From positions 62,001 through 126,000 of the forward strand of contig MCGO01000092.1 of the NCBI GenBank assembly GCA_002104985.1: a stretch of DNA of 64,000 nucleotides, read 5' to 3'. This document shows, piece after piece, positions 1 through 64,000 of the stretch. The position numbers and the translations under genes are program-made. How positions within the stretch are numbered: position 1 is the stretch's first letter; each line of letters starts with the position of its first letter. This DNA comes from Rhizoclosmatium globosum (taxonomy: Eukaryota > Chytridiomycota > Chytridiomycetes > Chytridiales > Chytriomycetaceae). A model generated the notes under the pieces. The model saw only the letters and a list, made by a program, of their open reading frames with translations. It ran no database searches and was not told where the DNA came from.

Positions 1-3000
1 AGCCTGCTGTCGGAGGCAACTTTTACGCCAAGGCTCTTTCCCAGTTTCTGGATGCTCTTGTTGTTTCATTTGTCATCAAACCCGTGAAAGAAATTGATGT
101 TGAAATACCTGTTGGAGTTGGAGTTGGACTTGGAGTTGGAGGTGGATTTGGAGTTCAAATGGAAGAGGGAGTGGATGAAGAAGATGAAGCCCCAGAGGAT
201 AACTCCCAGCTAACTCTTGCTCAACTAAGAACCTCGTTCAAGACCTCCATTCTTCAATATATCCAGCCTGTTCAGTGGGGCTTGTGTCTGGAAACTGGAA
301 CACGACTAGTATCTTCAAAGGCATATGTCAACATCACACATTTATGCCGAGATGATCTTGTAAACTTGTTCACTGATATATTTAAGCTGAGCAAGAGCAA
401 GTATTTGTTGTTTGGGAATGAAGGATACTTGGAAAACAAGGTCGGTGAACAGCTCAATAACACACATGTTGTGCAGGGTGCGTTCAAAGGCGCTATTGCC
501 AGATACAAGACATGGGCTACAACTGGCCTGAAATTTGGTAATCTTCTTTCTTTTTCTCTGACATCATCCTTTCACTTTCCTAATCCAACACATTTAACCA
601 GGAAAATCATTCCATGACCAGTTCAGCCACTCAAATCGTCGATATCTCTCAGTTGATGGTCACACCATATTTCCCAGACTGCCTGACTCGCAAGTTCGTG
701 GGATGCAGTCTGCTGTCTTTGATCAAAACAAACAAACAGCTGCACACACTGAGGGCTATTTCCTTGATTCTTGTGATGAACCCACCAGAGGCATTCCATG
801 GCCGCCTAACTTCCCTTCTGTCAATTTGCATTACTTGAACTTGATGCGTCTGGCTTTAGAAAAAGGAGGTCCACTCTGTCAGAGACTTGTTGTTCATCCA
901 CTGGGATTCAAGATATTTGCGAGTGCAAGGAATGTCATCCACCTTTGTCTGACAAAGAACTCAACAATTAACTTCCCAACGTCCAAGAATGAATTTGTGA
1001 CGTATAGGCCAGGTGCAATCAGCATTACGTATGACAGAGAAACTGGAGTCTTCAAATCAATGCTTCCTCTTCAAACTCACCACATGAACACCCGTGAATT
1101 AGGACTTATTACGAAACAATATTCATACAACAACGCCCCTCGACGTTATCCAACAACAACACCCGCAGTCAACCGCGATTCCATTGATGTCAGCTTTAAT
1201 GAAGTCCAAGAGTTATTGTCAGATTCTTTGAAAGAGATGGCTGAGACTCGAAAATACTATGCTGCAAATCCATCAAACTTGAAGGCACGCGAGGAATATC
1301 GGCATGCATCGCACTTGGTTCGGTACATTCGAAATCGAATTCAGAATGAATGTTCTGCAAAGCACCGCCGCAAACTGGAAGATGCCATGACTGTTTATGC
1401 TGGTCAACACAACTTTGGTTCGTTTCGCTACGACTCTGTCAAATTGGGTGCAGTACATGCTGAAGATACTGAACTATTCAAATCTCGGATGGGATCCTTC
1501 CACAGTCCTGATGTTTGGATCACAAATCCATCAGAAGCTGTTCAGTCTGCGTTTCGGAATGCGTTTGGAACATCTCGTTTATTGTTGAGCAGTGATCCAG
1601 GTGGAAGAACAGTGGAAACGCAGATGGCGAGTACAGGCCATGTTGTTCAGATTGGAGTCGGATTTGAAGCAGTGATTTGTCGTCTTCAGAAACGCATCAG
1701 CACTCTTCAATCGTTTCGAGACAGAGCTATTGATCAACTTGATACTGTGATAGTGCTACGGAGTGTTGTCGCTGCTGCTGAATTGGATCTTGTTAAATAC
1801 GCTTCTGGTGATCAAGTTGTAGCAAAAGAAACATTGCGACTGGAAAATCTTGTACTTTCAGCAGAACAGGAGTTGGAGGCTAGGTTGAAGGAGCTTCGCG
1901 CGTCAGCAAGAATGGTTCGTAAACCAACTCCTGGTCCCAATGACATGAATGTGGTGGACGAGGAAAATGATGTTCTGGATGAAGCAGGGAGAGTGGATAA
2001 GGAGTTGAAAAAGATGCGAAATGAATTCAATGTCACCTTTGATGGAGGTGGTGATGGTGGAGACGACACAAATCTTTTGTCACGCCTACTCAAGAACGCG
2101 CAAGAGGACTTGAACAAGTACGCTCGACGAATTCGTCGATCTGCCGCAGAATGGAATTCTAGTGCAGACTCATACGCTACATCTGACTTCAACTCCAAAA
2201 CCACAAACAAGAAAATGACTTCTGGGAAGGATGGTATTCCAAGTGAGTGTCATTGATCACTTAATTTTGAATCTAACCTCCTCTATCTTAGAATGGGTCA
2301 AGACTGTCCTCTCATATGCGGCCCATGCTTCCATCAGGAAAAAAACTACAGTAATGGCGTACAAAAAGTCGGAAAATGACGGCGCGTTCTTTATTCCTGG
2401 TGGACCTGCCTGGACTATACCCACAATGAAGAAAGTCATGGCCAAAGAATTTGATCCTGCGTTTCCTCTTGTTGGCAGAGTTGGAAAGATCAAGGCTGTA
2501 GTCATAGTGACTGAGGTAAGAGTCTCATGCATTTTACTTTATTTAACCTGTTCACTGTTCACTAGATTGGGTCAACAATCATGTGCTTTTGCGGCCGCAT
2601 CTCTCGAATCGGGAAGGCAAAGACGTTCAAGTGTTCGAATCCACGGTGCAGTGGTCGTGCAATATGTTCACGTGATAGTCTCACCTTCCGTCTCCCACGC
2701 GACATCAAAAGCGGCTTATTCATTGAGAATCTAACGTGGGCGATTGCATTGATGCGGGTTCATCACCACATTCGAGGTGGTGGGACAGGAGGTGGTGAAA
2801 ACAGTGATGGAAACGGCGATCCCGGTGGTGGAGGACCTGGAGGTGGGAGTGGTGGAGGGAGAGGTGGAGGGAGTGGACGAAGCGGTGGAAGTGAAGGAAA
2901 TGGAGGACCAAGTGGAAGTGACTCCAAACCTCCTCCTTCAAAAAAACAGCGTATTGTTAAAGGGCGTTTAGAGTATGTTGTGGTGGAGGAGGTGGAAGGG

Positions 3001-3147
3001 AGATTGGACGAAGGTGGGATTGGTTCCACTTCGAGGCAGGCTGAGGATGACTACGGAGGATCTCAGCGAGTGGACAACAAATCTACACACTTTCCTATCT
3101 TGCAATTGGCCTCCCGTGGAGCTGCTGGACACGGTAGCGACGTATAG
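1..3147 (+). CDS. Fanzor-type (TnpB-like) RuvC nuclease, left copy, 5'-partial
   Basis: The exons I read are 1-537, 602-2242, 2292-2515 and 2566-3147, all joined in frame. The three RuvC signatures of TnpB/Fanzor proteins are visible. RuvC-I is SSDPGGRTVET near 1585-1620. RuvC-II is VVIVTE, ending exactly at the exon 3/4 junction. It is followed by a zinc ribbon, CFCG...FKC..PRC. RuvC-III is RDIKSGLFIEN near 2698-2730, with a second candidate aspartate in CSRD. A Gly/Ser-rich tail of about 140 residues follows. In this family the RuvC domain cuts DNA guided by an RNA encoded at the element's 3' end; that activity is inferred here. The reading frame has no internal stop, so the copy could be functional. 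The N-terminus is outside the window. Confidence 0.75.
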
Positions 3148-3185
3148 CTGATGTAAGTGTTTTTATTGACCTAGTACCACCACTG
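1..3185 (+). mobile_element. Fanzor element, left copy (5' end outside window)
   Basis: This stretch is nearly identical to the reverse complement of 45240-48396. Base 1 corresponds to 48396, so the 5' end of this copy lies before the window. Similarity stops sharply after the shared string ending ...ACCACCACTG at 3185; beyond it the two flanks are unrelated. Only one gene is carried, a Fanzor-type nuclease, and only 38 nt separate its stop codon from the element's end. Small differences (an amino-acid change every few dozen residues, a 5-nt change in intron 1, a 33-nt indel in a Gly-rich stretch) point to a recent duplication or transposition. I see no terminal inverted repeat at this end and cannot test for a target duplication. 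Confidence 0.8.
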
Positions 3186-3350
3186 GACCATTTCGCTCGC
3201 CATGCTTTGCGGAGGTCCTGCTCCGTTGCTTTTCGATACACGTTTTTCTTGCGATGCCAAAAGACACAATTTGTGTTCTCCAAATTGCCTCTGATGAAAC
3301 TCTATTATTGTATTCATATTATTTTTTCGCGAGTCCGAGTCCGCGATTCA

Positions 3351-5743
3351 TCAACATGATTTCCAAAAATCCTTGGGAATCTTGTCTTTCAGTTTATCAA
3401 CGTTCTTGTTGATGAACGTCAAAGAGAGGCCCGTCTAACGCCTAGTTAGGAGACCACGCTAATAGAAAAGGCCAGAACAGGAACTCACCCCCATATGCCA
3501 ATCAATGTGGCAGTGAAAGAGCCATGCTCCAGGGTTGTCGAACTTGACCAACAAGTTGACGAATCCTTGAAAACAGCTTCCCTCGATTCCACCAGAACAC
3601 GCCGGAACCTGAATACTATCGCGACGTGGATACGTAGTCAGCGTCGACTCCTGCCGCCGCTTCTTATGCAACATATTTCCCGCACTCGTTACATAAAACG
3701 CATGCTAAGAAAAAAAACCATTCCCCAATAAAGAATATTAGCAATCCACACTCATACAAATCGCCAAAAAAAAGTGAAAAAACAAACTCACCCCATGTAA
3801 ATGGAAAGTATGATCCACATTATCATCATTCACAAGCAAGATATTCACCCACTCCCCATCCTCCACCACAACAGAATTCACCCGCCCTTGACTCCCATCC
3901 ACACCCGTCCCCAACAGATCCTTCAACGTCGGCGTAGACGGCAACTTGTACTGCTTCTCAACAAACGACTGCTCCTTGCTGTCAAGTGTAAACGTCGCAA
4001 TCGTCTCGCTTGCGTTTGCAGGGTTTCCAGCAACGAGGAAGTGGAGGATCATGTCCCGGACTTTGGTGGGTTTCGTGGCGGGTGTCATGCCGTTTAGTTC
4101 GCCGAGCGTGTATACGTCGAGAACGGATTTTGGGGTTGGGGCGGGTGAAATGGTTGATGTTGTTGCTGTTGTGGGTGCGCCGTTGTATCGGAGGATTGCG
4201 TTGGCTTCGAGGTTGAGGCCGTTTGTGATTGTTGTTCCGGCGGGGGTGTACATGTCTTCCATGATTGCGCGGATCCAGTAGTTTTGAATAGTGGCTTTTG
4301 CTTCAATTAGGAATGAGTCTAAGCGGGTATTAATAAATGAAGTTTAGAATTAGATCGTATACAGTTGTCTTGAGGAAACTCACATCGTTGGCCGGGAGTG
4401 ATATCAAAACTATCCACGACGGTTGGGTTCGTGTAATATCCATCTGCCTCAACAATCGTCATTTCATGGCCATCAATCGAAACTCTGTATCCCGCCTGAG
4501 CACTTGTATTAATGACACGGAATCGATCTGCCAACCTTCATGTCAATATGAAAACAAAAATAGATTCTCCCTCCAACTTACATTTCTTGCCCTTTTCAAC
4601 AGTAAAAACCGTCAAGGGATTATCAACTACGCAAAACGATTCCTTGGCAGCGTCGCAATTGACTCTACCAAGACCATTAATCAAACCGGAAGAAGGCGCA
4701 GGATCTTTTGCATCTAATTTTGTTTGATTAATACATATGCCTCACATAACTCTTCTTTCTTGTGAGAACTCAACTGTCATAGTGTGCAAATATGATTTTC
4801 GCATCGACATGAAAATGATCCGCTAGTGTCATGATAAATTCTTGATCGTATTGTGAGCGGAAAGGTTCTTTTGGGTCACGGATGATGAACGGGCCTCGTA
4901 TTCCGTTTGCTGTTGAATGTATATGATAAAGATGAATAAGTTCAGGTTTTGGAAGATAGCTGTCTGGTTGGAACATACTCTCTTGGAAATGCGAGTGAGC
5001 ATGGTACCAGTAGGTTCCTGTTTGGTCTCCGACGTTGAATTCATACGTGAAGGAGCCTGGTTGATAGCAAGGGAAGGGAGAAAGTGTCAACAGGGTCGAA
5101 AGTCATCCATAAGGCGTCAAATGGTCACCTCCAGGGGGTATCGGACATTGAGTCACCTTGTATGAGGAGGTTTAGTTTGCAACTCAAAGGGGTTGGTAGA
5201 GGTACTCACCATTCCAGCTCCATCCATCCACGGCACGCCACGCATATCCAGTCCTAAAGTGTTGTATTGAATCAGATCATATGTTCAAGGTACGATCGAT
5301 GCCATTTCATTGAAGATTGAAAGATGCAGTTGTGCACGCACTGACACAGACGAACAGATCAAGCATTCTTCTACACCCCATGTCATCTGATCCCTTCCAG
5401 TACGAGTTCTTTCGATCATATTGAAGAATCAAGGGTGTTCCGACATCTTGCAAAACGAGGCGCATGGCTTTTCCCCCAACTGCAACCCCATCAACACTTG
5501 GATAACAAGCACAAACTAACCATGCCAATGCATACTTGTTTCCTCATTCAAGTTATTGTTAACGATTATAGAGACATGATCGCCGGTATCGACCGTGATT
5601 GTGTAGTCATATTGACCATTGACGGTCATCATTTGAACAGGTACACCGTCTGGAGAGACCGTAGCATAGGACAGATCCATAGTAAACTGCTTTGTAGCAG
5701 CAGCCACAAGAGATATTAGGAAGCTAAAGACGATGGGGATCAT
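3351..5743 (-). CDS. Laccase-type multicopper oxidase, secreted
   Basis: Ten exons join in frame: 5521-5743, 5210-5253, 5129-5156, 4979-5056, 4775-4909, 4582-4713, 4384-4527, 3792-4318, 3489-3704 and 3351-3434. They give about 536 aa, a normal laccase length. The N-terminus [18 protein letters not shown] is a signal peptide. All four copper-binding motifs are present: HWHG (split by intron 1), [18 protein letters not shown] (split by an intron) and HCHIDWHMG. Together they supply the ligands for the type 1, 2 and 3 copper sites, so the enzyme should oxidise phenolic or metal substrates with reduction of O2 to water. The substrate cannot be told from sequence. The gene shares an 81-bp intergenic space with the divergent PLAC8 gene. 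The stop lies only 165 bp from the end of the left Fanzor element. Confidence 0.88.
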
Positions 5744-5824
5744 GTGACGATGGTTGGAAAGTGTTGAATCTGGACCGACAAAAAAGCGTTGGTAGGGAGG
5801 CATATCATCACAACAGGAGCAATC
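5744..5824. promoter_or_regulatory. Short divergent promoter region, oxidase/PLAC8
   Basis: Only 81 bp separate the start codon of the multicopper oxidase (minus) from the first ATG of the PLAC8 gene (plus). Both genes must therefore draw their core promoters and 5' UTRs from this space or from each other's 5' ends. I see no clear TATA box. Confidence 0.4.
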
Positions 5825-7216
5825 ATGTGGGGCGATGCAGAGGACACGCTGCCCCGGGCCCTTGAGATCCAAACCAAGGTAGGCCTAGGAACATCCCTAG
5901 GAGTCCTAGGAGTCCTAGCCGAGGACGACAAGGAAGAGCAGGAGCTGGATGAGCTGGACCCGGAGGCACCACCACCACCAACTTCAACAACCACCAACAT
6001 TGACCCTACTTCACCAACCACTCTGTCGCCTCTTTCTCCAGTTGAAATGATGCTTGGCTCTGCATCAGACATTGTTCCGTTGAGAGGCGATGGCGATGGC
6101 AGCAACGGAACAGATGCCGACCCTCTCTTGAACCAACTGAACTACCAATCGAACCATCCGCATCCGCCAAAGCGCCGTGGTTCAACGGTCTCATCTACTT
6201 TTGTCGACCTGGATCCATCGCTTCCAGCCTCAGATTCGAAGGAACGAGACAAGGACAAGGGCAAGCGCGTATCACACAGACTGTCAACTGCCTCAATCGA
6301 CTTTACCTCCTTCAGGCGGGGTGTGACTGCAAAGTCGTCCCGTGTCTCAATGTCTATTCAGGGAATCTCGCAGAATGTCCAGGAAACTGTCCAGGAAGCC
6401 TTGAAGAGCTCGTCAAGTTGGGTGCATCCACTCAGAAACTGGTCCAGAGTCGATTCAAATGCATTCGCTTTCGTTCCTGCTTCTCAAGAATCAGTGAATG
6501 CTATTCAGCCATATGCCACGCCGCAAATGTCGTTTGCAGTATCCGAATCTAAACAATCAAGTGATTCATCGCTGACAAATGAATCAGTTGTGATGGCTCC
6601 AGCCACTCCAGCTGCCGCTATCAGACGTGGCGCATCCAAATCAATATTAAAGGCGAATTCATTTTCTGCAATTCACCCACAGCAGCAGCAGCAGCAGCAG
6701 CTACAAATGGATCACCAGCTGTTTACTAAACAACCTCAACAACCACAAATCGAAAAACCAAAACCTGCACCCAACCCTTCCATCATTCCCTGTCTCTCTG
6801 CAACATGCTGCCCCTGCATAATCTATTCTCAAAACCGTCAACTCTTTTTACGTTCAGGCGGTTCAATCGAAAACGATCCAATCTCCTCTTTCTGTGGTGG
6901 CAGCAGCACATCCACTTCTTCTGCTTCTGAATCTTCGAAAATCGCTCAAGCTGCCTGTTGCTTTGTTCTATCCATCCCTATCTGCATGTACTGGTGGTCC
7001 CTCCGTTCCCTCCGTCGTGCAATTCGTACCCGCTATGCACTCTCATCTGATGACGCCGGTGGGGAATCTAATGGAGAGTGTGGGGAATGGATGCTGAGCT
7101 TGTGTTGCTGTTGTATTCCGTGTGCTCTTGTTCAGAGCGGCAAGAGATTTTGCATTGGGAACATGTTGTTAAGGATACAAGGGATACGCGAGATCGAAAC
7201 AGAATTCGAAGAATAA
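5825..7216 (+). CDS. PLAC8-domain (Cys-rich) protein
   Basis: This is an intronless frame of 463 codons; I chose the first ATG (MWGDAEDTLPRAL). Residues 1-310 are low complexity and Ser/Thr/Pro-rich with a short poly-Gln run. The C-terminal 150 residues carry the PLAC8 pattern: ATCCPCIIY, then a hydrophobic stretch CCFVLSIPICMYWW, then RAIRTRYAL and CCCCIPCALVQ. PLAC8 proteins are membrane-associated and are linked in plants and fungi to cell size and metal (Cd, Zn) tolerance; that role is not demonstrated here. Compared with compact PLAC8 proteins, the long N-terminal extension and the Ser-rich insertion between the two Cys clusters are unusual. Confidence 0.75.
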   Translation: MWGDAEDTLPRALEIQTKVGLGTSLGVLGVLAEDDKEEQELDELDPEAPPPPTSTTTNIDPTSPTTLSPLSPVEMMLGSASDIVPLRGDGDGSNGTDADPLLNQLNYQSNHPHPPKRRGSTVSSTFVDLDPSLPASDSKERDKDKGKRVSHRLSTASIDFTSFRRGVTAKSSRVSMSIQGISQNVQETVQEALKSSSSWVHPLRNWSRVDSNAFAFVPASQESVNAIQPYATPQMSFAVSESKQSSDSSLTNESVVMAPATPAAAIRRGASKSILKANSFSAIHPQQQQQQQLQMDHQLFTKQPQQPQIEKPKPAPNPSIIPCLSATCCPCIIYSQNRQLFLRSGGSIENDPISSFCGGSSTSTSSASESSKIAQAACCFVLSIPICMYWWSLRSLRRAIRTRYALSSDDAGGESNGECGEWMLSLCCCCIPCALVQSGKRFCIGNMLLRIQGIREIETEFEE

Positions 7217-7685
7217 GTGGGATTATGTGATGATGATGATGTCGATTATATTTTTATTTGTCACTTTCTTTTGGGGGGGTTGTGCGGTTTGGGCGGAGCT
7301 TGATGATGTTGACAACGCCCCCTTTTCTTTTCAATTCTTCTGATTCTATACAAAACAGGTACTTGGACTGTACCTTCTTATCTTTTTATCCAAATCTCTC
7401 TATGGAAACTGACAATGTTGAGCAACAAATAAATGAAATAAAATAGCTAAAAGATGGAATTTCTGAATCTGATTTGAATTTTAAGAGGAGGCAAGTGCGT
7501 TCTGCTGTATGCTCATTAGCATTATTAGCATCATTTAATATTACGAATCACACTCAGCATTAACAACCCCGTCATCCCGCCATAAAACACTATAAAACAT
7601 TTGAGATACTGGTATAGTTCAATTTCTTTCCAACAAAGCAAAGCAACCCTTTACCCAAGCAACCAACCGAAAGCGTCACCGCAAC
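7217..7685. other. Intergenic, nothing recognised
   Basis: This 469-bp AT-rich spacer holds the 3' flank of the PLAC8 gene and the 5' flank of zinc-finger gene A. I see no convincing reading frame, RNA gene or repeat. Confidence 0.5.
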
Positions 7686-8356
7686 ATGGCCGATGATGCC
7701 CAGTTTCAATACATTACCTTCTTGCAGAAGCAGATAACGCAGCTCAAGGAAGACAAGGTGCGTGTTTTTCCATCGACTGGTAATTAATTGAAGGACAGGC
7801 CGCGCAATCGGAATACGATGCGCTGGTTGCAGAGAATGCAATTCTAAAGCAAACTGCTGCAGACAATACCGCTCTGAAGAAAAGAATCAAGAAGTTAAAA
7901 CAAACTTTGATGGACACAGAAGAAAAAGTGAAGCAATTAACATTGAAAGTCGAGAGCCTAGTGAAGGGACCCTCGAAAGGATCACAGTCCGCATCTTCTT
8001 TGACACCTTTGAATCGGAAGCAAAGTAGGCCTGCTGTACCAAAATTGAAGTGCCCTTTTTGCGAATTTCTTCCGTTCAGCCAAATGCATTTCCACGAATA
8101 CCACCACGTCTTTTACGAAGGCGTCGCTTTTTCTGGCGTTGATGGGATCATTAGAAAGGGTGAGGTCATCTGTATTTCTTCGCATTTTATGTGAATTATT
8201 CAGTTATTTAATATAGACATAATGCGAAAATCTGAGAACCTGGAAGCCGGCGTGCTAAATTGCCCTTGCAACGAATATCAGAGTGCAAAATATCAACATT
8301 TTCGGCACCATGCCAGAACATGCTCAGGATGTCCCAAAGATACTACTGAAACTTGA
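7686..8356 (+). CDS. Zinc-finger family gene A (coiled coil + one paired-finger module)
   Basis: Three exons, 7686-7757, 7799-8159 and 8217-8356, give 190 aa. The N-terminal ~85 residues (MADDAQFQYITFLQKQ..., ALVAENAILKQ...) form a strong coiled coil. They are followed by a paired finger, LKCPFCEFLPFSQMHFHEYHH and then CPCNEYQ...HFRHHARTC. This is the smallest member of a family whose other members (genes B, C, D, F) lie on the opposite strand. Intron 2 falls between the two fingers, as in genes D and F. I cannot assign a known family. A DNA- or protein-binding nuclear role is a guess from the C2H2/C2HC-like finger spacing. Alternatively it could be a truncated copy of a larger member. Confidence 0.7.
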
Positions 8357-8402
8357 AGAAGCAGACCCATTTCATCAGAACCAGAGCCATTAAGGACTGA
8401 CA

Positions 8403-8439
8403 CTGCTGGACACGGTAGGGACGTATAGCTGATGTAAGT
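8403..8439 (+). repeat. 37-bp stray copy of the Fanzor element 3' end
   Basis: This 37-bp string matches 3122-3158 of the left Fanzor element, and its inverted counterpart in the right element, with a single mismatch (a G for a C). In the elements it spans the last codons, the stop codon and the first bases after it. Here it lies 46 bp past the stop of gene A, with no nuclease gene attached. Flanking bases on either side do not match the element. It may be a relic of an old insertion or a conserved end or RNA motif. Confidence 0.7.
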
Positions 8440-8724
8440 TTACTGTGACAATTATGATCTCTGACTTGACCTCCTTTTTTTCAACAGTGATTAATCTTAC
8501 TTATGTTTGTTTTCGTTGTAATCTTGTAAATAATAAATAAGGATATCTTAAAGGGAGTCATATTCGATAAGTATCAAATCCCATTTTAATTGATCAACGA
8601 GCAATAAATAACACCAAGCAATATTGTCTGCTTTCAAAGTCCTCGAGTTCATACTTTCATACTCCAACATCACCTTCTTCCTCTTCCTTCTCCTCATCAT
8701 CATCCTCCTCCTCTCTCTTCCTCT

Positions 8725-10789
8725 TCACCTTCTTCTCCCAAACACCCTCATCTTCTCCACAAACTTTGCATGCAACTCCGCCGGCAAACACGACACCTGA
8801 ACCATCCCAGATCCATCCCACACAGGCGCCATCTGAACCAGCGGCACGCGATTCCATTTTCTGAAATCATTTACTTTCAACTTTCCATCGAAAATGAGTT
8901 CAGGAACGTGCGTGGATGGGAAGTATGTGTGGATGAGGTCTACCCATGTAGCATATCCTTCCGTGTTTCGGGATCCGTCGGGGAAGAAGGTTGGAATCGC
9001 GCCTTTCGGGAGAGGGTGGGGTAAAGGAGGGGGTTGTTTTGATGGAGATTTGGAGCGGGTGTAGGAGGCGGCGGTTGTGGTTTGGGGTGGTTTGCAATGA
9101 GAGGCGTGTTGAATGAAGGTGGTTGAGTTTCGGTCGGTGTACCCACATTTCGGACATTCGAGATTCCCGGTTTTGGTATTGCGGTCGATGGTGGTTGGGG
9201 TTGTGTCAGATGCAAATGTGACTGTGGCTGAAGGGTTGTGAATGATGTTCCGATGTGTCCAAAGCGCTTCATTGGTGCCAAACACTGACGTGCAGTCACG
9301 ACACTGTTGGCGCGGTGGATTCAGTTCCTCACTTGGATCATCCACTGTAGATTCTCCATCATCAATTGTTTCCTCATCATCTTCTTCAGAAATCTCAATG
9401 GGCGCCAGTTTTGTCTCGATTGAGGGTTTCGAGAATGAACTTCCATCACACTTTTTGGCGTGATCACGCAGAGAGTAGCCATTGATTGTTTCGAATTGAT
9501 TGCATTGCTAAAAGCGAAAATAAGGAGGTCAGGTCATAGATCATCGTATGAAGCACTCACAGGACATCGAAGAATCCCATCGTCACCACGTCTAATGAAT
9601 ACATCTTCAATCTGATTCATAAACACGACCCGACATTCTGAGCCATGAAACGTCCATCGATGTGTTTGCATTTGATTCTTGTTTTTGAACATGAAAGGGC
9701 AAGAAGGTTCGTCGCAAGGAACAGTTTTTTCCAGACCATCGTCAGGCCGCTTCACAGGAGACAAGAATTGTTTTTTGGTTGCTGATGTTATTGGAATTTC
9801 CACTAGTGCAGTTTTGGCCGTTGTAGTCTTTTTTGCTGAAGTTGGTACAGTATTGACTTTTGAAGATGAAGTCGATTCTTTCTTTAGATTATCTGGTTTG
9901 CCTTTACTAGCCAAAAGTATCGCCTTTGATGTCTTATCGGACTCGGACGGCTTCTTGTCCAACTTCTTGATGTCAATGCCGATAGTATCCATACTTTCCC
10001 TACGTGCCTTCTTTCGTGCGTTGCCGCTACCACCCCACTTCCAATTCCACTTCCACTACCACTTCCACTAGACGACGCGCCATTCCCTCCTTGTTTAACA
10101 CCATTCCCATTTTCTGCAACGCGAGTCAAAGGAGACGGCGGAACCCCCAAACACTCCGCCGCATGAGCCACAAAACTGGGACTTGGGATACACTCAAAGA
10201 CACGACATCGAGGACACCTCAAAACGCCGTATTCGCCGGGTTCACGAATGACATTCGTTTCGGCAATTTCGCGTGCAAAGCGAACACGGACATTTGGGCA
10301 GTGGTTTTCGTCTTCGTGGTTCAGCTGTAATTGCTTTGCCTTGAACGAGGCGCGACATCCGTGGAGACAAGGGAAAGTGACTGGTTCAGTTTGTTTTGAT
10401 TTTGGTGGTTTTTTCGGTGGTTTAAGTTGTTTGGGTGGTGGTGGTGGTGGTGGTGGTGGTGGTGCGAGCGAGGATGGCTGTGGTTCAAGTGGGTGTGAGT
10501 GTGGATGTGGGTGTGGATACGGGAAAGCAAAGGAGGTTGGCGGAGGCTGAAAGTAAGTAAGACTAGTAGTAGGAGCAGCAGCAGTAGCAGGAGTAGGAGT
10601 AGTAGTACTAGTTGCATCTGATTGGCCAGCCGCCTTTGCAAGTAGTTCGTTGAACGATGCTTCAATTTGAAGAACGCCACGTTCAAGAAGAAGAATTCGG
10701 TTCTTGAGCGCCTCGTTTTCGGCTTGGAGCATTCGCTTTTCAATGGCCGCCGTTTCGTGTTGGTGGAAACATTGTACACAGTTTTGCAT
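8725..10789 (-). CDS. Zinc-finger family gene B (coiled coil, three paired fingers, LPDG-type domain)
   Basis: Read on the minus strand from ATG at 10789. The N-terminus MQNCVQCFHQHETAAIEKRM leads into a coiled coil. Pro- and Gly-rich linkers then separate three paired-finger modules: PCLHGC...HCP, CDEPSCPFMF...HRWTFH and CRDCTSVFG...HRNIIH, each followed by a second Cys/His cluster. The C-terminus holds a divergent copy of the LPDG domain (FFPDGSRNTEGYATWVDLI). One intron (9508-9560) is clear. The frame changes by one base within a G run at 10033-10036. One extra base would fuse both halves into about 670 aa, so this is either a homopolymer error or a real frameshift. Function is unknown. 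Confidence 0.6.
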
Positions 10790-11032
10790 TCTTCTTGGTT
10801 TAATTGGTTTGTTTTTTCGGACTCCAAAAAGTAACTTCTCCTCTCCTCATTCACATAAACAAAACATATTGTACAATCAAAACTTTAATCATTTTTCCTT
10901 CCTTTTCCTTCCTTCTTCAAATAAAACACACAAAAACGTTAAAAACAAACAAACAAACAAAACACTCAACAAAACGTTCACCACAAACTTAATAACACAC
11001 CTCAACTATTTCCCCCCCTCTCCCTCTGCTGT

Positions 11033-13873
11033 TTATAACGAAAATTCCATGTACGGTTTCCCAAGCCTTTCCGCCTCCTCTTCTGAATCAATCTGATTCG
11101 CTTCTTCGTCTTCTTCGTCTTCTTCATTCTTGGCTTTGACGTCAGGTGCGTCAGTGATACCATTCTCTTGTGTCTCAGCCACAACAACGTCGTTTGTACC
11201 ACTTGTGCCTTCGACACCATTAACAGCACCGATTTCTTCAACACCGCCTTCTTCTTCCTCTTGGACTTTAGCTTCTTCTGCTTTAGCAGCAGCGGCGGCG
11301 GCGGCAGCAGCAGCGGCAGCACTACGTCTTCCAACCATCCGTAACTCCCGACTACTAGTAGCAACAACTTCATCCCCATCATCTCCATCCTCCTCCTCAT
11401 CTTCATCCTCTTCCCCACCTTTTCCTACTCCCACAACAACACCACCACCACCACCACCACCACTCTTTTTTCGTCCACCTCCACCACCTCCACCCCCAGT
11501 ACTACTCCGTTTCCTCTTCTTACTCCCTGCACCACCACCACCACCACTACTACCACCACCACCAGTAACGGCCGTAACTCCACTCACCCCACTCGCAAAC
11601 CCTTCCCACACCCCAAGAACCTTCCTCACAAGCTCCACATGCAAATCCCGTGGAACACCAGCATACCGCAACCTCCCCTCCTTGGCGCCCAGTTTCTCAA
11701 GCACACATGTTTTCATGGGGATGCGTTGGATCCCGTGTTTGACGCGGAAGGCGGCGACGCATTTTCGGAGGGCGTTGGAGGGCTCCAGGGAGGGGATGTG
11801 GTGTTGCAGGAGGTCGAGGTAGGAGATGTAGCCGAGTGGGTTTGGGGAGCCGTCGGGGAGGGTTGTGGGGATTATGGAGGCTGGGGTTTCGGGGATGTTG
11901 GAGGGGTCTGTTATTTTTGTGGGTCTAGGGGGCTGTTGGAGTTGTTGTTGGGTTTGTTCTTGAGGTGGTTCAGACAGGGTCGGAGGTAGCTCCTTGTCTG
12001 ATTCTTGGGGTTGGTCAGGATGTCCATTGGTTGTTGGGACAGGTACAGGTTGTGGTGCTGAAGGTGATGTAACTGAAACATTGGGTTGGGCGCTCGTAGT
12101 GACAGCAGTCGCTATCGGCGCTAGTGAGGGAGATTTTTGTTCCAGGAAAGATGTTGATGGTAGCGTTGTTGGGTCTGGGAGTTGAATAGGAGTGTCCGAG
12201 TACATGCTTTCCGTAGATTGCATGACGGAAGGTTGTTCATCCATCAGATCTGATATGGATAGGCCACTTCGTTCTGAAGGTCGATTCAATTGGGTTTCAA
12301 GTGTGTGTGATTGATTGTGATATATTGATGACGGCAGTGATGATGATGACGAAGAGGAAGATTGTTGCGGTGTTACAACACTGACAAGAATTGATTCGGA
12401 AGACGAATAAGCTGAATGTGGTGCAGTAGATGACGTTGCTGCCAGAGCGGTAGTCGCCGGCGGCCGCTTCTTTTTGTTGCTTGACGCAGAAGCAGAAGTG
12501 GGAGCCGGCTGAGGTGGTGCGGGCGGAGCATTCGGGTCAATAGGAATCGCATCACTGAAACGCGATACTTTTGACAAAAGTTCTGAATGAAGAGCCTGAG
12601 GAATACCCGCATATTGATGATGAACTTCCTTGTGAATGACAGATTTGAGACGGACCATGGGAATATTATGACGTGTACGGAAGGCGGCGACGCATTTTTG
12701 AAGAGCGTTTCCTGGTTGAAGAGTAGGAAAGTAGGATTGAACAACGTCAAGATATGCACAGTAACCAAGAGTATTTGGAGAACCGTCCGGGAGAGTTGGA
12801 GGGATATGTGCAGGGTCCATAGGAGGGAAAACAATGGGTGGCGGTGGTGGCGGTGGAGTTGGAGGTCGAGGAGGTGGAGGTAGAGGCAGAGGAGCACTTG
12901 TGAGAGGGGGCAGCTGCAGCGGGGTATTATGAGACGGGACCTGAATATACTGCACCAGTGGATTTGAAGTATTCGACGAATTATGGTGCGAATGAGACTG
13001 AGAGTGTGAATATTGGTTTGTATGGTGTTGCGAGGAAGAGTAATGTTGCGGTTGCGAGTGCGAGTGTGAGTGTGAGTGCAACTGAGAATTATTCGAGTTT
13101 GAGAGAGAGTTCGAAAGTGAATTTGAGGCAAGAGAATTAGAGTTGTGCGAGTGAGAGTGTGAGTGCGAGTGTGAATAAAGAGACGAGGAGGAAGACGATG
13201 ATGTTAACGGAGCCATTGCCAAATGCGAATTGTTATTTGTAATTTTGTTGCAAGTGAGGGCATGGTCTCTGAGGCGGTACCCATTTGTGGTAGAGAATTG
13301 TTTGCACAGACACATCAAAGTTCCGTCTGGCTGACGAAGGATCGGCGTCCGAGTCGTCTTGTCCATGAACGTCACCTTGACCTCTCTCGCATGGAAGGCA
13401 TACGCATGGGCCTGTGTATTAGCAAGCAAGCAAGCAAGCAAGTATTTAGAAGGATGATTTGATAATTAGGCAACTAGTACTAGTACCGTCAGCTGCTTCT
13501 TGTTTGCAAAGAGACGAGCACAGTCCTTGCACGGCACTTTGAGGGTACTTGAAGTGTTCACGAGTCGTTCCGCAGGCATTACAGCCGAATGCAGGGCCAG
13601 GACAGCCGCCTCCTCTGCCAGGACAACCTCCGCACTTTTACCTCCGCTGAGGACACTTGATCCAAGCGGAGCCGTTCGAAGCCGAGAAACAAGGTCCGCA
13701 AAGTCTGCTTCGATCTGGTCAAGGGCCCTGCGCAGCTCCGCATTTTCGTGTGTTGTCAGGTCGAGCAGCCGCTGCTTCTCGCCACACTCGATGCAGCTTG
13801 AGACGGCTCCTGCTTTGGTTCCTGCCATCTCCTCGTCGTACTCGACATCGTCTTCCACTGTCACGACCTCCAT
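11033..13873 (-). CDS. Zinc-finger family gene C (coiled coil, paired finger, two LPDG domains)
   Basis: Two exons, 13487-13873 and 11033-13411, give about 921 aa from the ATG at 13873. The frame is open further upstream to an ATG at 14047, so the start is uncertain. The order is: acidic start, CIECGEKQRLLDL coiled coil, finger 1 CKDC...HAYAFH (split by the intron), then finger 2 CLCKQF...HALTC. A His/Ser-rich tract follows. There are two copies of the LPDG domain, near residues 330-415 (TLPDGSPNTLGYCAYLDVV) and 640-725 (TLPDGSPNPLGYISYLDLL). The tail is Gly/Ala-rich, lysine-rich and acidic, with KKRKRS nuclear-signal-like runs. The intron contains a short AGCA repeat. The gene lies in tandem with B and D. 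A nuclear protein is likely; its target is unknown. Confidence 0.65.
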
Positions 13874-14395
13874 CTCCGCAGTGGTGCTACTATTGTAAGT
13901 GTAAGTGTAAGTGGACGTGGACGTGGACGTGGTGCTGGTGGGGTGCTGCGTGCGTGTCACTTCCAGAGGAAAAAATGGCGAGACGAAGGCGGCGGTGCGA
14001 AAAATTTGCACTGCCCCCGAGACCTTTCTCCCTTGTGTCATCACCAACCTGACTGATTTCCCTCTTTCCCAATTCTAAAATAAAACTGAACTTTTAATCC
14101 ATTCAACCTTCCCCTTCCGCGCCCTTCTCACTACCTCTGTCCTCCCCTTCACAAAACAACTGAACAGGAAAACAAAAAACAAATAAAACTCAATAACCAA
14201 AAAACAAACAGAAAATTCAATAACTCTACAAACACACACCTGGTTTCACTCTTCAAACAAAGACAATCCTTCACAGACACTTCACCCCACTCTGTCTCCC
14301 TCGACATCAACAAACAGTTCACCACTCCATTCCAAAAGCAAGCAAAAGATAATTCAACACATACACACACGCAAACAACCCGCCCTCCAACAAAA
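13874..14395. other. Intergenic between genes C and D
   Basis: This 522-bp spacer includes the possible N-terminal extension of gene C (up to 14047) and the 3' flank of gene D. It is pyrimidine-rich and CA-rich, and I see no further gene in it. Confidence 0.4.
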
Positions 14396-17300
14396 TCACT
14401 CTAACGGATTCAACATGAGATAGGGGAAACACCGTGACAACTCTCGTGATATCCATTCCGCAAACGTTGAATTGAACTCAGCAGGAATCATATCTAATTG
14501 TGCAACTTCATTTTTAGCCAAACGTATCACTCGAGCAAAAAAACTCAACAACTTACAAACAAAGCTTCCATCAACCTGCTTAATCATATGCGCCTCCGCG
14601 GCATCTCCAGCCATACTCCTCAAAAACGTTTCAATACCACGATGAACCACTAACCGCTCCTCCAACGACACTGTGTTATAGTCAGGTGCAATCTTGCGGA
14701 TAATCTCCAAGTAATCAACACTCTTGCCAGGCGCACTCATGGCAGTCTGCTGATTCAATTGCGCCAACAACCGGTCAATGTCTTTCTGCTCTTCCTCCTC
14801 CATATACTTTACAATCTCTTGCTCTTCTTCCAGTGCTCGCTGTGCAGCTGCCGCGTCAACAACCCGTCGTCGTTTTGGTGCACTACCACCTGCAGCGCCA
14901 GCGGCTGTTGCTGCTGCCGCTGGCGTAGATCCACCAGCAACAACCGCGGCGGCAGTTGCGGCACCCCCGTTGCTCACTCCAGCACTCGCAACAACATTGC
15001 TTGCAGAAGCACTAGAACCTCCAGGCCGTCCAGTACATTTTGTACAATGGTACCGAATCCGGTACCCGCTTGGACTGCTAAACTGTCCACACGGACAATT
15101 CAGCTGCCCATCTTCACTACGGAACAACACACTCCCCGCACTTGCTCCCAAAAACGTCACCTTGCATTCAGGGGAGTGGTAACACCAGTGATGCACAGAC
15201 ATTTGGTTCTTGTTGGGGAATGTTTTCGGACATTCAGGAACGGGACATGGGATCGCCGCATCCTTCTCCTTGTCTTTAGCAGAAGCACTTGCTGCTCCAG
15301 AAGCTGCCTTTGACGACGACGGGGAGGACGGAACGTCCACATCGTTCTTGGATACACCAGCACTTCCTCCACCAACAACAGTATCCAAATCCATACCATC
15401 CTCTTCTGCACTTCCAGCATCCTCGTCCTTTCCACCAGCAGCACCACTAGCGCTACCACCACCAATTCCATTCCCAACAACAGCCCCATCCTCTCCAACA
15501 TCCCCATCCTCACCATCCTCTTCAAGCCCTCTCTTGACTCCAACAACAACTTGACTGCCTCCACCAACTCCACTCCCACTTCCAGAACCAGCACCTCCAA
15601 CTCCAACCCCACTCTTCCTCTTCTCAACCTTCTTCTCCAACTTCCCAACTCGCTCAATAAACTCTTCCCACAAGTGTCGTGGGATGCACGTTACGTAACT
15701 GCGTCCAACATTCTTTCCAAAGGCAGGTTTGAGTGTGATCATTGGGATCTTGTGCTTTTCTTTGAACTGGAACACACATTGCGAGTGGCGTTTCGAGGTT
15801 TGGAGGTTTGGGAAGTGGATTTGGACTAGGTCAACCCATGGACAGTATCCCTCCGTGTTGGGTGTACCGTCTGGGAGGTGTGAGGGTGTAATATCTTCGG
15901 GACGTACGGTGGCGGGGTTCGGAGGTGGAGCTTTTGGTGTTGTGGCTGTTGCTGATACTGCCGCTGCTGTAGATGATCCAGTTGCTGTTGAAGGTGTGGC
16001 TGCTGTTGCTGAGGATGCTGCCGGAGCTGGCGTGTCTGGGGCTCCAGCATCAGACTTTGCGGCGTGGTGTGTCTGCGGTGTTGCTGGTGTAGTAGAAGAG
16101 TTGGGCTGTCGCACTCCAGTACACTTTTCAGCGTGCTGCCTGATTCCGTTCCAGTTTTCAAATGTCACACGGCCACATGGACAGTAAATGAGTTTGTCAA
16201 TAGGGTTTCGGGTAAGTTGAGTGTTGGATTCTTGACCAAGGAAAGTGACAGTGGACTCGGTTGCATGGTAAGCCCATTTGTGGTTGTACATACTATTTGG
16301 TTGAGTGTGAAAAGGACAATAGAATCAGAAATGAATGCATAGGATGGATGACCAGAAGAATGGCCAAACAGGGTCATATATACATACCTTCGCTTATCCT
16401 TGAACATGAGATCACATCCATCCACAGGACAGGGAATAGTACGATCGGAAGATGCCAAGTCTGAAGTAGAGGAAGTAGGCGCCGCCGCCGCCGCAGCAGT
16501 GCTCCCAGTTCCATTTGCACTGCTACCCGCAGACGCAGCAGCTCCCGCAGCAGACGCTCCTGACTTTGACCGTGCCGGCATCGTCTTTTCAATCGCCATA
16601 ATCTGGTCCGCATACTCCGACCTCTTACACTCCTTCACATGAATACCAAAAGTAGCCGTCGTCTTCAGCTTCGAATTACATGATGGACAAATCAAGAAAC
16701 CATCAGGTTCACGTTGAACAACTGTTTTGTTAAATTATTAATTATTTTTTTTTGTGTGTGTTGTAGTGGGGATTCCAATTAGCGCAGATTTGATTTGATG
16801 TTGAGGGAAAAGAGGGGAGAGGACGTGTGGTGTGTGTGTGTCAAAAGGGGACAAAATGAGAAAAATGGAGTTTGTTGTGAAAGAGAGGGGTGTTACACCA
16901 AAACCAGGAAATACATACTCTTTGGGGGTAGATCGCCTTTGAACAGGATGCGAATGTCACCGTGGAAGTCGTATTTGTGTTTACTAAGGGCTACACGGGA
17001 GGGCAACCCGGGTGGTTTGTTTCCCGCGCAGTCTTTTCCACCGCAGAAGATTCCCGCTACGGCCGGCTGGGCTTGTTGTTGTTGCTGCTGCTGTTTCTGC
17101 TGCTGCTGTTGTTGTTGCGGGGGAGGGGAGGCTGGGCGGCGGGTTGCCGGTGATCTGTGGTGCGAAGCTTCCTCGTGGTCGCCGTCGTCGTCATCGTCGT
17201 CGTTGTCTGAGGCAAGTGAATTGTCGTCGTCGTCGTCGTCGTCGGCCCCGCTCTTCATTGATTCCTTGATCTTTTCACGGGTCTTGCGCTTGTCTCTTGT

Positions 17301-17666
17301 TCGGGGTCCTTCCTTTGGTTTGTCCGAGTCTGCTCCGTCCTCGTCCATCTTATCCACCGAGGTGTCCTTCTTGTCCGCCTCCTCGTCTGCCTCCTTGCTG
17401 ACTTCCTTGACTTCTTTAGCCTCCTTCTCCTTCTCCTTCTCTTTGTCTACCAGTGGGTGGTATGTGACTGGAGGCACAGCGTCCTTGGCCCGGTCAAGGT
17501 ACTCCACAAATGCATCCTCAAGCTCGGCCAGCCCGCTCTCAACGCTTTGAAGCCGTGCAAGTTCTCGCTGAAGCCGTGTGTTTTCAGCAGCAAGCCGGGT
17601 GTTTTCTTCAAGGGCGGTGCTCAAATCAACAGGTGGTTCGGCGGGTGGTGGTGCGCTGGTGTCCAT
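14396..17666 (-). CDS. Zinc-finger family gene D (coiled coil, three paired fingers, LPDG domain, helical C-terminus)
   Basis: Three exons (16919-17666, 16388-16721, 14396-16292) give 992 aa. A leucine-zipper-like coiled coil (ALEENTRLAAENTRLQREL) is followed by Lys/Glu- and Asp-rich tracts and a poly-Gln run. Three paired fingers are seen: CGGKDC...HKYDFH, CPVDGC...HKWAYH and CPVPEC...HHWCYH. Each is followed by a CP.C or CPCG...H...C unit. One LPDG domain (HLPDGTPNTEGYCPWVDLV) lies near residues 495-580. The last ~120 residues are helical and end like gene F (TFAEWISRELSRCF versus EFTHWAYRELERNF). One intron falls between the halves of the first module, as in A and F, and another falls within a first finger, as in gene C. 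Function is unknown. Confidence 0.7.
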
Positions 17667-17852
17667 CTTCGGAAAAAACAGATTGAACAGGAAAAAGTGA
17701 AAAGAGAGAGAACTTCCACCTTCTTCTCCTTTGACTTTCTTTTCCACTATCACCCACCCAAGTTTCTTTCCCTGTTCCATATTTCACATTTTTCGTTTTA
17801 TTATTATTTCACATCCCCTTAAACAAAACAAACAATAATCTCATCATATTCA

Positions 17853-20796
17853 TCACTTGTCACGACAGTCCTTTGGAAGCTTAAAACTGTCAACACCTCC
17901 TGAAACAGCCCCAAACCCAAGTCCTCGCTTCGCAAATCCTTTCCACAACAAACACTTGTTCTTTTCTCCAGTCAAGAATTCATCTGCCTTCAAAATCGCA
18001 TCACGGGCATCCACAAACGATGGGTTACATGGCTGGATCTTCATTCCATCAACCACAAGCTGAAGCATCAACACGTTTCCTCCCAATGGGAATGGATCCT
18101 CAGCCCGCGCTTCAGGTGGACCTGAAAAGACAATAGGGCTGCGAGTGCGCTGGCGACCAGTACGGAATTCAGTGTACATATTGGATTGAGCAGCAACATC
18201 GAGTGGTCGTGTGGCAACAGTGTCAAACCAATCTGGGTTCCATCCATGCGCTTCCACAATGTTCCAGAACACTTCGTACAAGATTTCAGCCCACACTTCT
18301 CCCTTGGCATGAACTCCCCAGTATCCTGGCTTGTTCACAAAAGAGTACACGGATGGGTTGGTCACGTTGGATGTAGAGTACTTGTACTTTCGGATTCCAG
18401 AACCACCGTTGGCATATTCACCCATACCAAAGTCAGCCTTGCGAGTCGTTTCAGGTGTCATACGAGTGATGGTGGCGAAAAAGTCTCCCCATCCTTCACC
18501 CATACCACCAGCTTCGCCAAATCCAAGGCATCCGCTGTTGGCAGGTCCACCAGTGAGACGGGTGGAGATACCATGTGCGTACTCGTGCATAATGATACCA
18601 CCTTCAAAGTCTCCGTCTCTCCATGGGTCAGTGACATCCCACACGTACATTCTCATGCGTCCGTGCGTTCCATCGGGAGGAGTAGCAAAGTTGGCATTGT
18701 TGTGTCCACTGCCGTCTTGGGCGTTTGCAATGACAGAGTCACCACCGAGACCGCGCTCGCCACGGTTGTTGTCCTGGAAGTTTCCAGCGGCTTCATTGAA
18801 ACCATACACGTAGAAGAGGTCTGTTCACATTGCGTAACATACGGTTAGCTTTAAGGAAAATCAAGCACACAAATGAAGCATACCATGAATAGCATTGTTC
18901 CAGTAAAAGAGGTTAACAACAGCTGCATCCACATAAGTTTCAGGGTCCTGCTTGAGATCAGCAGGGAAGTCAAAATATAACTTGGACGTTCCATCTGGAC
19001 GCTCTTTGTTTTCCCAATCATTGTATCCACCATCTGCACGGGAAATAAGTAATATTAGTCACTGCATAGCATACGATATCTACTCACCCAAATTCTCTTG
19101 AGCGTAGACATTGTTTCCAATCGTCACAGTGTGGTCTCCGTTTGGACAAGCTTGCTTGCCACCACTGCACCAGTGCCAACCATTTGGAGAAGCAATCTCG
19201 GAGAGAGGACCCGAAACAATGTTTCTATCTCCCTCCAATGGGTCATTGGTTCCAAGAGGAAACACATTGTAAACACTCTTGATATCACGTGGAGCCGATG
19301 AGCTGGAAGAAACCGGTACAATTACATCATGGACCTTCTTCTTGTCGTGCTGGACTTCATGCTGAGATGCTTTGTTCGCAGAGGAAGCCTTGTGGCCACC
19401 GTGGTGCTCGGACTTTTTACCAACATGCACACCCTTGCGGAACTTAGAGTGTTGCTTCTTGCCGTGGCGAGTGGGGTGTTGAGCCTTCTTTTTGTCGCCA
19501 TGGCGATGGTAAACCCGCTCGACAATGCGTTCATAGACAACCTCGGTGGTTGAGTCGTCCAAGTCGCTGAAGTAGTTTTCACTGACCCAGTCAATGAGGC
19601 CAAGAGTCTTTTTCCCGTCCTTCTTGGTAGTACCTATTATTAAAATCAAATTAGATGAATGTAGACAATGAAGGGATGTGAAAGATGTTCAGAAATGTAA
19701 GGTGAATCGCCAGAGAGTCACCAGGCTTCTGTACCACAAGGTATTCGTGAAAATTAAGAAGGAAAATACTCACGGGCATCAACATGGGCATGGTAATAGT
19801 GGTTTCCGAAATCAACTTCAAAGTCCCAGACAGGAACAAGCTGCTTGTCATCATCCAAAAAGTACTTTAGAGTCGCTGGCACGGCAATATCTTGCACGTC
19901 TCTGGTAGACTTTGCAAAGGAAGACTGCGAGATTGTCGGGAGCGTGATTTCATAGTCTGGAGCCAGACGGAAGGGGCGGACACCCGGCTTTGCCTTTGAA
20001 TGCTTTGAAAACGAGTCACGACGCGCAGCACCAATACGCTGAGGGTGAGGCATGACAGTCGCCCCTGCTTGCGATGCTGGGTGGATACCAAGCTCGGCAA
20101 AGAAAAAGTCGAGGGCTTCCAATGGCGAGTGAATGTCCTCTGAGCCCGGAACAAGAGCATCTTCACGCGCCACAAGAGGCTTCTGTTTCTTGTTTTTCGA
20201 GTGAGCTGGCTTGTTTGTGGTGGTTTCAGCAGAGGCAAACGACGACGAAAACGAGACGATGCGGTTTGTCTTGATATCCACATTGGCATTTGCAACAGCA
20301 TTAGCCACCTCTTTTCCGTTGAAAGTTTGGACGAGGTGGACGTGTGCCAAGCCCAAGTGGGGTGACTCGACGATATTTGTGACCGTTGCAGAGAGACCCT
20401 ATTTGTTGTTTGATAGAGTGTGTTAGCGAACAACAAAGACTAGACGCCTGCTTTAGAGACACTGGGAAACACTGGGAAACACTGGGAAACACTGGGAAAC
20501 ACTGGGAAACACTGGGAAACACTGGGAAACACTGGGAAACAAGCAAACAAGGAAGGTACCTTTGATGCGACATACGCAAGGACAGTGTCTTCTGGAGACG
20601 CGCGGCCACTTTTCACAGCAAGAGACGAGGCCCACTGCGAAAGAGCACTTGCGTCATCGGAGACGGGCCGCACCGATGCTGGCCCAAATGGGTGGCGGAG
20701 GGAGGCTGACGATGCGTTCGCTTCAGTGGCGGATGTGCTGCCGGAGAGCCCAAGTACTCCAGCACTAAATGCAACAAGAATTAAGCGGAGTTGCAT
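17853..20796 (-). CDS. Fungalysin (M36) secreted zinc metalloprotease
   Basis: Five exons (20560-20796, 19774-20398, 19088-19633, 18884-19033, 17853-18820) give 841 aa, slightly longer than typical fungalysins. A signal peptide (MQLRLILVAFSAGVLGLSG) precedes the FTP-type propeptide. The catalytic zinc motif is HEYAH in GGIIMHEYAHGISTRL, with the downstream glutamate in EAGGMGEGWGDF. The flanking NNAIHD...YGFNEAAGNFQ is also typical of M36. These enzymes digest extracellular protein and are expanded in chytrids. An unusual His/Lys-rich insertion (near residues 320-375, with KKKAQHPTRHGKK) sits between propeptide and catalytic domain. Intron 1 carries an eight-unit minisatellite. The gene interrupts the zinc-finger cluster in the same orientation. 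Confidence 0.92.
20461..20540. repeat. 10-bp minisatellite, 8 copies
   Basis: Eight perfect tandem copies of ACTGGGAAAC lie inside intron 1 of the M36 gene. On the gene strand each unit reads GTTTCCCAGT and so contains a pyrimidine-rich CAG, which resembles a 3' splice site. Copy number is likely to vary between strains. Confidence 0.95.
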
Positions 20797-21155
20797 TTGG
20801 TTGGTTGGTTGGTTGGTTGGTTGGTTGGTTTGGGTGGGTGGGTGGTTGTTTTGAGGAGAGTTGTTTTGCTTGTTGTGGAACGGAAGGTGCTATTTTGATT
20901 CGCACGGAACCGCGCCACCCCAAAAAAAAACCAGTTGCCTTCCGGACGCGCGTGTCTTTGAAAATGGAATCACAAAAGAATAAGATAAGATTCGTCAACA
21001 TCCCTTGTTCTATATTCCTGTAAGACAGGATAATTCTATTCAGAAAGCTCTGCCTGCGTTTGTTGTTTGTTGTTGTTATTCTCAGAGTCTTTAATTTGAC
21101 TGCCTTCAATATTTCATTTGAGACTTCAGTTATTTGGCAGCAATAATATATTGAC
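20797..21155. other. Intergenic, 5' flank of M36 gene with TTGG repeat
   Basis: This 359-bp spacer begins with a (TTGG)n run at 20797-20830, directly upstream of the M36 start codon. The rest is the M36 upstream region and the 3' flank of gene F. No other gene is seen. Confidence 0.6.
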
Positions 21156-24100
21156 TTATTGTTTCTCACAAAATACACACTGACATCCACCATACCCATC
21201 AGGAATTACCAAAGCAGAATCCTTGAAATTCCTTTCCAACTCGCGATATGCCCAATGTGTGAATTCTTGCAAAAAATCAGATGGACAACCAAGTGATTCT
21301 GGCTGATCGGGCGATGCTGGGATATATGCTTCACGGAAGTTAATCTCCATTGCTTGTTCCAAACATGTCTTGACACCGTCATAAATTGCATCCAACGTTT
21401 CTAAACAGAATAAAAGTGAGAAACAACATGGATACAAAACAATACAAACTCACCCTTCGGCAATGTCGGGAACGAAGGCATGATTTCAGACATAATTTTC
21501 CGATAGCATATGAACGTAATGGCCTCTTCATCATCTTGTCGGACTGTTCCCGAATCTTCATCCAACATCAAAACGTTCTCATCCTCCCCATTCAAACTTT
21601 CCGCCTCCCCATCCAAATCTCCCCCATTTTTGAACCCACTCTCGTCCAATACATTCACCTTCTCACCTACCATGCCGCCATTACTTCCGTCACGAACAAC
21701 CGAAACAGAAGGCAACGGAATGCGAGCAAGATGTTTCACAGGCGACCGAACAAAACACTGACTCTCCTGACTCAATTCACTTTCCCCTTCACCACCACCA
21801 CCACCACCACCCAAACCCCGATCATCTTCCTCTTCCTCACTTTCATCTTCAACAACAACATCACCACGTCGCCGCTGTCGCGAGAGACCATCCTCGTCAT
21901 CGCTCAACGTGAGGTCAATCATAATTGGTCCCTTCTTAGTCACAGACCGTAACGGCAACGGTTTGACAGGAATAAGCGGAGACGAAGACAACATCGAATG
22001 ACGTGACGCCGCAGTCTTGAGTGCCGTCGGTGTAGCCCCTACAAGTGGTTTGGCGCCAAGGAGAGGCGACGCTTGATGCGTGGAAGTAGACGTAATCGGA
22101 GACTGAATAAGTTTCGAGATGCTTACTTGTGTCTGCTTCGAAACAATAACAGGTGATTCTTGTTCATCAGCAACTTGGGGCGAGTCTTGTTGGGTGTCAA
22201 GAAATGGTGATGGTTTATCGACGCTTTTTGACACGTTATGATGGGATGCTTGTGGTTGTGCGGGAGGGAGTGGAATCCGTGGAGACTTTCGCGAAATTCT
22301 TGAGCTGGATTCAGTCTTGGATAAATCTTCATCGACTTCTGATGAAGTCGCCTTTTCGAATGATTCAAGAGATCCATCTTCACCTCCTTCTTGAGAATCC
22401 ACAAGGACTTCCTTCAATCCTGAAGAAGACCGGGTAATGATTGGAAATGAAGGCGACGAAGGTTGAGAGATCCTACCGAAAACATCGAATTAGCCAATCA
22501 CACAAAAGATAAAAAACAATCCTTACATTTCATCGTCCATGTTTGTATCTTCTTGCGTTAAAATTGTGGCATCAGCCGGTTGACCGCATTGATCCATCAC
22601 TTCGTCTGATGAAGCATGAGATTGGTTGGAATCCAACAACGATAGCGACTCTTCCGATTCCGTTGGAACTGAAACATGTTCTGCTTCCATAGCAATATCA
22701 CTTTCAATTGTTACGTCCGAGTCTTGGACACTCCTTGGAGGCAGGGTATCTGTCTTGGTCATTATCTCAACCCCATCCAACTCGTCTTCAACCTCCATCT
22801 CTCTATCCTCCTCCCCCTCCTCCTCCTCCTCCTCCTCCTCATTACTTGGAGTTTTCGTTGCTTCAACTTCGTCGTCGTCGTGTACCATTTCCTCTTGAGT
22901 AGCATCGCACATCGTTTCTTGTTCATCATGCTCATCACGACTCACACCGACACTCGAGTCAATAGTTTCTTTTCGCGGCATTTTTGAGATATCTTGAATA
23001 CTATCTTGAGTCTCTTCCACGACAAATTCCATTGCCAAATCGGTATTTTCCGGTTCCATACTATACCCTCCATCGGTTCCAACATCCAGACTTGCTTCAA
23101 TCGCAGTATCATGCAATACTTCTTGTCTTTCGATATTGAGTTCTGCTGCGGGTGTTGGTTTCTCAACAATACTGTCTTTATCCCGAATATCATTGATTTC
23201 CACACTTTCAGACATCCCATTGAGTCCCAATTCTTTCCGGTCTGCCTTCTTGGATGACTCCGGCTCCGCAACCTCCTCCGAAACCGTAACTACTTTCACT
23301 ACAGTATCAACAACCACGGCATTCAATTCAATTTCTTCTTGTTGCTGTACATTTTTGTTTTCGCATTGAGGAGTAGGAAGTTCTGTATCATTAGAGCATT
23401 GAGAGATACTTAATTCCATCTCCCCGTCCTGTACAGGAATAGGAGTAGGAGCCGGAGCAGGCGTCGAAACAACCATAGACGCAAAGACAGGAGGAGGAGG
23501 GCCAGGAGCAGGAGTTCCAGGAGCAGGCGTGCCAAGACAAGAAGTACCAACACGACTCAACTCCAAATCCAAAGAACGAACAGGCACGGAAGGAGTCTCC
23601 ATCACCAAAAAACGCGCACGTTTGACACGAGACAACAAAGAGGGAGCAGGCGAACAAGCCTGTGAAGCCAATCCACACGCAAGTGAATTATTGTCAATAG
23701 GAGATTGCATAGCCATAGCCGCCACAGTACAACAAGTCTTGATATGAGATTGTAGAGCAGGCAGAGGTTGAAAAGAACGCGTGCATTGCGGGGTGGGACA
23801 ATGCAAGAGACCATCGGTGTCTCGATGGACCACTGATTTACAAAAATTATGTTATATTAATAAAAAGGCGTGGTGATGAGGACTCACGGAAAGAGTGGCC
23901 GTTTGCAAGCAGTTGGTATGAGTCTTTGTGGTATTGCCATTTGTGGACTGAGAGTTGGTGAGGAGAAGAGATGGGAGTGGAACGATTACAGTTTGTGAGT
24001 GTGCATTGGAGAAGGGAGGGATTAGTTGTAGTTGTTGTAGCTGGTGGGACAGGTGTGGAAAATGTGGGTGGGGTTGGTGACGGTGGAAGCGAAAGGGGAT

Positions 24101-24693
24101 GCGGAGTCAATAGATTTGACGGAGAGATATCAGGTAAAGAAGGAGCAGCATTGAGTGAACCAAGTTTGGGCGTTGAAACAGTAGACGTTGTTTGAGAGGG
24201 TGTTGGGAGATCATCAGCACCCAGTCGCTTCCGTTTGAGCTGGGATGAAGACGATGATGCACCAATTGAATGCTTTTCAGGTGTTGAATTGGCGGATTCG
24301 AGGCGGTGGAGTTTCTGGATCTGATTGGATTTGATTAGATTATTGGGATGAATTGAGTTGGGTTGAGTAGTAGTAGTAGCGTGGGGAAGGGAAAGGGGGG
24401 AATCACAGGATAGCATAGGACACACCTGCGCAACAATCAACTCGTTCTTGCGTGCGAGTTCCTCTGTTTTAATAAACCAGGTTAGACATTCTATGCTCTA
24501 ACTTGAAGTCCCATGCTACTAATACTATGGCTAATAAGCTAATGGTACCTGACAATGCCTCCACATCGCCCCGCAATCGAATGTTCTCTTCCGCCAACGA
24601 ATCGCGCTCGGCCTCAACTTCGGCGACACGTCTGAGTTTGGTGGCGATTGCATCCAACGCACCAAACAAGTTCTCTGATTCCATTTGGTTCAT
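21156..24693 (-). CDS. Zinc-finger family gene F (coiled coil, one paired finger, SIM-like motif, helical C-terminus)
   Basis: Six exons (24549-24693, 24426-24463, 23888-24320, 22527-23832, 21454-22472, 21156-21400) give 1061 aa. The N-terminal coiled coil is MNQMESENLFGALDAIATKL and onward. The paired finger is LQCTLTNC...HKWQYH then LLHCPTPQCTRSF...HIKTC, with an intron between the halves. A long disordered acidic Ser/Thr/Pro region follows. It contains IMIDLTLSDDEDG near residue 823, which resembles a SUMO-interacting motif. The C-terminal ~130 residues are helical and resemble the end of gene D. There is no LPDG domain. It ends CQCVFCEKQ. Function is unknown; nuclear location is inferred from the basic patches and the SIM-like motif. 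Confidence 0.65.
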
Positions 24694-24838
24694 TATTACT
24701 GTATTTTTCCTGAAGGAAGACTCAAAAAAAACCCTCCTCCACCCAACCAATAATACAGTAGTGACCCATGGGGTTTTCAAACGACCCCCACAGGTACATA
24801 ATCAATAAAAGAGAATAAAAAGAAGAAACATAACAGAA

Positions 24839-27625
24839 TTACACTGACTTTTTCCGCTGCATTGTGAATGGCCTCTTCAGCCCATTCAGTCTCATATACC
24901 AAAAGCACATCCAAATATTCCTTGCTGCGTTTCTATCTCGGTCCCACATTGTACCACAGTGGTGGCAGTACTTGAGACCACGGAGGGGGCTACCAACAGG
25001 AACACCTGCATGAAATGCCAACTTCACCCGCTCAACCAATGGCAAGTGCTCTTTCCATCCTGGTCTAAAAGCTTTAGAGTGCTTGAGAATGGTCTTGGAT
25101 TTTGCACGAGCCACAGAGTTGGTGAGTGGGATTCTTCTAACATCTTCAGGATACACATCCCCAACACCTTCCCGTTTCCATACTTCAGAAGGATGAGTGA
25201 CATGGATGGCATATATCCCTTCTGGATCTACTCCATCAGTTGAGGCTGGTGCAGACAAACTTTGAAGCAGAGTATCCAATGCAGCACTCCACAACTCTTC
25301 TTCAACTTCCATAGAAGTAGAAGTGTCTCCACTAGTAGCAAGCTCTCCCTCCTCCAATACATCCTCCATTATGTCTGATTCCACAGCCAAACTCTTAGAC
25401 TCAACAGTCACTGACACTGGAGCAGTTTCAGATTCCTCCAAATCCATAGGGTCTGAGTCATCTTCTTCCTCCACACCATCTCCCTCTTCAACAGTTGTTA
25501 AACTCTCTCTCAAGTCTTCACCATCTTCCCCAAATTCTCCCTTGTCATCACCATACCTTCCATTCTCCTCCTCTCCTTCTCCATGGTGATCAGCATCTTT
25601 TTGGGTAAAGAACTTGGAATTGTCAAACTGCTCAGTCTCATCAACACTGAATGACTCATCAGCACCCAAAGACTTCAACAAGGCTTCAATTTGTGCAAGA
25701 TGGAGGAAAGTACCATCATCCCTCTGAGTCAACAACTCATTCAAATCTTTCCCTGCCAGCAATTCCTCTGTCAACTTTGCAAGTTCTTGTTCCACCTCAA
25801 AGTCGCAACTACATGGACCCAAGTCAATCTTTCCACCTTTAAACCCTGTACCCCAACAACAACCAGGATTCATAGTTGATTTGAACTCATCAACGTTGAT
25901 CCAGCGGAACCTTTTCTTCATTTCTTTCAGCAGCCGCCCCCCACAGCCTGAAACAGTCCCCTTCATTTGTTGCGAGAACTCTGCACTCCCAAAGACACAA
26001 GTCACCAACTTTGGATCCAGATTCCCATGAATGTATCCCATGAACACCTTCAATGCGCGTTGCTGACCACGATACACCATCATTTGTAGAAAGTCTTGCC
26101 GCAAATAGAGCTCATGGAGAACAGGGAAAGCAGCAAAGGATGTGGCACATGCATTGTTGTAAAGTTGGACAATAGCAGTCTTGCCAGACTGAATAGACTT
26201 GATCTTGTCTGAAATGGTAACTTTGATTTGGCTCTTCTTGTCATCAATGATGGCATTGAACTTTGCAATCCTTGCCCCAGCCTTGCCATCCATGTTTGCA
26301 CCATTGAGTTCCATTTCATATGCAGAACAAATCTCCTTCCGCAGGACGTCAGCCATATCCATATTTGCCAGATTTCGAAACTCCTCATTGCGCAGTGGAA
26401 ATCCCATACCACGAGCCTTTTCTTCTGGAGATAACTTTTCGTAAGCAAATCTCCCAAATTGCTCCTTCCTCTCCTTGCGTTGAGCAAGTGTACGGGTTTG
26501 GTGGTTACGACTATATCGAGCCTTCTTCCGCTGCTTGTCGAGGGCAGCCTTTTTTATAATTTCTTGTCGTCGTTCTGCTGACGGATGCTCAGGGGCACTA
26601 AATCTTTGTGAGAAACTATTAACAACAAGCAGGAAAATCACACCAAACAATACATACACAAAGGTTCCTTCCTTGATGGCTAAATTTCTAGCATGTCGAT
26701 TTCTGTTCTTTCTTTGACTCTTTGAAAGTCTTGGAGTATTTGTTACAGGGTCAACAACAGGGGCTTTGGTTGGACCATTTGGGACTTGGTTTGGACCCAG
26801 ACCAGCACCAGAACCAGGACGAGCTTGCACATGCACATAGAAAGGAGTGATGATCCCCTTGTCAAAAGCAAACTCCAATCCTTCTGGTGGGAGAGAGATG
26901 GTTTCGGCAGTAGTTTTTCCAGTGTCTGGGGTAGCAACCTTGGGCCGAAGACAAGTGATGCTGACATCACTCTCAGATATGTTGATGGATCCACCTTTGT
27001 TAATTGGATCAGTATGGATTGGAAACAAAGAAGTAGAACTCACCAAACTTTTTCAGGGTATTTTTGTCAAAGTTGCAGAGGGCCCCCCAAAGTTCTGGCT
27101 TTTTCCATATGGCAGAAGAAACAAAGGTAGATTGGTTGGTGTTTGGTGGAAGCTCCAGAGCATTTAAAACACGATCGCGCTCATTTCCTGTACTATACTT
27201 GACTGCAAGCATTGCCATTGTTCTGTCCAATAGATATCAACATAATAGAAAATAGTACAATATTAACATACTTTGTGTCAATTGGGAGAGATAAGGGTTT
27301 GAAAGAGGACTGAGGGTTGGTGTGCCAGCCTTTTGTAACTCCTTGAGGAAGGGTTCCAAAAGTTCCAACTCTAAAGTCTTTTTGTTGAATCCTTGAGATG
27401 CAATCCATGATGGCTGCATTCAACTTGTCAATCTCTTCTACATCGGCAACACTGACCACTCCTCTTGCACGGAAGAACATCTTGTTGTAGAATGGATCCG
27501 TTTTATTTGGATGGGAGAGGCCTGACAAGACACCACGACGGAACTCATGGCCAAGTACATTCATTTGAGCCAGTGAGAGAGGTCTTTTAACAATGTCTCG
27601 AATGATTTCTGATAATTATTATTAT

Positions 27626-27716
<91 letters not shown>

Positions 27717-30700
27717 AGAAAGACTCACTGTTGTAATAAAAGACTGGTGGGATTGTCAATGATGGATTCCCCTTGGAGGTTGGGATGTTTACTGAATCAT
27801 GCAACTCCCTCATTTCTGCCAACCAGAAATGGCCTTGTTGATATCTGTCAGAAATAAATCAGACAGCATAGTCAAATCATTAAAACTTACTTGATTCCAT
27901 GTAGCTTGAAATTCCTGTTGCATAAGGGAAGCATTCCCTGAAACTGAAACTCCACCAGCTCAAAAAAGTCCCTCATGTACCTCATTATTTCCTCAGCAGC
28001 ATCCTGTGACTGTTCACCAATAAAGTCCAAGATCTTTTGATTGTCAAATGTAGCGTCATGTTTCCACTTTGGAAGCGGGGGTAGTGAATGGTGACCTTTC
28101 TTTCTTGCTTTTGCAAACTCCTTCTTGTCATTCACTTTGAATTTGGCAGTGTAGTACTTGCACAAGTTCCCCAGCTCCTTCCAGTCTACCACAAATATCC
28201 CATGATTGCGCAGGACAGAGCGAATGATAAGAAACAGCGTATGTGTGATTCTGTTTCCTGTGTGTATCTGTTGGAGTTAAGGTGTTTAGACTGGTGTGAT
28301 TGAACTTGTATTAACAAAACACTCACAGTAATATGCCTGAGAAAGTCTGCAGCAAGTTGCTCCGAGATGTGAACTAGTGTGTTTGCATAATCAGTTGTGT
28401 CCACGGGATGGATTGCAGGGACACTGGCATCACGTTTGAAATCTTTGAACCAAGCTCCCAGTTTTGGATGGCTTCCCTTGGTTGGTTGTTTCAAGTTTCC
28501 GTCTGATGCAACCATGACAAGAACCGTGCGGTAGAAGTTTGAATTGCAAGGCAGCATTGGAGCAGATTCAGACTGTTTGGATTCTTCATACATTCTCAAA
28601 GCTACATTTGTGGCAAACCGAGGAACAATGAAGCGAATAAGAGCAAATCTATCAAGATTAAATGAGCAACAGCCAAAAAAAGGATGAAACGCGACAAACC
28701 TTGGTAAATTCTTCTTTAGTTGAATATCCAAGCAACCTCCAAGGGGAACAAAACTAGAGTAGGAAGTCTTGACAGTGAATGAATCAGTTTTGGGCATCTT
28801 GGCATGGGTTTCTGGACGCCCAGCCTCAATCCACTCAGTCAACATTGGTTGGAGAATTTGCTCAAAGTAAAACCGTGACTCCTTGAGATCCAAAGCAGAT
28901 TGATAATTTGGGTTCTTGCGGTTGACACTTGGAATAAGGTAAGCCACGATGGGGTTACCAGAATTTGCTGCCTTCCATTCTATCAAGTCAAGTGTCAGTC
29001 TAAACAACACACAATTCATCAAAACAAACTCACGTTCAACTTTGGTCCACAGAGGATGAGTAAACTCTTCAAGCTGATGGTTATATTGAAACAAGCAACT
29101 GCTACTAGTCGACCGCTTGTGATTAGCTATTCCACACTGACAGTTACCAGCCTTCATTTCATCCAGAGTGGCAATAAGAGGCATTCGTGGGGGAAATGAG
29201 AATAAACTTGATGAGTCAACAACAACCTTGGCTTTTTGGACCTTGTTGAATGCTTCCTTGATTGATAAAGCCTCAGACAAAAGTGACTTGAATGTCCTTG
29301 CATTGCAAACCCACCATTTGAGGCAGGCATCACCCTTTGCAGCAGCAAAGACCTTTTCCACGTCCACAGCTGCAATTTGGTTCAGAGCCCGAAAAAGTGG
29401 CCCACATATGTATGAACTAGATACAAGCTTGAAGAAGTTTGCAAGAAATTGAGGTTTGAGAGTTGGAGGGTTCAGAGATGATGAAAAGGACTTATTTGGA
29501 CAAAAGTAGCCTGGAGCTTGTTGAGTGGCACCACTGGGATGAAGAGAAGATCCAATTCGACAATCTGGCAAGAGTGTTGAAGTGTTGTGTTTCAGTTCCA
29601 ATGGATTCTTGGCTCCTTCAGGTTGAGAGTAAAAAGGAGCAATCTCCACATGTGATGCAGCAACAGAGCCAATAACTTGACAATCATCAATGTGAAGGTA
29701 ACATTGCCGCGCGATCAAGTTGATCTCCAACACACAATGGTCAATCTGCCACAGAATATCTGCTTGGTTACAATCCTCCCCTGAAAGCTCTGCATATGGA
29801 ACAGGCTTTATTTGTGGGAAAGGGGGAAGGTCGAAACGAGGTGGCCGGGGTGCGAAAGCATGTGGAGGTGGGAAGTCAGACTTTGGAAGGTTCGGCGAAT
29901 ACAAATTTGTAGCAGTGTCCCACTCAACATCCTTTGCACTATTTACAAATGCAAAATGCTGAGCATCAGGTGACCACATGGCATATGATAACTGGTTGGT
30001 CCAGGTGGTTGAGTTTGAAACTGTGTTGAAGAATGCCGGAGGCCCATCCTTCTCTGGATAGAAGGCAATATGTGTTGGCAGTGCAGTTGGCAGTGCGAGG
30101 TTTGGGATGCCAGAAACAGAATCACATGGGACAGAGGCAACACAGGGAGCAGCAGGTGCACACGGAGCAGATGGAACACATCCAGATGGGCCAGTTTTAC
30201 AAACTTGGAAGCGATTCTGGTTACAGGCAGCGCGAGCCTCTTCAGAATCCTCAATAATCACTGTCGAAACACCCTGGAGAGCAGCCAACTAGAGAATGAA
30301 TGTTAGTTGCACTCTCAGCCAAAGTGCCGTCTTACCTCTTGGTCAAACAGTAGATTCAAAGAGCCCTCCTCAGTGTATCGGTTAAGGACAAGAACTCCAG
30401 CGACTTTACAGGCAGCATCTGAAGCGGCAGCAAAGGGCGAACCAGAAAATGAGAGGCGTCCAAGTCCCAAGAGATTTTTAACTGCACACTCAGCCAAATA
30501 CAACACTCCGCTGATTCTGACGTCATCTGCACTGAAAAGAGTCGATACGCGATGCTGTTCCAGGATGTTTGCACGCGACTGGCTCTGGAACCTGCCAAAG
30601 CATTGTGGAATCAAGTCAAGGCATAACTGAGGAGTCCGGTTTGGGTTTTGACGGAGAAGATTGATTTGATCTTTGCAGTTTCGAATCTTCTCGAGTATAT

Positions 30701-30794
30701 CAGGGTCACTTGGCAGTCCAAAGTAAAGGCAGCTGTTTGCAAGTTGGTCACCAGTAAGATGTTGCCGAAAGTTCAGGATTACAGTTTCAGGCAT
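24839..30794 (-). CDS. Giant Fanzor-type (TnpB-like) RuvC nuclease, third and divergent
   Basis: Ten exons join in frame to about 1808 aa: 30336-30794, 29034-30288, 28700-28979, 28327-28648, 27891-28267, 27729-27844, 27272-27596, 27044-27222, 26658-26994 and 24839-26615. RuvC-II is very clear: VTCVFGSAEFSQQMKGT then FRWINVDEFKSTMNPGCCW (Glu near residue 1459). RuvC-III is GLKYCHHCGTMWDRDRNAARNI (near 1777). RuvC-I is probably EFAFDKGIITPF (near 1149). The zinc ribbon is split by a ~310-residue insertion that is very acidic. The N-terminal ~1100 residues have a Cys/Pro repeat (CAPAAPCVASVPC) but no domain I know. The protein is only distantly related to the two smaller Fanzor copies. Several introns are multiples of 3, so a few boundaries are uncertain. 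The start codon is the least certain part. Confidence 0.72.
27627..27709. repeat. (AG)n microsatellite in a Fanzor intron
   Basis: About 83 bp of uninterrupted AG dinucleotide lie in the intron 27597-27728 of the giant Fanzor gene. On the gene strand this is a (CT)n pyrimidine tract close to the 5' splice site. Confidence 0.95.
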
Positions 30795-32117
30795 CCTAAG
30801 TAAGTGTGAATCGTGTTAATTACATGATAATGAGGTGAGGAAGGGGAGTGAGTGACGGGTGAGAGAAGGGCTGCCAAGCATTCCCATCACTGTTGATTAC
30901 ACTGAGATACTGTTCTGGTTGATTACACTGAGATACTGTTCTGATGATGACTGCTTACCTTTAGAAGAAAAGAAGGAAGTGATGCCTTTCCTATTGAGAG
31001 CATGGTCAGTGTTGTGGTGGGATGAGCGATCGTGTGGAATAATTTTTACACCACTCGGCACAATGGCAATGTTGGGAAGAGAGAGGAGAAAGTATACTTA
31101 CACCAAGTGCGGGATTGGTTTGGTTGGGTAGGGAGTTGGGTAGTTGGTGAATTGAGAAGGAAGGGAGGAGGGAACAGGCCTGCTTTATATAACATCTGCA
31201 TGGGCTGCACGCGCCTCCCGCTTTCTCAAATTGGAGGATTTATCCTATCCGGTTCCGGGGGTTTCGCCTTATTTTCCGAAATCATCCTTAAACTTGAACT
31301 TGAACTTTCTTATTTGGGACGCAAGACGGCAACGGAGTGTACCAACTGCATAAACACACACAATTAGAAAGAATCCGGGGAGTCGATTGATGCCAGGAGG
31401 TTGTGGAAGGCCTATATTTAGCTTGGAAGCCGAGTCAGTCCCTAATTCTGTTGGCCACTCATCTCTTTTCTAATACTACATACAACAAGGGTTGAACAAT
31501 TTATTAAATGCACAATAACAGCGATAGATACAAGAGATAGATACAAGAGAAAGAAGAGAGGGCAACGTACAAGACAACCAAAATGAAATCAAAAGTATCG
31601 AATCGTATCAAAGCGAATAAATAGGAACATATTCTTACCTTTGAGTGACCAAAGTAGTAGTAGACAAATCGTATTAGGACGGGAGGGAACGAAGAAACAC
31701 AAGGCATCTTCTTTGTCAACAACAATAAAAGGCATCTGTACAGTCAAAGTCAACAATACAAGAGTCGCTACATACCACTTAAAATGATTATGATGTTGAA
31801 AACAAACTCATGAGTATGCGTCCCTTGGTACGCCAGTGTACATCTTCATCCACTAACCAAACCATCCAGGGCGTTTAAGCAGGTTCGCGACGCCCGCAGA
31901 GCTCCCAAATGGGTTGGCTTCATAAAATCAGAGACAAAGCTTTGCCAACAGAGGTATACTTGATGAGTTGTGTTTTTTGAAAGAAAGATATGGCAGGAGA
32001 TGGAAACACGATGGTGGTTTTGACTGTCAACCATCCCGCCAAACAAAAACAAACAAACAAACACCTGAACAAACACACATAAAAGAAGACGGACAAATAT
32101 AGAAGAAAGAAAAGAAA
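30795..32117. other. Intergenic, upstream of giant Fanzor and of the unknown gene
   Basis: This 1.3-kb spacer separates two divergent starts. It holds a 26-bp tandem duplication at 30892-30943 (unit begins GTTGATTACACTGAG). On the minus strand a splice-acceptor-like sequence lies just before the Fanzor ATG, with a donor-like CTTAC near 31097 on the plus strand, so a 5'-UTR intron is possible. No convincing gene is seen. The upstream end of any Fanzor element should lie here, but I could not find matching terminal repeats. Confidence 0.45.
30892..30943. repeat. 26-bp tandem duplication upstream of giant Fanzor
   Basis: Two perfect copies, 30892-30917 and 30918-30943, begin GTTGATTACACTGAG and lie about 100-150 bp upstream of the giant Fanzor start codon. 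They could be a recent replication slip or a duplicated regulatory site. Confidence 0.9.
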
Positions 32118-33558
32118 ATGTCAGAACAGGAGAACTGTGAAGATCGTCGCCGCAAACAAATCGAAGTCCGACGTTCTGTGAACATTGCCGCCCAGCAGAT
32201 TCAAATCTATTTTGCTGTCCTGTCTCAGTATGACCTTCCATTTGTACACAGCCTGTCGGACGCGCTGTCGGACGCGCTCGCTTCTACAAACTCAAAGAAA
32301 TCGAAGACATCTGACTCGACCTCTGTTATAAGAGCTGACACCATAGATTTCACCAAACCGTTATCACCTGCAACTGCTGAAGCATTGGATCCGTGGGTTT
32401 ACGCCCATGTCAATAGTCGGATCTCCTCGCTTCGAGAAGAACTGAAAGAAAGATACGGAAAGAAGAAGGAAAGATCCGAACGGGGCCGCTACACCAAACG
32501 TAACGGAGAAAGTGACCTCGATTACAAGTTGCGAAAGGAGGCAAACAAGGATGTGAGTGGTTTGTTATCGTTTATTGTTCAAGAACTCATGCTTTCTATT
32601 GAATAGAGTCGGCACATTAGCCAGTTTCGAGATAAATTAGTCATTGCTCTTCTTGATCCTTCTCGCCATGTTGTCTTCAACCTGGGGTCTACAACACAAG
32701 CCGACGTTGATGCTGCTTCTCAGGGAGCAAACAAGAAGGATGTCCTTCTCTTCTACTTGAATGGATCTCTTGTTTGTGCTCACTTATCTGGTGATCTTGG
32801 ATTCCCTCAAGTATTCAGGGAACGATATGATACATCGCAATTGAACCTCATTGATTCATACAACGGAAAGCTTCCGCAACCTCGAAAGGACAAATCGTCC
32901 CATTCAAATCAATACCCTGAGCGGGTTGGGCTTTCAGGAATATTCGACAACTCTCTTGGATTTATGGCTGGTCACCACAACGACCTTGAAACTGAACTCA
33001 AGATACGCGAGGATCGATGCAAAGCTTCGTGGAAATTAACAGAAAGTTTCAAGTATTTGAAGGAAACTGAATTTGCAACAAAAATTGTTGACGCTGTCAT
33101 TGGTGTGCTATTTCTAGGATCTTTGGAAAGGAAAATGGAAATCAAGGAGTTGTTACATTCACATGAAAAGGGATGTGTTGCTCTTCTGGAGTCCAATGGA
33201 GGCTACTTGTTGAGGAATGTATGATGTTGCATGTTTTGTTTTGTGTGTATCTAAGTTGACTATCAGGTATCTTGCGTTGAACATCTTCAACAAGGAACAT
33301 CATGACCGATGGGACTGTCATAGGATTCCATCTACATTAATATACTCTGGGCAGATTCCGCGCAACTCTTGTTGTTTACGCCTAACGGACTATGGAATCA
33401 ATCTCCCAATTTCACCATGGACTGTTCTTCCCATGATGGCATGGGCTCTAAACCATGAAGTTGTTATTCACAAGTCATTTTGTCAAAAGTTCATTGATCG
33501 ACGGGTTGAGGTTTTTGGATCGTACGAAAGTGTGAACAATAACTATTCACAACGATAA
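32118..33558 (+). CDS. Unrecognised 442-aa protein
   Basis: Three exons (32118-32552, 32607-33208, 33267-33558) join in frame to 442 aa starting MSEQENCEDRRRKQIEVRRS. The second intron uses a GTTGAG donor. If a GTATGA donor 11 nt later were used, the frame would close early, so the C-terminus is less sure. The first exon has an 18-nt near-duplication coding SDALSDALA and a charged region with RISSLREELKERYGKKKERS. Later parts look globular (ISQFRDKLVIALLDPSRHVVF; KIVDAVIGVLFLGSLERKME). I recognise no family. Its position beside the giant Fanzor means it could be element cargo, but nothing proves this. Its stop codon overlaps the 3' end of the converging HTH gene by 16 bp. Confidence 0.5.
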
Positions 33559-34587
33559 CACTTTGTGTGAAAAATAAACAATGTGGTCTTATAAATAGTA
33601 CTAATAAAAGCAAGGGAAGCAATAAGAAGAAGCAAAATTGCAGGTTGTTTTATTGTTGTTTTGTTTGATGAAGGAGGAGGAGAGAATGGGTAGAGGAGGG
33701 GTGGAGTGTCACTATGGTCCAACAACCCACAAGTTCTGGTTGTAGTTCTCGCTCTGATGCTCAGTCTATATCGCTCCATGAATCCTGTACACCAACGGGA
33801 CGATGCAGTGAAGGTTTCTCTATGCTGTTCCGTTCCAACATCCAGCGCTGCATCAGCCAATAAACTCAAGGGATCCTTCACGTATGCCAACATCCACTCG
33901 CGCAAGTCTGCCGGCGACACTGCGTATCCACGGTTTCTCTGGTCCGCCACCAGTCCAAACAGCTTCACTTCCTCCTCCAGGAACATACAGCGTACCACAG
34001 AAGGGGACGAAGAGAGTATAGAGGGGTTGCCATCAAAATCTACACTAATGTGGGAGAGAGAGGGAGGGGCTCTGTTGATGCGACTGTGTTCCTTCCTTCC
34101 ACCGCCCACCATCACACTTCCCCATCCACAGTGCAGATACTTCCCACCTCTCTTCACAGAATCGTCTTTGATGGTTTCAAACTATCGCACCCACTTGGAC
34201 AGCATCAACCTGTTGAGGGAATGTTTAGTAGCAACGGCAGTGAGGGCACCACTGCGAACCTTTCGGTGTGGCTTAGAGGAAACAAGCAACGCAGAGAGTG
34301 CATGTACTTCTTTGACAATGCATACTTTGAATGCATGTGTGTACTGTTTGCGAATGAGAGAATCAGCTATGCAGGGTATTGGGGAAAAAACAACAAAGTC
34401 GTGTGGTCTTCCTTTGGGAAAAGATTCTGTATTCAAAAGAGAACCTACCTTCCGCACTCTCATACAACACTTCAAGTACTAGCTAGATGCATTCACGCAC
34501 AACAACAGATGCATCAGGGAAGAGCTTGATAAGGTCGCAGTCGTGGGCTCCTTCATCAACTTGGATTGTCAATGCAAGTCCCTCCAT
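33543..34587 (-). CDS. CENP-B/pogo-type HTH protein without visible DDE domain
   Basis: The exons I propose are 34501-34587, 34191-34343 and 33543-34151, giving about 282 aa in frame. The second exon reads TAVATKHSLNRLMLSKWV, like the first (psq-type) helix-turn-helix of CENP-B/pogo proteins. The third carries the Tc5/CENP-B HTH pattern: LEEEVKLFGLVADQRNRGYAVSPADLR... and SSRWCTGFMERYRLSIRART. No DDE catalytic domain follows; the frame ends soon after in a Pro-rich and then hydrophobic tail. It may be a domesticated DNA-binding protein or a truncated transposase. The exon structure is my own reading and the first exon is the weakest part. Confidence 0.45.
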
Positions 34588-34647
34588 CTTCTTTTTTTCC
34601 TGAACATGAAGGCCTTCAGTGCATTTGCAGAGGCACATATCACGAGA

Positions 34648-34687
34648 AAGAGGGATTTCAATCTTATAAGAGGGATTTCAATCTTAT
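34648..34687. repeat. 20-bp tandem duplication
   Basis: Two perfect copies of a 20-bp unit beginning AAGAGGGATTTCAATC (34648-34667 and 34668-34687) lie about 125 bp upstream of the LRR gene's start codon. Confidence 0.9.
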
Positions 34688-34812
34688 TTATACGTTTGGA
34701 ATGTGAGGGAAAAGTAATTGTTTATGAGTTTGATGGGACATTATACTTTGAGGGACGGGTCTGGGGTTTGTTTTTGAGAATTGTCAGATTTCGTCAAAAA
34801 GACAAAGAAAGT

Positions 34813-36811
34813 ATGTTGCTTCAGGCGTATATCATCCTCGCTTGCTATGTGTTTCCCGCCTTCGGAACTACGTGGGGTACAGTTTTCGGGGTGAAGTACA
34901 CAGGCGGAGCCGCTGATCTCGCAACGTACAATTCACAAACTGCGGCCCAATGTAAAGCAGATTGTGAAGCAATGTTTTCTAGCACCCCCAAATGTGTGGC
35001 GGCCAACTGGTCGCCATCTCAAGTCTGTAATCTGAAATCTCAAGCTGGACTTGATGTTGGATCAACAGCAACCCTTGATTCGAACTGGAGGATTTTCGCA
35101 CCCCAAAATGTTCAGGCCTACTTTTACGGAATTGCATTTACAAGTTACGATGGGACGCAAGGAGGAGTTACTTCGAAGGAAGCATGTGCCGCGGCGGTCG
35201 TGGGTAATGTTTATAACGATGCTTATGCCACATTCGATACATCTGCTTCAACTTGTACGATTCAGCCTGAAGCTGCGAACGGTAATCCGAATGTGGTCTC
35301 CCTCCAAGCGGGGGTTTTTTTGGTGATGGCTGGACCACTTCCCCCAACAACAACCACATCCACCACAACCACAACAATCACAACGTCTACATCTTCTTCC
35401 ACAACCACCAAAACCACTTCTTCTTCTACCTCCTCAACCACATCCACTTCATCAACGACCAGTACTTCGTCCACCTCAACGTCAACGTCAACATCAACCT
35501 CAACGTCAACGTCAACATCAACCTCAACGTCTACTTCAACGTCGTCTTCAACCTCCACATCCACAACTAAATCGTCATCTACATCCACTACGTCATTGAC
35601 TACTTCATCCACGACATCAACCACCTCAACCTCAACTTCAAGCTCCACAACAACAACCACGACAACCACGGCCGGTAATACCAGTCAGAATCAATTATAT
35701 GACGAATGCACACTTCTTGTCAAATTATTTTCCTCTGTCGCGTATCCATTTAATTGCACAACATTTGATCCAAATGGTAAATTCGTTATATCTTCGCTGA
35801 AGAATCAACGCCGAGACAATAGCGTTTCCAGTCGTGACGAGTAAGTCTTTTGATATCGCGTCAATCAATCCATTTACTGAGTATCCACCCTTTGAAAGCC
35901 CCAAATACGTGTTGTTTGAAAATCGCAGAGTGAAACATATCGTGTTTCCTCGACTCGGCCTTTCTCAAACTATCCCACAGGGTGTATCTGGATTCGTAAT
36001 ACTGAATATTCTGTTAGTTACTTTCATAAGATACACAAAGTTCATACTTACCTGTCACAGCGATCTTTCTGGCAATCAAATTACAGGAGGTATACCCACC
36101 ACAATTGGATTGTTGACCACTCTTCAGACTCTGTGAGTAGATTTTGCCTATTTATTCATGTAAATCTCATTGCCAAAACACCACAGCAACCTTGCCGGAA
36201 ATGCAATCACGGGTACGATCCCTACGCAGGTTGGAAAGCTGGCGAGTCTTCAAAAATTGTAAGATATGAATCAAAAAAGACAATCGTTCTAATTTTGTAT
36301 GACTTGAAGGGATCTCTCCAGCAATCAGTTGACAGGAGGTATTCCAGCTCAGCTGAGCCAACTTTCGAATATTCAGTACATGTACGTGCCTAAAACAGAT
36401 TTAAACAACTGGACAGTTGAACCAACTATTTACAGTTCGATTGCCGATAATCAGTTGACTGGTGTGATTCCGGCTGCCCTTGTTGCAGCCATTGCTGCCA
36501 AAGGCGCCACCATCAACGTTGGACCAAACTGCCTCGCCGGCTCGACGAACCAAAGTAAATTCTGCAACAAAAAGCTTCCTGACTGTCGCGCCATTTCTTT
36601 GGACAGTGGATACTTGGACTCTCGTTGGACTCCATTGTGGAATGCACTGGCTGCAGCACAGAATGACATGAACGCATTTGATAAGGCAGCAGATGCGTTG
36701 GGCGCTGCTCATTTTGGAGTTCGTGAATATGAGTTCCAGGCGTTCAAGTACTATGCCGCACGTCGTGCTTGGTGCATGGCCAAACACCCAGAGTATGTCT
36801 ACTTGGGCTGA
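34813..36811 (+). CDS. Secreted PAN/LRR surface protein with Ser/Thr stalk
   Basis: Six exons (34813-35840, 35929-36012, 36061-36132, 36187-36258, 36310-36381, 36436-36811) give 567 aa. The start is at the signal peptide MLLQAYIILACYVFPAFG. Residues ~20-110 resemble a PAN/apple domain (AAQCKADCEAMFSSTPKC...QVCNLKS). Residues ~175-287 are almost pure Ser/Thr, a likely O-glycosylated stalk. Four to five plant-type 24-residue LRRs follow (DLSGNQITGGIPTTIG, NLAGNAITGTIPTQVG, DLSSNQLTGGIPAQLS). Three consecutive exons are exactly 72 nt, one LRR each, and all are split in the same phase. The C-terminus is Cys- and Tyr-containing, and no membrane anchor or GPI signal is obvious. A cell-surface or wall role in adhesion or recognition is inferred. 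Confidence 0.8.
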
Positions 36812-36936
36812 TTCTCAATCCATATTTACGTTCTTGATTTTCTTCCTTCTTTATTTCTCATCCTTCAGTTCCCCCCCTTAGAGTTTCTTTCATAGAATTT
36901 ATTCCTTCTTTTTTTTTCCTTCAAAAAATCCTAAAA

Positions 36937-38078
36937 ATGTCCTCAATTGAACCAACTTTTTCAACATCTAAACTGGGCACAAAGAAGCACTGGGACGAAT
37001 GCTATGAGCGTGAGATCACTGTATGTGCTTTCGCCATTGGGCTACGCTTATGAATGCTTGAACTGACTCTGATCATCTGCTTCCAACTTATGCAAAAACA
37101 GAACTTTGAAGAGATTGGTGATATTGGTGAAATCTGGTTTGGCGAGGATTCAGTTGTAAAGATGATGGACTGGTGTGAAGAGCATCAGCCTGACTTGGAT
37201 GTGAAGACGATTGATCTTGGTTGTGGGAATGGACACATTCTCTTTGAAATGGTAATGCAAGACCAACAGCTTTCCTTGAAGTGATGAAGTGAAGGGATGG
37301 AAGCTCGGTCTTGAGTGGATTGTAGGATTGGAAGCTTGAGCTTGTTGATGTGAAACAGTGCCAAACAAATGTGCAAAAGGTCCATCTAGTGCGACTATCA
37401 TCATATCCCACGAAAGAAGAAAGTCTATTAGGAATCTCTCTCTCATCTTTACCCTTCCCGATACTCCTTCCTATTCTCCCCCGTTCCTTGTCTTTCAGGT
37501 TGTAACTTCTGACTGTCAACACAAACCCCCATAAGTCCGAACTCGGATACACAAATCTGCATGGAGTGGACTACTCCCCAGCCTCCATAACCCTCGCCGA
37601 AAAAATCCACCAGACCTCCTACCCAGACGCATCCATCACCTGGGCACCTCTCGACTTCATGCCCTTCTCCGCCACATCTCCACCTCCACCAGAATACAAC
37701 CACACATTCCAACTTGCTGTCGATAAGGGTACCTTTGATGCCATCAGTCTTGCGAACGGAGTTGTCGAAAGTGACGATGGAACGCCTGTGAATGTGTTTG
37801 AACGGGCAAAAGTTGCGTGCAAGTATGCGGAGGCTGTTGCTGCTATGCTTGTTGAGGATGGAATGTTGTTGATTACGAGTTGTAATTGGACGGAGGCGGA
37901 GTTGAAGGAAGGGTTTAAGGAGTGTAAGTTTGTTTGTTTGTTTTGGTCCGAATAGTCGGTACTAACTTTAATATACACAGATTTTACTTTTCATAGCCGT
38001 AAAAAGTATCCGACATTCACGTTTGGTGGGGTGGAGGGTCAAACGGTTGTTACTGTCGCTTTCAAACGGGTTCAATAA
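36937..38078 (+). CDS. EFM4: eEF1A lysine methyltransferase EFM4 (METTL10 family)
   Basis: Four exons (36937-37020, 37102-37251, 37536-37923, 37981-38078) give 239 aa. The order matches Efm4/EEF1AKMT2: LGTKKHWDECYEREI at the N-terminus, SAM-binding motif I TIDLGCGNGHILFEM, then GVDYSPASITLAEKI, DKGTFDAISLANGV, LITSCNWTEAEL and the C-terminal KYPTFTFGGVEGQTVVTVAF. The enzyme methylates a lysine of elongation factor 1A in the cytosol. Intron 2 is long for this genome (284 nt), and its acceptor was chosen because it restores the motif II sequence (SELGYTNLHGVDYS) in frame. Confidence 0.9.
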
Positions 38079-38120
38079 ATGTTACTTTTTGAGTTTATCC
38101 ATTAATACAAAAAAAACCAA

Positions 38121-39055
38121 ATGACTTCCATTGCAGCTGCTCACTTCCCGACGCATCCACCCGCATCCCAACCACAACAACAAGCGAGTTTACTTCTTCC
38201 TGATTCCGTACTGCGTCAGGCTGTGATGCTACCTGCCGGAGAAGACTTGAATGAATGGATTGCCGCCAATTTAACAGACTTTTACAACCAAGTGAACCTA
38301 ATTTATGGGTGAGTTGAGTGATTACTATAAAGATATCTGTGCGGCGTTGGATTTGGATGTACAGAGAGCGTGTATGAAATGGTTGTTTGTTGTTTGTACT
38401 CGAAGGATCAAAGGGATGGGGAATACTCTATACATCAGAAACACGAATCGAATGAATTTTGGATGTTCGAGCTGTGAGAAAGCAATGGGATGGGAGAGAT
38501 TGTGGGATCTATCAAAGATGCATCCCCCCAATCATAACACCTGACAAACTCATTTATTGATACCCCCCCTTGAATTACTATAGATCCGTGACACAATTCT
38601 GTACACCCGAATCATGCCCAACAATGTCAGCAGGTCCTAAATTCGATTACCTGTGGTCCGACACTGCATTATTCAAAAAGCCAATCCGATTGTCAGCCCC
38701 CGAATACATTGACACTCTCCTCTCGTCAGTGCAAACAGCACTGGACGACGACACACTGTTTCCAACAAAGCCAAGTATGCCTTTCCCGAAGCATTTCATG
38801 GTGACTGTAAAAACCATCTTTAAGCGGTTGTTTCGGGTGTATGCGCACATGTGGCATGCGCATTTCGCGACAGTGGTTGTGTTGGGGGAGGAGGCACATT
38901 TCTGGACTAGTTTTCGGCACTTTGTGTTGTTTGTGAAGGAGTTTGGATTGGTTGAGAGGAAGGAGTTTGCGCCGATGGATTCCGTTATTGATGTGAGTTG
39001 TTTGTGTTTCCAATCATCAATTGCTAACCCCTCTCTCTTCAACCAGTTTCTCTGA
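38121..39055 (+). CDS. MOB1: MOB1-type kinase activator
   Basis: Exons 38121-38308, 38584-38992 and 39047-39055 give 201 aa. The sequence follows MOB1 closely: EDLNEWIAANLTDFYNQVNLIYG, FCTPESCPTMSAGPKFDYLW and KRLFRVYAHMWHAHF, with the Cys and His zinc ligands in the expected places, then FVKEFGLVERKEFAPM. MOB1 binds and activates NDR/LATS kinases in the mitotic exit and Hippo-like networks. The short last exon replaces the usual C-terminal helix end (VIDFL). If the last intron, which is a multiple of 3, is retained, the tail becomes longer but stays in frame. Intron 1 is 275 nt. The non-conserved N-terminus is Gln-rich. Confidence 0.9.
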
Positions 39056-39119
39056 ATTCTCTGATTAATGCATTTTCCAATAAATTTTTATTTATTTATT
39101 TTTCATACGAAAGAAAGAG

Positions 39120-41746
39120 ATGGAGAGAGCACCTTCTCTGTTCCCCACATTATCGTCAATAGTGCCAGATGCACGCAAGCGAGGAGGGGCAGCCGCAGGG
39201 ACAGCAGGACAGGGACAAGGACAGGGACAGCAACAGCAACAAAGGGGGAATGCATCTTCACATGGCTATGGCTATGGTATTGGTTCTGGTTCTGGACCTG
39301 GATCGAGTGGAAACAGTTTAATGAGCCGGTCCTTCTCGGCCGATGCGCAGCGACTTGTCTCCGCGTCTCCCTTGGTTTCGGTGTCGGTGTCGGTGTCAAA
39401 TCCATCGCATCCGAATCCATTTGCTGATCCCTCGCCCGAATACCCGGACTCCCTCACTCCCTCGGAGGCCGCAGCCCTGCTTTCGGCGGATCCGCGTCTT
39501 GTTCCGCGTTCGAAGATGGTTGCGTTGCTGTCAAAAACGTGCGTGTTTTGTTTGGTGTTTGGTGTTTGTTTGGGGGGGCGATACCTTATCTTGTACCCCT
39601 AATCTGTCTTCACTCACCCTTCATTCACACAATCAGCGATGCCTACCACAAATTGCTGCTCAAAGAATACATTGAAACCCTGCCCAGTCCAGCAGACCTT
39701 GTCCATGCCCTGCGTCTGCTCTGCCAACGCATTCCACTCAAGGGCGAGGCACAGCAAATCGACAGAATCATTGAAGCATTTGCTCAACATTGGTGGCATT
39801 GCAACGGTCAATCATCGCTGTTTCGATCTCAGGATATTGTCTATGGAATGGTCTTTTCAATTGTTCTCCTCAACACGGACTTGACCTCTGCAAATGTAAA
39901 GACAAAAATGAGCGTGAAGGCGTTTGTCGTCAACACAATGGGCTTTGTGGATTCTATTCTGGCACCAGAGAGACGGAGTATTGATAATGATAAGCGGGAT
40001 TCGTCAACAACGTCACTTCCTCCTCCTTCATCATTTACGCCATCCACTCCACCTTCTTTACCAACCCCTTCAACTCCCCCTACTCCGCCTTCTTCTGGCT
40101 ACGCAGTTCGAACAACCTCACCCTCCGCATCCCCTGCAATTGAATCCCTCACTCTCGGACCCAGTCTCATGAACGCCTCCGAAGATGCATGGCGCCGTGA
40201 CTTGGAATCCGTCCTCAAGGTAAAAACTCTATTTTTTCAACCACCACCCCCCTCTCTCTCTCTAAAAAACCAACCAAATTATTAGACAATCTACTTCTCC
40301 GTCAAATCAGATCCAATCCTCACATCCGACCACATCGACTCCACACAACAACAACAACAACCCATACCCTCTTCTCACCTCTTTTCACCTACACCTGCAC
40401 CCCCGAAACTCCGATCCCGTGCAAACACACTCACATCAACGTCATCAAACACGACACCCCCATCGTCATTCCTCACCTCTCCTCCTCCTCCTCCTCTCCA
40501 GCAACAACAACAACAACAGCAGCAGCAGCAAGGCACAACAAGCCCCACCCGAAAACAATCTCTCTACTTCTTGTCCTCCTCCACACCGAAACGGAAAAGC
40601 TTGAATATCGAAGTATCTGGGTTCTCGGGTATACTCTCGCAACTGGAGGCTACGCTTTCGCAGAACAATGGGTCTGGTGTTGGCACGAATGGTGGTGCTG
40701 GTGGTGGTGGTGCTTTCGTCAGTGATGCGATTCGGAGTGTTGATGTGACGGCGGCCTCGAAAAGGGTTCCTGAGACGTGTATGGCGTTTGGGAGGGAAGA
40801 AGAAGGTGGTGGGGGTGTTGTTGTTGAGGGGCCTTTGTTGCGACGGAAGGTTGGTGGTATCAGTAGTAGTAGTGGTGGTGGTGGTGGTGGAGGGGTTGAT
40901 GAGGGGTGGGTGAATTGTTGGGGAGTGTTGAGTGTAGGGCCTTTGAGGGGCCCTGAATTGTACATGTTTTTGACTGGGGATGAGGTTGGGGTTGTGAGAG
41001 AGGAGACTGTGCCTGAGGTTGTTACTGTGTTGCAGAGTTTTAGTTTTGGCGGTGGAGGAGGTGGAGGAGAGAAGCCGGGGGTGTTTTGTACACGGTTTGC
41101 GGGGGGTGGTGTTGCTTTGTTTCAGGTTGGAGTTGGTAGTGTTGCTGGTGCTGACACTGGTGTTGGAACCAGTGGAACAGAAAAGGAGGTTAAACTTTGG
41201 TGTGATACTATGAATTATTGGGCAGCGAGGTATAGTGTTGGCGCTATTGGAAGAGGAAGTGGGGAGTTTGGGTGGGGAGAGGTTTCCGAATTGGGAGATG
41301 GTGTGGGTCGAGGGAGTGAGGAAGGCAGAAGAGGAAGCGATGAAAGCAGTAGTGCCAGTAATGATGGGTTGGGAAAGGACCAGCCAAAGAGGAGTAGTGG
41401 TTTCTTTAACCGAAAAGTTATTGAGGATTGGGAGCCACCTCGCAGTAGTACAAGTATTGTGAGTTTGTTGGATGAAGGTGAACAGCTGGGATCTGTTGGG
41501 AATCAGTTGCAATTGTTGGGGCAGGACTTGGAGTCGCATATTGGGTACAGGAATGTGATTGAGCGCAAATACCTCGTGAATCCAGTTGCACGAGCGCGGG
41601 CTTTGAACAATTGGAATCGCAAGAAGGAGTGGCTAGAGGAGGAAATTGAGCGATATTCATTGTATTATCGTGCATTGAGCTTTGGCCATGTCGCCAGTGT
41701 TAACACTACGAACGGAGTTGGATTAGGTTTGATAAATGATCATTAG
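39120..41746 (+). CDS. Sec7-PH ARF guanine nucleotide exchange factor (EFA6/PSD-like)
   Basis: Exons 39120-39538, 39637-40219 and 40286-41746 give 820 aa. The Sec7 domain runs from about residue 125: KLLLKEYIETLP, LKGEAQQIDRIIEAFAQHWW with the catalytic Glu, and YGMVFSIVLLNTDLTSANVKTKMSVKAFVVN. After a Ser/Pro/Gln-rich linker comes a PH domain (about residues 560-690: WVNCWGVLSV...LYMFLTGDE...VKLWCDTMNYWAARYS). A helical coiled-coil tail follows (NWNRKKEWLEEEIERYSLYYRAL). Sec7 plus C-terminal PH and coiled coil is the EFA6/PSD layout, which activates ARF6-type GTPases at the plasma membrane. Lys instead of the usual Pro before the catalytic GEAQ is a mild oddity. Poly-Gln and poly-Gly runs are present. 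Confidence 0.85.
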
Positions 41747-41790
41747 AATACACAGAAAGTACTTTTACTGTTAAGTTTTGGTAGCAGAAA

Positions 41791-44700
41791 ATGTCCTCCA
41801 ATAGCAATGTTGGTGTCCCCACGATTGAGAAGCCCCCACCCAGCGATCCAACCACAACAAACCAAACAAACCAAACAAACCAAACAAACCAAACAAACCA
41901 AGCACAAGTACTAAGCGCCGCTGCCGAATTCGAAGCGGGGACCCGGGCGGCAAAGCACAGCAAGGCCGCACTGCGACGGCTTGCAACACGCACGAATGCT
42001 CTCTTATTGGCCATTTCAGAATCAGGACATTCGGCTTCGAATTGGTCGTTTGTCTTTGAAGAACTTGCTTTGTTTCTGACTGAGGCGAATGCGGTGGTGC
42101 TGTCAATCAACTCAGAGAATGTATGTTGAGTTGTTGATTGTTGGTTGCATCACCCTCTATCTAACAAGCTAACATTACTATTACCTTTCAGTTCATGCAC
42201 TCATTCGTTAATCGTGATGTTGCTGCTGCCAAACTACTTGATCTCAATAACCATCTCTCGTCCATCGTCCTTGATGTTCAACTCGCCCTTCAAATCGACA
42301 ACAACTCTTGGGCTCAAGAAGATGCTGAAGATCGGCAAATTGATAAAGAAGAGCTGGACATGACGCTCCAGCATTTGGTGGACAATGATTACAAAATCCT
42401 GAATGCGCTGGAACTCAAACAAGTAGAATACCTGGAAGCAATCGACGCTCTTCAAAAACACATTTCAGAGCATTTAGATGCTGCGCTGGAACGGAACTTG
42501 GAACGCATCTTTTGTGATAAGGCTCTTGCCAATTTAAGGCGTGCCACAGCTGCTACCCGCATTGCTGGTACCGGTATCCCAAAACATCAGCAAAATGAGG
42601 AATGGCTCGTAACTTCATGGGAATTTGAAATCGGTCCATTGATCTCTCGTGGTGGTTTTGGTGAAGTTTTGAAAGCAACTTGGCTCGGCCATTCATCAGT
42701 CGCAGTGAAACGCCTTCATATCCGTCTCGAAACTGCAAAACTCCGCGACGATTTTTATCGAGAGGTTAAAACCTGGTTTCCTTTGCGGCATCCCAATATC
42801 TTACCTCTACTGGGTGCATGTGCGAACGCCGAAAGGCCTTTCATGGTCTCGCCTTTCATGGAACGTGGCCATGCGCTGCAATATCTGGAATGGATCGGTG
42901 ACGGGCATGGATCCATCGAACATGCCGGAATTAAACTTTTGTACGAGGTCTCCCTTGGCATACAATACCTCCACGCACGTGGCGTTACCCATGGAGACCT
43001 GAAAGCAGTCAACATTCTCGTGGATGAGTACGGCAAAGCCTGTGTTGCGGATTTCGGATTCGCGCAACTTAAGCGATACACAACCACAAAAACAACGGCG
43101 GGTTCAAGTACTCCTTTTGGTGGTACACTTCGTTGGATGTCTCCAGAACGTCTACAAGGCGCGAAACTGGCTCCACCTGTTGATACTTATGCCTTCGCTA
43201 TGACTTGTTATGAAATTCTGACAGAAGGCGATGTACCGTTCACTGAGACTCCCGATGCGTTGATTTATCAACATGTTGTGAACTCAAATATTAGGCCCGA
43301 AATGCCAGATGCTGCCAATTTCGTATCTTCACGAGAGAGAATGTGGACATTAATGAGCCAATGCTGGCAACCTGATCCGATGGCTCGTCCTCCGTTTTCG
43401 GCAACTAGTGTCACGTTACGTTCTATTCTACATGGACTTGGTGATGCAACTGAAAGTGTTGGATCTGTTGTTGACAAATCCGTTGGAAAACAGCCAGCTA
43501 CGAGGCCAGTTGCGGAGACCATGTCACCACCTCCTTCTGATATTGCTAGTACACTCAATGGATTAACGTTGAGTGGAAATGTCTTGGATGCAGCTGTAGC
43601 CACTGACCAGCCTGCGATTCCGATGCCACCACCCAAACCCAGTGGAACTCCACCGTTGATTGACCCCTTCAGAACCTCTGCATCCGCAATAATTCAATCG
43701 CCTCAACCACCTCAACCTCCACAACCCCCTCTACCACCCCAACCTCCCATACCATTCCCTGGCCCAGATCCTCACGTACAACGCCAATTCCAGCAACAGC
43801 TCATGCAAATGCAACAAGCACAACAAGCATTACACGCACAACAACGTCAAGTCCTCCAACAGTCATTCGTTGCAGGAAAACCAACACCATATCTTCCCCT
43901 CCCACCGCCATTCCCACCTCTACATCCAACCTTTCCTGGACCATACCCTCCGCCTCAACCTTCTGCCCCCTCTTCAATTTCAACCGCTCCTCCTTCACAA
44001 ATCCCTGCCACGATACCATCCATCCCTCGAAACACAGATTTTGGAGCAGGTGACGGAAAAAACGTGATTGGCTTCCCCTTTCAAAACCTGCACATCCTAA
44101 GCCAAGGTCCTGGCTTTTCTGAAATAACTGTGAAGCGGGGATCTCCGGGTGATCCGAACGCATACCTCCATGTCCAAAGGAGCGGTGGCGGCGGTGGTGG
44201 TGGTGCGGAACAGGTTGTTCGTGTGCACAGTATCGACGTTGATTCCGTTGAAATTAATATCGCGTATCCTGTTGGGATTGTGTATCGAAAGCGGAGTAGT
44301 GCTGGGGGGCTTGTGTCGCGGTTGTTGAGTCGAGGTGGTGGTTCAGAGGAGAGTTTGGAGGGACGTAAAGGCGGTGGGAGTGGCGAAGTTGAAACGAAGC
44401 TTGATCTTGTGCTTCCACGCGATTTGGAAACGTTTGTTGTGAATGGGGAGAATATTACGTTGTTCTATGAGGGTACTCGAGTTTTGGATCGATGTGAGAC
44501 TTTTTTTCCCTTTTACGTGAACTAACGCCTTTCCTAGTTGACTATAAGGTCAAGAAAGGTTCGCTGTTTGGGAACATCGAAGGGTATCTAAAGTGCACAG
44601 CCGAGACTGATGTCGGTGCGTTGGATGTTCGATTGAGGCCAGGACTTCCCGAAAGTGAAAACGTATTGCGTACATCGCGTGGATCAGTAAATGCGTTCAT

Positions 44701-44932
44701 TGCAGGGTATCGGGGGCTTGTCAAGGCCAATTGCTACCTTGGCCAGATCTATGTGACGGGGCTAGACCCTGGAAACGGAAAAACCGAAGACAGGACAATA
44801 TTTGTCATTGGAAATGGAGAAGGGGAAGGAACTGTTGCGGTTGGCGACGGGAAGGGGAAGGATGTGGGAGGCCGATTCACCGGATCAGCCACGTTTGGAT
44901 CGTTAAATCTATCATTCCAAGGCAAACGATAA
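41791..44932 (+). CDS. TKL-type protein kinase with beta-rich C-terminal domain
   Basis: Exons 41791-42120, 42192-44493 and 44538-44932 give 1008 aa. The N-terminal ~240 residues are helical and resemble the helical bundles that precede fungal TKL kinases; exon 1 contains an NQT repeat. The kinase domain (about 260-520) has the Gly loop ISRGGFGEVLKATWLG, the lysine in VAVKRL, the catalytic HGDLKAVNILV, DFGFAQ and GGTLRWMSPERL, so it should be active. A Pro/Gln-rich linker follows. The last ~250 residues are beta-rich with repeated Gly-Ser-Val/Phe turns (NIEGYLKCTAETD; GRFTGSATFGSLNLSF), resembling adhesin-like or DUF4097-type folds. Substrate and pathway are unknown. Confidence 0.85.
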
Positions 44933-45009
44933 GTTCATTTAAACACAAAGCATTTTTATAAAGCATTTTTATACGTTTTGGTTGAATCTGTCATTTCAAG
45001 GCAAACGAT
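44906..45009. repeat. Duplicated 3' end of kinase gene
   Basis: The 25 bp at 44906-44930, which code the last residues of the kinase gene, recur at 44985-45009 with two mismatches, just before the UBFD1 start. An AAAGCATTTTTAT direct repeat lies between them. This looks like a small local duplication. Confidence 0.8.
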
Positions 45010-45030
45010 TTTCTAAAAAATAAAAAGTTC

Positions 45031-48000
45031 ATGCCGAAAGAGCCACGAAAGATGGATCCGATTGCATTCAAAGTCACACACAAGAACACCACCCTCGAGA
45101 TGAGTATGGGAGCAGACGAGACTGTTCTTGAGCTGAAGAAGCGCATTGAGGAAAAAACTGGGATTGACCCCAATCTGCAAAAGGTATCCTTCTCAATCTC
45201 ATGGTCCATTATCCTTGCATAGTATGGTGTTGCCTGTGTCAGTGGTGGTACTAGGTCAATAAAAACACTTACATCAGCTATACGTCGCTACCGTGTCCAG
45301 CAGCTCCACGGGAGGCCAATTGCAAGATAGGAAAGTGTGTGGATTTGTTGTCCACTCGCTCAGATCCTCCGTAGTCATCCTCAGCCTGCCTCGAAGTGGA
45401 ACCAATCCCACCTTTGTCCAATCTCCCTTCCACCTCCTCCACCACAACATACTCCAAACGCCCTTTAATAATACGCTGTTTTTTTGAAGGAGGAGGTTTG
45501 GTGTTGCCTCCACTTGGTCGACCACCACTCCCTCCTCCACCACTCCCACCTCCAGGTCCTCCACCACCGGGATCGCCGTTTCCATCACTGTTTTCACCAC
45601 CTCCTGTCCCACCACCTCGAATGTGGTGATGAACCCGCATCAATGCAATTGCCCACGTTAGATTCTCAATGAATAAGCCGCTTTTGATGTCGCGTGGGAG
45701 ACGAAAGGTGAGACTATCACGTGAACATATTGCACGACCACTGCACCGTGGGTTGGAGCATTTGAACGTCTTTGCCTTTCCAATTCGAGAGATGCGGCCG
45801 CAGAAGCACATGATTGTTGACCCAATCTAGTGAACAGTGAACAGGTTAAATAAAGTAAATTGGATGAGACTCTTACCTCAGTCACTATGACTACAGCCTT
45901 GATCTTTCCAACTCTGCCAACAAGAGGAAACGCAGGATCAAATTCTTTGGCCATGACTTTCTTCATTTTGGATATATTCCAGGCAGGTCCACCAGGATTA
46001 AAGAATGCGCCGTCATTTTCCGACTTTTTGTACGCCATTACTGTGGTTTGTTTCCTGATGGAAGCATGGGCCGCATATGAGAGGACAGTCTTGACCCATT
46101 CTAAGACAGAGGTGGTTAGATTCAAAATTCAGTGATCAATCACACCCACTTGGAATACCATCCTTCCCAGAAGTCACTTTCTTGTTTGTGGTTTTGGAGT
46201 TGAAGTCAGATGTAGCGTATGAGTCTGCACTAGAATTCCATTCCGCGGCAGATCGACGAACTCGTTGAGCGTACTTGTTCAAGTCCTCTTGCGCGTTCTT
46301 GAGAAGGCGTGAGAAGTTGTTGGCGTCGTCTCCACCACCACCACCTCCATCAAAGGTGACATTGAATTCATTTCGCATCTTTTTCAACTCCTTATCCACT
46401 CTCCCCACTTCATCCAGAACATCATTTTCCTTGTCCACCAGATTCATGTCATCTGGGCCAGGAGTTGGTTTACGAACCATTCTTGCTGACGCGCGAAGCT
46501 CCTTCAACCTAGCCTCCAACTCCTGCTCTGCTGAAAGTACAAGATTTTCCAGTCGCAATGTTTCTTTTGCCACAACTTGATCACCAGAAGCGTATTTAAC
46601 AAGATCCAATTCAGCAGCGGCAACACGACTCCGTAGCACTATCACAGTGTCAATTTGATCAATGGCCCTGTCTCGAAACGATTGAAGAGTGCTAATTCGC
46701 TTCTGAAGACGACAAATCACTGCTTCAAATCCGACTCCAATCTGAACAACATGGCCTGTACTCGCCATCTGCGTTTCCACTGTTCTTCCACCTGGATCAC
46801 TGCTCAACAATAAACGAGATGTTCCAAACGCATTCCGAAACGCAGACTGAACAGCTTCTGATGGATTTGTGATCCAAACATCAGGACTGTGGAAGGATCC
46901 CATCCGAGATTTGAATAGTTCCGTATCTTCAGCATGAACTGCGCCCAATTTGACACAGTCGTAGCGAAACGAACCAAAGTTGTGTTGACGAGCATAAACA
47001 GTCATGGCATCTTCCAGTTTGCGACGATGCTTTGCAGAACATTCATTCTGAATTCGATTTCGGAGGTACCGAACCAAGTGTGATGCATGCCGATATTCCT
47101 CGCGTGCCTTCAAGTTTGATGGATTTGCAGCATAGTATTTTCGAGTCTCAGCCATCTCTTTCAAAGAATCTGACAATAACTCTTGGACTTCATTAAAGCT
47201 GACATCAATGGAATCGCGGTTGACTGCGGGTGTTGTTGTTGGATACCGTCGAGGGGCATTGTTGTATGAATAATGTTTTGTAATCTGTCCTAATTCATGG
47301 GTGTTCATGTGGTGAGTTTGAAGCGGCAGCATTGATTTGAAGATTCCAGTTTCCCTGTCATACGTAATACTGATTGCACCTGGCCTATACGTCACGAATT
47401 CATTCTTGGAAGTCGGGAAGTTAATTGTTGAGTTCTTTGTCAGACAAAGGTGGATGACATTCCTTGCACTCGCAAATATCTTGAATCCTAGTGGATGCAC
47501 AACAAGTCTCTGACAGAGTGGACCTCCTTTTTCTAAAGCCAGACGCATCAAGTTCAAGTAATGCAAATTGACAGAAGGGAAGTTAGGCGGCCATGGAATG
47601 TCTCTGGTGGGTTCATCACAAGAATCAAGGAAATAGCCTTCAATGTGTGCAGCTGTTTGTTTGTTTTGATCAAAGACAGCAGACTGCATCCCACGAACTT
47701 GCGAGTCAGGCAGTCTAGGAAATATGGTGTGACCATCAACTGAGAGATATCGACGATTTGAGTGGCTGAACTGGTCATGGAATGATTTTCCTGGTTAAAT
47801 GTGTTGGATTAGGAAAGCGCAATGAAAGACATGATGTCAAAGAAAGGAAAGAAGATTACCAAATTTCAGGCCAGTTGTAGTCCATGTCTTGTATCTCGCA
47901 ATAGCGCCTTTGAACGCACCCTGCACAACACCTGTGTTATTGAGCTGTTCACCGACCTTGTTTTCCAAGTATCCTTCATTCCCAAACAACAAATACTTGC

Positions 48001-49498
48001 TCTTGCTCAGCTTAAATATATCAGTGAACAAGTTTACAAGATCATCTCGGCATAAATGTGTGATGTTGACATATGCCTTTGAAGATACTAATCGTGTTCC
48101 AGTTTCCAGACACAAGCCCCACTGAACAGGCTGGATATATTGAAGAATGGAGGTCTTGAACAAGGTTCTTAGTTGAGCAAGAGTTAGCTGGGAGTTGTCC
48201 TCTGGGGCTTTGTCTTCTTCATCCACTCCCTCTTCCATTTGAACTCCAACTCCACCTCCAACTCCAAGTCCAACTCCAACTCCAACAGGTATTTCAACAT
48301 CAATTTCTTTCACGGGTTTGATGACAAATGAAACAACAAGAGCATCCAGAAACTGGGAAAGAGCCTTAGAGTAAAAGTTGCCTCCGACAGCAGGCTGAAC
48401 TCCAGTGATGATTGCCGGATGCCTGTAACGCTCAATATTATTCCGCGACTGTATAGTTTCATCGATTTCCTCGTCCAGTTGGTAGGCAGGTAAATTCATA
48501 ACATACTGATAGATGGAAAGTTCATGTGGACTCAAAGAATTCAGAGTCACTTGATGATCAGCACCAACCAGAAACCCATCAACTATACTGAACGGGCCAG
48601 TTTCAATAATCACATCCATGGCTCTAGTAGTACCAAGTTCTGCATCAGTCAATGGGACTTTGGAATCAGGGAACCGATTAAACAAGAGATCTGAGAAACT
48701 TTGTGCAGCATCATGAAGATTTTGGCACTTCTGACCTTCACTTCCCCCTTTTAAAGCTTCTATACAAGGGAATGCTCAGTGACGAGAAGACAATTGGCGA
48801 ATCCAAGATTGTAGCTGGCGCCAAAGTAATGCTGATGGCTTCTTCTGCAAAGGTGCGTGTTCATGAGTAGCGTTCTACTTCCACACTATCAAGTTTCATC
48901 TGAACATACCCACAACCCTTGAAACCCAAATTAGGATATCATGACTGTAGTTGCACCCCCACCCGTGGATGCTGCCACCTCAGGATCAGGGGCTGCGGCT
49001 GAGAAAGTCTCCATCTTCACTGAGACTGAACACGCCAAAATCATCAAACGTGGAAAGCCCGACTTTGAGATTGAGAAGGGATTGACTACAGGTGCGTTTT
49101 GGTTTTAAACCGACGGATTGAAGGTGATGTTTGACTTTGTTCTAACAGGTCGAGTAAGCTTACCAAGTCTCGGAGTCACGGTTCTGAATCAACGCGGAAT
49201 GAAGACACGTTTGTCGTTTAGGAATGAGACGGCTGAGTTGCAGATTGCTACAGCTGAACGCACGCAAAAAGTGCCATTTGGCTCTGTATCTCGAATTCGA
49301 TCTGAGGATATGCCGTTAGAGCATGGGGGAGAAGGATATGCTGCCATTGGAATTCAAGTGGGCCCTACAGAGAAGAGTATTGTATGGTTCTACTGGGTGC
49401 CGAGACAATATGTTGAGAATATTAAAGACACTGTGTTGGGAACTTTTCCTGGTGCTCAATATCTACTGGATTCCATTTTGAACTTTAAATCGTCATAA
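45031..49498 (+). CDS. UBFD1: Ubiquitin-domain protein UBFD1, interrupted in intron 1 by a Fanzor element
   Basis: Exons 45031-45183, 48757-48852, 48935-49091 and 49149-49498 join perfectly in frame to 251 aa. The N-terminal ubiquitin-like fold (MDPIAFKVTHKNTTLEMSMG... IDPNLQK | LLYKGMLSDEKTIGE...GAKVMLMAS) is split by intron 1. The C-terminal domain has the UBFD1 signatures KIIKRGKPDFEIEKGL, LNQRGMKTRLSFR, ERTQKVPFGSVSRI and GPTEKSIVWFYWVPRQYVENIKDTVLG. UBFD1 proteins are poorly known ubiquitin-like proteins linked to NF-kB signalling in animals. Intron 1 is 3573 nt because it holds an entire antisense Fanzor gene. Without it the intron would be around 60-100 nt, like its neighbours. Splice sites GTATCC and AAAG are intact, so the gene may still be expressed. 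Confidence 0.88.
45240..48750 (-). mobile_element. Fanzor element, right copy, inside UBFD1 intron 1
   Basis: This is a near-identical inverted copy of 1-3185. The 3' boundary is sharp at 45240, where similarity to the left copy stops. The 5' boundary is not defined, because the left copy is cut by the window. It must lie between the first codons near 48619 and the UBFD1 acceptor at 48756. No target duplication or terminal inverted repeat is evident from this copy alone. The element is antisense to its host gene. Confidence 0.8.
45278..48619 (-). CDS. Fanzor-type (TnpB-like) RuvC nuclease, right copy, complete
   Basis: Exons 47860-48619, 46150-47790, 45877-46100 and 45278-45826 give 1057 aa from the first ATG (MDVIIETGPFSIVDGF). 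The frame is open further upstream to about 48780 but has no ATG there, so a missing N-terminus or a non-ATG start is possible. RuvC-I is SSDPGGRTVETQM (near 585). RuvC-II is VVIVTE (Glu 875), then the ribbon CFCG...CSNPRC. RuvC-III is LPRDIKSGLFIENL (near 921). The middle has helical segments and acidic stretches, and the tail is Gly-rich. Compared with the left copy, the Gly-rich stretch is 11 residues shorter. Intron 2 has GTGGGT instead of GTGAGT. RNA-guided DNA cleavage is known for the family and inferred here. Confidence 0.78.
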
Positions 49499-49561
49499 AA
49501 CAAACGCTATCATTCAGTTTATTATTTTTAAAACAAACGTCTCCCTTCTTATCCAACTTTT

Positions 49562-50959
49562 CTAAATTGATTGATTTCCTCCATTGACCAAACCACCAAC
49601 ACCACCATTACCTCCTCCACCTCCATTAATAGGCATAGTAGGTGTGACACCTCCTTGTTGTTGTTGTTGTTGTTGTTGTTGTTGCCCACTTACCGCCCTT
49701 GACAACCTTCGAATCACTTCATGTAATCGCCGAATCTCACGTTCCCTCTGCTTCTTTTCCGCCTGCAATTCCTGAATATACTGTAACCCACTATCCAACA
49801 ACCGACTCTGCGACCAACTCTTTTTCTCATTCAAGACAGTATCCGGCAACAACTCCTTCATCCTCTCGAACCCGTTCTTGAGAGACTCTCTGCGCAGTTT
49901 TTCGGCGTCACGGTGGACTCTGCGTTCACGGACTTGTCGTTCGTTTGGGTCGAGGTTTGGTTCGTCGTCTTGTTGGTCGTTGTTGTTGTTGTTGTTTGTT
50001 GAGAGAGATGAGTTTAAGATTTCTGTGGACGAGGAATTTGACGATTGGCCAAAGAGAGTGGTAGCGTTTGAGTATAGGGAGTCAAGGGGCACCATTTGTG
50101 GGGGGTTGTAATTTTGGAAAGGTTGAGGTGGGGGTAACTGTGTCTGTTGTTGATGCTGTTGTATTTGTTGCTGCTGGTACTGATTGTACTGGTCTTGTTG
50201 TTGCTGTTGTTGCTGTTGTTGTTGTATAGCTTGTTGAGCTTGTTGTTGAGCTTGTTGAGAGCAAGCCTTATGGTAGGCTGCAACTGCCGCCGCCGACGAT
50301 GAATCGACAGGCGAAGTACGTCCACTATTTACACGATTTTGCTGATGCTGCAGCTGATTCTGGTTGGGCATTGTTGGGGTGCCTCCAGTTGTGTTATCGT
50401 CTGTGGGAGTTGTCCGCAGCAGATCGGCAAGCGAGCCGTGTTCGTGTTCCGTTGATTGATTTTGCTGTGACTGAGATTGCTGCGAAGTAGGATCGGCAGA
50501 GGATGCGGAGGACGATGACGGGTCCCACAGGCCTACTGCAGGAAACATGTTGTTTGGATAGTTGAACATTGCCATGCTCTGGGCGGCAACAAGGTTCTGC
50601 GCAGCGGCAATGCTCATCATGTCAATGGCAGGATTCGCAGCGATTGGAGAGAGTGTTGGAATTGCGTCATCCACGGGGGGCCGGGAATATGGTGTCTGTC
50701 TCTGCTTTACAGTTCGCTTCTTTGGCTGGTCGGTGTTTGGCGTAGACTGTTGCTGATGGTCATAGTGGTGGTTGTATTCGGTGGCGGGGCCATTGGTTGA
50801 GGAGGAGGTGGAGTTAGTGAAGGAAGGGTACGGAAGCCCAGCATCCGCTGCTTGAACTTGGCCCGGGTTCTGCGGGTTATGTTGATGTTGCTGATTCTGC
50901 GCTGCTTGCTGCTGTAGTATATTGTTGTACAGCAGCGAGGCTAAGACGTTGTGATCCAT
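49562..50959 (-). CDS. bHLH transcription factor 1, Gln-rich
   Basis: This is an intronless frame of 465 aa from the ATG at 50959 (MDHNVLASLLYNN). The frame stays open upstream to 51061, but that part lies against the next gene and is unlikely to be coding. The N-terminal ~320 residues are rich in Gln, Asn, Ser and Pro, like an activation region. The bHLH is near residues 340-405: the basic region RERRVHRDAEKLRRESLKNG is followed by helix 1 FERMKELLPD, a loop NEKKSWSQSRLLDSG and helix 2 LQYIQELQAEKKQ, then a leucine-zipper-like extension IRRLHEVIRRLSRAV. A His-x3-Glu-x3-Arg arrangement in the basic region (HRDAEKLRR) predicts E-box binding. It ends in poly-Gln and Gly-rich runs. A related gene lies 137 bp upstream. 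Confidence 0.85.
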   Translation of the reverse strand: MDHNVLASLLYNNILQQQAAQNQQHQHNPQNPGQVQAADAGLPYPSFTNSTSSSTNGPATEYNHHYDHQQQSTPNTDQPKKRTVKQRQTPYSRPPVDDAIPTLSPIAANPAIDMMSIAAAQNLVAAQSMAMFNYPNNMFPAVGLWDPSSSSASSADPTSQQSQSQQNQSTEHEHGSLADLLRTTPTDDNTTGGTPTMPNQNQLQHQQNRVNSGRTSPVDSSSAAAVAAYHKACSQQAQQQAQQAIQQQQQQQQQQDQYNQYQQQQIQQHQQQTQLPPPQPFQNYNPPQMVPLDSLYSNATTLFGQSSNSSSTEILNSSLSTNNNNNNDQQDDEPNLDPNERQVRERRVHRDAEKLRRESLKNGFERMKELLPDTVLNEKKSWSQSRLLDSGLQYIQELQAEKKQREREIRRLHEVIRRLSRAVSGQQQQQQQQQQGGVTPTMPINGGGGGNGGVGGLVNGGNQSI

Positions 50960-51095
50960 CAACGGCAAATCAAAAGGTGGGTGACGACGACTTGCGGAGT
51001 TTTTGCGACACTGGATGGCGTCAACACTTTTGATCTCCCAAACTTTGTTTTTTTTACACATTTTTTTCTGATTACTATCTTTTATTCATTAATGG

Positions 51096-51920
51096 TTATT
51101 GCAATTTCTTCTTCCCTAGGACAGCCTCTTCCAATACTTTAACCTCCCTCATCCGTCGCTGCACTCGTCCCCTCACCTCCTCCACTTGTTTTTCAAGCTC
51201 CATTAAATACTTGACCCCCTCCTCCAAAACTTCTCTCCTACAATGTTGCTTCATCCGATTCTGAAACGGCAGCACACTTTTCAACAGATCAAAACCGGTG
51301 TTCAAACATTCCCGATGTTTTCTTTCTTTCCTTCTCCTTGCATTCCGAGTACGCTCTTGTTCTGGAGTTTCATCTGTATTGTCTTGTTGCTGTGAGTTTT
51401 CTGTTGACATTATACTTGCAACAGGATGGACGGGCGTTGCAAAATGATAGGGTGAATGTTGCATTGCAAAAGAAGAAAATGATGATGCAGAGAAAGAAGG
51501 TGGTGGTGGTGGTGGTGGTAGTGGCAGAAAGTTTGAAGCTGAATCTGCAATATGTTCAAGAATTGGACTTTCCAAGGCATAGTGACGAAATGCAGGAGTA
51601 GGACAGTTGGATACTGTAGTCGATGATTCATGGGTTTGATGCTGAGGTTGTTGTCCATGCAAAGGGTGAAGGAGATATGGGCCGCTCGATAACAGGTTTG
51701 TGAATGTCATTGCCAAGTGCTGTTGCTGTTGCTGTTGCGATAAGCGATGCGAATGTGCCATGAGTTTCAATAGATGCAATTGATAATCTTGTGAGTCTTG
51801 TGCTGCTTGTTGTTGCGGTTGCGGCTGTACTGATTGGACGTCATACGACCGATGAAACGGCGGGTCGCACGGAATAACAAAAGAACCAAACGAAGAGTAA
51901 TCTGGTGGCATACCGGGCAT
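51096..51920 (-). CDS. bHLH transcription factor 2, divergent tandem neighbour
   Basis: This is an intronless frame of 274 aa. A Gln/His/Ser/Pro-rich N-terminus precedes a C-terminal bHLH-like domain: NARRRKERKHRECLNTGFDLLKSVLPF, a short loop, then REVLEEGVKYLMELEKQVEEVRG with a coiled-coil extension. The basic region has RRRKERKHRE, so DNA binding is plausible. The loop is shorter than in factor 1 and helix 2 is less typical. It is in tandem and the same orientation as factor 1, which suggests an old duplication. It could form heterodimers with it (inference). Confidence 0.75.
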   Translation of the reverse strand: MPGMPPDYSSFGSFVIPCDPPFHRSYDVQSVQPQPQQQAAQDSQDYQLHLLKLMAHSHRLSQQQQQQHLAMTFTNLLSSGPYLLHPLHGQQPQHQTHESSTTVSNCPTPAFRHYALESPILEHIADSASNFLPLPPPPPPPSFSASSFSSFAMQHSPYHFATPVHPVASIMSTENSQQQDNTDETPEQERTRNARRRKERKHRECLNTGFDLLKSVLPFQNRMKQHCRREVLEEGVKYLMELEKQVEEVRGRVQRRMREVKVLEEAVLGKKKLQ

Positions 51921-52039
51921 TGGCGAGAGTCGTGATGAAAAGACAAGGGATAGGGTTCCTCTTGAGGCTTGAGTTGGAAAGGTCTTTTTATGTTCTCAAC
52001 AGGAAAAATGGCGCAATTGGCCGTGCACCACCTTAGTAG

Positions 52040-52045
52040 CACGTG
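52040..52045. promoter_or_regulatory. CACGTG E-box upstream of bHLH gene 2
   Basis: A palindromic CACGTG lies 120 bp upstream of the start codon of bHLH gene 2. It is the canonical site for bHLH factors of the type encoded by the two adjacent genes, so self-regulation is possible. A six-base site can occur by chance. Confidence 0.4.
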
Positions 52046-52484
52046 CGAATTCCGTGAAATTAGTTCGCACCTTTTTGAGAGGAGGTATTAATATATTAAA
52101 AAAGCCAACTTCTTCTCTCATTCATGCGCTCTCTCAGATGTCGAAATATTATCCAAATCTGACAATTCCAGCTCCGTTCATGGAAAAACTACAAAAGTAA
52201 CGCCAGCATTGTATTATAAATTCGGCTTCCTCCACCCAAAGCTGACAATCCCATCATTGAAAAAACAACAAACAAACGCAAAAGTATCAGCAACAGAGAA
52301 GAATGACAGGAGGCTCAACTGCTCAATTGATTCTGAAGCTTCGTCTCCAACGGAACCGCTTCTTTCATCAGAACTATTTCTATACCATGATGGAAGAATC
52401 GTCGACAAACAACGTTCCGGCACAAACATGACGCGACTGAACAAAGCAGCTACAATGTTTCCTTCGCTGTCCCCTTTGTTGTAT

Positions 52485-52492
52485 CTGAGTAT
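52485..52492. repeat. Target-site duplication, left
   Basis: CTGAGTAT occurs immediately before the MITE and again at 53343-53350 just after it. It fits the hAT target consensus nTnnnnAn. Confidence 0.8.
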
Positions 52493-53342
52493 ATGGCATT
52501 CGTTTTAGGTCACCCATCCAACCATTGACAACAAGAGACTGTGGGATTGAAACAATGCTCGTTTGTTCATTGGCGCTCGAATGTTTGGACCGGGATTCGA
52601 TTGGAATGATGTGGGAATGATGGGAATGATGGGATTTGATTCGGGGATCGGGAAATCAATGGGAGAACGAAACAGTGGATGATGCCGAAAGTCGGGCTAA
52701 ATCCCACAGTTAGAAGCAGCTAAGGTTATCTCCCGCTTATCTTCCTTTCTAATTACCACCTCTAAAAAGTCTTGAAGTTTAAACGGATGATTTAGTCAGA
52801 CGTTTGGAAGAATGCTGGCTTTAAAAGTGCCATTCCTGGAATAATTTTGGAGAAGACTCGTAAGCAGCGGACCTAGAAAATTTAAACATGGAAATATGTG
52901 TCTGCGCCTAAGCCTTAACTCTAATTTGTGTTCAAATTGATTTCTAAATCGACCTTTTTATTGAACTTAATTTAAATACTGTCTGTACGTGTTGGTGAAC
53001 TTTAAATTGCCAAGATAGTTTTGGCCACTTTTTGCCATGAGCCCGTAGATTCAAGGAAAACATAAATAAAATTTACGGTTGTGTCGTAACTCTGAATCAA
53101 AGATGAATCCCCAATGCTTCATGTGCGAATCTCGTATTGGTTCCCACACATCGATTCCCACACATCAATTCACATGCTTCGATTCACACCCATCGATTCA
53201 CAATCGATCACATAAATTTCATGATACAAGAATTGATTTACGGAAGCGCAAATGCATTTCCAGAAAGTACGACTATCATATGCTCATATTCCCAACACAC
53301 AAAGTTACATTCTCGCATGGGTGACCTAAAACGAATGCCATA
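52493..53342. mobile_element. hAT-like MITE, about 850 bp
   Basis: Both ends carry the same 25-bp sequence in inverted orientation with no mismatch: 52493-52517 (begins ATGGCATTCGTTTTAGG) and 53317-53341. The flanks carry an 8-bp direct repeat, with one extra A at the right junction. Subterminal repeats such as ATCGATTCACA and ATCGATTCCCACACATC at 53140-53210 are typical of hAT elements. No transposase frame is present, so it would depend on an autonomous partner elsewhere. It sits inside a coding exon. Confidence 0.85.
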
Positions 53343-53350
53343 CTGAGTAT
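53343..53350. repeat. Target-site duplication, right
   Basis: This is the second copy of CTGAGTAT, identical to 52485-52492. The interrupted reading frame resumes here in phase. Confidence 0.8.
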
Positions 53351-54022
53351 ACCTGTCGCAATTGGAATCACACGAATGCAGCAATTACAAGGAAGAGTAG
53401 GAGGAGGAGGAGGAGAAGGGTGGGAAGTTTCAGCAGAGGAGAGGGGGGCTCTTTTGGCTGTTGCTGCGTTAATGATCTGCGCTGCCGTATTGTTTTCAAC
53501 GGCAGTGCAACAGTATTTCAGCGTGAAGCAGAATCGAGCGATTGTGGGATTAGAAGAAACGTTGAAAGAATTGAATAGTGAGTCTGTGAGTGGTGTTTTG
53601 TGGACATACGAGATTTGTTGTCGTCGTGGCTTCATTAAGAAACGATCTGATGCAATAGAGATTGTGAGTGTCCACTTGAATTTTTTAACAACTCATGTAG
53701 TTTTATGATATAGTTTGTAAATGTATTCGTTGGGGATGATAGATACACGTCAATTGATGTTGGAATAGCACGTGAGGGAGAAGAAGAGTATCGACATATC
53801 AATGATGATGATGAGGATCTGCCAGCATATATCAAATAAATTTAAAAAAAGGGGTCACTTAGAGACAAGAAGGGAGAAAGAGGCATAATGTGTCACCAAG
53901 GAACTTAAGTGCACGCATCCAACAGTGTTGATGAGTCATTGTTACTACTAATTTATTTTGTTGCCTTTGAAACAAGAAACCTCCTCCAAATCAACCAACC
54001 AACCAACCAACCAAATCCAGCA

Positions 54023-54151
54023 ATGTTCTCCAAACGATCGTTCCGACTGATCGCCGCCACGATCGTCGGCCTAGTTCTCGTTCTCACTGTTGGCGTAGCA
54101 GTTGTCCTTGATGGGCGGCCGTCGCTTGCCGATCTGTCGACAACCTCTACA

Positions 54152-54200
<49 letters not shown>

Positions 54201-54787
54201 TGTGGTCGCAGCTGTCGTCCTTCTCGCTGGCGTCAGGTTCAGGTTCAACATCATCGTCGACTTCGAGAACGGCGCCCGCTGAGCCGATGATGGGCGCAAT
54301 GAAGAACGAAACCGCAAAGGCTGAACTGGGCCGCTCCGCCTGGCGCCTGCTCCACACAATGGCTGGGAAGTTTCCTCACAAACCAACTAAGGATCAGCAG
54401 AATGCGATGCGGGACTACATCTACTTGTTTGCTCAGTTGTATCCTTGTGGTGATTGGTGAGTATCGACACTCTCCTTCATCACACAATTCTATTCACCTG
54501 CTGCCCTCTCAACTTCAATTTCAATGGATTCTAACATCTTATACTATATACAGTGCTCGTCACTTCAAAATCATCCTCGAAAGTAACCCACCCGATGTCT
54601 CGAGCAAGAAGGCTGTGGCGGAATGGGCATGTAGGGTTCACAATATCGTAAACACACGGAAACAGTATCCTCAGTTTGATTGCTCTCGTATTCTAGAGTT
54701 TTATGATTGTGGATGGTATGTCTGTCTCATATTCTATTTTTGTCTCACTGACTGTGTGATTCCAGTGGCCCAGAAGAAGAAGCGTGA
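54023..54787 (+). CDS. ERV2: Erv2-type FAD sulfhydryl oxidase
   Basis: Exons 54023-54456, 54554-54715 and 54766-54787 give 205 aa. An N-terminal membrane anchor (LIAATIVGLVLVLTVGVAVVL) is followed by a Ser-rich linker encoded by a TCG repeat. The Erv/ALR domain has GRSAWRLLHTMAGKFPHKP, the active site PCGDC split by intron 1 and the FAD-contact HNIVNTRKQYPQFDC. The protein ends ...YDCGCGPEEEA, matching the C-terminal CGC shuttle pair of yeast Erv2. Erv2 sits in the ER membrane and makes disulfides for protein folding using O2. Length and layout match yeast Erv2 rather than mitochondrial Erv1. A CCAA repeat precedes the start codon. Confidence 0.9.
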
Positions 54788-54905
54788 TTTGCGCACAACC
54801 TGTACCTTATCTCAACCAGCTCATTTCTCCCTTCCTTCTTGTGGATTGTTGATTAAATATAGAAAGAAATCTGTGGATTTACATAAAAAAGAAAAGGGGG
54901 AAGAG

Positions 54906-57900
54906 ATGACGGATGTGGGCAGTCGAAGGACTTCTCGATCCGAAACTCCTCAACTATTTCGAAACGAGCCCAGAGGTCCTGTTCGCGACTTTTCAAACAG
55001 TACGTTAGAAGAAATACTGGCGTCTCAAACCGCATATTCCCGCCCAAGAACTGCAGATCGACAACGACGCCGATCCAATGTACCCTCCCGTCTACAACAT
55101 GTTCCTTCAGGCGATATACCTTCGAATTATCAATCCCCAAGCGCAGAAACTTGTGAGGCCAATGTCAAACGTGGAGATGGAGACGAATGGAAATCTGAGG
55201 AGGACGAATCTCTTGTGGGGGAAGAAGAACCTGTCACATCCCGTTGGCAGCTGTCAGAACAACGCTTCCTCGAACTCTTTTTTGGTGAAGATCTTATACT
55301 TCGCTCTCGCCAGCGCCATCAACATGTCATACAGTCTCTCCGCCAGCACCAACAGCCTCATCTCCATCAACCCAATCCTCGTCCTCGACCCCACTCAGGA
55401 GCACCGCAACCTCCTTCCACGCCTCAATCAGCTTCATCAAAACCCCGCCCAAAATCAGCCCTAATGAACCAACAACAACAACCCTCCAACCCCAAAAACG
55501 TGTCCTTCAACTTAACCAAAAACCTCCAATACGACTTCCGCCCCTTCCCAAACCCACCCACTACAACCACAAAATCCACATCAAGACCAACAACCTCCTC
55601 AACCGCAACCTCCGAAGAAGAAGACGACGACGATCAAGAAGACCCCTCCAACGCCCTCAAATCCCTCTCCCTCTTCAACTACCGTCACCTCGACACCTTC
55701 CGCAAAACAAAAACTACAAACACGGCTGCGACGACGCCTGTCTCGCCGCGCGACGTGAGGATCCTGAGACCGAGGACGGCGGAGTTGAGCCCGGATTTGA
55801 AGAGGCGGTTGGAAGGGTTTCGGGAGTTGGATGCGTTTGCGTTTGTGAAGCCTGTTGGCAATGGCGGTGGTGGTGGTGGTGGTGGTGGTGGTGGTGGTGG
55901 TGGTGGAGAGAGTGGGGATATGCAGAGACGGAGTTTGCAGACGAGTCGGAGGGAGAAGGCGAGGAGTGATGGGGGTGGAGGTGCGGGGTTGGGTAGTGGT
56001 GGGGTTGGGTCGGCTGGGAGTTTTGCGGCGTCGATTCAAGGTGAGTTTTGAAACTCTATTTTTCTTCTTGGTGTGTGTTTAATGTTAATATGTGGGTTGG
56101 CTAGTGAATATGGGGGCCCGTAAAATGTCGACGGCGGCAAGGTTGTTGCTTGCGAGGGCGGGGTCAGGGAGTACACTGAACAGTGACGCTGTTGGGCGAC
56201 ATACTCCTGGAATTGGGTCTGCTTCTTCCATAAGGAGTCGTGTGTCTGGTGGATCTGGTGGTGGAAGTGCGACTCGATTGCGGGGTTCTGCAAATGCAAA
56301 AGCTCCTGGTAGTGGATCGGCTGCCAAAACTCGACCTATAGATAGCGCACATACATTCAACGCTCCCAGTGCCATTCAGGTGCTCTCCAAAAACTCATAT
56401 GCAGTGCCAAAGCATAAACGACCCTTGTCAAGTGGAGTGCGGAAGTTTCTTGTGGATGCTGTGGTAGAGGACTGTGTTCATCCAAAACTGGGTGCGGAAG
56501 CAGCATTGAAACTGAAGATGGAGGCGGGTACCGGAGGTATTGGTGGAGAGGTTCAGGGTCTCGAAGCCATCGGCGGGGTTGCTATTGATGGTGTGTTGAA
56601 GAAGCTTGTGAACGAAGCGGGGAAGCGGGTTGCGCCGTTTGTCAAGAGTCTCCACTACCACTTGCACCCTCCTCGATTGCCCATACCTGGGTTGGGAATG
56701 GAGCCTTATAATGCAAAAGAACAAAAACCACCCATCGAAGCGTTTCGGTTGGAGATTCCGCGGAAGTTGACTGAAAGTTTGGTGAGTTGATTGCAGGAAT
56801 TTTTTTTTCTCCCAAAATTTTTTGACCCCACACATTCAATCATCACAGCACGATCCAAGGAATTTGGTCGGACTTGAAGGTGAAAAAGTTGGTGGAAGAA
56901 TACTGATGCGCAAGTTTTCGTGCCTATACGAAGTTCCGAAGTGTCCTCGTGTTAATGGTCGTATTACTCCAGTTCATTCAAAGAGTAACTTGGGCAAAGT
57001 ATATGATGATGACGAAACTGATATAAACACATTGGACTTGCCTCTTGAGCCGCAGGACCAACCAACAGTTCATTTTGCAGCAGTCGCCGAAGCAGCTGAA
57101 GAAATGAATATTCGTCAACGAACACCGCCCCCCACTATCGATCAAATCATACAAACTATGGTCCTTACAAATGCGGAAGAGGATGAACTTGAAACCGATC
57201 TTGCCACTCCTTCAAATCTGAGCCGAGAAAAGCATCGTCGTACCCGAGCTGAAGTGCGGCAGTCGTTTACAAAAATGGTTGGCTCTGTATTTCCTCTCGA
57301 CTATTTCATGGATCAAGAAGAAATTGATGTCTTGATTTCACGCGTGGAACAATGGAAACTAAAAAAGGGGCCCATCGTGCAGTGTCAAGGATTGATTCAA
57401 AAATTTGAAAACGCCACGCGAAGTCGAAAACAAGTTGAGGAAATTTGGCATTCCGGATATTTGTCCGATTATGATGCAAAGATTAAGCAGTTTCGGATTG
57501 AGTGGGACGAGCCTTACCCAACAAGAAGACCAATCAATTACATCCACATCCCGGATCCAAGTAGTTCTTCCCGATGGCTTTCAAGAGCTGAAATAAAATT
57601 GGACAAAGACAGTCCTCAGGGCCACTTGAATCATATTTCGAAAGCTAATATTTGGAGAGCAGAATTTGAGTCGAAATTGACTCAAACACAAATATGTGGG
57701 ATGGTTGCACCTGTCGTTACGCCTTCGCTGCCTGGATTTCAGAAAGTGATTGTTGACTTGATGTACAAACAAATCGCGTATGTTCAGGGATTGTTTATGA
57801 ACGCCAAAAAACGTCGAACGTCTTCTGGTAAGTGTTTCCCCTTTATAAAAACAAATCCTAATCTTTATTTCTGAAGCTAATGCCGATCAAGAGTTTGATA

Positions 57901-60900
57901 TTCGGAGTTTTCAGTCTTCTTTTGTTGCCGAGATTCTAAATGAGTTGCGAGACACGTACTTTCTTTCCCAAGTGCAAGCATCCATACAACTGAATCCACG
58001 TCTTGAGTGCCTCTATGCTCCTAAAAAGCTCAAAAAGCTTCTTGCACTGAGCGAGATTCCCCACAAGTTTTACTCAACGAATCCGAAAAAGTTTCTTAAA
58101 AATTTGAATCAAGTTCAATCATCGCCGTTTCTTGTGTATAGCCAAGTAATTGGGAAGCTATTGAACCATCTAAGAGTGGATCTAATGATCGAGTGTGGCG
58201 TGTCCGATTTATTGAATCAAGTGTGTCGAAAGGAAAAGTCTATACTTCGGTGTGCCCGACAAGTAGAATTTACCACTTCTTTGCCGTCAGATAATCAAGA
58301 AGTAACGCAAGACGAACCAAAATATTGCAGACGGACTTCAAAGACTGGCAAACTTACTAGTAAAAAAGTGGCTCGTATATCTTCCACTGTCCGAATTATC
58401 AACGCAAAGACTCAAAGCACCATCGAACCAGCTCAGCTTCATAAATTACCTATCGTTCATGTTTGGAATGATATGTACAAGAATGATTTGTATGATTTCA
58501 TGCATCCTTTGTTTGATGGTGAGTCGTTGCTTTTTCTCTTTCGCTAATAATAGTTTTCTTTATCTCTGTAGAATCGTTGACGGATGTTGAAATCAAGCAA
58601 ATTGTGCGACAAAATATTTCTGCTTTGAAGGTCATTTCTCTCAAAGATTTTGAAATTATTTCAGATGTGTTGCTGGAAAAGTTCAAGACTGGCTTATCAA
58701 CAACTCTTGGAACATTGGGCTCGCAAGAATACTCACAAGCGCTTGCTAAACATAAAGATTTGTCCATCAAAAAGGGAACATCAATGAAAGCCACCCCTCT
58801 CTCAGAATCCGCAATTCATTTTATCATTCTTGCCAACTTGTCCAATGGTATCAAGGCACGATATTTAGATTTAGTCAAAGTGCTGAGAGATGGAGAGTTG
58901 CATATTGGGGTCGATGCAAGACTATTATTAACACCTAAAAGAGAGCCTGAACCTGAACCTGAAGTATTACAGCAACCGCAACCTCCACAGCCTCCTAACC
59001 GCACACAATCCATTTCAATGCGCGACGCATTCAGATTGCAACAGCTTCGATCGGGATCTCAAACTCATTTCGGACCATCATCCCGGCAACCATCAACCGC
59101 AGTCAATGTATTACCCGTTGAACCACCATCGGTTACAAATCCTTCTATTGCTTCTACAAATGTTTCTCGAGTACTCAGGTTTCCATACCCTCCATTTGTT
59201 GCCCAATTAGAAATCGTGGCATACCCAGACCCAACAAGAGTATCCAAAACTATTGAAACAGTTTTATCTACTTGGCTTGATGAACATCCCATCAACTTAT
59301 TTCCAGAATCGAAAGTCATCACCTCACAGTCTCCGACATTGGAAGGAGATCAAACAATTCGAATTTTTACCACGACCCCAATCGACCATCGGGCATTATC
59401 AATGCTTTCCAAAGAACTTATTACTGATACCCTCGAGAGTACGACTGCTCTTCTTCTGGACAGGCAACAACTCATAAATCAGTGGGTAATTGAGTTTGAA
59501 TCATCAGTGTCTCAAGGAGTTTGGGTTCTTCTGCAAAACTTGACTGCTCAAACAACGAGTTCAGTAGCTTTTAATAGCACAAGATCGTCTATTTCGTCAA
59601 CCTCATCTGACACACCTCGTGAATCAACGGCAACAAATGCGCTGCCATCAATTCAAGCACCGCAGTCGTTCATAAATACACTTCAGCAAATTCAAACTGG
59701 CTTTTCGTCTGCTATTCATTTACTGTCTCTAATATCTCAGCGTGCGGCATACACATTCAATCCGGGCCTCATCGCCCCTAATAATCGATTCCCCACCGCT
59801 TCTGAAAAATCAGCGTATTATAAAATGCTGGCTTCATCTGGAAATGGAACCTGTAATTTAGAGCTTCGAGGATTCTGTGCCGTGCGATGTTCGTTATTGC
59901 AAACCGGGGTGGAAATGTGGATAGCTCGATGGCACGATTGGATTGAACAGTGTGTTGGCGTATTATTGGAGAAGTGCTGCGACGATGTGAGGAAAGGATT
60001 ATTGGAAGTTGAAAAGCTATTGCTGTCTTCAAGAGACCCTATTTTAGAAGAGGACAAAGAGGCAACACATTCTGTTCGCCAAAGTACAGTCAAAAGTACA
60101 GTGTCCTCTCGTCAGCCGAGTACCATTGGAGTAGGTTTAACTCAGTCAACGATATCTCTCACAGGAGATGTTATTCGTGCAGTTCCTAATGTTGACAAGG
60201 ATGCGAATGTCTCTACACCAGCTTCATTGAGGACAGAAGTTGGTCCTTCAATTCAAAATTCAACTGACGATAAAACCTACGACATCAATTGCATACAAAT
60301 AATTGCTGTACCAGACGAGAGTGCCCCAACAGTCCTTGAATCCACTATTGAATCTACGAAGCTGAATAACGTGTTATCAAACACGGTAGAGGCTTCTCTT
60401 GAACTTGAGCGTACCACCGCTTCAGAAGTCGAAACACCAAAATCACTTGAGGCAGACCCAATGCCTGAGAAAGCGGAGGAATCTCAGCAAACTATAAGAA
60501 CATCGTTATCTCAAGAACCAATGCAGAATGTTACAGAAGTCGAAGTGCAGACATCCACAACCCAACAACCTCTGAGAGAAACTGTCTTGGTTGAATTACC
60601 ATCCCCAAAACAAGAAGCTCCAGAGTCAAAACCACAAAGTCCATCAAAGCCTCCAACTCCAAGTGCCCAATTAGATGCTGATTCTACAGTCAATAGCCTT
60701 AGAGTCTCAACAGCACCAGGAAAACGAACACCACGAAGCAGATCTCGTCGTCCTAGCCAATCCAAGACCCCGAGAACGCAATCATCTTCGCGCAGACCCT
60801 CATTCGTTCCACCGAAACCTCCAATTTATAAGGAATTGCAAGACTTGCTAAGTGCACTATCGGACTTTGAAACCAATTTTCTTGAAGCGCATCTGATATC

Positions 60901-60976
60901 TGTTCCAGATAAACCTGATATCCAGCAAACGTGGATATGTGATAGAATCAGACTTCAAGGCCTGTTGAACCAATAA
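54906..60976 (+). CDS. Large uncharacterised protein, 1945 aa
   Basis: Five exons (54906-56040, 56105-56781, 56849-57827, 57877-58518, 58572-60976) join in frame to 1945 aa. Residues 1-380 are disordered (Ser, Pro, Gln) and contain a poly-Gly run. From about 460 to 1150 the protein is mostly helical and charged (SGVRKFLVDAVVEDCVHPKL; MVGSVFPLDYFMDQEEID; KIKQFRIEWDEPYPTRRPIN). A second helical region (about 1225-1640) contains Trp-rich segments such as GVEMWIARWHDWIEQC. A disordered Ser/Glu/Pro-rich stretch precedes a short helical end. I recognise no catalytic motif or membrane segment. The size and helical make-up would suit a cytoskeletal or flagellar protein, but that is only a guess. Confidence 0.7.
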
Positions 60977-61045
60977 AAACAGGATTTTGCACTATATTGT
61001 TGAAACATCATCATAATCTAACCACAAAACGAAGTACACACATCT

Positions 61046-63717
61046 TTAAAACCATCCCTTTTTCTTGCTTGAGCTGCTATCGAAGCTTCTCAAGGAAGCA
61101 GTTGACGGCTGCCTCAAAGGTCCATTCCTCACATCATTTCTACTTCCACCCGCCGATCCCAACACTCCACCAAAGAAGCTACTAGAGCTACTCAACTTCT
61201 TTTTCCTCTCCTGATACTCCTCCTCCATCCTTTTTTCCTCATCCTCGTCCACCTCACCAACCATATCCATTAACTCCCTCCTAAACATATCCAAAGCTTC
61301 CCCGCCCAACACCGACTCCTCCATCGGGAAAAAATCACCACTCGTGCCACGACGAACCCACCCGTTCTCATCAATCCCAACAACAACAAGTCCAACAGTG
61401 ACAGCCTCCACGTCCACCCACAAGTCCGTAAACCTTGTACTATTCGCAACAGGCTCCGCAGCGTCAAGTGCACTGATATCCAACACACACCGCTTCTTTG
61501 TTCCACTTCCATACACCGTAGACAATGTCGTGACAATCGGTGTAGCTTCCCCCGCCTTCTCCTCCCTCACAAACTCCCTCATCCCTTCCCCAAACTCCCG
61601 CGCGAACCAGTCCGCCATCGCGTGCATCCCTATGGGTCCGTTCGGCGCTCGGTGAGAGAGTTTATGGAACGCTGGGTAAAAGTGTTCGGCGAATTTATAT
61701 AACTGCGCTTCGAGTTTTGTGATTGTTGATTCGTAGAGGGATTGGGAGACTTCTTTTTTGGGGAGGGAGGATGTTGTGGAGTATGTTGAGTGGATTGAGT
61801 CTTTGTCTGTCGCGGCGGTTGGGGTTGTTGGGGTTGTTGGGGTGAGGGAGGAGGTGGAGGCTCGGTAGACGGAAGAGGCGATGGATGAGAATGTGAAGGA
61901 TGTTGGGGGACGGTCGGGAATTGTTGTTGGGGGTCCAGGTTTGGTTGAGATAGAGGCAACATCATTCTCCAAGTTGCTCGAAAGATCGACTTCTTCTTCC
62001 TTGTCGTATCGGCCCATGATTTCAAGCATTTCGGTGAGGGAGTCAAATAAGCTTTGGAGGAGATCTGCCATATGGATGCAGTCCCAAAGTTCTTTAAGGA
62101 TTGGAGGAAGGAATTTGATGACATGGACAATTAAGCTTGTGAACTCATCAGAACCGAGGCAATCTATGAATAGAGTCTTTTCCTTTTGACGGAGAAGAAG
62201 GCGTGCGTATCGAGTATTGAGATTGTATTCTTCATCGTTTGAATCCCGATATGTTTCGTTGACAAAAACGCCAGCATCACGAAGGGCATCAAGAACACGC
62301 TGCTCGTCTTGCGGTGTTGATGATATTGATGTCTTTGTGGACTCCCATAGATGATTCATTGTTTTCTCAATGTCTGTTCGATTTTGCGGGGATACTTTGG
62401 CACGAAGAGCCTTCACTTCTGCACGAGTCTTCGACATTGAGCAAATTACACCGGCAAGTGACTGAAGAAGAGAATGCAAGCCACCGGGAGGTTTCCAGAT
62501 GAAGATTCTGAGTAATGTTTCAACAAACGGAACACTATTCAAATAAATGGTCCGTTAAGAAAAGTCAGAAAAGTCAGAAGAATTCTCACGGATTAATCAA
62601 TCGCAGAGATGTGACGACGAGTGTGAGAGGCATCTTGGCCCAAACTCTCCGGGCTTTCCCTCTCCAACCTTCGTCATCCAGAATATTCTCAAAACCAATC
62701 GCAAGAGCTTTCGCAAGCGCATGAACCCAATCTTGGAGGAGAGGGTGAACTTGATGCAATTGTTGGGCATCCTTGCACAAGTCAAACAAGTTTGTGGCAT
62801 AAGGATATGGGTCGGAGGGATGTGGTGGGGTAGAGCGCTTAGAAGGATCAATCAAGAGAATGATATCGGCACCGAGACGCAAGAATTGGGTAAAAGAGAG
62901 GGAGAGAGATTCATAGCGTAACTGTTGAATAGGATTTGGGAGGGTGTGAATGTGTAAGTGAGATTTATGGACATGTTGAGTTGACGTAGGATAGGTTGTA
63001 AATCTGCCTGTGGGAGTGACAGTAGCAGCCAAACGTTGTAGGGCTTTTGAGTTAAATGAGAGGGAGGGAGAGTAAGCGAGCAGAAAGAGGGCATAGTGAT
63101 GTTTCGCAAATCCGAGCACGTCAAACTGGGTCGCACGCAGCCACGCCGCCACCGCTGTTCTGAAAGCAGCATCTACGTGGCCATCTAAAGCAGCAAGGTA
63201 TGCGGACCCGTTCCCCGCCAGCCATGGAAGACGTCTGATCCAGCGCCTGTAGCCACTGTTTGACAGTGGCGGCAGTGTTTTGAGTCCTTGTTCTTGTTCT
63301 TGGTTTAAATGATTTATATTATGTGGATTTGGAGGTGTTGGAGTTGAAGGAGCCGTCCAATAGACCAGGGACATCCCTTTGAGTGGCTGTGTTGTCAAGA
63401 CTGAACTAGCTTCCAAGCCAAAGAAGGACACAAACTCGGAGGTCATCAACTGGGCTCCGAGGACATAGCGCAGAACTAGAAAGAGAATGGCTGCGTGTTA
63501 GGATATGTCCTAGCCAGCACTCAAAGTAGTGCCACCCCTCCCTTCTAAAAGAAGTAGATAGTAGATACTCACCCAGTCGCTGAACCACCTCCGAATCAAG
63601 CTCTTCATCTGTGACTACTGCTGCCAGTGCACCCGCTGCAGCTTCCGGTGTTTCCTCAATCCCGCTGTCCCACTCGGATCCAGCCTCCTCAAACACTTCC
63701 GTTTCCTCTTCGCTCAT
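61046..63717 (-). CDS. PX-associated/DUF3818-like protein
   Basis: Exons 63573-63717, 62590-63475 and 61046-62534 give 839 aa starting MSEEETEVFEEAG. The stretch VPFVETLLRIFIWKPPGG followed by LHSLLQSLAGVI resembles the DUF3818 region found beside PX domains in fungal lipid-binding proteins. I see no PX domain itself, so this assignment is tentative. The C-terminal half has helical segments (ESTITKLEAQLYKFAEHFYP), Ser/Thr/Pro-rich linkers and a charged end (DEDEEKRMEEEYQERKKKL). No signal peptide or catalytic motif is seen. Its 3' end is 69 bp from the converging 1945-aa gene. Confidence 0.6.
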
Positions 63718-63883
63718 TTCACGTCAAAGTTCTGCACAAGAAAAAGGTGGCAAGTCCGACGCAAATTGATACCAACCAAAAAGTTATAATATTAGAGGAG
63801 AGAGAGAGAGAGAGAAAAGAAATATGTACAGCCAACAAACAATTTTCCGAAGAATTTGAATCACTTCAAACATACCGAAAAGA

Positions 63884-64000
63884 ATGCTTGGACCGCACGA
63901 ACGACAGGCGGCAGCTACTTCGACACAGCTAGTTGAGGCCTGGCTGACAGATAATGCTGCTGTATTAGCTGCAGAGGAACCAGCCGGAGCCCTGACAACC
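63884..64000 (+). CDS. Start of an unidentified gene, 3'-partial
   Basis: A frame opens at the ATG at 63884 (MLGPHERQAAATSTQLVEAW) and runs to the window edge without a stop (39 codons). It is divergent from the DUF3818-like gene, with 166 bp between starts. Too little is present to name it. Confidence 0.45.
   Translation, partial: MLGPHERQAAATSTQLVEAWLTDNAAVLAAEEPAGALTT

Follow-up and report, generated by a model that had tools for sequence, protein, structure and literature searches.

The window analysed here is a stretch of 64,000 nucleotides of Rhizoclosmatium globosum, the start of which corresponds to C413:62001. It contains two inverted copies of one mobile element, a short remnant of the same element and two exons of a host gene, located as follows.

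1..3158, + strand: copy 1, the 3' quarter of a full-length element that continues to the left to C413:~52320
1..537, + strand: end of exon 16 (model)
538-601, 2243-2291 and 2516-2565, + strand: introns of copy 1, GT-AG
602..2242, + strand: exon 17 (model), with DPGGRT (Asp codon 1594-1596)
2292..2515, + strand: exon 18 (model), with VTE at its end (Glu codon 2513-2515)
2566..3147, + strand: exon 19, with a C-x-C...C-x4-C cluster, RD (Asp codon 2701-2703), a Gly-rich linker and the stop codon (3145-3147), with its frame conserved
2935..3158, + strand: 3' block conserved at the nucleotide level, with a possible terminal hairpin
3159..3185, + strand: co-copied 3' tail of 27 nt, three element ends being the only places in the genome that carry its last 26 nt
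8403..8439, + strand: 5'-truncated remnant of this element, 37 nt long, absent from the earlier note
45031..45183, + strand: first ubiquitin-like host exon beside copy 2
45224..45266, - strand: co-copied 3' tail of copy 2, of which 41 of 43 nt match, by eye, the truncated copy L039 at C63:78278
45267..48725, - strand: copy 2, 5'-truncated, beginning within exon 16
48757..48852, + strand: following host exon, 3' limit approximate

Copy 2 is inserted in an intron of the ubiquitin-like host gene, in antisense orientation, and the two host exons around it, when joined, match PF00240 at 1.4e-16. The earlier note had described the two copies as a near-identical inverted pair of Fanzor elements. Alignment of 1-3185 with the reverse of 45240-48396 bears out the high identity (95.3% over 3,194 columns, in which 105 mismatches and 18 gap openings occur); the copies differ, as proposed, through substitutions and small indels, and DPGGRT, VTE, the Cys cluster and RD can be read in both. 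However, the copies are not intact as had been claimed, since the window edge truncates copy 1, which runs on for ~9.7 kb to C413:~52320, and copy 2, starting inside exon 16 (window 48725), lacks about the first 2,600 codons of the modelled 3,736. Nor are the frames uninterrupted, each window stretch having three GT-AG introns, and the supposed single gene per ~3-kb unit is no more than the terminal exons of this long gene model. The reported end 38 nt after the stop is correct for the DNA common to the pair but not for the family, whose end lies 11 nt past the stop; the remaining 27 nt are a tail present at three copies only. A recent origin of the pair was not borne out either: its dS is 0.093, and of the 16 computed pairs, four that are not one duplicated locus have dS 0.018-0.033. 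What had been described as two units is the tail of one ~13-kb element (copy 1) and a second copy that lacks its front (copy 2).

The full element measures ~12.8-13.1 kb and is predicted to contain a single gene of 19 exons and 3,736 codons, which extends beyond the window. In the modelled protein, a ubiquitin domain lies upstream, followed by two Cys/His clusters, a middle part without recognised domain and a C-terminal motif of TnpB/Fanzor type. The zinc fingers were called by eye, the zf-Di19 match (0.0027) being below its cut-off, and no Pfam match was obtained when the ubiquitin domain was checked in copy B. A single Podochytrium protein of 2,639 aa aligns piecewise to the gene model, from residue ~1,038 through to its C terminus; the model before that residue is without Podochytrium support, and the ubiquitin part may belong to a gene of its own. 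Homologue searches, limited by protein length and word count, returned four Rhizoclosmatium proteins and one Podochytrium protein, and scans of viral and prokaryote contigs with two short peptide patterns each found no relatives of the nuclease segment.

Further copies, for which the earlier note had proposed a search, exist in the genome, where the element 3' end was found at 34 places. Matches to the last 306 nt extend to the 3' end in 34 of 37 cases, the shortest measuring 37-39 nt. A common 3' terminus was seen in 28 of 35 displayed ends: 17 of 18 in a first display of 20 loci, two of them without match (the exception, L019, has lost its 3' end), and 11 of 17 in a second, where the last nucleotides deviate in six. 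The 5' ends are ragged, ranging from full length down to 37 nt, so that a LINE-type feature, a fixed 3' end with 5' truncation, is present. A pattern search gave 30 matches and its reversed control 5, and it was therefore not used as a copy count. The copies are strongly clustered, 25 of 34 ends lying within 5.06% of the bases on few contigs, which is odd for RNA-mediated copying, and DNA-level duplication could be involved. Four pairs of loci look duplicated or allelic (L016/L017, L018/L031, L032/L033 and L036/L037). A host gene family spread by segmental duplication was nevertheless rejected as the origin of most copies, given their differing displayed flanks and sharp 3' end. A search for the empty sites of both window copies, with one flank each, recovered only the locus itself.

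TIR DNA transposons and Helitrons were also considered. In one full-length copy (L052/L014 ends), the search for terminal inverted repeats, TIRs, gave a local score of 17 against a null mean of 15.8 and maximum of 24, and a TIR transposon was rejected for want of a TIR. Helitrons end in CTRR at their 3' side; the element terminus reads GATGTAAGT, which departs from this rule, and no Helitron Rep/helicase Pfam domain was detected in the pieces scanned.

Flanking DNA from beyond the 3' end of the source has been carried along, up to about 43 nt being common to copies. In one tail search all three matches lie beside element ends, as do all six exact matches in another, where three more with 2 mismatches lie elsewhere (control 1). 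Guide-targeted insertion, which shared 3' flanks might suggest, is disfavoured because exact tails occur beside element copies only. Target duplications of about 17-61 bp were found in 3 of 17 copies (2 of 19 in a narrower search); that of L039 is 61 bp long, with 122 nt separating the element end from the repeat. Within 60 nt downstream of the 3' end, the hexamer with the strongest enrichment is TTTATT, initially in 12 of 25 loci. Without same-tail copies it occurs in 10 of 23, against a background of 2.5% and a local background of 11/652 windows (P 7.6e-11, about 3e-7 corrected for 4,096 hexamers), a count from which five of the 28 readable-end loci were dropped and which never included loci with deviating ends. 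It falls within a possible tail in L009 and L012, and among the three copies with target duplications it is at the priming end only in L046. The excess could result from tolerated insertions between convergent genes. TTTATT is the reverse of the poly(A) signal.

Introns are retained, where covered, in all 20 aligned copies, with two odd splice dinucleotides. The dN/dS ratio is 0.18-0.24 in 11 of 16 copy pairs (up to 2,225 codons; overall ~0.2), which suggests that the protein matters for propagation; for the nuclease part alone, one young pair gave 0.76 with very few changes. At fourfold sites, changes were counted in 10 of 45 comparisons in 2935-2994 and in 0 of 88 in 2995-3147 (the last ~50 codons). 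As one copy was compared with five of a ~73%-identical subfamily, this 0/88 corresponds to about 18 sites, and change-free windows occur upstream too (0/32 and 0/8). The 3' block gives a weak RNA folding signal (z between +0.3 and -3.3, depending on length), with two-sided change in 1 of 33 pairs.

The nature of the C-terminal part was examined with the published motif D-X(125,275)-[TS]-[TS]-X-X-C4-X(5,50)-RD. The Podochytrium protein P0005 fits it (X=234, RD 16 residues past the fourth Cys), and the Rhizoclosmatium protein has X=292, slightly above the published range, and a Cys spacing of C-x-C; with the range widened to 295, none of 1,000 shuffled sequences of either protein gave the motif. 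PF07282 (OrfB zinc ribbon) had no match in the genome, control matches being obtained in 6 of 14 genomes, and the nuclease part had no Pfam, PHROG, NCBIfam or PDB match. Against 61 TnpB ORFs, taken from 80 loci, hhalign gave a probability of 0.2-2.5%. The zinc-ribbon piece aligned in register, scoring 19.8 against a best of 19.5 with 0 of 60 column shuffles as high; the corresponding shuffles reached the score in 2 of 60 for the whole RuvC piece and 25 of 60 for the C-terminal piece. An AlphaFold2 model from a 9-row alignment was too poor for use (mean pLDDT 33.6). In TnpB the catalytic Glu sits farther from the zinc ribbon than VTE does here, and VTE is only a candidate Glu. Of the Fanzor element in the earlier note, a mobile element with the published Fanzor/TnpB motif stands; its Fanzor identity, which found no support in family, PDB, profile or structure tests, is suggested by the motif by itself, kept in Podochytrium.

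No reverse transcriptase (RT) was found in seven scanned protein pieces of the element or in P0005, and an autonomous LINE was rejected since none was recognised in the element. The genome has 132 RVT_1 matches, counted without sorting into Penelope or LINE, none of them at element places when coordinates were compared by eye. GIY-YIG is represented in the genome by only two partial matches, both over the cut-off, and neither a Penelope RT nor GIY-YIG was recognised in the element. The one resident LINE family studied, in 3 copies, has poly(A) ends; the Fanzor-motif element is without poly(A).

Taken from these sequence comparisons, the reading that we prefer, and to which we give an even chance, is that of an element with a Fanzor motif whose copies are made in a LINE-like manner, anchored at the 3' end, by a polymerase acting in trans. 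The giant protein or its RuvC-like domain would cut the target, and the free target 3' end would prime synthesis on the unspliced element transcript, or on DNA. Synthesis would begin at the conserved 3' block or immediately beyond it and head towards the 5' end until it aborts; the block is a putative recognition signal and possibly also an omegaRNA-like transcript. Because no polymerase or RT was recognised in the element, it would be supplied from outside, either by host repair or by an RT of LINE or Penelope type already present in the genome. Against this explanation, 14 of 17 copies are without target duplication (17 of 19 in the narrower search); the weak folding of the 3' block, the motif-only Fanzor link, the clustering of copies, the six deviating ends and the lack of a recognised polymerase also count against it. 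Alternatively, the element could be a passenger whose transcript is copied in trans by a resident LINE or Penelope RT, the giant protein being a host gene family or serving a different mobility step. The 132 RVT_1 matches beside an element without recognised RT speak for this, as does the intron-bearing rotifer host gene copied by Penelope that is described in the available part of PMC3846280. However, dN/dS ~0.2 among copies suggests a protein needed for propagation, the LINE family examined ends in poly(A) and the element does not, and the genome has only two partial GIY-YIG matches, so that we consider it rather improbable.

If copying took place at the DNA level only, with breaks mended by brief, one-sided copying of an element close by (homing or template switching), truncated copies anchored at the 3' end, intron retention and local clustering would be expected; introns are indeed retained, copies clustered and target duplications mostly absent. 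Nevertheless, three long target duplications fit staggered nicking and primed synthesis better, and no prior homology to the flank is seen, because exact tails occur only at element copies; we judge this explanation unlikely. Least probable, and already disfavoured, is an ordinary Fanzor1 element of a DNA transposon with decayed ends and truncations due to later deletions. The published motif is present, and the accessible text of PMC3627910 places Fanzor1 in many DNA transposons and describes fuzzy MCi-2 5' ends, but no TIR rose above shuffled background in the one copy examined, and the sharp common 3' end, the 5' losses at many points always on the same side and the co-copied tails argue against it. 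Extending the preferred reading of trans-polymerised, 3'-anchored copying, one may tentatively envisage, as a doubtful proposal, a new class of eukaryotic mobile element: intron-containing, encoding a giant ubiquitin-bearing protein with a Fanzor-type nuclease, and multiplied by target-primed copying from the 3' block with a trans-acting polymerase. That block, together with the co-copied flank, would then be an omegaRNA-like primer/template, and insertion would be favoured at sites immediately beyond the poly(A) signals of convergent host genes.

How eukaryotic Fanzor nucleases aid element spread is presented as an open question in the available part of PMC10432273. The present family offers a readable record, with dozens of copies, a common end, tails from which relatives can be traced and a protein maintained by selection. 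Should the motif mark a real Fanzor nuclease, RNA-guided-type nucleases would be linked to LINE-like primed copying; if not, this is still a large element that fails a defining feature of every class tested.

Copies of LINEs and other non-LTR elements are 3'-anchored and 5'-truncated, co-copy 3' flank and occasionally have target duplications. The R. globosum element shares these traits, with target duplications in 3 of 17 copies, but it is without recognised RT or poly(A) tail and its introns are retained. With Fanzor1/TnpB, as far as described in the sections available of PMC3627910 and PMC10432273, it has in common the C-terminal D-X-[TS][TS]-x-x-C4-X-RD motif, a protein carried by a chytrid mobile element and a conserved 3' end adjoining the stop codon, but there is no detectable sequence or profile similarity. 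It is far larger than the compact Fanzor elements in the same texts, and its copies are built differently. Thus SPu-1, according to the portion available of PMC3627910, is ~2.1 kb long with one 633-aa ORF and 33-bp TIRs, whereas the present element measures ~13 kb and has 19 predicted exons, a protein modelled at 3,736 residues, ragged 5' ends and no TIR that could be found. MCi-2 of Mucor circinelloides, in that same portion (PMC3627910), resembles the element in its common ~6-kb 3' region, lack of recognisable TIRs and fuzzy or variable 5' regions, but its subfamilies have 11-12 bp target duplications of ATAATT type and 5' regions that differ by replacement. Penelope, in the part available of PMC3846280, has 5'-truncated copies, target duplications that are sometimes absent and an intron-preserving copied gene. 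Although the R. globosum element has no recognised RT or GIY-YIG, it resembles Penelope (PMC3846280) in intron retention, 5' truncation and variable or absent target duplications.

The earlier note had described two intact, near-identical Fanzor elements lying inverted about 42 kb apart and had read them as a sign of recent mobility. Their inverted orientation and close likeness hold, with 95.3% identity on alignment, but intactness does not: copy 1 is only the final 3.2 kb of a full-length element, and copy 2 begins inside exon 16, at window 48725, preceded by unrelated DNA. Copy 2 is antisense within the intron of a host gene. The features of the window are as follows.

1-3158, forward strand: copy 1, 3' part of the element, with tail at 3159-3185
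8403-8439: remnant of the element 3' end, 37 nt, by sequence match
20459-20541: perfect 10-bp tandem array (ACACTGGGAA, 8.3 copies)
45267-48725, reverse strand: copy 2, with co-copied tail at 45224-45266
45031-45183 and from 48757: host exons around copy 2, which when joined score as a ubiquitin-like domain (PF00240, 1.4e-16)

The genome search for further copies that the note had called for, with window 1-3185 as query against the assembly (56.9 Mb, 420 contigs), returned 48 matches, 20 of them long copies at 76-100% identity; one protein of the family is annotated in Rhizoclosmatium globosum. Most other long copies, compared with the locus around copy 1, extend far leftward of the window. 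The sequence from C413:~52320 to ~65160 (C413 being the contig of the window, which covers its positions 62001-126000) is common to copy 1 and to a copy at C413:128572-~141,700, with one strongly diverged stretch, and two copies on contig C13 reach about 115 nt further 5' than copy 1. The longest measurable element is about 13.1 kb, by arithmetic on coordinates. Directly left of copy 1, C413:48104-52091 is a tandem duplication whose copies are 75-96% identical and partly open in frame. Pairs of element loci with the same flanks (C13 vs C253, C21 and C38; C20 vs C168) suggest that some contigs of the assembly are allelic or duplicated.

Most copies share one 3' end. In the first comparison (20 loci, two without a match), 17 of the 18 ends displayed for long copies lie 11 nt past the stop codon, the single exception having lost its 3' end. 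In a second set, 11 of 17 further ends had the common end, some with one or two changes, and six differed in the last nucleotides. With the last 306 nt as query, 34/37 matches extended to the element 3' end; about a dozen 3'-end matches span only 37-136 nt, and a few of these adjoin further pieces of a rearranged copy. The 5' ends of near-full-length copies are ragged over about 190 nt. Related copies have extra flank in common past the common end. Copy 1, copy 2 and L039 (a truncated copy at C63:78278) share 26-27 nt of it, with 41/43 nt identical between the latter two, and six loci of a different group share 19 nt. In the genome, exact matches to these tails fall only at element ends (3/3 in one search and 6/6 in another, the latter with three two-mismatch matches elsewhere, vs 1 in the control), and the tails were therefore copied along with the element.

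The last part of the element (window 2935-3158) is conserved at the nucleotide level. Between two subfamilies, fourfold-degenerate changes in window 2995-3147 were 0/88, one copy being compared with five, so about 18 sites; gene-wide, such sites had changed in very roughly half of the comparisons, as read by eye from the table, and two short upstream windows were also without change (0/32, 0/8). A 1-nt deletion falls within 2995-3147 in 4/11 rows. Across the last 116 nt the distant subfamily retains 91-93% identity. On this evidence the constraint acts on the nucleotide sequence itself. The final 60 nt may fold into a hairpin (z -2.3; z from +0.3 to -3.3 at other lengths), and with so little variation the block shows almost no covariation. 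This block may be a recognition site of a copying enzyme, or an omegaRNA.

Simple dynamic programming on codon usage and GT-AG introns gave the copy 1 gene 19 exons and 3,736 codons; the last intron was reset manually, as conservation by codon position marked the stretch there as coding. The eight introns 3' of residue ~1,770 are kept in 20/20 aligned copies where covered, including the ~73%-identity subfamily, apart from two unusual splice dinucleotides and some errors at the boundaries. Separate stretches of the modelled protein, spread between residue ~1,038 and its C-terminus, are matched by a Podochytrium protein of 2,639 aa (E 1e-54, 21% identity); across the final ~180 residues of the nuclease segment the identity is 42%. 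Upstream, the model holds a ubiquitin domain ending in GG (PF00240, 1.1e-9); as a domain scan found no PF00240 domain in the Podochytrium protein, that it belongs to the same protein is predicted. At locus L029 the ubiquitin-domain stretch (6121-7070) is far more diverged than the rest of two otherwise ~93-97% identical copies, as if swapped or fast-evolving. Between copies, over as many as 2,225 codons, dN/dS was 0.18-0.24 in 11/16 pairs and ranged from 0.28 to 0.43 for the five youngest; the element protein is thus under selection. In an annotated Rhizoclosmatium hyalinum protein (P0004), the end of the element's nuclease region is followed by a glycosyl hydrolase (PF00150, PF18564) in one chain, which may reflect a truncated insertion fused with a host gene or a fault of annotation.

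As for the name Fanzor, the motif published in 2013, D-X(125,275)-[TS][TS]-x-x-C4-X(5,50)-RD (PMC3627910), is present in the Podochytrium protein (X=234) and nearly so in the R. globosum protein, where X=292 lies beyond the published range. None of 1,000 shuffles of either protein carried it, with the X range widened to 295. Beyond the motif, the tests are negative or weak: a profile search of the genome gave no match to PF07282, the nuclease part had no protein-family or PDB match, hhalign against 61 TnpB ORFs gave probabilities of at most 2.5%, and the AlphaFold2 model reached a pLDDT of only 33.6. We regard the protein as a carrier of the Fanzor motif, without classifying it as a Fanzor; this part of the earlier claim is kept for the motif only. 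Among the matches listed, titles and abstract openings of open-access literature on Fanzor and Rhizoclosmatium transposons held no description of the element.

Target duplications were seen in 3/17 copies (2/19 in an earlier, narrower search):

L039: 61 bp, lying 122 nt past the end of the element
L045: ~25 bp
L046: ~17 bp

Six contigs (5.06% of bases) hold 25/34 3' ends, with duplicated loci counted and the contigs chosen afterwards. Among hexamers in the 60 nt that follow the element's 3' end, TTTATT was the most enriched (10/23 insertions vs 2.5%; 5/28 loci were left out beforehand as duplicates or same-tail copies), and this mixed evidence suggests insertion just past the poly(A) signals of convergent genes.

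Taken together, the copies reveal copying that is 3'-anchored and 5'-truncating, carries flank along and keeps introns, and the element's protein is under selection. The element's own nuclease might cut the target, target-primed synthesis would start at the conserved 3' block, and the polymerase would act in trans. None of the 132 genome matches to RVT_1 lies inside an element copy, and the one copy tested had no TIR. One resident LINE family (three copies read) has a poly(A) 3' end, in contrast to the element. CCCTAA telomere-like arrays adjoin two of these three LINE copies (L144 and L145, C35:~10270 and ~19320), which suggests telomere-directed insertion of that family. The kept introns of the element fit an unspliced or antisense template, or DNA copying; for Penelope, an unspliced or antisense template has been discussed to account for intron retention (PMC3846280).
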